DNA of 50,884 nucleotides from Ectocarpus siliculosus. Its lineage: Eukaryota > Sar > Phaeophyceae > Ectocarpales > Ectocarpaceae. A program made the translations under genes and the position numbers. Shown in pieces: positions 1 through 50,884 of the stretch. Where the stretch lies: positions 134,722-185,605 of the forward strand of contig FN648456.1 of the NCBI GenBank assembly GCA_000310025.1, given 5' to 3'. The notes under the pieces were generated by a model that saw only the letters and a program-made list of their open reading frames with translations, was not told the DNA's origin and did no database searches. How positions within the stretch are numbered: position 1 is the first letter of the stretch; each line of letters starts with the position of its first letter.

Positions 1-2662
1 TGGAGGTGCAGTTCAGGGCGTTGCATGCCCAAGCTGTGGCTTCGGCCCAAAGGGAGGGGTAGCTTGGTGCTTCGGGGTAAAGAATCGGCGCTTGTATGCG
101 GGCGGCTAGTGCTGCATCCTTTATCAGTCCCAGTGCTCTCTCAGCTACACCGTTGTATTCTGGGCTGTATGCGGGGGTGAACTCCTGCTTGATGCAATAC
201 TTGCGGCACAGCTTTCCGAACTCTCCCTCGAAAAACTCTCCTCCGTTGTCAGACCGCACGACCATGACCTCGGATGGGGCTCCGTCTGCCCTGTTTTCCG
301 CTAGGTATCTCTCGAATGCCTCTGCAGCGTCTGACTTGTTTCTCAAGAAGTAGACGCGGTTCCACCTCGTGCAGTCATCCCTTACAATGAGAGTGTACCA
401 CTTCCCCCCCAAGCTCTGCACCCTTGCCTTCCCACTCAAATCCACGAACACTCTCTGCAGTTTCTTAACTGCTCGGGTTGACGTCCTGTTGGGGATGGGC
501 TTGGATAGCCCCTTTGCCGTCGAGCACCCCATGCACTCCCGGAGCTGACCCACCAGCGTCACCCCTTGCTGCTTCGCCGTGTTCTTCAGCAGCACCTCGT
601 GGGAGTGGCCGTGCGCGCAGTGGAAGTCGTTGATGTCAACGGGGGTGCGGTTCGCTTTCGCGTTACCAGGAGCAATTATGGCACAGGCTAGTTCCCTACC
701 CGAGTCTATGCGGTGACCAGTCTGAACGAACAGGTCCCCCCATAGAGGGAAGTACACCGACTCCCCCCCACCAACGAACACCTCCAACTCACGCTCGTCT
801 GCGGCTAAGCGGCCCTTGGTTTGCTTCAAAAGGGCTGTGAGGGACACGAGGTTGTAATTCAGCTCCGGCACATGAGCGACCCGTTTCAACAGCAGGTCTG
901 TGGTCCCAACGCGAGAACCGATGGTCACCCTCACGTCGCCGTAGCCTACTATGGCGAAGGCTTGCTTCCCTGCGGCGACACTCAAACGTCGATCGCACTC
1001 ATGGTAGTTTTCGAACGCGTTAGCGCTCGGGAACATGTGGTTGGTTGCGCCGGTATCGGCCACAAACCTTTCCTGCCTGGCCTGCTCTACACCCCCTCGA
1101 TCAACGACTCTGTTCCACTCGCCTGTGAAGTCACGGACCACTAGCGCCTCCTCTGCCACGTCCAGTGCGGTGGCGTCCAAGACCGGCAGCTCCACCGCGA
1201 GCACCGCCTGCTCGGACGAGCACTTGCTCTTGTCGTGTCCGTAGCCCAGGCATTTCTCGCATCGCAGGGGCTCCGGCTTGGTACAGGCGGCCGCCTGGTG
1301 ACCCTTCTCTCCGCACCGGAAGCAGCGGCCGTGCATGCTACCTGCACCGCCGCCGCCTCCGCCGCTGTTGCCACCACCACCGCCCTTGCCACCCCCTTTC
1401 CCCTTCTGGCTGCCACCGCCGCCGCCGCCCTTGCTGTGGCCGCCGCTGCTGCGGCCGGGCGCTCCGCCCCTGTTGCCACCGTCGCTCGCGAGGAAAGCAT
1501 GCTCGGCCTTCCGCTGGCCCTTCGTGGCCCTCCTCCCCTCCGGGAGGCTCGCGTGCACGGTACTGACTACCCTGATTATCTCGCCCCGGTCCAGGTTTGT
1601 AGCCGTCTCCAACAAGAATTTGGCTTGTTGGTACTCGGGTGGAAGGGCATCGACAAAGTGTGCGAGAACAAAGGGTGTGTCAGCGTTGAGCCCTTTTTCC
1701 CGCAGTCGTGAGTACAGCAGCTCGAGCGTGTATAGATGCTCGACAGGGTTGCTGTTGCTGTGTGCGGGGATCGTGAATCGAAACATCTTCTTCATGAGGG
1801 CTTGTTTCGAGCCCTGCGACTCCGGGTTGTGTACTTTGTCGAGCTCCGCAAGGATCTCCTTTGCGGTCTCGCATTTATTCACGATTGCCTTGTCGGCTTC
1901 TTGGACGATGGCTGTAGTCACAAAGTGGAACGCCTGGAGGCCCCTCTGAACCTCATCACTTGTGTAGCCCAAGCTATACAGCTCCGAGCTAGGCCTGTTT
2001 GGGTCACCGACGGGTGCGTGCTTCTCGGCGTTGCCCATAAGCTGCCCGTCCAAGCCTACGGTTTTTGCGGCTTGAATAAGGGCCTTCCTCCACGAGTCGT
2101 ACCCGTGGCCGCGACTCTCCCCTTCGAGACGCGGTGCATTGACCGTAACACGTTTTTGGCTACTACTGCTGTACCCATCAAAAAATGCTCCGGCCCCTCG
2201 AATTGCGGTTTGCTCACCTTGGGGGTTTAACCCCCTCGCTTCCCCGCGGTCCGGTCCTACGCCCGGGCTCATTCCGGCTGGCCCCACAGGATTCGCTCCC
2301 GATCTACCTGCCCAGCCAGTCGTCACTCTCGCTGGAACCCCAGGACTCGCTCCCGGTATGTTGTCCCAGCTGCTTTCCCGCGGGTGATTTCGCCCATCAC
2401 GGGCCGTTTCCCGGGAAAACGCCCCGCCGCCCCCAGGCGGCAGAGCCTCTCTCTGGCTTGGGACGGCAGCACCGCCGCCCCTACTGGCATCGCCCGCCAC
2501 GGCGTCACCAGGCTCCTTCCTCTTCAACTCCATCACTACGCTCATCAGCTGCGATAACTGGCCCTCCAGCCTCGCAATCGCCGGATCCTCGGCGTGTTGC
2601 TGTTGCGTGGCTGAGGTCTCTTCCCCCAGCCCTGGGACGGAACCGCTGTCCGACGCAGACAT
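1..2662 (-). CDS. Ty1/Copia Gag-Pol polyprotein, 5' part, cut by window edge
   Basis: A single minus-strand frame runs from an ATG at 2662 off the left edge, about 887 codons, with no stop. Three widely separated methionine codons (1336, 1036, 265) are in register with the start. In order: an acidic, Gly/Pro-rich Gag region; two zinc knuckles of the form C-X2-C-X4-H-X4-C at about residues 447-480 (CFRCGEKGHQAAAC and CEKCLGYGHDKSKC); an aspartic protease motif, ADTGATNHM, with Asp at about 536; a pre-integrase zinc region with an H-rich stretch and CMGC; and an integrase core with Asp741 (VFVDLSG), Asp805 (RSDNGGEF) and Glu841 (SPEYNGVAERA), which gives exact D-D-35-E spacing. Protease before integrase before the expected reverse transcriptase is the Copia order. 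The intact frame suggests a fairly young insertion. RT and RNase H would lie to the left of the window. Confidence 0.93.
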   Translation of the reverse strand, partial: MSASDSGSVPGLGEETSATQQQHAEDPAIARLEGQLSQLMSVVMELKRKEPGDAVAGDASRGGGAAVPSQREALPPGGGGAFSRETARDGRNHPRESSWDNIPGASPGVPARVTTGWAGRSGANPVGPAGMSPGVGPDRGEARGLNPQGEQTAIRGAGAFFDGYSSSSQKRVTVNAPRLEGESRGHGYDSWRKALIQAAKTVGLDGQLMGNAEKHAPVGDPNRPSSELYSLGYTSDEVQRGLQAFHFVTTAIVQEADKAIVNKCETAKEILAELDKVHNPESQGSKQALMKKMFRFTIPAHSNSNPVEHLYTLELLYSRLREKGLNADTPFVLAHFVDALPPEYQQAKFLLETATNLDRGEIIRVVSTVHASLPEGRRATKGQRKAEHAFLASDGGNRGGAPGRSSGGHSKGGGGGGSQKGKGGGKGGGGGNSGGGGGGAGSMHGRCFRCGEKGHQAAACTKPEPLRCEKCLGYGHDKSKCSSEQAVLAVELPVLDATALDVAEEALVVRDFTGEWNRVVDRGGVEQARQERFVADTGATNHMFPSANAFENYHECDRRLSVAAGKQAFAIVGYGDVRVTIGSRVGTTDLLLKRVAHVPELNYNLVSLTALLKQTKGRLAADERELEVFVGGGESVYFPLWGDLFVQTGHRIDSGRELACAIIAPGNAKANRTPVDINDFHCAHGHSHEVLLKNTAKQQGVTLVGQLRECMGCSTAKGLSKPIPNRTSTRAVKKLQRVFVDLSGKARVQSLGGKWYTLIVRDDCTRWNRVYFLRNKSDAAEAFERYLAENRADGAPSEVMVVRSDNGGEFFEGEFGKLCRKYCIKQEFTPAYSPEYNGVAERALGLIKDAALAARIQAPILYPEAPSYPSLWAEATAWACNALNCTS

Positions 2663-2711
2663 GACCCGATGCGGCTATCCCTCGAGGGACAATCAAATCT
2701 AAACTCTAGAG

Positions 2712-2965
2712 TGTTTGTCGGCCGTACTCCGCGTACTTATCGGGTATTGTTTGTGTAGTGTATTAACTTCAGACGGTGAGGCAACGCCCGTACCCAGGGC
2801 GCTGTCGTGCTCAGAAAGGAGGAGTGGCAGCAGGGCTGCTGCACACAACAAAAGGGGGCCCCGGTGCATCATCACCGTACCCCTACCTAAAAGGTTCTAC
2901 ACCATCTGCGTCACACTTGTACGTACGGCTAACATATCCAAACCATGTCCGTAGACCCACGAACA
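2712..2965 (-). repeat. Probable 5' LTR of the Copia element
   Basis: The stretch just upstream of the Gag start begins TGTTTGTCG and ends CGAACA on the plus strand, so its ends have the TG...CA form with short inverted termini (TGTT/AACA). Its 254 bases are a usual size for a Copia LTR. The 49 bases between it and the Gag ATG would hold the primer binding site, but I do not see a match to the common initiator-Met tRNA site. The partner LTR is outside the window, so the boundaries rest only on the termini. Confidence 0.5.
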
Positions 2966-3674
2966 AGCCCTTCCCACCTTCCCTGGAATAATTGCCACCA
3001 CGGAGTTCGCCTCGCTTGTTCTATTTTGTGCACGATGATATCCCCAACTTCAGTCAGAGATTCCCGGTGATCGTTTCACGAAAACAGGATGTACATCGCC
3101 TTCTGGGATTACCCTGAGGTTCATTTCATGGGCAACTCATGCTGGACTTTTCCGTCAAGGTACCGGATTTTTGCGACCCCGATAAAATATCCGATCGAAA
3201 ATACGTGCGGTACCGATGACCAAGATCTATGCCGACGATGGCCTATTGGAGCCGTTGTTGCCCGCCCTTTCGTCAAGCAGCCTCCCCCCCCCCTCCCCCC
3301 GAGGAGTGAAGCGTGTCGTGCTGTGAATAAGCCTCTTCGTGCTTGGCAAGCCAGGACGGGGCGCCATTTGTCGTCTTGCTACGGAAACATAAACATCCAT
3401 TGAGAGTGCCCCCCATGAGATTGATTCCCCGGAACCCAACCGGCGATGGTTCGGGAGCACCCGTTTGTGGAAAGTTGTGCCTCCTTGACCATGAGTAACT
3501 CGCGACACCAGATCCCGAAACAAATATCATGTGTAAAGGAAACGACATATTTTGTCAATACAGAGCCCGTATAAGGTGTGATCTGGAAAGCAAGCATTCG
3601 TCCTTGTAGTACCTGTCGATATTCCGACCACACCTTGCACCGTCGCCACATTTTCTTGTACATTCTCTCCGCAG
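2966..3674. other. No gene seen; upstream flank or intron of the GH88 gene
   Basis: I find no exon with GH88 similarity here in any frame, although the protein needs a substantial N-terminal part upstream of 3675. The stretch ends in a pyrimidine-rich splice acceptor (ctctccgcag). It is probably intron. The missing 5' exons may lie beyond the Copia insertion. Confidence 0.5.
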
Positions 3675-4626
3675 GCACGTACCAGGGGTGGCAAGACGAC
3701 TCTACTTGGTCCAGGGGGCAGGCATGGGCCATTTACGGCTTCACCATGGTACACCGCTATCTCACGGAGCAGAGGTTCCTGGACTATACCATCAACACCC
3801 TCAGGTAAAAAACGCCACAACGAGTAGACTCAAAGCGGGAGCATTCGTCAGGTAATTTCACTCCCTGCTTCAGAAACGATGGATTGGTGGAGGGGATAGG
3901 AAAGCCGACCGGGCTCGTTGCTTGCGGTTTCTGGTTCTTTACACAATGCACTACAAACTTTATTCACCACCGCCAATGATGACGCGTCCTCATCTTGAAC
4001 TCTCGTGACAGCTACTTCATCGACAACCTTCCCGACGACAACGTGCCCTACGCCGACTTCGACGATCCCGTGGACTCGGACAATCCCAACGATTCGTCAG
4101 CCACGGCTATCGTGACCTCCGCCCTCTTCGAACTCTTCGAACTAACCGGTGAGCGTAGGTGTCATGATTCATGCTAGAACCGGACCTGGTTGTGCTGTAT
4201 TGGATGCCAAACGTTGATGATACAAATGACTCGGTTTGTTTTCCTCTGGTTGCTTGATTTTTCCTTTGTTCAGTGGCACTCTGTGTCTCCGTTCCACCGC
4301 AACACCCTACAATCCCACGCAGCCATGTCTTCTTCATATACCTCCACAGGCTGCGGTATGTTTGGTTTTTCGTTGCTGCTGCGAGCGCGCACTACGGGCA
4401 CCTCCCCTTCCAACACCTCTCTTGGTTTCCCTGCCGACAAAAAACAGGAGAACCGAGCTACCTTGAGAAGGCCCAGGAGTTCTTGCCTTCATTGCTGCTA
4501 TCGTCCACCTACTTCGACTCCTCGGCAACCGATGGGTGGCAAACAATCCTCAGAAACTCGACGGCGGCATGGGGTGATGCGGCGATGGGGTTCGTCACCG
4601 CGGACTACTTTCTCCTGGAATCGATA
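3675..4626 (+). CDS. GH88 unsaturated glucuronyl hydrolase, C-terminal exons (partial)
   Basis: GH88 enzymes hydrolyse the unsaturated uronic acid at the non-reducing end of oligosaccharides made by polysaccharide lyases. Three exons join in phase: 3675-3804, 4012-4148 and 4448-4626. The first encodes DDSTWSRGQAWAIYGF, the family signature around the substrate-binding helix. The second encodes YFIDNLPDDNVPYADFD followed by DSSATAIVTSALFEL. The third ends in GFVTADYFLLESI, matching the family's C-terminal active-site helix. All three introns use GT donors (gtaaaa, gtgagc, gtgagt) and AG acceptors. Together they cover about 148 residues, roughly the last 40% of a usual GH88 protein. The N-terminal exons were not found, and the Copia LTR ends 700 bases upstream, so the gene may be interrupted. 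The last codons and stop lie in a further exon after 4627 that I cannot fix. Confidence 0.85.
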
Positions 4627-5683
4627 GTGAGTGCGAGGGTGTTTGCCAAGCGTTCAGGATGATGTACGACGGCTGCTTGCTGCGATAGCCGAGCTCCTGT
4701 CGGTGTTTTTCGATGTCAGTCACGTAGGGTGAGCGGGATAGTGAACATTGCGGAGCAGGTGACTTCGACCTTGTCGCTTGTTCTAAGCTTGTGCACGTGC
4801 AGATTGCTGACGATGTCTCTGACCTTGGTGCCTGCGTGTGGCAACCACACGGAAAGCACCAGGCAAGTAGATGAAATGAATCTTCGTGTAGACGTCGACC
4901 AGTGCGAACGCCACGCCCTTGCGCTGCCCCCAACATCGGCCTCAATAGTGCGTCCTCACACATGGCTGAACAGGCTCCGACCCCAACTAAAGGCTCTTAA
5001 AGCCAGCGTGCCACTTAATTGTCTGCGTTGCGGCTCTCTGGCACCCCATCACTTGGCGCGGGCGTCAGGTCCGGTACAAGACCATGGCCCCTTCTATCAT
5101 TCTGCGGGACGAGGCTGACGCCAGCATCACCAACGAACAGCTCTCGGTCCAGTTCTCTTGAATCGATCTCGACAACGACGTCGACCTCTCCGCCGGGCTA
5201 TCGGAGGAATCCGCCGTCATCCTTTGTTGAGATTTTGAGAGTCGGCCAAACAGCGAAGAGGTGGCCACAAACGACAGTTCGCTCCAAAATTTGAGTTTTC
5301 ATGGGGGAAGGAAGCTTTGTTGCAAGTGTAAATAGGAAGTTCTGGTGAAGACGAGCTTCGTTCTTTGGGTCAAGTCGCAAAACAGCAAGCCGGGGTCTGC
5401 AACGCCGTCCGAAACACTCGCTTGGCCTTGCTGTTCCGGTGGATAAACCGGACATGCATCTTACGCCGGACGCTACCGTGTCAAGAATAGGTTCGGCTAC
5501 TACAAGGGATGTCTCGGGCCTTTCCGCGGTTGATTTCCGTGTGTACGGCTCCCCGAGTGATGACGACGTGTCGAGTCTCGAAGAAATGAGTGCTCAGCGC
5601 CCAGGAGCCCGTCGCCCGCAACCCGCGGTGTGGCGGCGCACCACTCGCAGCTAGCTCCCGTGACGTACGGTGGCGAACGATTG

Positions 5684-5845
5684 CAGTAGTGAACGCGCTG
5701 CGGTTCGACAAACGACGTTCGACGACCCTGTTCTGTAGTGAATGTGTTGCAGCTGGACAAACGGCGTTTGGCAAACCCTCTCAGCCGTGACGTTTACCGG
5801 CCCTTTCTCAGTAGCGACTGTGCTACGGCTCTCGACGAACAACCC
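5684..5845. repeat. Degenerate tandem repeat, three units
   Basis: Units beginning near 5684, 5733 and 5808 share the pattern 'cagtagtgaa...gctg...cgacaaacg', with strong divergence between units. The 49- and 75-base spacings show later indels. No function is apparent. Confidence 0.45.
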
Positions 5846-6114
5846 TTGTTTTCAAAAGAGGTACTCACCACCCGATGTCTCTCCCGATTCTCCCTCGGCT
5901 GCACACAACGTAACCAGGTTCGGGGCTAACTCTGACCGCCTCCAGCACCGCGTTTGTTCCGGTGTGGCTGAGACTCGACTCTGGGTCTCCGTCCGCGAAG
6001 GTGCTGATCGAGCCGCCCTCTGGAGGTGGGTCACGGGTTCGAACAGGTAACGATGAAGCCGTACCTTGCCATACGAGATCCTGTTAAGCCTGTCTTTTGT
6101 TTTTTCCGTCCAGA

Positions 6115-6345
6115 GTACTTGCTTGCCTCTCATGGTTGAGAGTCACGGGGGCTCAAACAGAAGCTCCTTGCCTCACACGTTAGTGTACGAAATCTGTTAT
6201 TTTGTTTCTCTGCAGCAAGCATGCTTGCTGAGGGCCATGCGGTTAAAACAGACGAATGAAGCCTTTCCAGACGAGAAACAACGTGAAATCGATCGGTGAT
6301 TTGGTCTACGCGGCAAACACGCTTGCCGCTCATGGTTGATCATGA
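6115..6345. repeat. Short direct repeat pair
   Basis: A stretch reading 'cttgcctctcatggttgag' at about 6123 recurs as 'cttgccgctcatggttgat' at about 6320, each preceded by similar A/C-rich sequence. They look like relics of a local duplication of about 195 bases. Confidence 0.4.
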
Positions 6346-6960
6346 CAAGTTGAAAATCACCTCATCGAAGGACCACGGAACGACTATTTTTCAGCAACCT
6401 TCACGAGGAAAGAAAAACTGCCAGCCAGGACGTAGGTGGAGGCACCAACGCTTCGTAGAGGGAAAGGTATCCCGTGAAGGCACTGTTTATGCGAAGGGCG
6501 AAAACAGCAGTGGGTGTTTCGCTTGATTCAACTCGATTATGCCTTTGGTGACCTGTAACGCATTGTGTCGTGATTGGCGAGGAACTCTACACCAGTAGGG
6601 GTCCTTGCCGTATGGCCACAAGGATCTCTTGGGAGCACTTTCAAGCTTGATAACGACGAGTGAAACGGTTGGCGTTCGGCTCCCGCGTTGCAAACCCACC
6701 TCTCTTGCTGGCTACCAAGCTCGGCGGACAGAAGAACTGATTTCCACGCCTTGTAGCCGTATCTGTGTTCAGGTAGTTTTTGGCGCGGAACTCGCCACGA
6801 AATAGGGTCAGGGTGACCATCTCCCCACATCTCTCCGCCCCACATTTCTCCCCCCCCCCCCCCCCCCCCCCTGGCATTGTCAACGTCATCATGGACGGCA
6901 CCCTCCTGCCGACTTTCATTCGTCGTCCGTCAATGGAACGATCATAGCGTTTCGTTCTAG

Positions 6961-7396
6961 GTGGAGGCGGGAACTTTCTCGGACTTGTCCACGGTCGACG
7001 GCGTGTCGCTCACCTTCAGCTACCCCTACGATCTCGCGGTGGCGGACGAAACCGGGGCGACCGTCGACTACCCTCGTGTGTTGGGACACGAGCTGAACAC
7101 GTGAGACACAGACGTGTTGTGAGAGGGTGACGATGGCCGAAGAGACTTTGTCATGCCTTGCCGGAGAGACTTTCCACCGGGGGGGCAGCAAAAGTGGGTG
7201 CGTAGCTAAACAATATTGAAAACGAGACTCTTCACTTCAGATTCCCTGCGTGCCGTTCTTCATGCACTGACTTGCCATCTTCCTTGCGCCGGGCGTTTCA
7301 TCTCTTCGTCAACACCGTGTATGTATGTATGTATGCATGTATGTCAGGTCGCTCGACACCTGTGACGCTGGAGTCGGTCAGGCCTGCATTAATGCG
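6961..7396 (+). CDS. Two exons of an unidentified protein, possibly thaumatin/GH64-like
   Basis: Two exons join in phase. The first, 6961-7100, follows a 'cgttctag' acceptor and ends before gtgaga. It encodes FSDLSTVDGVSLTFSYPYD, then an acidic stretch and LGHELNT. The second, 7348-7396, follows a (TATG)n tract and 'gtcag' and ends before gtaagc. It encodes SLDTCDAGVGQACINA, with two cysteines. Both exons are GC-rich, free of stops in this frame and bounded by good splice sites. The 'DLSTVDG' stretch recalls the 'Y-D-x-S-x-VDG' block of thaumatin-like and related GH64 beta-glucanase folds, and paired cysteines suit a secreted protein, but the match is too short to name the family. The flanking exons were not found. 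Confidence 0.45.
7317..7344. repeat. TATG tetranucleotide microsatellite at a splice acceptor
   Basis: About six imperfect TATG units run straight into the 'gtcag' acceptor of the small exon at 7348, so length changes would act on the polypyrimidine and branch-point region. Confidence 0.7.
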
Positions 7397-9060
7397 GTAA
7401 GCGTCTGTGTATCTGTGTTCCAACACCAACTATCCAGCCGGAAAAAGCGAAATCAAGAATGGCATCGCTAGTATAGCGTCGGCTTGCCTGAAAATGGAGC
7501 TGTTTAAGTGTTTCGGCGAGACTTCCCCCCCCCCTCCTGGAGACGCAAACAGCGATCCCAAGTGTTTCTCTCGAGTTCGGGGCTTCGTGCGGGGAAGACT
7601 GATTAGCTACGGTAGGGGGGTGCACGTTCGGGGTGAAATCTTATATTCCTGTTTCGGCGATCGTCCGGCGAAGTAGTAGAGTGTGTCTCCTTTCCCCAAA
7701 TTGCAAGATGAGGGACGACCCCCGTACCGTACCACCACTCGGAGTTGGACGGGTATCCGCCCTCTCAACGTGGGCTCTCCTTTCCAAATGGGGAGGCCTC
7801 GAAACGTACCAACGCCGGCCACACTCCCAGCTTCTGAGCCAAGGTTCATGGGAAAATGGGAGGTTACAACATTCCTTCTAGTTTTTTCCGCTCATGAAAA
7901 CAGGATGCGCTGGGGTTGAAGGTCGCGTGGTCGAGGAACTGCAATAGTCGCCGTCATGGTAGTCGTCATGGGCCGTTCTGCCGGTACTCTTACTCATTTT
8001 TTTCTTGAAACGCCGGGAAGGCCCCCCTCCGTTTCGGAGTGAAACCAAAACCGATGGACGAACGCAAGCCACCCACAAAACATGCCTTTGGCCTTTCCTG
8101 CGCGAACCTTTTGAGTCGAAGAGAGCAATACACTCCGATCGTTGTTCGCGTCATCGTGTTGACGCGCAACAGGACGATGAAGCCTGGAAGTGCAGTGGAG
8201 TCCAGGGCACTCGTCGGGGCCTTGGTCGCGGCGGCGATTCGCGCCAGCAACGGGAGCAAGGACTACAATACGCCGAGCAACAGCTGGCGAGGGGCTGCGG
8301 CGCTCGGGGCGTATTGCGTTCATGCACCTCACGACAGCTTGCGGTAGTGCGTGAGTGCTCAGTTTGCACGTTGGCCTCGAAGGGGCGAGAGATGGTCGCG
8401 TCGTGTTCGTGGCTACAGCCCGAACTGTGTATATAGCTAACCGACGACAGATGCGAACAAGAGGGGCAGGCGTATACTTGACGGGCGGGACAGATGCAGA
8501 GGCAACGCAACAATGGCCATGGCAAGAACGGGAGAAACTGGACGGTGGGGGGGAGCGGGGGATATCCCCGGCATGGAGAGTGTGCTGACCCTCGGGACTG
8601 GGGGGCAGTGCCGCAAAAAGTGAAACTGAGGCAGTTTAGACCGGGGGGTTCGATTGGGGACGTAGAAGCCGGGCAATGCATTGCAGTTGTGTGTAACGAT
8701 TGTATGTTATGATTAATTGTTCGGGCCGCGCTCTTCAAATCGCTCAAGAGGCGCAGACAGGCACGAAATGGGCCACATCGTTGTTACCTTTTTTTTCGGA
8801 GGTGCTGGAGGTAGCACTAGAGCAAGCCACGGCGGGGCCCTTCTGTTGTAGTGTTTCTTGCGTGTGTACTACAGTAAAGTACAGTACAAGGGCGCTGAGA
8901 TGGCGGCGTTTGTTCTTCCTTCTTGAAGGAGGTTGGTTTTGTGGTCGGATGAACAGGACTCAGGTTAACGGTCGGGAGTAAACTGTTTTCAATCAGTGGT
9001 GACGAATCACCGGTACAACCAGCGAACGTTTCACAGACCGGGCAGTGCTCGTGGTCGCCT
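7397..9060. other. No supported gene
   Basis: A plus-strand open stretch near 8190-8346 (…GALVAAAIRASNGSKDYN…) has protein-like composition, but no bounding splice sites agree with the 6961-7396 gene and it stops at 8345. I could not connect it to anything. The rest shows no coding signal or strong repeat. Confidence 0.35.
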
Positions 9061-9074
9061 ATTGAAGGGCAAGT

Positions 9075-9860
9075 CCCCTGTAATCGGTAGGAGGACATAG
9101 ATAGATGGGTTTGGAATAAGTGATCCGCAGGGTTAAGAAGCATGCTATCCGCGTATATTTTGATGTGTTTTGGTGCGGGTGATCGGTAGGACTTGGAATC
9201 ATCCGCGTGTGTACAAATATGCATGATGTGGTGATCGGTATGACCAACGCATGTCGTCCGTGCGTGTTTGACATGTTTTCGTTCGGAAGGGGTGAATGGT
9301 ACGGTAACAACTGGGTGATCGGCCACTCTTTGGCAGAATGCGGGATCTCCGAGATCTCCATGGGTTACTTGGATGTTGTGAATCTTTGGATAGTGTCGAT
9401 GGACGATTGTTTGGCCTGTCTTGGGTTTTGATGTATTTCCGTGTCACCTTGCGATATGTACCGAGGGTTTCATCGGTCGTATCTCGAGTAGGGGGACTGT
9501 TTTGTGTTCTGGGCGGAATACAACTCCGACACTTCAGGGGGTTACGTGGATGGGATGTTGCGAGTAGGATGGACTTGACGCGCGCGTTTCCGCTTGGTCT
9601 CACCCCTGTCCCCCACTCGGTAAACTTGTAATTACATTTATGGTCACTCCTCTGTGCAGAAAAACTCCTCAAACGAGCCCGCGAGCGTGATAACGAAGTA
9701 TGCGCGCCGGCACTCCAAATATCCCATTTGATGCGGACAGTCGGTTGAACATGTCATCCGTGATGTTTGATATTGTTTTGGTGCGGATGATCGGTAGGGC
9801 ATTGACATTGTAGGCGATGGACGCGTTTAGTGCGGGTGGTCAGGTAGGACATATGTGACT
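9075..9860. repeat. Diverged repeat with recurring GTGATCGGTAGGAC-like motif
   Basis: The motif or a close variant occurs near 9080, 9177, 9232, 9318, 9786 and 9836, often with 'tttggtgcgg' before it and 'catccg' or 'catgtcatccg' nearby. Spacing is irregular, so this is an old, decayed array. No coding is seen. Confidence 0.5.
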
Positions 9861-10518
9861 GCGTTTGTTCAGTATGCATGCGCAATCGGTCGGATACAGG
9901 CTTGATCACATATTGACGACAACAGTGGTGAAGACCTTGAAACCACCAGAGCACCTACGAACCCTCGACCCTGTCCGGTCTCTCGCGACTACACAGGCCA
10001 TCCTACACTCCGAATCAATACAGACGGGCAGGCGCAGGCTCGAAAGAAGCGCAGACTGGACTCCGGTGCGTGCAAAGCAGGGATGTCACTAAACTACGTA
10101 CAGGTGACCAGGCTTCGGACATTGAGTGTGCTCCCGCTAGAAGCCACAAGAGCTCGTACACACATGATGCAACATTGGTGTCACAAGTTAGAAAATAGGG
10201 GAAGTCGAAACCCGCGCCATCAAGCATATCAGATGTCAACGATCAGCGCCACCCCACTTGTCCCCGATATTCAACTTACGATAAGGCATGGAGGGGCATA
10301 TGATAGCAAAATCTTGAGTTTACAATTTAGTGTCACACAGCTAAAGTTACCATGATCTTCGCGAGCCCGTCCCCTGGTCGACAATAGCCCCGAAAAGGTG
10401 GAACACGCGGCTAGACTCCCTGCGTAATACGGCTGAAATCACGAAGGATGTACAGCTTTGGCTGTGTGGCGGCAACAACGTGCGTTCGACGAGAATGCTG
10501 CTTTCACTCGTCGTTTCC
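9861..10518. other. 3' flank of DUSP-A; no gene seen
   Basis: I see no exon with family similarity here. It presumably holds the 3' UTR and polyadenylation site of DUSP-A on the minus strand, which I cannot place. Confidence 0.4.
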
Positions 10519-13500
10519 CTATTCGCTGTCAGAAGCGCTGCTAATCTCGGCCTGGCGGGGGCGTGCTACCTCCGCCCTCGCCTTCTGGACAATCCTAGAC
10601 ACGGAATACGCGGCCTTAGTCTTGTTCGTTCGGACGACCTTCATCTTCCTCGCCAGCGTCACCGGCTCGGAATAGATGTCGGCGTTCCACCTTCGAGATT
10701 GGTACATGTTGTGGTTAATAATTATATTTCAAGAATACCGTGTTGGTGGTGGTTCTTGTTCTGCTCCTGATGGTGGTGGCCTCATCCATACCTTCCCAGA
10801 CTGCGGGAACCGCGATCCTTTCTTCCTATCGTTCACTCTCTTACTGCTACCATTTTTCATTTCAAGACCACTATTTTGCTTACCCGATGAACCTTCTGCT
10901 CCCTACGAAGGGCATTAGCTTTTTGTGTCATTGCTCTCGCACACGAACATGCAGACACAAGCGCAATGCGTGTGCAACACCACTTTGATGTCTTTGGGGA
11001 CCAAACATGTTCTCATTTCTAGCATTTCATACTACTGTAACGTTTCATATGCCGTTGCATGAAACAGAAATGATGCGCCTCTAATACGACGTATGAATGT
11101 CGCGCTGCTACAGTATTCGCCGCAAAAATATGGTTCGCTTGTGCTGTGTTTAGTCCCACATGCCCTACTGCCAGATAGATGACGATTTCACATCCAACGG
11201 AGTACCTGCACTTCATCATTTCACTCACACCCATGCATTCTGTCGGTGTGTCGCTTCGTGAGAAGCGTGAAGACTGTCACCGGAACAAATGCACACGCAA
11301 CAAACAATGGCCGAAGCATTCGCGAACAGCTGCGGGAAGTATCGGGTTCGTCGTGCTCTCACGACATGCAAACTTTGCCTCTCGATTATGGATTCGTTCG
11401 AGAAGAGTGAAAAATATTCACCCCAGCCCTTACCTGCAGATACCGGGTGCTTCGTCGGTGCCGTAAATTTCTTGGAAAATAAACCACACGAGAGCTGCAC
11501 CACAGCAGAAGTGGATGAAGACGGCAGTTACGACAGGACGGAGAACGGGCAGGGGACAGAGTGTGGAGAATCAGGAGAAGAGCAGACGCAAGCTTGCTTG
11601 GGGGGAGCGGGCGAGGGACTCGACATGAAGCAGAGGAAACAGCGGGGAGACCGGGTGACGGAGAGCAACCACGCCGGGGGCGGGCCGGGCGGGCGACTGG
11701 ATGGTGGGTGGGTTCCATGGACAGACAGACGTGCATCGGTTCTGCCACTGATCTCTCCACGCTGCTTCGGCTCGATCCACAAAACAAAAATATGGTCATA
11801 AACGTACGCATCCTCCGTCTCCTACGAACTGGTTGGATCGATGGATACGCGCAATGATCGTCGAACACCAAAGGACGAACGGCTGTCCTGGCACACGGCC
11901 AACGGTACGCAGCAGCCACGCCTGATTCGGGTTCTATGTCCCGAGGACGAAGGGTATTTGATGCACACTCACGCACAGTGTCCACTTACGATGGATGATT
12001 CGGTAGTCTTTCGCTATCTTGAGCCCCTGAATGAACCTAGAGTCGCTGTCGAGGGCGAGGGAACCCACCTCCACTCCGAACGCAGGCGCCATATTGGCGG
12101 CTGGCAGTTTTTGTCCGGATACCATAACAACCACAGCGTCGATCACGGTATCACGGTATCACGGTATCACGGTATCACGGTATCACGGTATCACGGTATC
12201 ACGGTTGGTTTCGAGTTTGAGCAAGAGTGCGTTACACGGTGGCGGTGTTCGCTACGCACCAATACAAAAAATATCAAGACACAAAATCCGATCAAAAAGG
12301 AGAGAGAAAGGTAGAACGCACGCACATCTCGACCGGGAATTTCATTGTCGTCACGTTGGTGCGACTCACCGCACGGTTGCGTTTTGGTGCTTTCGCTGGG
12401 TGCTATAGCGCGGGTATTCAGCGGTACCACCCTCATTATCAGTAAAGTTGCCGTAGGCTTATTCCGGATTGTATCAGGCATATCTATGGCCGCAGTTCAG
12501 CTCCTCGTTCGGAAAAAACTGTTGACTAGTCCCAGTACACATCGCGAAATCCGGAGTTGCCGCACAGGAGGGGTGCCACAATATAGGGGAAACCGAAAGG
12601 CAATTGACGCACCCCCTGTGCCGTGGCAGGCAACCTTGCGGTGCGCCAGCAAGCGTATATTTTAATTATTTCGACTGGTTTTTCGGGGGCGACTGATAAC
12701 TCTCGTGGTGATATCTGCTTTGGTTGCCACCGAACGATGTTGACATGACCAACTGACCCATAGACGATACCCGATAAACATTCACAACAATATTCCCGAC
12801 ATGATACTACTTTCTCCTGCACCCCACCCGCACCCCCGTTCTCACTCTAACCGCCAACGAAGGATTCAAGAGGTGGTGGGCTCTCGGACAACGGAGGGAC
12901 TCTGTCGCTATCTACATGCTCGGTGACGCAGTATACGGTCGAGGTATCGCAGGGAACATGTGCCGGAGAGCCAAGAGCAAAGCATCAACTTCCCTTGTTT
13001 CAATGGTCTTCAACGAATCACCCACAACGTGCACACGACGAAACATTTTTTTTGGACTGCCTACACAAACAACGTAGTATATGCCGAAAACAGACCAGGC
13101 AGAGGGCACGTAGACCCTAACCCTAACCTTAGCCCTAGCCCCAAGTTAGTGAGCCGATTCTACTATGTATGTTTTGCGTACTTTGAAAAACCTGCGTAGA
13201 CTACACTGGGACTGATTTTTTCGACGGTTAGATTAGTTTACTGCCGTAGTCCTCACATTTTGCGGAGGTGGACTGGTCGCCGTCGCCGTCCGGTGGGTAG
13301 AGGTTGAGGTTGCTGATAGGCCCCGGCGCGCTCGCCTGTCCCATGACAAACTTCACCCAGGAATTGATCCACTTTGCGTCGATCACAAACCAAAACTCTC
13401 CGACGTGGGGGTTGATGGTAGGCCTGAAATATATGGTCGACGATCACACAACAAGAACAAATGGCAAGTTTCAGCATGGTGAAAAAATGATGTTGGCTTC

Positions 13501-16347
13501 TCTTGGTGCGAACCTAGATGTGGCTGTGACGATGATTGGTGCAAAAGAGAGTTGGGGAACGTACCAGACATAGCAACACATATCTACTACACCACACACA
13601 TGCTCGAAACCCGAGACGTACTCTACAGCGGGGTTGAATGACTGTCAAAAACCCAACGACGCCGTCTCGACTGGTCACGAGTTTCGTTGTCAGATACCGT
13701 ATTTTCGACGGTGGCCAACACCTCATCTTACACGGGACACAATGGATTGAGTATAAAGCATTCTACCGCACTTACCAGACCAAATCGACGAAAATAACAC
13801 GACCCATCACATCACCACGTACCTGTCGAACTTCTTGATGAGGGCCAACTCGGTTGCCCGCCTAAATCGGGGATATCCGGAAGCGTACGTACGTATGCGC
13901 AGCAGCGCCCGAAACGAGCACCAGCGGATGGACGCGGGGTCAGGGGGGGTTTCATTCTCTTGAACATGGCGACCATTCCTTCGTGGTGCCACCAAGCACG
14001 ATTTTTTTTTGCTGTTCCAACGCTTTCGTTCAATGGCACCCCAGCCCCATTTCTTCCTCCTTCTCTCCGTCTCTCGAGGATATCGCTTTTTTCTTTCTAC
14101 ACGGATGGGCGATACGAAAGGGCAATCCCCCAGTCTGCTTCGCGGTTGGGATGCAGAGGCAGGGCCAGTCTACGAGGTTCACCCACTGCCGCAAACATCT
14201 GCGCGCGGTGGATGGGGTGGAAATACTAGAAAATACCACGTCAAGCGAGTGCGCCGGTCTGCAGGAAAACACAGAAGATCGGATGCCATCGCTCGAAACG
14301 ATTACTACAGTGGACGAGAGGAAAACATAGACAAATACATTGCGCCCCAAAAAAGAACCAGAAAAACAAACGACACCCAAATATTGTCCAATTCAATACG
14401 GCCCGCGAAAAAAATAGTTCATATTGAACGGCCGCGCAATGAACGGGTTTTGAGTCGGTCGACACGGGTGCTGGAGATGCTAGTTCTTAACCGATTCACC
14501 CGTCGGTGGCAATTCGTTCCAATACGTGGTGATCAGTGTGCAAACGAGAATATTATCATTACAATCACCTTCTGTCGAGAGGAAATTCAGCCGGGAAGAC
14601 GCCCAAGCTTCGCCTCTCCTCTTCGGGCATCTTGTGGTGCGGCGACTTCCCCGCGAGGATGATGCGGTCCAACCTGTTCGACGTGGTGGACGCGCCCTAC
14701 TCGGCAGGCGGCGCCATTTAACGCGTGCACGAAGGGGACGGAATTTCAGGTGACCGGCCGCCTCAGGAGCCAACTGCAGAGCGATCTCAGCCCCATGCCA
14801 TGGCAAGTGTACGGCATTTATTTGCCGCACGCATTGTACGCAACTGCTGTCACTGTAGCATTCATAGTTCTTCTCAACCGATGCAGACAACCAGCGTTGT
14901 GCACAACACCGGGACTGCGCAGTCCTTCCTGATGATGCAGACCCGATTTTTGAACGGCGAGCGCACACGGTCGTACTCACGTGAAGGCGCGTACCGCTTG
15001 GGGAACCCCTCGTCCGAACAATGTCGTCTGTGTCGCCAAATGCTGAATACTAAACAATACACGAAGCGACTAAGGCGTTTCGGAGGGTTGGATGGCGGAG
15101 GGGCGGCGGCTTGGAAAGTATGATCACTTATGCTGAGAGGAGGGGGGAAGTGACACCAGGCCGATACTTCTTGGAACACGGAAAACAGCTTCAGTTGTTC
15201 GAAATTGTTTGTTGTAAGCTTTCAGATGCATGATGCTTCCATCTGTCTTGACAGCTGTCCATACTTAGCTGAAGTGTCCTCGGTGGACCTGACTGCAAAC
15301 ATCACCGGTACGTCATAATCATTCCTCGCTGAGGTAGTACTGCCATCCGCCCCGCACTACGAAAACGATACTAGTCGATCGACATGCTGGTTGCCCGCAA
15401 TATGTAATAGCAATTTGTGCGATCATGAGGTACAGCAGATGACCGCTTGAATGTTGAGGTTGGTCAGCTTCAGCCTCCTGGAAGGCGGGGTGTGTGCGGG
15501 GGCATGGAGGGCGGCAACTGTCGCTACTGTTGTCCGAGAGGACCATTGAACGACCGGGAGCGGGCAGGGGGCACACGGCTGCACGCTGATAGGGTTGATG
15601 TTTGTCCTACGCTGCCGGTGTTTTCCCACGCAGTGTGTCCACGTTGACCCCAAAACAGCTGCACAAGTCAACCGCGCCGGCACCCCTGAGCTAAACAAAA
15701 CGAAATTCTTGTGTTCTGGCAGGTTTTCGCTTGTTCGAGGAAGGGGAACGGGGGGGGGGAGGTAGGGGTCCAACTCACCCGGGAGCTCCCCCTGGAGACG
15801 GTGGAGAGAGAGCCTGAGATGAACACGCCTTCTCTAGGGCGTGAGTGCTCCTTCGGGCTGTGACCGGTGACGCTCCTTCGCAGCATGCGCGCCCACCGCC
15901 GCGGGAAAGCGATAGCGGGAGGCGGGGCGGCGGCGGTGGCGCTGCCTGTGTCGGAGGTGTTGCTTCGTCGTCGCTCCGGCGGCTCCGCCCCTGCCGCTGG
16001 CTGCGACTCGTCCATTGGAGATGGTGTGTAGAGCGCTCCTATCTGCTTGATCTCTTCCAGCCTTGCCCTGCCCGCCACGGCACCTCTCCCCCACCCTGCC
16101 CTGTCGACGATGCCACCGCCCGCGTTTTCAATGTAGGTGGCAGGGGTTGTGGTGCTGCTGCTGGCGTCGGCGGCGGGCGTGATGTCGTTGAGTTCGATCA
16201 CCGCAGCGGAAGCCGACGCCACCGCCGCCGTCATCGTGCGTTTTTGGACGGGGTTTGGCAGCTCTTGGGGCGCCTCCATTTCGCCCAGAGTACCGAGACC
16301 ATTGCCGTGCCACGGTGCCACCGGATACAGCTCATATCCGTGGGATG
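10519..16347 (-). CDS. DUSP-domain protein, paralogue A (multi-exon)
   Basis: Exons in transcript order: 16347-15779, 14672-14569, 13861-13823, 13423-13242, 12100-11990, 11494-11434, 10690-10519. All junction phases agree, giving about 411 residues to a TAG stop. An earlier 5' exon ending in phase 1 is still missing. The first exon is low-complexity. The DUSP domain covers about residues 226-355: GEFWFVIDAKWINSWVKFVM, then SAPGPISNLNLY, DYRIIHPLVWFIFQEIYG and GICRW. These match the DUSP consensus (Y/F-x-LI-x3-W-x3-W, PGPI-x-N, DY...VW...YG...R). DUSP domains occur mostly in ubiquitin-specific proteases, often beside ubiquitin-like folds; no protease Cys or His box is seen here. Copy A is the most diverged. 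It ends in a single exon where B and C have two, and its tail is shorter. Acceptors include one AAG. Confidence 0.82.
12142..12205. repeat. Eight exact copies of an 8-base unit (ATCACGGT)
   Basis: The octamer is repeated eight times without error across 64 bases. It lies in the DUSP-A intron, about 40-105 bases upstream (in transcript sense) of the acceptor of the exon at 12100-11990, where the branch point should be. Confidence 0.95.
13113..13143. repeat. Interstitial telomere-like tract
   Basis: It reads accctaaccctaacc, then decayed ccttag and ccctag units, i.e. degenerate TTAGGG repeats on the minus strand. It lies in a DUSP-A intron. A similar tract is at 44918-44955. Confidence 0.6.
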
Positions 16348-17041
16348 CTGGAAGACGAACAAGAGGGGGGCGGGAGGGGGCGAGATGCCTCAAACGGGTT
16401 TGCTGCCTGCACGATGCACTCGAACCGATGATGCCTCTGCTTTCCTATGCAGACTAATAGTCATAGTGAAAGAGACCGCGGATGTAGGACGAAAATCAGG
16501 CAGCGGAGCAGCGGAACACCGTTGCGTAGAGAGCTGTGTGCGAGGGTTGTCGGCAGCAGGAGTCCCCGAAAGACATCGGCCGAACGTGGTTGCGCAAATT
16601 TTTCTACCTGCATCCCGACACATCAGCTGCCACAAGTAGAACGCAGACAGGTTCTAGCCGTGAGTATGAGGGTAAGGGGGGCTTCCACGAGGTGTATCAC
16701 CGCCACCGCCTATTTAGGTGTAGCTTCAAAGCACGTGCATACAGCAGTGCGCATTCGGCGTGCCCAGAATCGAACACGGGCGCATTCGCACTTCAAAACA
16801 GGTCTACATTACAAGTAGAACTGCCTAGACGGACATGCGGATGCTATCGATTGAGCTGACAAGTGGCCCTGCCGCAATTCTCCGTGTGGTACCCATTGAA
16901 TACCCTGGTGCCAGGGTGAGCTTTCCCACGACACCATCGACATCGATGATGCACAAATAAAAAGGGCAATGATTACATAGCTAGCGGTGCAACAGGAGGG
17001 CATCTCCGCGATGAGATGACGTACAAGTGGCAACAACGCGC

Positions 17042-17104
<63 letters not shown>

Positions 17105-18039
17105 ATTCATGTGAAACGGCTCCGTCCGATGTCTGCTCAACTCCGTCTCCCATCTGCATATCGTTCGTACAATAGCCACCGCACCACCGCTACAATTGTA
17201 TAAGTACGACGGAGAGAGAACATGTACTACGTCGGCAATGTCCCTCCTGTGCATAACAACCCGAAAGGTATGCATACAGACAATAGGACACATGCAGAAG
17301 AGAAGTTCCACAAGCGAAGCGTAGCCTACAAGGTACATGGTCTACAACATTGGTGGTGACCAGAACAGACTTTACCCACAAACGACAGACCAACGAGAGA
17401 CCCGCATTTGTTGAATGGGGGAGACTTTCGGAATGAGTCACTGACCATCGAGCTCGTCTGTTGCAGTTTCTTGAACAGTGCTGAGGCGGCGGGATGACTC
17501 GGGGGACTGGGGTGACAGGAACATGTCGGTTGCTCTCGTGGGTAGGTGGCGAGTCAATCCACGTGGTGCGATGTGAATGGCCTCCCGTGGCCAGGTGAAA
17601 TGAACCGACGCTCTGCGTCAAAGGAGTACCGGTGCGTGCGTGCGTGGGTCCGGGTCTACGGTGCACAGTAGTAGTTGGTTTCGGCGGCAAGAGCAGGGAC
17701 GGGGAGGTGGGGAGTAGAGAGCAACGCACTGCACGTACGTACATAAATCTACCACCGACAGGCTGGGTGCCAACGATGGATAGACAAATTGAGAATTGGC
17801 GAGTGGTTGAAACGTTGAAAGAATCCGAGTTGTATTTCATCTACATAGTCAACCATTTCATTTTCTCGCATCCACCTGTGACGTGACACAGCTCCACATG
17901 GCAGACCACGAAACCTTCCTGTGCAGTAGTTGTGTACGGCTGCTGGTCTACAGGAACATGGCAGTAGTACCGCTGTACGTCGAACAACCCCGAGCCGTAC
18001 TTCTTCAGGATATCGTGTACACAGCTTTGGAGGTTTTCC
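16348..18039. other. Upstream region of DUSP-A; 5' exon not located
   Basis: The promoter and the missing first exon of DUSP-A should lie here on the minus strand. I find no ATG-plus-donor that satisfies the required phase with confidence. A TTG microsatellite (17042-17104) lies within. Otherwise no coding signal is seen. Confidence 0.4.
17042..17104. repeat. TTG/CAA trinucleotide microsatellite
   Basis: About 21 uninterrupted TTG units. The poly-Asn or poly-Thr open frames across it on the minus strand are products of the repeat, not genes. Confidence 0.97.
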
Positions 18040-18700
18040 ACGCGTGGGTGGACCGCTGGGCTGTCGTCTTGACGACACGTGCTTGTCCTGCGAGGAGAAA
18101 GAAGACTGCTGCCTTGATGGAGAAAAAAGACTGCCGCCTTGAAGGTTGATTCAACTGTACCGCTTTAAAACGATGTACATTCATGAAATGCATTCGGAAA
18201 GTCTTTCGGAAGGGAGGTAACCCGCCTGCTATTGTCAACCATTGGTGTGAGCAGGAGGACGGAAAGTCCTGACTGCGGTCTATTTTCAATACACCTTCCA
18301 CAGCTGCATGCAGAATAGTATACTATATTCACATGAATACCGTATACGACACAAGATGACACACCCCCCGGCCCGATTTTCAAAAGCTGGATTTATCAAC
18401 AGCAATAAGAGTCGGGGTGCCCAAAATGGCGGCGTTGAAGCCTGCTGGTCGAGATCTCTCCGAAAACGTATCGTTTCGTTTATACATCCTCTTGGTCGTG
18501 GAGTAATCGAGCTTTCTTTGAAATCGGTCCAAGGGGTGTGTTATCTTGTGTCGTATACGGTATGCTACAGTACACATCTCGTAATAAACCTCCAGCTTGC
18601 CCTTTTCTCGCTGGCGGTTTGATTGCCTGCGCGTAGACCCTCTGGACTAATGGACAACGTAGCAGTGTCGCCCCAGCTCGTGTGGGCATGACAGGCTACC
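18040..18700. repeat. Duplicated flank, partner of 30650-31345
   Basis: Two anchor segments match: 'aggagaaagaagactgc' near 18095 and 30700, and 'atggacaacg.agcagtg' near 18650 and 31309. Order and spacing are the same once the 221-base MITE at 18340-18560 is allowed for. Both segments lie upstream of a DUSP gene, so this is part of the segmental duplication. Confidence 0.6.
18340..18560. mobile_element. MITE copy 1 (TA target site, 28-base TIRs)
   Basis: The left end CCGTATACGACACAAGAT continues for 28 bases and is repeated inverted at the right end with one mismatch. TA dinucleotides flank both sides (18338-18339 and 18561-18562), as in Tc1/mariner-type insertion. It has no coding capacity. 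It is about 85% identical to the copy at 20072-20289. Confidence 0.92.
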
Positions 18701-20071
18701 TTTTTCTGGCGGTGGGAGGTTCACCTACAAGGGAGAGGGGATTTCGTTGATCGATTGGATCGTCGGTTGATGACTCACAACCAAATGTCACCGGCCGAGA
18801 ACGGCGAAAGCAACGTCAAGCGTAAGGATATGACGTTAAACCCACATTCATAGACCTAGGAAGCCTGACCCAGGCGCTTGGGAAAAATGGGAAAAACCGC
18901 GGAATGCCCGATGGGATGTGAAGACAGGAGTGAAGAAACTCAGCAGTGGCTGCTGTGCAGGTTAGGTGAGGCCAGCAGCGAGCGGCAAGAAGGGATTCCT
19001 GGCGTTGTATTCACTACCGCGGGCAGGCAGGAGGTCAGGAAATCCCTCTGCCCGGTTGCTAGACGCCCACACGTACTGTAGTCTGTAGCCTACCTCGACG
19101 TTACTTGTACTGTAGTGTATGCGCATCTGTATGCAGTAGTTCAGATCCCAATCGCAGGCGATTCAAGCACAAGTTTGGTGGGCCGTCGGCAGAAAATAAC
19201 ATTTTTTTCTGTTTCTGACGTAATCAAGATGTCGATTTTGACGGTAAACAACCACATCCACCATCGAGCGCTCAGCTATTCATTTTAGACTAAGCAAATA
19301 GACGAGAGGTACGGCGGCAGCATGCATGCAGTGGTTTCAGCCGTTTTTGTCGCGATGTTTGGCTGCGTCGGGTGGAAATATGGTCGGCTCGGGTGAAAGT
19401 AGGAATGTGACCATTTCTCGAAGCGTCCCAAGCGATACGGGTGGCTCGTCAACAAGATCGCAATGACCGACGCCGCCATGAAAACGAATGGTGGCACCAG
19501 TGGAGTCTAGAGCATTTCACGCACCCCGCATTCAAGGTGTCCGCGCTTGCGGTCATGGCATCGAGCGATGAGTTATTCGCCGCTTGCCGCTTGCCCATAG
19601 GCCATGCTACCGCTGTCGTTGATTTGACTCATAGTATGTGTATCAACAGAACCCAACACAACAACAATTGGCGTTTGAACCAAAAGAAGTGCTTAAAGTA
19701 CCACCAACACACACCCCACGCACGGCAATGAACATCTTATTGTGTCATTACTCTGTGCTGTGATTTTCCATCGAAAAGAGCTCTGTGGCCTTGAAGAAAA
19801 TTCATTGGAGCCATATCCACCTCTTGAGCGTCCCGCGCAAGACGATTCTGTCCCTCGGATCAAGCTGCGGGGCCGATTACGAACGAACCGTCTGCTGTTC
19901 CTCCGGTTGGGCGTTGCGAGCGACCGAGTCACAATCAACTCACTCTTCACCCCCATTGAAAATGGTTGTGGCAGAAAACAGTACAATCGACTGCATTTCG
20001 TCTGCGGTTGGTTCAATCGCTATTTTCTTGTTGGTTGATGTTCACAAAATTGTGCGAAGGTGAACCGATTA
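18701..20071. other. No supported gene
   Basis: A 67-codon plus-strand open frame at 18878-19081 and other short frames have no recognisable motif or splice context. A segment near 19470-19505 on the minus strand (gtgccaccattcgttttcatgg) recurs on the plus strand near 20437, an inverted repeat around MITE copy 2. Confidence 0.4.
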
Positions 20072-20289
20072 CCGTATACGACACAAGATAACACACACCC
20101 CGGCCCGATTTTTAAAGCTGGATTTATCAAGAGAAATAGGAGTTGGGGTGCCGAAAACGGCGGCGTTGAAGCCTTCTGGTCGAGATCTCTCCGAAACCGT
20201 ATCGCTTCGTTTGTACATCCTCTTGGTCGTGGAGTGATCGAGCTTTGAAAAATCCGTCCAGGGGGTGTGCTATCTTGTGTGGTATACTA
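20072..20289. mobile_element. MITE copy 2 (decayed right end)
   Basis: This is the same 218-221-base element as at 18340-18560. The left TIR is intact and preceded by TA. The right TIR carries substitutions (ggtatacta in place of cgtatacgg), so the right target-site TA is lost. The internal sequence matches copy 1 along its whole length. Confidence 0.88.
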
Positions 20290-21249
20290 TGGAAAAAGTG
20301 AAACGGCCGAATCTTGTGAACCAGGTTCTCCTCAACACTTGCAAAACACATTGTTCGCATGGCAAGTGCTTCTCGGCGTTCATAGTTTTGAGCCCATGTC
20401 GCGACTCGGGAATGCGTGGGAACCCTCTATCAGGGTGCCACCGTTCGTTTTCATGGTCGAAGACGGCGCTTGAGATGCCACATTGGGGCCGTCAGAAAGA
20501 GCACTTGGGGATGCTTCAAAGCTTCAGTACACGCCTTTGGTTGCAGCACCATACTTCGTCAGACATGTGGTGGTCACAACGGGGTTCGTTGCTTTTCACC
20601 CGAGCGGACCCGTTTCCACTGAAAACAGCTAGCTTAGCAACAAATAGGACGGCAACCACAGCAAGCTATACCATTTTTTAAACAGATACTTTCATTTGGA
20701 AAGCGGGGGGCAGAGGGGTGTGACGCCTGCAAACGTGTGCTGCGGTCGGTCTCAATTTTTTTAGCAATCCGGCGACTCTCGAGCATATTTTTCAGTCCAA
20801 CATCCTGTACGTGTCCTTCCCTTGTCTTGCACTCGCTCCCTATCTCTCACCATCAGCAGGGAGCACAGGACAAGGAAGAACGCATGTGCTGCTTTTTGCG
20901 GCTGCAATAGACAGAAAAAAAGCTCAGCCGCTTGTAAGAAGAGATATGTACGTACCATGATCGATGCATCCTGCAACATACAGCCACACAGTGTTATCAT
21001 GGAAAAAACAAAGAATATTATCCAAAAACATCGCTCATTATTTTGCGTTACGCATGTGGTGTTTGATCGACGGAGACACATAGATTGGTTTGCTAACAAC
21101 TACAGCCTACCAACAACACCTCAATTCAATGAATGGTAGTGCGGTAGCATCACTTGCGGCTGGGTGTGTCTCGGAATATCAAGTAGTTAGAAAACTGAAA
21201 GCGCGATGGTACAGTTAGCTCCCGCACATAAGAACGAACCTCTTTTTTC

Positions 21250-21395
21250 GGCCGAGGCTCGTTTCTAATAGCACCCCGGGAGTAGCCCCGGTCTCAACTG
21301 AAGCCCTTTTCCATTTTTCCAACGGGCATACATCAGAAGGAAGGCTCGTTATGGCCGAGGCTAGTTTCTTATCGTCTCCATGGGGTATCCCAATA
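21250..21395. repeat. Direct repeat pair, about 104 bases apart
   Basis: 'ggccgaggctcgtttctaat' near 21260 recurs as 'ggccgaggctagtttcttat' near 21354. Each is followed by a similar C/G-rich stretch. Confidence 0.55.
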
Positions 21396-22003
21396 TCGAA
21401 TGGACTATAAAGGTTCTACATGTAGCGTACATGTAGGCTTCTTGACTGGGCCCGCACCTGTTCCTATGTCCAAGTTCTTGAATGTATCTGTCCTTAAGGC
21501 TGAATTTCTTGGCTCCCAGGTTAAAAGTGCCGGCGCTCAATGTGCCAACGTACAATGCAAATTCAAACCTTTGTTATGTCAATCCTTGTGCCCCACACAA
21601 TAATAGCCATGTGCCCGACGCATACACCACACAAGATGATACGCCACAAGGAAGCGCGGCAAGGGTGAAAAGTAGGAACTACAGTAAAGTCAAGGACTTA
21701 CCCAAAACATGTAAAAATATCGTTGATGTACACAAGTCACCCCTGTCTCAACCAACTGCATCATTTCACGTCAGACCATCTCTAGCCGATGCCAGCTTCA
21801 CCCAGCTTGGCGATAAAAACCGCTAAACGGCACAATTCACAGCCTCCCATTGATGGTTGTGATTTGTGGCTGACTCCAGGAAAAACAACCGCCGAATGTA
21901 GCGAAACCCAAACAATCACTCGAAGACAGAGCCAACAGAATCCCGTAAACACCAAGTAGCGATTTTCGGCTACGGTTCACAATACACCCCGTCGACCACG
22001 AAA

Positions 22004-22042
22004 GAATCTGAATGAATCTGAATAAATCTGAATAAATCGTTT
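22004..22042. repeat. Short 11-base tandem repeat
   Basis: Three to four imperfect units of AATCTGAATRA. Confidence 0.7.
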
Positions 22043-22535
22043 TCCCCCATTCACTCTTTCGCTTAGCTTCGACGGCGCCGAGCGAATATTTGAACATGAG
22101 CACAGCGTCCTGCACCCGAAGAAGGCGACGGAATGCACACGAACAATGACTGCCCCTTGATTGGAAAGTCATCTTTGGGCATTCGACTTCTGCACCATTA
22201 GACTACTGGTGATTACATGTGCATAGAAACGTCAATACTTCAAGTGATTTTGAAACCTCGTCCGGCAGAAGAAGGTGTGTGAAAACGTTATGTTCTGCCC
22301 ACAACGTCGTCGCAGGTCAGCAAGGGGCCGTACGTGAGTTGTTCTCCGATCCGGGGCCAGCATAAAGGGAGAAGCCTAAGGTGAAATAATTCCTCCGGGA
22401 GGGGGGGGGGACACGCCGGTGTTTGTGTTGGAAACGCGCGAAAAACGCTTGTTCACGACCAAGGAGCACGTTCTAGCGTTTAGGTTTTTGTGTTTCCTCC
22501 TTTTTTCGCGGCAAGGTGGTACGGTACGTCGTCCC

Positions 22536-25500
22536 TTAGAGGTCTGCGACGCCAGCACCGTATTCATCGGCGACGAGCAGTCGTTTCGACGAGCGCCAGG
22601 CTTGGTACTGCCTGTAGCTGGCCTTTTTTCTTTGGGCTTCTTCGATCTTCTCCCGTTCCTGCGAGGCCTGTGTCTCCTTCGCCTCCCTCTCCTCGATTGC
22701 CGTTCGCTTGATCCTTGCCACGAACCTTGGATAGCGGGCATGGTGCAGCAGGGTCGGGTGTACTCATGAAAACACATGCCGTATTCGTTAGACCATTGAC
22801 CTCGCATTCTTACAATTCCCAGACGGAGCTATATATATGCCGGGTTTTCACTGACCCAGGCTGTGTTTGAATGAGAAGCTGGCCATCATTCTTGCGCTTG
22901 ATGTGCCAAACCACGTTACGCTGTGCGTTGATTGGGCATAACAGCTAACCAAACGTCTCACATTCGGCGGGAACCAAACCACTGTACTTCAAATACCGCT
23001 TCGATTTTTTCGCGGTTGCACGCATCAGGCGCGCCGCACACAGCCAGCTGCTCGCTCCGTGTGTGATGCATTAGAATTACAGACATGTACAGTAGTCCGC
23101 CACAGTAATATTATTCTTGCGGAAAATTCCGATGGCGTGGTTCATAAGAAACGTTTCCTCTATGTACTTGAGGCGTTCCAACTATCCACTGTCCAACGAC
23201 GAACATCCTCTACATTGTCTTGTGTTCCTGTTTCGGTACCCCTGGCGACGCCTCTTCTTTTCCTTGTCCTCCACACAATACAATAAATAGCAAAACGGAA
23301 ACGTCACGAACGCGCACCTACGGAGCTGGTGTATTGCCTTCGTCTGACTCGGTTCCAGGATCCTAGTCCTCCTCAACCCCGCCACCTCTTCGGCATACAC
23401 ACTCAGCTTCCACCTGTCACGTCGTGGTTGTTCGCTTCGTCGGTAGGGACTCGTCGTTATGCATTTTTGATAGTGGGCGGGGCGAGTGGGTTCGTCGGTG
23501 GGCGCGCTGGCTTTCGTGTATGGCTAGAGTCTAAAGGGTCGTGTCACCGGCCGGGCTGATAGTGCTCCCAGTGCGGGCGAGCGAGATGGCTGGCGGGCAG
23601 GCAATGGTTCGTTCGAGGGCGGTACTGCCAGAAGGGACCTCCACCAGCATATGCACCCAGGCACACAGATTCGTGCGTGTGCGGCGTATCGAGTACTGAT
23701 GTTCTCGGCAGAACCTGACATCAGACCACGAGTGAACCCCAATCTGCTGTAGAATGTTTGGGCGAAAGTCACCCTTCGATGTCGCTAGAGGGTGGTCGTG
23801 CTTTTCGAGGTGTGGTTCGCACTGCATTCGACATGCCTGAAGAACCACGTCCCACGAGTACCACCTTGCCCATAGAGGTATCCCGGCATATCGTCTGCCG
23901 CCTGTGTGTGGTGGGACGTTTGGCGGACGGACACCAGCCGGTTCCACGCCCACAAAAGCAGACGTTCATTTCCCGCGCAAAAAAAAAAAACATTCGGACG
24001 AACGCCCAAGCCCGCTCGCCCTCCTCCTCCTAACAGTATCCCAACCTCCAGGCCATAATCCAGTTCCACCTCACCTCACCTGCGGATTCGTTCGATCTAA
24101 TGATATTTTCACCACACGGCCCACCTGCAGATTTCCGGGGTGCCATCCGTGGTATAAATCTCGCGAAAGATGTACCACACCACCGCTAGAAAGGGTTGAA
24201 GAAAATCGAAGAGGAAAAAGGCGCAAAATAGCACCAGCAGGCAAACAGCAACACGCACATCGAGAGCGGGAGCGAGCGGACAAAAAAAACAAGGGTGGGT
24301 GAACAAAGACAGGCGCGTACGTTGAAAAAATGCAACAAATAACGTGGTTGGTGTTTAGTGGACGCTGAAGAAGCCAGGGTTGAACTCGAACCGTATTTGG
24401 CACCATTTCGTTACCTTGCATCCCGTGAAGACTACCTATAATACAGTACATTAGATGTGCACTCATTGATCCAACCCAACAGCGGGTCTTTCAAAGGTCA
24501 TCCGAACGGACGAATAATTTGGACAGCAACCACAATGGCATCACAGTGACATCAATGCTCACGGTGAATCGCCCTGTAGTCGCTGATGGCCTGCAGGTCC
24601 TCCTTGAACTTGGACATCTCCGCCGGCATAGGCGCTCCTCTGGTCGGGGCTGGGGCGATTGATCACCCCCACGAGACACGGGTCGGTCGATTCGGGGCCA
24701 TTAGGGGCGTCGAAGCTCTGCCAAACTTTGGGTCACTTTGGCTTTGTTTTCAAGACACCCCGAACTTTGCTGGACACCGAAGGGTCACGTTTTGAATAGT
24801 CCGACGATAATGAATGGCGTTTCTCGGTGGACCCGTCGTAAGCCGGAATTTTCCAAGGAAAAATGGGGAATCCGTCCTCTTTGCACAGGTGCGTAGTAGG
24901 TGCTGGTGAACCTAGCAGATGAATTGCACGAGGTGCACTGCTGTAGCACCAGTAGCAGCAGTAGATCCACAAACCATCTGCCCTGGGCGCCACCGTGTGT
25001 CCCAGGTATCAGGGAATGCTGACCCAAGACGTTTGGATGGGACAATACGCAGTAGCGATACGACAATACGCAGTAGCGATAGAGACCAGCCAAGGTGTTT
25101 TCCGACTCAACATAGGCAACCAGCACCAGCGGCAGCGGTAACAACATTTCAACGACGACGACAACGACGACAACTTACCCGTCCGTCGAAAGGCGGCGTT
25201 GTAGGCTCCGGATCGAGGCATGGGGGAGAAGGCGTCTTCCGTGAAGAGCCTGCCGTTGGAGATGGGGCCCGGCGGGCCCGCCTGTCCTAGCACGAACGCC
25301 ACCCAACGAGAAACCCAGTGGGCGTCGATCAGCATCCAGAACTCCCCGATGTTGGGGTTGATCGCCAGCCTGACGTGACGAAACGAAGGCGCGAGATGTT
25401 TTTGTTTTTCCAGTGGTATGTAGACACAGGTGCCGGGCTTGGAAAAGCAGTAAAGGTTTCCGCAATATTAACAACCGTTGTTCCCAAGTTTTCACGAGTT

Positions 25501-28256
25501 TGCTCAGACATGGTGAGGTTTGGTTTGTCTTGCTGCTTCCAACAGCAAAGGAATTTCGGGCGTGGACATGTGCGGGGAGGGGGGGGGGGGGGGGGTGCTT
25601 CCACCTGAAACCGGGGAATATTTGGGAGGGGGTTCCCAAAAAAACCCCAACCGGCGAAGTTGTTGGGGGGGGAGGGTGGCTTTTTTAATTTCCCCCCAAA
25701 CCAGAAATCCGGGAAACAAAAAATTTTTAAAAATTTTTTTAGGTGGGGGGCCCGGGGGGGGGGGAAAAACCGGCAGGGNNNNNNNNNNNNNNNNNNNNNN
25801 NNNNNNNNNNNNNNNNNNNNNNNNNNNNNNNNNNNNNNNNNNNNNNNNNNNNNNNNNNNNNNNNNNNNNNNNNNNNNNAAGGGAGGGGGAGGGTCGTCGA
25901 GAGAGAGCGGGGGAGTATTGGGGAGGGTGTCGACTACAAAACTCGAACACGTCGATAGTTGTTGAGTCGGATGTTGTCATCTAGATTTCCACCGAACCAT
26001 GAAATCGGGATAACGAATACTTTAGAACTAGTCTAATGCTGGAGCCAGCGAGCGGTAAATACCTGGCACGTGCACTTGTTGTCGAACAAAAAAAGACACA
26101 CACACACACCTGAGGTGAGTTGAGAAAGAAACAGTGCAAGCCGGGATCTAGTCAAGCGATCCTTTCGGGCGTTGTGGTACCTACGTAGTCCCGGAGGTGT
26201 TTTTTCCTCGTTGTTCTTTTCCCTTCCATACTGTAGTTCGTTGTTATTTTCCCTTCCATACTGTAGTCCCTCAGAAACTCCTTTTTTCTATCACCAGGCG
26301 TGAATGCACACAACGTGCTTTGGGAACTTTGTTCTTCTCGTGTTGCGATGCATTTTGTTTCGCGAATGAATGCAAGCAGCACATTTCCCTCCTCTCTTAG
26401 AACTCTCTTCACGTAGAAACCTATGCGCACCTACCTGTCGAACTGTTTGATGAACTCGACTTCATATACCCGTCTGCAGAAGCGCACCGCCACCGCCACC
26501 GCCGCCGTCCCACCCGACAGCAAGAGGCCCACGGAACGCCAGGCAGCAGACGGCGGAAAGACAGCAGCCAGGAGGTCGGAGGAGAAATTCCGTCGCAAAG
26601 AGAGCAAGCGCCGACGGGGCCACGGCCAGCGCCGACAACCACAGGCGAGAGACCCACCACCACCATACACAGCACCGAGGGTCAGTGGGGGGGGATGGGA
26701 AACGAGGAACAGCGTCAGCAAGGAATACATCAACGAGCACTTCTTCTGGCTTGTTGAGAATACCGCACTTCCGGAGCCTTCGATATATGCTCGCTAGCGT
26801 TAGGGTGTTGCAACGCCGGGATGGAGAAGGAAGGAGGGGGCTCAGTCTGTAGGGGCAGGTCGTGACGGCGTCACATTGCTCATGGCGCGTTGTCAAGCGC
26901 AACGCTCGAAACCTCAACCCCTTGGGCAAGGCTTGGTAACGACAACACCGTTTGGAGTGATCTTCTGGTTGGGGAAAACCACTTTCGTGGGCAAGCAGCC
27001 CGAGTTGCGACAGCGACGGGACGAGACAGCCATGGTTTCTCACGTTACGTATTCCCACTCTCTCGCGCCTTGTGCCTAACCGATGGAAGGGTTACAGTAG
27101 CACCGTACACAGATGAGGTGGCCGGATAGCGGCTGCAACCGGGATGCACGCAGATTTTTCTGCAACCCCAAGAGCAGCATCCAAGATCAACGGCTGCGAC
27201 ATCAACGAGCAACGAGCCGTACCTGCTAGACATCGGCAGGTCCAGGGGGAATACGCTTCCCGCGCCCTCGCTCGCGAGCGGCTGGGCGAAGATCTCGGTG
27301 GCCTTGGCGTCGGCGGTTATCACGCTATTTCCTAAAAACCTCTATGTGTTGCGCCCGACGAGGCACCACAGCGGCAAACCGGGGTAAGTTTACCGGTAGT
27401 TTGAAAGCACGCAGCACTCACGGTTGTTGGCTAGACCAAGGTACCGGGGTCAATACGTATTTTAGTCTAAGGCCCTGCCCGCCAGAATTCAACCGCACGG
27501 CGCTCCGATTTCCGTGCGTTCGTCGATAGTGTCAAGCAGATTGTCGATTGAGCCTTTCTGCGGACTTGCTTGCGGGGTGGTGGGTCACATCAACCTTTAT
27601 TCGACTTTTTGAAAGTACACCGGACAAGGCTAATCGGTAAAATTAGACCTTCCGGCTAGTCAGCGCTGACTAGCCGGATGGTCTAATTTTACCGATTAAA
27701 GGCCTGTTGATAAATGAAGCGACCGCAGGCTACCCGCAACCACCAACCAGGAGATCAAGCCTAGCCGACAGGTCGGAAAGCATAGGACCGCAACGTACCG
27801 AGGGCACCGGACTCGAGCGCCCGACACTCCCCCCCCAGTCTCCTCTTGCGTCGCCCCCGACACTCTCCGGGGTTGCAGGGACACTTGCGGCAGGAGAGAC
27901 GCCCCCTCCCGGTGCCGTTGTGGGGCCGACAGCGCCTGGAGAAACTGCTGTCGGCGAGTCGTCGTTTTCGCGCAGCCCTCTGTCTCCGCCAACCGCGCGG
28001 GCGGCGGGGGGGGGGGCGGCAGCAGACGCAGCAGGAGGACTAAGCAGCGGGTGGTTCGAGGTGGCAGTAGTGGCGCTGAGGCCGCCAGCCGACGGGGTCG
28101 CGAAGGGGGCTTCGTCGTCCAGGGGCCCGTCCGTGTCCATCGCCGGCGTGGCAATAGACGGAGGTGCCGTCTGGCTTGGGTAGGCGAGTTCTTCTACTTT
28201 CTGCGGGGCAGATTCCCCGAAATGCTTGGAGACCTGCCGATCAGCATCGCTCTCGC
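22536..28256 (-). CDS. DUSP-domain protein, paralogue B (8 exons found)
   Basis: Exons in transcript order: 28256-27799, 27341-27223, 26473-26435, 25369-25179, 24649-24563, 24185-24125, 23413-23318, 22725-22536. Every junction is in phase, giving about 412 residues to the stop; the 5'-most exon is not found. First exon: Pro/Ala/Ser-rich, with PSIATPAMDTDG shared with copy C. Second exon: ends SVFPLDLPM. The 39-base exon adds RVYEVEFIKQFDR. DUSP domain, about residues 195-320: GEFWMLIDAHWVSRWVAFVL, PPGPISNGRLF, DYRAIHPVVWYIFREIY and EICRW. Tail: YAEEVAGLRRTRILEP, then a long Glu/Arg/Lys/Gln-rich helix that may be a coiled coil. No ubiquitin-protease catalytic box is present. An in-frame ATG exists at MDTDG, but conserved codons upstream of it, with mostly third-position differences from copy C, argue that translation starts earlier. 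One intron contains the assembly gap. Confidence 0.86.
25560..25778. other. Likely low-quality sequence beside the gap
   Basis: Homopolymers are inflated (long G, T and A runs, 'ggggggggggggggggg', 'aaatttttaaaaattttttt'). The sequence looks like a distorted version of the preceding stretch and of the homologous DUSP-C intron. I read this as a poor read end, not biology. Confidence 0.7.
25779..25878. other. 100-base N gap
   Basis: Exactly 100 Ns, the usual size for an assembly gap of unknown length. It lies in the DUSP-B intron between the 39-base exon and the first DUSP-domain exon. Confidence 0.99.
26209..26267. repeat. Tandem duplication of a 29-30-base unit
   Basis: Two copies of 'cgttgtt.ttttcccttcc' plus 'atactgtagt', differing at one base, in a DUSP-B intron. 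Confidence 0.9.
27631..27698. repeat. 68-base near-perfect palindrome
   Basis: The left arm starts TAATCGGTAAAATTAGACC and the right arm is its reverse complement. The arms are 34 bases with one mismatch and no spacer (centre CAGC|GCTG). It lies in the first found intron of DUSP-B and would fold as a hairpin in RNA or a cruciform in DNA. Confidence 0.95.
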
Positions 28257-29640
28257 CTGACACGGGGACCGTTGTGACGACGTGTTGAGTTGGCAATGAT
28301 GCTGTTGGTGTGAAAGGACATGATTTGGAGCACACTCAATAGATGCCCGCCAATGGCTCCGAGGTCGGTGATAGGGGTTCATATGTGGCATCCTACGTGA
28401 TTTTATGGCGTACCGACTCCTCTGTTCGTGGACTGCTCCAAGCCCTACGTTAGGCTTCAACCGAGAAACGGTTTCGTTTGTTTGCGAGAAAAACAAGAAA
28501 TAAGTGGTTTGCGACATCCGGCGCCAAGTGCGCTTTGCCCGCCCCAAGAAAACTATTTTGCCTGCGTCCGAATCTCTTTCTCGTTCGGTCTCTCCATCCC
28601 CTGATGCATGAAGAAACGCAGATAGTACGGAATAGCCCTCCTGCCAATAAAGTGGTCTAACGCGCAGACCGAGAATAACGAAGATTAGCCCCAGCCTGAC
28701 GTCCCACACACACCAAAGTCAATCTGGCGTATGTACGTCTACCGCACTACAGGTGCTTTCGGTCTGCTTGACATGACTGAGACACAGCGGAAAGCACGGA
28801 AAAATAACGGGAAGAGACAACGCTCACCACGTGGTTCGCCTTGCTTCGTCTCTCATCGTTGGGATGTCTAGGGAGAAGCGCTGTATGTGGTCCGAACAAA
28901 TGGTTGTTGTTGTTGCGCGTGACACGTATGAGGTGTCCATGATTGGCATGGTTGTTTGTATATTTGGATGAACGATACTCCGGAGTGAGCTTTTATCTAC
29001 TCGACCTCCCGATGAATGCCCAGAGGCCCAAACGGAAAGGACACACTACATATGTACCGCGTGCAGGATCACTACCGCAAGGATAACATATTTGCACTTT
29101 CGCGAGGCTTCGCTTCCAAACAGGACCACCAGACGTTTCGACCACATTAAAATTTTACAAAAAAAAAAAAAAAAACGTTCCTGCGCTCTTCGTGTCCATC
29201 TTCAGGAGGACCGTCTTGTGCCCGTCACCCGTGCAAAAACTCGGCTCCCGACAGAAGAAACATACAGCGCCAAGATACCCTTTGGTCCAGTGTGTCTCTG
29301 CTTCTCCTAACTCTTCCAACTACTTAGATAAAAGAACGCGGTATCCCCGCCATTTACACAATAAATGACAACCGTGACCCCAGATACCACGAATATCTAA
29401 ACAAACAACTCCACGTGTTGTACTGATGTAGACCTTCTCGAAGCAGAATGGGCGTCTGATGCCATTCTGCTACTGGTGGCAGTGGCACATGTTGGCTGTG
29501 GCGCTACTTTTTCAAACGGAATAAAAGATGTTGTCAAGTTCAAGTTCCTGCTACAAACTGTGCAGATCGTTCAACTGCGTTCTTCGATGTCTCTTCACCC
29601 GAACTCGTATGTACGCGCGGTATCGCTAACCCAGACGTTT
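28257..29640. other. Upstream region of DUSP-B; 5' exon not located
   Basis: The stretch 28330-28620 aligns with 44180-44500 upstream of DUSP-C (shared 'gtttcgtttgt.tg.gagaa' and other blocks), so it probably holds the conserved promoter and 5' leader. A run of 17 A at 29158-29175 may be the tail of an old retroposed sequence. No exon could be fixed. Confidence 0.5.
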
Positions 29641-29997
29641 CGCGCTTGGCGTGTCCGCTCAGCTCAGATCAGGAAAACGAGCGATATCATCAGTGTATCC
29701 ATCTCTGGTTGCTGCCTGTCTGTTTATTATTTGGGCTGACCTTCTCGCAATAGCGGCTCCGTTAGCTCCATGGGCATCGACATACTCTACTGTATGTTTG
29801 TCACGATGTCTTGCGGCTTGAAATTTGAAATTGCTGGCGTGCCGAGGCGGGACGACGACGACGGTGTTCTTCCTTGTTGACCCGCTTGATTGGGTGTTGC
29901 CCCTATGGACGCTGTTGACGCGATGCCAGGGAAGCTGTGTGGTGACGTGCACGCGCAACACAGCAGTGCTCGGCACGCTGAGCATGAAACGCTGCCA
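29641..29997. repeat. Duplicated flank, partner of 46266-46638
   Basis: Collinear similarity with 46266-46638: blocks 'cagatcagg.aaa.gagcgat', 'gccgaggcggg', 'gcgcgatgcc' or 'acgcgatgcc', and 'cagtgctcggcacg' occur in the same order. On the minus strand one frame is partly conserved (QAGQQ...SSSSRLG.PA), so it could be an unlinked exon. No splice sites confirm that. Confidence 0.65.
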
Positions 29998-30472
29998 ATC
30001 ACGGATTGAAGGGTCACAGGTTCTGTCGAGAGCATCCATTTGTCTACATGTGATCAACACATGCATATCCATGTCACAATTACCTCCTGTCAGGTGCACT
30101 CTGCACCACCACGATACGTTCGAACATGTACAGTTTCCCGTGACGTACTCATTACTAATTGCTGTGGCGGACAACATAGATATACAACTGCTCCATTTCG
30201 GGATACTTCGCACCGTGCTATCGCTCGCATCCTTGCTGTTCTCGTGTCCAAACACCACAACAGCAGGGCCGGTCGTAGAGACACCTCTGTCCAATGGTGT
30301 TTCCGATAGGGCAGCATCGAACTGCTGAGTGCAGTCATTCGAACCGCGGGTGGGCCCAACCATGTGCGGTCATTTTGTGAAACGTCATTTTGTGAAACGG
30401 AAAAAGGAGTATCGTAAACCGTATATATAGGTAGTCTTTCTGTGTGTGTTTTTATTATTCCTTAATATATAA

Positions 30473-30598
30473 TAGTCGGAGAGTTGGCACTGGCCGGAGA
30501 GATGGCACCAGTCGGAGAGACGGCTCGGGGGTGCAATAAAAAATCCGAGGAAAAAACATTTAAAAAAACGATCGCACCCGGTGCCAACTCTCCGACTA
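30473..30598. mobile_element. 126-base terminal-inverted-repeat element
   Basis: TAGTCGGAGAGTTGGCAC (30473-30490) is repeated as its perfect reverse complement at 30581-30598. Inside the left end the motif recurs twice more in direct orientation (ccggagagatggcac, gtcggagagacggc). The middle is A-rich. It resembles a tiny MITE. Target-site duplication is unclear. Confidence 0.75.
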
Positions 30599-30649
30599 CT
30601 ACGGTATCGTGTGGATGAGCTGCCGCCCTAGGGTTCTTGTTGTACAGCG

Positions 30650-31345
30650 GTGGAGGTATACCACGCTGGGTATCAGTCTAGACGACACGCGCCCTCTGCA
30701 AGGAGAAAGAAGACTGCATCGAAGTTTGATGTTGTATGTACGCTATAGACCGATGTTCATCCACCATATACAGCTGCTGCGGCAGTGCGTTTCTTTTTCT
30801 TTTTTTTGTCTTGACTTCAAATCAGCGCTCACAGCACTAATGCCATTTACTCCAACCCGTGGTCATCATGCAGAAGAGCCCCGCTCTACCCTCCCCTCCT
30901 GCGGTACTTTGCCTTCGATTTTTGATACGAGAAGAGATCAGCACGCTCTTCCCTCTTGCGTACACACGAACTAGCGCTATCCACTAGGCAAGGATTGGAA
31001 GCGAGAGAAAAACTCACTCTAGCAAGAAAAAAAGCTCGCTTTCGCCGGGATCCGAACCCGTGCCCTGACCTCTAGAACATGTCGAAGGTAACAACTAGAC
31101 CACCGGGGCGACCGCATCCATCGTGTGGTTTCTCGGTTTCGGTTTTGTAGTGGACAGATCGGTTTTCGGAGGAAAGATGACGTGTGCGCCTACTTGAGCG
31201 GAGCGGAGGACGGAAAGAAGAGGAAGCTCTACTGTATCCTCATACATCTAAGTGCACCGTCCTCTCGGGCATTTCGTTCGTCCACCACGTAGGCCCACGC
31301 CAGACTGATGGACAACGGAGCAGTGTTCGCCCCACCTCATTGTTG
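30650..31345. repeat. Duplicated flank, partner of 18040-18700
   Basis: See the anchors listed for 18040-18700. It contains the tRNA-like sequence at 31034-31113, which I do not find in the partner, so that was gained here or lost there. Confidence 0.55.
31034..31113 (-). ncRNA. tRNA-like Pol III unit (SINE head or pseudo-tRNA)
   Basis: On the minus strand an A box (TGGTCTAGTTG, 31102-31092) and a B box (GGTTCGGATCC, 31058-31048) have tRNA-like spacing. A run of seven T (31033-31027), a Pol III terminator, follows closely. D and T arms can form, but the acceptor stem does not close as a normal seven-pair helix, and the anticodon arm (around GACATGTTC) is poor. So this is not a confident functional tRNA. 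A tRNA-derived SINE or a degenerate tRNA fits better. Confidence 0.55.
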
Positions 31346-31770
31346 CGCAAATAAATGCATTGTGTCGAAAAAAAACATGGCCTATACTGTAGGACAATTA
31401 CTACTGGACATATGGTGTCTGGTCGGTTCGTTTGATGAGAGTCTTACCGCGAATTGATGGGGCCTCGGCTCCAATACCGTGTGCATACAATACCACGTTC
31501 TACGTCTTATAGACTATATGAATAGGTGTGGCTGTGACAAATTCCGAGCACAAGACGAGACACATCGTCCAGGGTGTTTGTCTGGGCCAGACAAGGGTGG
31601 TAGATTGGTGAAAAACCGCCGTCCAAACCCGGAGACAAACACGAATCTACTTTCGATGGTCGTCGCTGCTTGTCATGTCGTGTACACTTGATCGATGGTT
31701 TTTTTTCCCACGAGGTTTTCCAGAGGTCAATTTGGACCGGATGAGAAGGGTGCGATGATTGATTGTCGAC

Positions 31771-32152
31771 CATGATAGCGTCTAATCGGGTGATGGGTCG
31801 TGGTTATCAGGAGCCGAAAGCAAGATGTATGGCATGTATGTCGCTGGTGCCACTGCGGCACGGCATGCGGCCGTCATGACACATACTGAATCTTACATGG
31901 GCCGGTTGTGCACGCGCAAATGTGGGTCGTCGTGCATGGAAAAATCGGTGGAACGGCACGATAAACAAAACAAATCAATAGATATGGAGCTGGATGCGCT
32001 GGAGCGTATGGTTGCCGGCTCACGGCCTATTGATGGTAGACCAGGATGGCGGGTCATGGGAGATGATCCGTGGTGGTCAGGAACCGCACGCCAGGTGTAT
32101 GGCGTGTAGGTCGCTGGTGCGACTGCGAGACGATATGCGGTCGTCATGACAT
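31771..32152. repeat. Diverged direct repeats of about 110 bases, 271 apart
   Basis: 31771-31881 and 32043-32152 align along their length, e.g. 'tgtatggcatgtatgtcgct' against 'tgtatggcgtgtaggtcgct', both ending in 'cgtcatgacat' or similar. They sit just 5' of the DIRS-like element and may be its terminal repeats or a duplicated leader. Confidence 0.65.
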
Positions 32153-32264
32153 CATCGTTCTGACGTTCCCCATATTTTTTTTCCTTGTGTCTTCATACCC
32201 AATTGTTCCCCTGTGATCAGGATATTGATCGGTCATCGGGGACCCGTCGTCGGGGGACGGAGGT

Positions 32265-32420
32265 ATGATCGGGGACGGGGGCGTCTCGGATGAGTCCGTG
32301 ATTGGCCGCGAGGAGTACGAGGCGGAGAGGCAGGACAGCGCTAATGAACGGGCCGTCATCAGCGCGTCGGTTGAGGACCTCAAAGCCGACATGGCGGCGA
32401 AGTTCGAGGAGGAGCTGTAG
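32265..32420 (+). CDS. Short N-terminal ORF of the DIRS-like element
   Basis: Starts ATG at 32265 and encodes about 51 residues rich in Glu, Asp and Ala, including AVISASVEDLKADMAAKFEE, before a TAG. It could be the original N-terminus of the Gag-like protein, now out of frame with the longer ORF, or a small leader ORF. Confidence 0.4.
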   Translation: MIGDGGVSDESVIGREEYEAERQDSANERAVISASVEDLKADMAAKFEEEL

Positions 32421-32482
32421 GTCGTGTTCGCTCGGGGCGGCGGGGCTGCGGCGGGTGGCGCTGCCGGGTTGCACCAGCGCGG

Positions 32483-33655
32483 ATGTATGGGGGCGCGGGG
32501 GCGAATGGCTTCTCGTCCGACTACGGGCCACATCCCGTCGGTACACGCCCCGGATTGCTGCAGGACGTTGGTTGGCGGGGCGGCGGGAGCGGTTTAGGCT
32601 TCACCCCCGCGACGACGTCCCGGTGGGAAGCGGGAGGCTCGCATATGGGTTCCGGTATGTACGGGGGTGGAGCCGAGGTGTCACCTGGCCAACGGCGGAT
32701 GGAAGAGGTGATCATGGACCAGCGGGTGAACGCGTGGAGCTTGTCGCACATCCGCATGTGGTGGGTAGTGACGGGATGCTTTCCACCAAAAATCGAGAGG
32801 CAGAGCCTGCAAGGGCTCATGTTCGACAGCGTCGAGGTCACGGAAGCGGTGGCCGACATGCTTCTTTTCTTTCGCGGCTTCGACCACGTTGCCTTCAAAC
32901 CCCGGGGTGCGGGCGGAGGCCGCCTCCCCATTGCCACGCACTTGTCCCTCATGGCGGGGGCTTTCATCACCATAGCCCGTCGGGGGATAGCCGACGACGC
33001 GAGGGCGACGGCGGCGTCGCGGGCGCGGGTGGATAGTATCGAACATGCTTTCAAGATGGTCATCGGCGCGGTGGAGAGTCACGCTCGGGATAATTACGCC
33101 GCCATACAAGAGCAACACAACCGAGACATCATCTTGAAGTTCCTCGGCAAAGATATGGAATCGTACGTGCGCGACGTGCAGATGTTTTCGGACGAGATGC
33201 AGCGGCACCACGTTCTCCCTCCGCCGTCTGAGGCTCTTCCGGTCGCCCCCATCACAGAATTCCCCAAGTTCACGGCATATCTCCGGTCGAGGGGGCTGAT
33301 CAATTCCATGGTACAGGGCAAGCCCGGCCGGTCATCGGCCGGCCGCTACCAGTTTACTCGAAAGGGGTTCTGCCGGTATTGGAGAGAAATTCAAATTCCA
33401 GCATGCGGCAAAGGAAGGGGCGACCCTGGTGGGCACGCCGAGGACGGCGATACGAAGGGTACCCCTTCCACCGCCGATGCCGCCGCCGCTCCCGCCGCCG
33501 ATGCCGCCGCCGCTCCCGCCGCCGATGCCGCCGCCGCCCCCGCCGCCGCCCCCGCGGCGAAACGGGTCAAGGCGGCATGGGTCGGCCCGAAGACTCGCGG
33601 CAGCACGAAAGGCGGTGACGGCGGCGGCGGCGCGGGGGGCGATACCGACGAATAG
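32483..33655 (+). CDS. Gag-like ORF1 of the DIRS-like element
   Basis: 390 codons, ending in TAG. It has a Gly/Ser-rich start, a helical middle (about residues 85-240, with VTGCFPPKIERQS and FLGKDMESYVRDVQMFSDEM), then a region with RYQFTRKGFCRYWREIQIP, and a basic, low-complexity tail that holds an Ala/Pro/Asp repeat. No zinc knuckle is seen. The position directly before the reverse transcriptase supports a Gag role. Its upstream frame is interrupted, so the true start may be at 32265. Confidence 0.6.
   Translation: MYGGAGANGFSSDYGPHPVGTRPGLLQDVGWRGGGSGLGFTPATTSRWEAGGSHMGSGMYGGGAEVSPGQRRMEEVIMDQRVNAWSLSHIRMWWVVTGCFPPKIERQSLQGLMFDSVEVTEAVADMLLFFRGFDHVAFKPRGAGGGRLPIATHLSLMAGAFITIARRGIADDARATAASRARVDSIEHAFKMVIGAVESHARDNYAAIQEQHNRDIILKFLGKDMESYVRDVQMFSDEMQRHHVLPPPSEALPVAPITEFPKFTAYLRSRGLINSMVQGKPGRSSAGRYQFTRKGFCRYWREIQIPACGKGRGDPGGHAEDGDTKGTPSTADAAAAPAADAAAAPAADAAAAPAAAPAAKRVKAAWVGPKTRGSTKGGDGGGGAGGDTDE
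33474..33560. repeat. Coding minisatellite, GCC-rich 21-base unit
   Basis: About four units of 'gccgccgctcccgccgccga' plus t encode the repeated heptad AAPAADA inside ORF1. Its codon-perfect length of 21 bases keeps the frame open. Confidence 0.9.
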
Positions 33656-33703
33656 GGGCGCGGGCCCTGCCCCCCCGGGGGGGGAGGGCCGTCTTTAGGT
33701 CTC

Positions 33704-35229
33704 GTGGGGGGCGTGGTCTCGGGCTCGGGCACGAACCTCCTGCGACCGGGGGCGGCTACTGCGTTGACCCGAGGTGGGGTTGGTACTTTAGATTGCAGTG
33801 ATGTTCGGCGTATTGTTTCCATGGTACATGCCATGTCTCAGAACGTCGAGAAGGGAACACCACGTGCCACCATACTTGCGCAGATCGCGGTGAAATGTTT
33901 CAGGTTTTTACGTCGGCATGGGGGACGCTTTGAATGCATGCAAGCCATTGAAAACGGCATCGGAGTGACGCGGGTGCGGCCTGATTTTATTCGGTTTTTG
34001 TTTGGACGCCTGAAGGGTTTTCTTCAAACAGAGACCGTCGCCGCTATTGTGGAGCGTGGCGCCGTCGTGCCCGTGTGTGGATCTTCCAAAATTGCAGAGG
34101 CGCTGTCGTATGGTATGTAGCCCCACACTCCGACACCATTCTCAATAAAGTGTTTGATGACGTGCGGTTCGGGCGGGCGTTTGTGTTCCCGCGGAACGAC
34201 GCAGAATCGATTCCGGGGTTGCGGTTGTCCCCGCTTGGCGTGGTCGTGCGTGGTCGTGGCGCCCAGCAAAACTCGTATTATCCATGACTTGACGTTTGAA
34301 TGCTCCCCCCCGTCGAGTAGTGTCAATGCTGATACGGATTCGGGGGTGGCGCCGAAGGTCGCGCTAGGTAACGTGTTGCGGGACGTTGTGTGGCGCATTT
34401 TATGGCTGCGGAGGAAGTACGGTCCATCGGCCCGAATCGTGTTAAGCAAGATTGACGTTACTGACGCGTTTCGGCAGGTAGCGGTCCAATGGTCGGGAGC
34501 TCCCGTGTTTGGCTACTCGGTTGAAGACTTGGTCGTGGTAGATCGGCGCTTGGTGTTTGAGTGGCGCAATTCGCCTGGCAATTTTTGTGTCATGACTGCC
34601 GCGTTGGATGAGTACTCTCACAAATACACGTCGTTCGCTAGTGCAGTCGTTACCGAGCTAGGACGTAGAGCAACGGACCATGTTGAGGTCCCCTTGCCTA
34701 GCGAACGGGAGACGCCACCCCCCTTTCCCCCTGGGTGTCGCATTCCCCCCGGTTCGGGGGGCAGTCGTCCTGACTCGTTTTTCGTTAAGTTCTATGTAGA
34801 CGATGGTATCCTTGTCGAAGTCATGTGGACTGGCGCACGGTGTAAAGTAGCTTCCGCGTCGTGTGCATCGGACCATTTCCGTGCGTTTGGTGCACGAGGG
34901 CCTGGAGACCCCCCCCTGTTGTCTCCGCGTAAACTCTCTTCGTGGCAAACACGGTTGTGTGTACTGTGACGATTTCGGTTCCCACAGACAAGCTGGAACG
35001 TCTGCGGGCGACAATCCGCGAGTGGGCCCCCACACGCCACTTTGCTTCTGAGTCCGAGTTGCGGGGGGTGGTTGGTTCGCTGTTACATATCTGTGAAGTT
35101 GTGCGGCCTGGTAAATATTTTGTTCGCCGTATGCTCAACGGGTTGGGGCTACCGCCGGTGCAATTGACAGCCCGGGGGCCGGAGCGGAAACGGATAGGCC
35201 CCGAGTTTCATGTGGACATGCAGTTTTAG
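33704..35229 (+). pseudogene. Reverse transcriptase of the DIRS-like element, frameshifted
   Basis: RT blocks are spread over three frames. Frame 1 (33704-34120) gives the N-terminal region. Frame 2 gives DTILNKVFDDVRFGRAFVFP and GLRLSPLGVVV near 34130-34250. Frame 3 (to 34969) gives KTRIIHDLTFE, LSKIDVTDAFRQVAV (first catalytic Asp), FEWRNSPGNFCVMT and FYVDDGILVE (YVDD box near 34793-34804). A last frame (34942-35229) gives the thumb region, LRGVVGSLLHICEVVRPGKY. At least three frame changes separate these blocks, so no full protein can be made from this copy. Confidence 0.85.
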
Positions 35230-35319
35230 CGTCTGATGGTACAAGAGGGCTTGGGGTCGCCGTCGCGGTTGTGAACAGCCCCACCTGTTTGTTTTTTCGA
35301 TCAACCATATTCGTGTCGT

Positions 35320-35930
35320 TTGTGGTCAGATGCATCTGGCGATGCCATGGGGGGTATTTCTTGCATGCTGAATTCAGTTCGGGAGTATGATGGCGTTTCG
35401 AATTCAGTCAGGAAGTGCGGGACAGGTTTCGCCAGCAGGCTGAGGTGCGCGATGATTTGAGCATCAACACGCTCGAACTCCTCGCGATGGTGGTTGGCGC
35501 CTAGGTGCTTATTGTGCAATCGGACATGAGGCCGGAGAACGCTCGCAATAGCATCCGTATGATGGGAGACAACTCCTCGAGTGTGGCTTGGGTGGAAAAG
35601 TGTCGGGGGGGCGAGCCCCGCTCGGGGGCACTTATGCGTATACTCGGTTGTTTGAAGATGGGCAGTGGGTGGTGCTTTGAGGCGGCTCATGTTAAGGGTG
35701 TCGATAACACGATTGCGGATGACATTTCACGATGGGAGCCGGAGACCATTGACGCACACCTTCGCCTGTCCCGTCCCAATGTCGCATGGCGCCAACAGGT
35801 CTTGGACCCGGAGGTCGCCGATCTTTGTACCGGCGTCTTAGCCGCGAGTACGTCCGCGAGTCAGTTGCGCAGTCGCCTCGAAGAACTTACATGCCGGGTT
35901 GGCGGGCTTGGTGTGCTTTTCGCGGATTGA
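35320..35930 (+). pseudogene. RNase H of the DIRS-like element
   Basis: An interrupted first part has SDASGDAMGG near 35330 and INTLELLAMVVG near 35465. The second part is open from 35505, with MGDNSSSVAWVEK, and EAAHVKGVDNTIADDISRW near 35678-35735. These are the expected D, E, D and H/D blocks of DIRS RNase H. Several stops fall in the first part. Confidence 0.75.
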
Positions 35931-36895
35931 TTGGCGAGTCGGAGTACCTCTCGGGGGAGGCGGACGATACACGGTGCTGGGACAAGCACTCCTGGAGTTT
36001 GTAGCGTGGTGTTGTGCAGATAAGGGTAACGTTGCACCGACCATTTCCGGCAAGCTGGCCGCTGTACAGTATTTTCATCGCGTCGATAGGAGGCTTCAGT
36101 AGCCGACCGGTGCGCCCCTCATCAAACAGAGTTTGTTGGGTGTTGCACATGCCCACGTGCGAGCGGGTACGAAACGTCGGAGTCGTGTTCCCGTCTCGTC
36201 AGAGACGTTGTGGGAGGGATAGCAGCTGACGGCGTCGTGGGGGATGGGCGATCGGGTCCTGTGGCTGTGCTTGGCGTTGTCGTATTTTCTGGTGGCGCGT
36301 TCGGATGAGATTTATGCTACGATGTCGGGGCAATGCCACCAGGTGCATTGTTTGCGGCGGAGCGACGTCGAGTTTTTCGACGGGGAGCACGTGTTACCCC
36401 CGTTGCACTGGTTCAAGGCTACGGGTGTTCGGATTCGGTTTCGTGGCCACAAGGGAGATCAGGGCATACGTTACACGAATGCGCGATGTAGCACGAGGCG
36501 CGAGTTCTCAGATTGGTACCGGTGGCGGTGCCGTGGCGGTGTTGGTGGAATTGATGTCGTGCCATCTTGCTTTGCCTGAGAACACCCCAATGTGCTCGTT
36601 TCGCTGGAGCAATACGGTAAAGGTTTGGGAATATTCCAAAGCTCTTAGCGCCCTTCGTCAGATTGTGGAGACAGGTGGCGACCCGAGGCAGGTTGGCTTG
36701 CATTCGTTGAGGATCGGGGCCGCCAGCACGTTGGCAGCGGGAGGAGACGTACCGGATAGAATTATACAGAGAGAGGGTAGATGGAAGGAAGGTTCCGGTA
36801 CGTTCAAGATATATACTCGGGACAATATGGTGGACGTAGAAATGGTATCCCGTAAACTAGCAAAGGGGAGGAAGACGGAGCAGAAGAAGGGTTAG
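35786..36895 (+). pseudogene. Tyrosine recombinase of the DIRS-like element
   Basis: The N-terminal core-binding part is in pieces (RRTYMPGWRAWCAFRGLIG; TISGKLAAVQYFHRVDR; a basic stretch near 36150). The catalytic part shows box A in LVARSDEIYA (Arg at 36298), then GHKGDQGIR, box B in GLHSLRIGAASTL (His at 36701, Arg at 36710), GRWKEGSGTFKIYTRDN with Trp and the nucleophile Tyr at 36812. All key residues are kept, but two frame changes and stops (35999-36001, 36100-36102 region, 36577-36579) break the ORF. Recombinases of this type insert circular cDNA by strand exchange. Confidence 0.85.
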
Positions 36896-37319
36896 CATAC
36901 ACGAAGGTACGGGCAAGGGAGGCGGGATGCCGTCCCACAAAACGTCGATGTTGGTGAATGTCAATGGTAGAGTACCATGGGGGTCTCGGTATACTGAGAC
37001 GGCATTTTGTTAGGCCCGGCAAGTTGACATGAAAGGGAACTTGGATTCTGGATGAGAGAGGGAAGCGACCGGTGTCGCCCCCTCGTTATTTGCTAGAGGG
37101 TTACCTTCCAGACTTCGTGGAAAATAATATTAAAAATGACACTTCGGAAAAATACAATAAACCACAATAATACTCACCGACGTTTAAACCCTGACCAGGC
37201 CACTTGGCCACGTCGTAAGTTTGTTGGCGACGCCTACGCCTACGGCCTACATAGAATTGAGCTCTTGGTTTTCCGTTTTTCTGCGTCTTTCGCTGCAAAA
37301 CGGCATGGCACACCCTCCC
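36896..37319. other. 3' end of the DIRS-like element and 3' flank of DUSP-C
   Basis: The 8-base inverted repeat atgccgtc/gacggcat (36929 and about 37006) and surrounding 'acaaaa' similarity may be a terminal structure of the element. No gene is seen. Confidence 0.4.
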
Positions 37320-40300
37320 TTAGATGTCTGTGCCTGGAGTGTCGTGTTTGTGGCGGATGTCGAATCCTTTCGACGAGCGCCAGGCTTGGTGATGCCTGTA
37401 GTCGGACCTTAATCGTTGTCGTTCTTCGATGATCTCCCTTTCGTGCGACGCCTGCCTCTCTTTCATCTCCTTCTCCTGGGCTACAATATGCTTGATCCTC
37501 GCGACGAACCTTTGGCAGTCGGCATGGGGGGGGGGTGGAGGGGGGCGCAAGAGACAGAAATAAGCATGACATTTGGTGCCTGCGAAAAGCCAACACAGCA
37601 TCAGCAGTTGTAGCCAATGGCAGGTCTAGGGAACCCTGTGTCATCTTCGTCGCCAACCAGAGTTCAAAGTGTGTTCTCGTCGACCTTATCGCTATTGGCC
37701 GGATGTTTTTCGACCGGAACCCGCTCACCCCGCTTAATAATATTGGCTGAGGTGGTTGTGTCCCGGTATCGATTGGAGAACAGCAGGAGGAGGGAAAAGA
37801 TCCGTGGTGTGAATCGCTGTACTCGTGTCGTTGTTAGGTATCCGTGCACGAGCAAATGGTACGGCAAGGTACGGTGCAAAGAATGTGCTCCAGGGTCTAT
37901 GCATTGGTACAGGTGGTGTACGCCTTCATTTAGGATCTTCCTCCCTGTCTTGTGTGAGTACCGCGAGGACTTCGACCATCCTCTTGTTCTTGTATAGGCG
38001 ACGTTGGTTCATTGCTTCTCGTTTCGGCCGCTAAGTTGACGCCATAAACTAAGCAAACGGACACGGCACGAGCGCACGCACCTGCGGAGCTGATATATCG
38101 CCTTGATGTGGTTCGGCTCCAGAATTCTAGCCCTCCTCATTGCCGACACCTCTTCGGCGTACAAGTCCAGCTTCCACCTGTCACACCGTTGTTCGTTGTA
38201 TGTTAAGAGAAAATCTTAAAGGCGGGGGAGGGTGAGTGGGTGCGTCGGCGGGTGTAGTGACTACCACCCATTACCATCGTCTTGAGGCCCCTAAGGAAAA
38301 AGTGCGGATCAGCGACGGGATGAGTCAAGTCGACTCACCGGCCAGGCTGTTGGCAGCGCCCCAAGCGCAGGCGAGGGAGGTGGGCAATCACACCAACGCA
38401 TACACCAAGCACATGGAACGTTGTGGCAGTCATTGAATGCAACGTGTGGAGTGGCTGTGTGTCGTGGAACGTGTGGCGGACGATGGCCAGCCGCCACAAC
38501 CATGCCCACAGGCGGTTCCAAGCGATGTATTGAAACATTCCAACAAAAGGCGACGAACGTTGCCGGCGTCTCCCCATCATAAGAAGGCACCCTCCTGAAT
38601 CTTGCGTGCTGCAAACAAAATGCACTACACTAGGTCAAGCACGCTGGACCCGTTCGATCCCCAACCACACACACGCACCCAGTATCACGACTTCCAGGCC
38701 ATAACCCGGTATCGCTTCACCTATATAGCTGCGGTTTCGTTGGATTCTACGGTCAAGCTATTGTGAAAGCGATAGCACACCACCACACACCTGCAGATGT
38801 CCGGGGTTCCATCGGTGGTGTAGATTTCGCGAAAGATGTACCACACCACCGCTAGAGAAGGCGGTAAGTGCAACAATGCATAGAAACGCACCGAGCACAA
38901 GCAGGCAACAGGCACACGCACATCGGGAGTGAACAACGGACAAAAACCCAACAATAGTCTAGTTAGGCAAGACACAGCAAAATAACGTGGTTTGTGTTTT
39001 GGCAGGGACGCCGAAGAAGCCAGGGTTGAACTCGGCACGTCTTTGGCACCCTTTCGTTACCTTTCCCTCCCGTGTTGACCGCACAGGACAAGATATGCGC
39101 TCATCGGCCCAACAGGTTTCGTCCGAATGTCGTCAGCACGAGCAAACAACCGGAGCAGGTGATCACGGCCGGGATAGCAACAACAACAACAACAACACCG
39201 ACATCGAAGCTCACGGTGAATCGCCCTGTAGTCGCTGATGGCCTGCAGGTCCGCCTTGAACTTGGTCTTCGACAGCGTTGGCCCAACTCTGATCGGACCT
39301 GGGGCTGTCGATCACCACACACCAGAGACGGGTTCGTTTGTTCCGGCCGTTAGGGGACGTTACAGCTCTACCAACCTGCGCTGGAGTTGGGGCTTTAAAA
39401 GACCTTCCCGCCCGACTGACGGCCCCCCCGGCGTTTGCCGTCAGGGTTGGGTTTTCGTCCCTTGGCAACGACGTTGCTAAACAAGCCGCCCCCCCCGGTG
39501 CTTGCCGTCGGGGTTGGGTTTTCGTCTCTTGGCAGAGATGTTGTAATACAAACCGATCACGTCGTGAGCTCGGCAACCATGTTACCGCTTTTTTCTTTCG
39601 CCTTTTTTTTTTTGCGGTAACCATAATGGGGGTCGAGTAGGTTATGGTGTGCGGGGTCGAGAACCCTTACTTCGCGCAAAGGGGATAATCGCACCAGGTT
39701 GTGTTAAAATTGGTCAAGCACCCTCGAGGCAGTTACACAGTGCTTGCAACTGTCTCTGGAAGTGAAAGCACCAGAAATTAAATTCAGTCATACGCAGCAG
39801 TGTCATCCGTACGCAAGGAGGTAACCACAAGATGCCGAGCACCCTCATCAGGATGCAGCGCACCCTTCATGCGACTCGCCGAATACCTCACGGCGCTTCG
39901 CGCTTGGTGATGCGAGAGCCTGGTCCGGTGAGAACCCGGCGTGCTCCGTCCCCGCTTTGTAGAGATACGAGGTCAACGGTCTAACGACTACGGCATGCAC
40001 GACTATGAGTACCCCCCCCCACCCCGCCGCCGTTGCTGCGGACCGAAGAGGAATGTTTTGAATAGTCCAACAGCAATCGTGGGTTTTTTTATTGTCGTCC
40101 CGTCCAAAGCCGGAATTGTCCATGGCTAAACTTGAATATGTCTTCTTCGCCCACGGTCGGGGTCGGCTATGCCCTGGGCACCACCGTGTGTGTCTCAGAC
40201 GCCAGTTTATGCTGACCACGCAGACGTTTGGATGAGAACTATGTACTTGTAGAGACAAGGGCGATTCTGAATCATCGTAAAACAAAATCAAGACGAGCAG

Positions 40301-43300
40301 CAGCACTAGCACTAGCAACATAACATCAACGTCACCGTCGACGACGACGACGACGACGACGACAACGTATTCGCAGTAGCGATAGAGACAAGCCAAGGCG
40401 TTTTCAGGTTCAGCATTTTGCTATATGAGGACGAGCACCTTTCTCTCTTTTTTTTTCTCTCTCTTTTTCTGTGCCAGATGGACTTGTCTCTGCTTGCGTT
40501 GTGAAGTACCAAGATTGAACCAAGGGAGTGTGCCTCTTTCTCTCCGGCCCATGATAGATAGTGACTGCTAATCTCAGTTGATACCCCGCATAGCGTGAAG
40601 AGGGAGCGGAGGATCCCAGAATATCTGTCGTTGATTTCTATTGACTTGCGGACCCCTCGGGGCCAGTTTATTTGAGTGTACCTTTTTAGGGTAAGTTAAC
40701 CTGTGACCACGGGAATCGACCGCGTCGAATGTTGGATCAGTACGGACATACGAAGGTACTGGGTAGAGAGAGATCGGAACGGTTTTTAATGTGAAGACAA
40801 CAACAACAACAACAACCACCAGCACCACCAGCACTAGCAACAACATTGCAGCCACGACGAAGTCGATGGCGACGAGAACGCCATCGACGACAACTTACCC
40901 TCCCGTCGAAAGGCGACGTCGTAGGCCACGGATTGAGGCGCCGCCGCCGCCGCCGCCGTGGGCGCAAACGCGTCTTCCCTGTAGAGCCTGTCGTTGGAGA
41001 TGGGACCAGGCGGGCCCGCCTGTCCTAGCACGAACGCCACCCACCGAGAAACCCAGTGGGCGTCGATCAGCATCCAGAACTCCCCGACGTTGGGGTTGAT
41101 GGCCAGCCTGACGTGACCGCAACACGAAGGCGGTGGTGAAGGTTCCGACACTAAAAGTGGAGAGTCGTTGCGAGACGCGAGGTGTTGCTTGCAGTGGTCA
41201 TGTAGAGAACAGCATGTGTCAACGAATGCAAAAACCATTCCCTCTTTTTCTCGTTTTCCGATGTTTTGTATGCGGTTGCAAGAGCAAAGCGATTTCGGAC
41301 GACAATGTGGGGGCGCGCGGGACTGAGAGGGAGGAGCAATATGGAAGGGTGTCGACTAGACAACTCGAACTCGTCGAGAAAGCCGAATCGGATATCGTAT
41401 TCTAGCTCTATCCTAGCAACGAGGGGACAAGAAGAGTGCTCTTGAGGACCCCCAGTAGGGGCGGTGTAACGATTAGCGCTCCGTGGTCCCCCAACAAGAC
41501 GGAAAAATATGCGAGTAGACCGCTCAACCAATGGCCAAGAAAACTGCCTTGCGTTCTCCCCTGCAGTGGTTTGGATCCAAAAGTGTGCCTGTCCGTTTGT
41601 CTGCAGGCTTGACCGCCGGAGTACACAGTGTGTCCTGAAATCTCTTTGTTTTTGTTTTGGATGTGTTTGTTTCCTCTTTATTCTTTTTCTGTCGTTCTTC
41701 CTTCAACTCCTCGTGTTTTGCATCCTCAGGCGTGATTGCAATTGTGCCTTGCACTTGTTTCTCACTCCACGTGATACATTTCAACCAAGCAAGCGGTCTT
41801 ATCCCGCTTCTGCATCACTTTTTACATACCTGTCGAACTGTTTGATGAACCCGATCTCAAATATCCGTCTGCAGCAGCACCACCACGGCGTCGCCGCCGC
41901 CGCCGCCGCCAGACCCAAAGGTAGGTAACACGACAGAACACCGGGTACAACAAGGGACAGAGCGGTAAATTCCCATCCTCGCCTTACCGATGGACGGGTT
42001 GGTACTAGAGAGGTGGCCGGGCAGAGGCCGTAACGGGTATCCGTGCTGAGATATCACGGTCGTAAGACCCATCTTTATGGGGAGCAAATCTTCCTTTGGG
42101 CAAATCTTGCCTTTTTCGCCCTTTTGGGCAGCCTGCGTCGCGAACGAATGCAAATCAGCTGTTCGACCCTCGAGAAAAGTCACAGCTTTGGTTGAGATGT
42201 CTACAGATCACCTATTAGTTTCGCCAGGGTCCACGTTTGATTTTTTTCCAGCAGAGCAAGATTTGCAAATTCGTCCAAGATTGGGCCGGATAGCCAACTC
42301 CGAGCAAATCTTGGGTCAAGATTTGCCAAGATTTGAAAAAATGCTGGTTTCGGAAGGATTTTGCGTGAAAATTGCACATTTTGAAAAAATCAAACGGGGA
42401 CCCTTGCGAAACAAATAGGCAATTTGTAGACATCTCAGCCAAAGCTATGTCTCTTCTCGAAGGTGGAACAGCTGATTCGCATTCGTTCTGGAAGCAGACT
42501 GCCCAAAAGGCCGAAAAGACAAGATTTGCCCAAAACAAGATTTGTTCCAATAAATCGGGGTCTAAGGGCAGCATCCGAGAACAACGGCGATGACGTCAAC
42601 GGCAGTGACGCCGCACCTTCTGTTCATCGGCAGGTCCACGGGGAATACGCTTCCCGCCCCCTCGGTCGCGAGCGGGTGGGCGAAGATCTCGTTGGTCTTG
42701 GAGTCGGCGGTTATCACGCTTCTCTTGCCACAGAACCTCTGCGTTTCTCGCCGAAGGAAGGAGAGACGGGGACCACAGAAAAAAAGCCAAGAAATGCCGG
42801 TAGTTTTGAGATCTTACAGCAATGATGAACCTTGGCTGGATCAAAGTATATTCCGGGGTCAATATCACACTAAGTCTCTGACCGCATCAACTTTACACTG
42901 ATTCATCTTCATTCTCGCTACCCAGCAAGGGTTTCTACGAGGGCTTCTATCTCAACAACAGCGCTGAGTGGGGCTTGTCAGGACGGGGCCATCTACTCCG
43001 TCTGCCGCGGCGGTGTATCGAGAACCACCGTTTCTTCATCCCCTTTGGACGACTTCCTCCCCAGGGCGCGACCACACGACACCCGCAACACCATCACGTC
43101 AGGGTTGTCTTCTCTTCTTTCGTTTGCGTTGCCAGGTATACATCGCACGAATGAATGTTGCCCACGACCTTCCTGCAGGCCGAAACAGTGATTCATTGCA
43201 ACCGTCGTGCCAGGTCAACGTATAACACGGCGGTGCTCCATTTTCCGCGACATGAACACCGCGCATACGCCAATGTCGTCCGTGGAGTGCCTGTACGGGG

Positions 43301-44115
43301 TGAAATATGGCAAATCTTTTCTGGAAAAGAGAAAAAAAAATCCTAAATGTTTGTTAGTTGGGCCGGGCTATCCGCACTAAAAAAGGAAGATAACACGCCT
43401 CGCCAGAAGGTCCGGCGAAACCAAGGATGGCAACGTACCGAGTGCAGCGGACTCGAACGCCCGCCGCCCCCGCCCCCGCCTCTTGTCTCGCCCGACACAC
43501 CCTCAGGGACTGCAGGGGAAGTGGCAGCGCGGGCGGCAGCGGCCCCTCCAGGTGACGCCGCCGTCCTTCCAATGCTCGGAGAAACCGCCGATAACTCGCC
43601 GTCGCGCAGCCATTTGCCTCCGCCAGCGGCACCGGCAGAGACCACCCGGGCGGAAGCATCCGCAGGGCCCGGCGACGGGTCAATCAAAGCAGCAGAAGCG
43701 GCAGAAGCAATGGGCTCGAGGCCGCCCGCCGACGAGATCGCGCGCGTGGATTCTTCCGCCAGAGAAAGGTCGGTAAAGCTGGGAACCCTGGCCTGGTCTT
43801 CTTTGGCAGTGCTCCACACTACACTCGTACCGGTGCTCCCGTAACCGCTGCCGCCGCTCCCGGCGGTCAAGGAAATCCCCGCTCCCTGGTCCAGGATGTC
43901 GCCGCCGGTGTCGCCCGCCCCGCCCCCCATCGTTTCAAAGTAGCCCCCGCCGCCGCTAGCGGCGGCAGAACTTCCTCCGTCCGTGTCCATCGCCGGCGTA
44001 GCAATAGATGGGGGTGCCGTCTGGGATGGGACGTCGAGCGCTTCTACTTTCGAGAGGGGAGAGACCCCGGAGCCTTTCGATTGCTTTTGATCAGCGTCGC
44101 CGCCGCCGCCGCCAT
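37320..44115 (-). CDS. DUSP-domain protein, paralogue C (8 exons found)
   Basis: Exons in transcript order: 44115-43439, 42738-42617, 41868-41830, 41107-40899, 39298-39215, 38851-38791, 38177-38082, 37509-37320. All phases agree; about 491 residues to the stop, with a further 5' exon missing. The first exon is longer than in B, with Gly/Ser/Ala-rich expansions, and shares PSIATPAMDTDG. DUSP domain, about residues 268-397: GEFWMLIDAHWVSRWVAFVL, PPGPISNDRLY, DYRAIHPVVWYIFREIY and DICRW. An alanine run follows the PGPI block, making this exon 18 bases longer than in B. Tail: YAEEVSAMRRARILEP, then the charged helix RFVARIKHIVAQEKEMKERQ. Exons match B closely, with many third-position differences, which points to a recent duplication under constraint. 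Two introns carry mobile or repeat insertions. Confidence 0.86.
39417..39547. repeat. Two 66-base tandem units
   Basis: Both units contain 'ttgccgtc.gggttgggttt' followed by 'tcg.c.cttggca', in a DUSP-C intron. Confidence 0.8.
42066..42562. mobile_element. 497-base foldback MITE with TAA target duplication
   Basis: Long imperfect inverted arms of about 170-180 bases (left from 'gacccatctttatgg', right ending in 'aataaatcggggtc') surround a short AT-rich centre. TAA stands directly outside both ends (42063-42065 and 42563-42565), as expected of PIF/Harbinger-type insertion. It is AT-rich compared with its surroundings, and 'caaatctt' motifs recur through it. It lies in a DUSP-C intron and is absent from the matching introns of A and B. 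Confidence 0.85.
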
Positions 44116-44667
44116 CTGTTAGTGGAACGTTGTTGTACTTGTTTAGCGAGGAGTGGTTGTCTGTACTCTTGTTGTTGTTTTAAAGGGCATGGTGTGAGCA
44201 TTCTCGTAAAAGTTGACACCAGGTTGCTCCATGGTCGCTCAGCAGACGGTGAGGGGGTGGTGATGTGTGCCGAAAACCGAGCCTGGTTTCCTGGCATATG
44301 TTCGTCACACCTACTCAACACTCTGCGCTGGGCTAGTTGCAAAGCTTTTTCGTTTGTGTGTGAGAATAGCAACAGACACGAGGGAGGTGACACCCGGCGG
44401 CAACTGCGCGTGGCGCTCACCAAGCACATATTGTTGTGCTTTTCTGCGTCAGAAGTGCCTCTGTTTCGTTCACTCCATGCTTTATTGCACCGAATAAACA
44501 TTCAGAACGCACTTTCTGCCCTACCAAACTGTCGTTTGTTTTAACGCGACAAGCCGTGGGGTGGTCTGGGCAAACTCCCACAGCGAGAGGAACGAAGTCA
44601 ACCCCGTCCGGTGTTGTTCCGTCCACCACATCGGGTCTCCTACACTTTCTACAGTTTTCCCAAACGA
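44116..44667. other. Upstream region of DUSP-C; 5' exon not located
   Basis: The part 44180-44500 aligns with the region upstream of DUSP-B. The C-copy frame upstream of the splice acceptor at 44116 is open only to a TAA near 44180. No ATG exon of the right phase could be fixed. Confidence 0.5.
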
Positions 44668-44842
44668 CCCATGGGACTCCCATGGGTGACCCATGAGTGA
44701 CCCATGGGCGACCCATGGGCATGGGCATGCCCACGCCCGAATGGGCTGCCCATGGGCTTGCTCATGGGTCGCCCGTGGGCAGCCCATGGGCGGCCCATGA
44801 GCAAGCCCATGGGAAGCCCATGGGAAGCCCATGGGCAGCCAA
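44668..44842. repeat. Cluster of nine CCCATGGG palindromes
   Basis: Nine exact CCCATGGG octamers and several near matches (CCCATGAG, gcccgtggg) in 175 bases, at irregular spacing of about 9-30 bases. Confidence 0.95.
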
Positions 44843-44917
44843 TGAGAGCCTTTCAACCGCACCAATACTCCTAAACAATTGATTATCTGCCTTGGAAGGG
44901 GCACTATAGCGGCTAAT

Positions 44918-44955
44918 AACCCTACCGCTAACGCTAACCCTAACCCCAAGCCCAC
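44918..44955. repeat. Interstitial telomere-like tract
   Basis: Reads taaccctaccgctaacgct then aaccctaacccc, i.e. degenerate CCCTAA units, followed by 'aagccc'. The tract at 13113 is also followed by 'aag'. Confidence 0.6.
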
Positions 44956-44985
44956 GCGATACGTACTAGGTTGGCCCTGGTGGTT

Positions 44986-45058
44986 AAGTTCTAGGTTGAT
45001 GTGTAGGTGGCAAAGTTCTAGGTTGATATGCCGGTGGCGAAGTTCTATGTGGGTTGAA
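44986..45058. repeat. 27-base minisatellite, three units
   Basis: Units start at 44986, 45013 and 45040 with 'aagttctaggttgat' or a variant and end in 'ggtggca' or 'ggtggcg'. Confidence 0.9.
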
Positions 45059-46265
45059 GTGCCTACGGTGGGAGATTGACCACATCGGGAAAAGTGTGCG
45101 TCAATAGGAGTCCCGGCCCCCATGTAAAGGCTGGGGCGCAGCGGTGGAAAATACGATTGAAAATAGGGGGGAGACATCGTTGACTGACGTGATTCAGGGC
45201 GATCATTACTTCTGTTCTCTCCTTGGAAGAAGTACACGAAGAAGCGCGTAGCACGATTGTTTATTTCGGTAGGAGCTATTTTTTCATACACAGCCATTTC
45301 GCTTCAAAAAAATCCAAACTTCCAACTTACGACGTTGTTGTATTTTTTGACAAAAAATTGGAAGCAATACGTTCAAAGTTTCTTGGTGCCAATATGTAGG
45401 GTCTGTGGTCTACGGATTTGGGAATTGGAAATTGCAAGTGAATATTAGTTGCAGTAAATATAAGAGTTCTTCTATGTTCTTCCCCCGGACATCGGCTCTT
45501 TTGCGAAAATGTGTCAGATTTGCGGTTGAAGGCTAGAGGCAACCCTCAGAGATCCTAGCGGATATAATGGGCAACCACGTGCAGATCCTGCCGACCACGT
45601 ACACATTGTACTTTCGGGGTGGGTTGCTTCTAAGCACGGCGACTGGGCGTTTCCGACAATATTCAACCTCTCCGAGCTCTTCGTCCATGTCCCCGTTTTC
45701 CCTGCACACAAACAACTCGTCTCCTTGACAGAATACGCCATGCGAAAACGACCTTCCCTCGCAATACAATGTAGTTTCCCGGCTCTTCTCCTTTCTCTTC
45801 TCTTCGCCTTAGAAATGCAAGATGTTCGTTGTATCGTCCACGATGCTTTTCGGACCACATAATATTCGTTGTCCAGTGCCATGCGTCCCGTGACAACCGC
45901 ACCGTGACCCCGACCGGACGTGTGCAAGTACATTTCGTGTCGCGCTCTTGTTGCAAAGTAAAAACAGCTCCTACAACAACACTACATTGGTACGCCAACG
46001 GCTGCACCTTCCCGACTCTACTTGCAGCCGAATGGATGTTTGAGTACGTTCCGCTACTTACTGGTGATAGTGCCGATGCTACGTTAGGCAGCCATTCTAT
46101 GCATACGAGCTACAGACAACTGGTTGCTTGACTCGCTTTCTTTAACATTGACTCCCGTGTGCTTCAACATATATTGCCATGGTTTCTTGAGTATGTAGAC
46201 TATGTCTTCATTCGGCATCGTACGGATATAATCTAGACTAATGTACGGCAGAGATAATCACGTCC
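45059..46265. other. No supported gene
   Basis: Several open frames of 60-140 codons overlap near 45514-46131 on both strands, but none has a recognisable motif, and frame preference is mixed. Nothing further is supported. Confidence 0.4.
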
Positions 46266-46638
46266 CGCGTGCGGCGTGGCCCCTCAGATCAGATTAGGAA
46301 AATGAACGATGTCATCAGTGGCTTGCTACTGCTGTATCTCTCCGTTTTTCGTGCTGACCTCTCAGAAACGGCTCCGTCACCTCCACGGGCATCGACAAAC
46401 TCTCACGGACTCTTTGGTTGTCACGAAGGCTTGGCCTTTGGCGGTTTGAAACGTTGAGAATGCTGGATCGCCGAGGCGGGGAGAGGACGACGATGCTCCT
46501 CCTCTTTGTTGGCCCGCTTGTCTTGAACTGGGTGTTGTTGTTGGGGGCTGCCGTTGTTGGCGCGATGCCTGAGAGGATGTGTGATGATGGGCATGTGCGA
46601 CAGACAGTGCTCGGCACGGCGAACACGAAGAAATGCCG
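46266..46638. repeat. Duplicated flank, partner of 29641-29997
   Basis: Collinear blocks as described for the partner. The copy here is slightly longer through small insertions. It marks the upstream edge of the DUSP-C duplication unit. Confidence 0.65.
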
Positions 46639-46841
46639 CCAGCGCGCATTCCAAAGGTTGCCGGAATACCATGCGAACCTCCTCACCCATGTGACGTTGA
46701 TCTCCAGGCAGGTGAATGTAGTCTACATGCGCCCGACAACAATAGGGCGTCCCTTTTCTGGACAGGGAACAGGGAACAGGAAACTAACTCGGAATTATTG
46801 CCTGATTGGCTGGCCAAACAAAATTACCTTCCTGGAAACAG

Positions 46842-46917
46842 GAAATGCCACACACGTTCACACGTTCCCTCAAACCTCAAACAGGGAACCTCAAACAGGG
46901 AACGTGTGTGGCATTTC
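46842..46917. repeat. Inverted repeat with perfect 18-base arms
   Basis: GAAATGCCACACACGTTC at 46842-46859 is inverted at 46900-46917. The 40-base loop holds 'gttccct' and 'cagggaac' repeats. Similar 'aacagggaac' runs lie at 46766 and 47778. Confidence 0.93.
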
Positions 46918-47140
46918 TTTATATTTATTTGGCTTTTTTTGGCCCCGACCCATGGGTCAGGCTGAGTCTTACGGCGTGATTATTTCGGAGATTTTTTTTT
47001 TCTCTCGGTCGGGGGTGGCCAGCACGAAAAAAAATATCAAGATCCAAACGACCGTCTTACGGTTCCTCGAGGTATATTTTTTTCTTAAGGAAAATTCCCG
47101 ACCCATGGTTCGGGAATCTCCGCGCGGTATTTCAAACTCG

Positions 47141-47161
47141 AATTATCGGGAATCCCGATAA
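47141..47161. repeat. Short palindrome
   Basis: ATTATCGGGA-A-TCCCGATAAT, 10-base arms. A second hairpin (ttcccgacccatggttcggg, then aa) lies at 47095-47116. Confidence 0.85.
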
Positions 47162-48305
47162 TCCAGTCAAATAATGCAGGAATCTCGAGTTAGAAATATG
47201 TCAAAAAGATGGCGATTTAGTTTACGCCGCACAATAATTTTCACTCCCTCGTTCACAAAAATTTGCCAACAGACCATAGGGCACGTGGAACACGGGCTCT
47301 TCGGTGGCAATTCAGGACGTGGTGGGATGTGTGTGATCACCCTCGGGCATGTGGCTGCCACAGGCTGCATGCTACCAGTTCAAGCAGTATACAAGCATTG
47401 CCGCCAGCATCTGGTGTCTCGCTTGGACTCGCATGCAAAAAAACGGCGGCGGATGGTCGCGAGGTGGGGAACATAATAAAGTGTCAAAGAAACGGCAAGC
47501 TGCCATGGACCACAACTCAAAAAGCTACAAGCCTTCCAGAGCACTGTCGAGGGTGCGGATTGCATGACGAGCTCCGCCTGTTCCTGCCGATACCTAGCAC
47601 ATGTATTTGATGTGTGCTCGTCAACAGGCTCCCTCGAAACCTACACCACCTCCTCCTTCCTCTACCACCCACTCGTCCCTCTGCATCCGATGGTTGTATC
47701 TGTTACCTTTGAGGACATGCGGGCCGCACGCGCGCGCTCAAGTGTGCCATGTTCTCTGAAAATGAGGTGACGACACCGAACAGGGAACAGGGAATTCCGA
47801 GTTCCTTGTTCCCTGTTTGGTCTAGAGCGTTAAGACACGCCCTAATACCGCCAGACACATGTCCCCGTGACGCACTCGACCCACTCACTGCTGCTGCTGT
47901 ATGGCAATGGATACAACAACAACTTCAATGGACGTTTCACACACCACAGATATTGTAACGACACCGGGGCGAGGTCCGCAAATAACTCTCCGGAATAACT
48001 GGAACATGCTACACTCTATCGGAGCTCACCTTTTACACGAGTGGCCGCCTTCTGTGGGGGCGTGATGGTCCGGACGCGCCCTTGGCTTCGATTCCAGCGT
48101 TCCAGCTTCCTGTAGGGCGCATGGAAAGACTGAACAAGACGTTCCTATTCCTGCTTCTTCCGCGATCGCTGCTCCTGTAGCAAACGTGTGGGTCCAATCC
48201 CCTCTGGGTCAAAGGGCAATGGGTCGGGGGCAGTGAGTTTGCTTTGCTTTGTTGGCTGGCTTCGGCGAGGCAGTTTTTTCATCAGTGTGAATCAGCGCTC
48301 ACAGC
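47162..48305. other. No supported gene
   Basis: Short open frames only, on both strands, without motif or splice support. A small inverted pair 'ggaacagggaattcc'-like lies near 47778-47818. Confidence 0.4.
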
Positions 48306-48570
48306 ACCTCTACCGGGTGGACCCATCGTGAGGAACATCGCAGTTTTGGTGGTGCCATGGTTGGTGGGGAACATGCACCGTTACCCCACTGGTGGGGTAG
48401 ATAACGAACGACCAAACACCTGACGTGGGTAGCGGATCTGCCCCCGCAATACTCCAATTGACACAAGACATGTGCGAATGTATTGCTGCGTTGCAGGGCT
48501 ATCGTGGGACCCATGGTGAGGCCGAACGACAAAGGTTTGGTGGTGCCACGGTCGGTGTGGTGAACAACGC
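48306..48570. repeat. Diverged direct repeat, about 195-base period
   Basis: 'ggacccatcgtgagg...ttggtggtgcca' near 48315-48360 recurs as 'ggacccatggtgagg...ttggtggtgcca' near 48508-48550. Each is followed by 'ggtgggg' or 'ggtgtgg' and 'aaca'. Confidence 0.65.
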
Positions 48571-49172
48571 ATAGTCTAGTATGCCCCACCAACTGTATCT
48601 CGCTGTACAGGACTCCAATCGAAGCACAAGCGCCATGGTTAGAGCGTGCTGCACAGCGTAAAGTGTCAATTGCAGGTTGGCATTTTTCTTAGCCACCGCC
48701 GGAGACTGGTGGATCTTTACGAAGTCCATGTTGCGCTTTCGTTGTTTACGATTTTACCCCGGAGACGCAGGACAGCTCCAACTTTCTTCATCTTTGTAAG
48801 GGAATTTCCTCGAAGTATTCCGTTTCTGTGTATATATACGTTCCATGGCGTCGGGTCTATACATTTCATCTTTGGTAGACCTGTACACGGACGGACGGGC
48901 GCCAACGAGATGTACGTGTGTCCCATACGTGCATATCTGTATGGGGATATAAAAAGGAGTAAGACACTGTACACCACTTGGTGACGTCACATAGGATGAG
49001 AAAACTTGAAAAAGTACCAGTAACCCGTATTTTATGTTATACATTTCAAATTTGTATCTCACGCCGGACCTCTTCCGCACTTCTGAGTTCGAATCGAAAA
49101 GCCAAACCGCCAACACCCTATTATTATCGGTCACCCTCGAAAAATTGTGACGTTTGTCACCAGTTCGTGATT
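48571..49172. other. No supported gene
   Basis: Only short open frames; no motif, RNA gene or clear repeat was seen. Confidence 0.35.
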
Positions 49173-50060
49173 CCTCGTCGTCAGCCTCCTCCATACTTGT
49201 GGACTACTTGTTGCAAATTCTGGGAATGAATCCCTTCATTCCGAGAGAGCCATAGGTCGGCATTCGGCCTTTTCATTTTTTATATGCATTTTTCTTCTCG
49301 TCACATTTTGCCGTTGCGATTGCCATCGTCGCTTAAGTGTTTGTGTGTCTTCAAACCTTCTTAGCCGGCCTTCAAACTTCTTGCTGATAAGTCTCCGTGT
49401 TAACTTCTCTGCGAATGAGTCATGTGTAGTTACGACCTGCGCTATGACTTTCACGATGGGTATTTTACCTCCCCTTCTTGCATTGGTGAGTACCTGCGTT
49501 TTAAGGAAGGATTGCGTTGTTAACGTACGACTTTTCCCCCCTTGCGTTTCCTTCCCCTTTCCTTCTTTGCGTACCACATGTATGTGTGTCCTTGATCGTC
49601 GTCGGCCTCCTCGATACTTGTGGATTACCTGATGCAAATTCTGGGATCCCTTCATTCCGAGAGAGCCATAGGTCGGCATCCGACCTTTTCTTTATATTAT
49701 ATATCTGTTTTTTTCTTCTCCTGAAGTTTTGCCGTTGCGCTTGCCGTCGTCGCTTAATAACTGTTTGTGTCTTCAAACCTTCTCAGCCGGCCTTCAAACT
49801 TCTTGTTGATAAGTCTCCGTGGAAACTTCTCCGCGCATGAGTCATATGAGTCATTCCCTGCGCTTGGACTTTCACCATGGGTATTTTACCTCCCTGTCTT
49901 GCATTGGTGAGTACCTGCGTTATCAGGAAGGATCGTTCCACCACGCAAACATCGACGTCTCCGTTTCTTAATTAATTCCCTTCCTTGCGGCGGTTTTCAC
50001 ACCGACTTTGAACGTGGGGTGTCATTTCCTCTCTTCGTACCTTCCTCGTCGACCTTCTCC
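49173..50060. repeat. Tandem duplication, two units of about 418 bases plus a remnant
   Basis: Unit 1 begins near 49173 and unit 2 near 49593. Both contain 'ccgagagagccataggtcgg', 'gccggccttcaaacttcttg', 'gataagtctccgtg' and 'cattggtgagtacctgcgtt'. A third start (tcctcgtcgac.ttctccat) near 50046 may be a truncated unit. Minus-strand frames in both units share RRLI.KKFEGRLRRFED, and the unit-1 frame is open for 147 codons, but unit 2 is broken by stops. Confidence 0.85.
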
Positions 50061-50640
50061 ATCGTTACGTACATAATATATTCCTCCATTTTTCGGCTTT
50101 TCGGTTACCGATAGACAAGACTGACATACATACATGTTGTCCCTTTCACCCTCCGACGGGACCGCGCGCTCGTCGAGTGCGGAAATTCTTCACCATCACG
50201 TCCTTGCCTCTCCCAACACCGTCCCTTCTCCCGCCGCTACAAATCCTCTCCCCTTCTTCTTCTGCTTTCCTTCCTCCCGGACACTCACCACCATCCGTCC
50301 TGGATGTTGGCCCCCAGCCCCATTGGGGGGCGGGGGGCCAATCCTTTACCCTAGTATTCTTCATTTACTGAAGCCGCTACTTACAAGAATTCCTGCTGTA
50401 CGTCCTCAATATTGCTTTACCAGGTTTCCCCCCCCTTTGTGGCGTGTGTCTTGGCCGCTGTGATGCAATGGTGCAGAGCTGCTGTATGTTGTGTGTTGTG
50501 CTTGCATCAACTTTACACTTCTACTGTACGGTCCTTGTCTGGCCATCGGAGCCTTGTGTACAGTGGTGCGAGGTTCATGGTGGTGGGGTAACTTGACACA
50601 AGTCCTGTTGCAGGATAGGGGCACCCCCTGAATAAGGGTA
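50061..50640. other. No supported gene
   Basis: Pyrimidine-rich sequence with short open frames on both strands. No motif is seen. Confidence 0.35.
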
Positions 50641-50659
50641 AATGTATCAAAACGGGTCC

Positions 50660-50884
50660 TCCCAGGGCTAATGGACACTCCCCCCCCCACAACGGACACC
50701 CCCCCCCAGACTAACGGGCACCACTCCCGACTAACGGGCACTCCCGACAAATCGGCACTCCCCCCACTAACGGGTACTCCCCCCCCCCATAGCAAGGCCC
50801 ACCCCTGGTGGTTCGGGGCACCCCCGCTCAACCAGGGGCACTCCCCGTCCACAACGGGCACCCCCCCCTCCATTGTGGGCACCC
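50660..50884. repeat. C-rich degenerate minisatellite, runs off the edge
   Basis: Repeated 'actaacgggcactcccc'-like units of about 16-22 bases with variable C runs. The repeat continues to the last base of the window. Confidence 0.85.

What the first reader, a model, noticed from the sequence alone, without database searches (positions are those of the whole stretch)
10519..44115. Tandem array of three multi-exon DUSP-domain genes without a ubiquitin protease
Exons recovered independently in three copies give the same order and phase. Several exon lengths are identical (39 and 61 bases in all three; 96 and 190 in B and C). Each spliced frame stays open to a stop. The DUSP consensus is spread over the 39-base exon and the next three. 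DUSP domains are known mainly from ubiquitin-specific proteases; here the domain sits between a low-complexity N-terminus and a charged helical tail, with no catalytic box. This could be a lineage-expanded family of ubiquitin-linked adaptors. The function is inference.
Basis: partly seen in the sequence, partly recalled or inferred. Interest (0 to 1): 0.78.

Follow-up and report, generated by a model that had tools for sequence, protein, structure and literature searches.

The report
Tandem stand-alone DUSP genes, brown alga
A brown alga carries three neighbouring gene copies that encode a protein domain usually described as an accessory part of de-ubiquitinating enzymes, here with no enzyme part detected, which makes a free-standing DUSP protein testable but does not reveal its job.

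Summary
Three head-to-tail genes lie on the minus strand: A 16279-10519 (its first exon tentative), B 28140-22536, C 43990-37320. Spliced with consistent phases, each gives an open protein with a Pfam DUSP domain above the curated cut-off (E 8.7e-11, 1.2e-9, 1.5e-8) and no other family above its cut-off. Paralogue segments without an intron (two in D, one each in A and E) read straight across three of the seven junctions. The genome (a brown alga by its EsV-1-7 repeats) holds two more members, D and E, two further UCH-free DUSP loci known only from exon matches, and three DUSP loci beside a UCH protease domain. No UCH exon match lies on the window's contig. Between B and C, dN/dS is 0.38-0.45 over the DUSP exons but 0.84 in the N-terminus and 0.88 in the charged tail, which A and D lack. 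So the DUSP domain is the conserved unit. A protein-interaction module, possibly acting in trans on ubiquitin proteases, is the best inference; expression, structure and any ubiquitin link are untested, and other algae could not be searched. New variant of a known kind, moderate interest.

The parts
37320..43990 (-). Gene C, 8 exons: 43990-43439, 42738-42617, 41868-41830, 41107-40899, 39298-39215, 38851-38791, 38177-38082, 37509-37320; 450 aa; start codon proposed, not proven
   Evidence: splice model; Pfam DUSP E 1.5e-8, residues 246-356
22536..28140 (-). Gene B, 8 exons: 28140-27799, 27341-27223, 26473-26435, 25369-25179, 24637-24563, 24185-24125, 23413-23318, 22725-22536; 370 aa; start codon proposed, not proven
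   Evidence: splice model; Pfam DUSP E 1.2e-9, residues 175-276
10519..16279 (-). Gene A, 7 exons: 16279-15779 (tentative), 14696-14569 (weak homology, phases fit), 13861-13823, 13423-13242, 12073-11990, 11494-11434, 10690-10519; 388 aa
   Evidence: Pfam DUSP E 8.7e-11, residues 231-328
38791..41107 (-). DUSP-coding exons IV-VI of gene C
24125..25369 (-). DUSP-coding exons IV-VI of gene B
11434..13423 (-). DUSP-coding exons IV-VI of gene A
43977..44069 (-). Block around the proposed ATG of C, 81.7% identical without gaps to 28127-28219 of B; 5' UTR or more coding sequence
28127..28219 (-). Matching block around the proposed ATG of B

Best explanation
Three tandemly duplicated genes of a brown alga each encode a free-standing DUSP protein: a low-complexity, fast-changing N-terminus, a conserved lead-in, one DUSP domain and a variable tail. 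The DUSP domain most likely works as a protein-interaction module without a protease attached: it binds a partner (inferred), perhaps one shared with, or part of, the cell's ubiquitin-specific proteases (inferred), and so acts as an adaptor, competitor or trans-acting regulator. Shown by computation: the domain by sequence profile, the gene structures, no protease domain found, the paralogues and the uneven constraint. Inferred: expression, fold, partner and function.
For: Pfam DUSP above cut-off in 5 of 5 spliced family members A-E. The profile of A-E matches 13 PDB sequences at E up to 10, best 7.8e-6, all named USP11, USP15 or USP4 (one, 3jyu, named only as a hydrolase there and given as murine USP4 DUSP-Ubl in PMC4243247). 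The phmmer alignment of D with USP11 covers W..W, PG.I.N, LKEGL, DY and the final W..Y. No UCH exon match on C73 among 59 genome-wide, while the same kind of scan finds UCH and DUSP in the control L005. D reads across junctions II/III and VII/VIII, A across VII/VIII, E across V/VI. B/C: 974 of 1113 exon bases of B align against 1080 of 4492 intron bases. dN/dS is 0.38 for exons III-VII and 0.05 for exon VI, against 0.84 for I and 0.88 for VIII; 0.45 for III-VI. Literature: in USP4 the DUSP-Ubl part added in trans raised catalytic-domain rates up to about ninefold (PMC4243247, passages), so action in trans is physically possible.
Against: No RNA evidence; exon borders were chosen to keep frames open. 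No partner or ubiquitin link was tested. No structure was predicted. B/C constraint is moderate: exons II, III and V give ratios of 0.93, 0.98 and 2.22 on few changes, and codon-position counts show only weak periodicity (41, 39, 52). In USP4 it was DUSP plus Ubl that acted in trans, and no Ubl was found here. The UCH search is exon by exon and may miss weak exons. A-E lack the GGGP motif of this genome's canonical DUSPs.
Confidence: 0.6

Rival explanations
1. The three DUSP parts are pieces of, or relics from, larger ubiquitin-specific protease genes whose catalytic exons were missed or lost, with no function of their own.
For: In three loci of the same genome DUSP does sit 3.6-7.6 kb from the nearest UCH exon match on the same strand (C12, C62, C138:673-676k). 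The exon-by-exon search may miss short exons.
Against: Each window gene has its own in-frame stop in the last exon. No UCH match on C73 or C6, and none within 600 kb of E, F or G. Read-through Pfam scans (E up to 0.01) of the minus strand at 43700-50884, 28141-37319 and 13200-22500 found no UCH; the rest of the minus strand was not scanned this way. Coding constraint on the DUSP exons.
Confidence: 0.12
2. The family is a DUSP-fold protein that has left ubiquitin biology and binds something unrelated, for example RNA-processing or signalling partners.
For: A-E lack the GGGP motif that F, G and the USP at L004 keep and carry a family-specific CR..D.Y segment after the domain; that segment alone matches nothing in the PDB at E up to 10.
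Against: Nothing here positively points to another pathway.
Confidence: 0.2
3. Duplicates drifting toward pseudogenes: the array is genomic turnover next to retroelements.
For: Near-neutral N-terminus and tail between B and C; weak codon periodicity; a copia-type open frame lies at 5-2674 and retroelement-like frames at about 32.4-36.9 kb.
Against: All 23 modelled exons of the three copies stay open, though the models were chosen to do so; exon VI has 1 non-synonymous against 5 synonymous changes; A has diverged far from B (40% identity over the core) and still scores as DUSP.
Confidence: 0.08

Closest known systems
N-terminal DUSP(-Ubl) module of USP4/USP11/USP15
   Same: Sequence landmarks of the DUSP domain; the only solved structures matched by the A-E profile (13 sequences)
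   Different: No Ubl and no UCH catalytic domain detected; where this genome's canonical DUSPs have YGGGP, A-E have Y..D.(A/T)(P/Q).(I/L)CR; the stretch between ISN and DYR is 44, 44 and 53 residues in A, B and C against 25 in D and 19 in E
DUSP-USP loci of the same genome (C12/L004, C62/L005, C138:673-676k)
   Same: DUSP match
   Different: UCH exon matches 3.6-7.6 kb away on the same strand; the L004 domain keeps GGGP. The C138 locus rests on DUSP matches below cut-off (23.2 and 19.7 bits)
Other UCH-free DUSP loci of the same genome (F: C2/L003; G: C4/L006)
   Same: DUSP exon matches and no other Pfam family at E up to 0.01 on the same strand in about 10 kb
   Different: Canonical GGGP motif; no gene models built; G rests on two neighbouring half matches below cut-off

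Membership tests
DUSP domain (Pfam PF06337) | Profile match above the curated cut-off of 29.3 bits | tested here: met
   B 39.0, C 35.4, A 44.8 (42.6 with 5' exons), D 48.0, E 41.6 bits
DUSP domain (Pfam PF06337) | Tripod-like fold of three helices and a three-stranded sheet (PMC8125482, passages) | not tested
   Spliced proteins were not sent to structure prediction, since that tool takes proteins that the DNA gives letter for letter
DUSP domain (Pfam PF06337) | GGGP motif near the C-terminal end (seen in F, G and L004 of this genome; not a formal criterion of Pfam) | tested here: not met
   A-E have YGTDEAPGICR-like sequence there
Ubiquitin-specific protease (UCH PF00443) | UCH catalytic domain in the same gene | tested here: not met
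   No UCH in the spliced proteins, none among 59 matches on contig C73, none in three minus-strand scans; positive control
USP4/11/15-type DUSP-Ubl module | Ubiquitin-like domain after DUSP | tested here: not met
   No Ubl family in Pfam at E up to 5 for A, D and E and up to 1 for B and C (HMMER filters drop most weak matches); post-DUSP profile finds nothing in the PDB at E up to 10

The most novel reading that the evidence does not exclude
Brown algae have turned the DUSP domain into a free, tandemly amplified regulatory subunit that acts in trans on ubiquitin-specific proteases or competes for their partners, so that DUSP regulation became separable from the enzyme.
Probability: 0.2. Interest if true: 0.65.

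Novelty: new variant of a known kind. Interest (0 to 1): 0.42.

Why it matters
[quoted passage not shown] A genome with seven DUSP loci without a detected UCH domain (five with spliced models, two from exon matches) against three with one nearby shows that this need not hold, and gives small proteins in which DUSP function could be assayed without a protease attached. Whether DUSP-only proteins are already listed in protein databases could not be checked here; I expect some are (recall).

Tried and rejected
Remnant Ubl after DUSP: phmmer of D against USP15 (4a3p) runs weakly through the DUSP-Ubl border (domain i-Evalue 0.29), but the segment alone (A4) matches nothing in the PDB at E up to 10; not supported. 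Homologues in viral contigs (28 pattern matches, none confirmed by tblastn) and in prokaryote genomes (24, none confirmed): none. Exon II of A by tblastn: not found; found weakly by profile. A weak match at C14:130284 (E 0.0022) was not followed.

Literature searches: 'DUSP domain' with 'brown alga' 0 papers; 'DUSP domain-containing' with 'tandem' 0; 'PF06337' 2 papers, whose passages do not describe DUSP-only proteins. Searches returned 6,687 and 153 papers, of which the 15 and 12 listed had no occurrence of 'DUSP domain', so they say nothing. Searches (7 listed; 6 of 37 listed; 2 listed) showed, by title and start of abstract, no paper on stand-alone DUSP. Papers of subscription journals are mostly not held, so absence in print is not shown.

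Full report
The window is G000:C73:134722-185605 of a 189.5 Mb assembly of 492 contigs. The genome is a brown alga by inference: the EsV-1-7 cysteine motif PF19114 gave 150 matches, 150 of 880 candidates having been scored, and a review says that this family is expanded in brown algae (PMC7457493, one passage). The species is not known to me.

Gene structures. A six-frame self-comparison showed collinear, same-strand matches between three stretches. Reading the minus strand gave exons with AG and GT borders and matching phases; I chose borders by eye to fit homology and open frames. C has 8 exons of 552, 122, 39, 209, 84, 61, 96 and 190 nt; B has 342, 119, 39, 191, 75, 61, 96 and 190. For A, a scan of all minus-strand stretches of 39 nt between AG and GT or GC put one at 13861-13823 third after those of B and C (score 31; the next 4). 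A's following exons are 182, 84, 61 and 172 nt, the last in place of exons VII and VIII. A three-sequence profile then pointed weakly (i-Evalue 0.053) to an exon II of A at 14696-14569 (128 nt), whose phases fit on both sides, and an upstream open frame offers exon I at 16279-15779 (501 nt) with a GTGAGT donor in phase 0. Exon I of A has no homology support.

Independent support for the splicing comes from paralogues in the same genome that lack an intron at the same place. D (L001, C6:1787-1790 kb) reads across II/III and across VII/VIII, A reads across VII/VIII, and E (L002, C138:53-56 kb) reads across V/VI. So three of the seven junctions are supported by uninterrupted DNA; the other four are not. 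D needs one GC-AG intron after exon III. The N-terminal ends of D and E were not modelled.

The domain. Pfam DUSP is above the cut-off in all five spliced members: B 1.2e-9, C 1.5e-8, A 8.7e-11 as full model (1.7e-11 without its first three exons), D 1.7e-12, E 1.7e-10. The only other Pfam name was DUF2630 in C at E 0.13, 13.2 bits, below its cut-off of 27. The profile of A-E matches 13 PDB sequences at E up to 10, best 7.8e-6, from USP11, USP15 and USP4; the local alignments of the profile cover only the first half of the domain, while the single alignment of D with USP11 covers most of it. The Pfam match starts in the exon after the 39-nt exon.

No protease found. A genome-wide UCH search gave 59 exon matches, in about 27-28 loci by grouping; none is on C73 or C6. 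The DUSP search at E up to 10 gave 13 matches in ten loci, only three of the matches over the cut-off, because introns split the domain. Three loci lie 3.6-7.6 kb from the nearest UCH match on the same strand (C12, C62, C138:673-676 kb). Seven have none nearby: A, B, C, D, E, F (C2) and G (C4); where their contigs carry UCH it is at least 600 kb away. F and G have no gene models; F's first exon is over the cut-off (30.9 bits), G has two half matches below it (26.4 and 21.3 bits). Same-strand read-through Pfam scans of about 10 kb around D, E, F and G at E up to 0.01 showed DUSP only; the same scan of L005 shows both UCH and DUSP, as a positive control. In the window the minus strand at 43700-50884, 28141-37319 and 13200-22500 showed no UCH. 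Such scans can miss weak exons, so absence is probable rather than proven.

Constraint. B and C align over 974 of 1113 exon bases of B and 1080 of 4492 intron bases. dN/dS (Nei-Gojobori, own script) is 0.38 for exons III-VII, 0.05 for VI, 0.24 for VII, 0.43 for IV, but 0.84 for I and 0.88 for VIII, and 0.93, 0.98 and 2.22 in II, III and V on 16, 5 and 8 changes. For III-VI it is 0.45 (Fisher p 0.018). Codon-position counts for exons II-VIII are 41, 39 and 52, a weak periodicity. More distant pairs have lower ratios, for example dN 0.44 against dS 1.34 for B and D. So selection is seen on the DUSP part and hardly on the N-terminus or the charged tail; A and D lack the tail.

Distribution. All C73 matches lie inside the window, so the array has three detected genes. 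No relative was found in viral contigs or prokaryote genomes. Other algae could not be searched, so 'lineage-expanded' stays open.

How it may work. DUSP is described as a possible protein-interaction or substrate-recognition domain (PMC8125482 and PMC4485857, passages); in USP4 the DUSP-Ubl part speeds ubiquitin release and works when added in trans (PMC4243247, passages). A free DUSP protein with a low-complexity N-terminus could act as adaptor, competitor or trans-regulator. This is inference. A-E differ from the canonical DUSPs of the same genome in lacking GGGP, and A-C carry a longer stretch between ISN and DYR (44, 44 and 53 residues against 25 in D and 19 in E), which leaves room for another partner.

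Verdict. A well-formed gene array by sequence; a domain usually described inside USPs, here free-standing; function unknown beyond a likely binding role. Interest 0.42.

Noticed in passing
window 5-2674 (-): Open frame of 890 aa of a copia-type retroelement: Pol_BBD and rve integrase core above cut-off, gag and zinc knuckle below it.
   Followed up: partly
window about 32375-36895 (+), between B and C: Open frames that read like a tyrosine-recombinase retroelement: a YVDD motif near 34.8 kb by eye, and a Phage_integrase match below cut-off (E 0.0057) at 36230-36892; no other Pfam match.
   Followed up: partly
window 42095-42548, in intron II of gene C: Imperfect inverted repeat (translations on opposite strands match), possibly a small hairpin transposon.
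   Followed up: no
window 18305-18563 and 20039-20286: Two copies, 88% identical over 149 nt, with partly inverted internal matches, between A and B.
   Followed up: no
window 49174-49512 and 49595-49933: Tandem duplication of about 340 nt, up to 92% identical in parts.
   Followed up: no
window 28127-28219 and 43977-44069: The block around the proposed start codons of B and C is 82% identical without gaps, better kept than the aligned rest of exon I (69%): conserved 5' UTR, uORF or unrecognised coding sequence.
   Followed up: partly
window 25779-25878, intron III of gene B: Run of 100 N, a gap or a withheld stretch.
   Followed up: no
L003 (C2:73.9-74.9 kb) and L006 (C4:1943.7-1944.2 kb): Two more DUSP loci without a detected UCH domain, both with the canonical GGGP motif; gene models not built.
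   Followed up: partly
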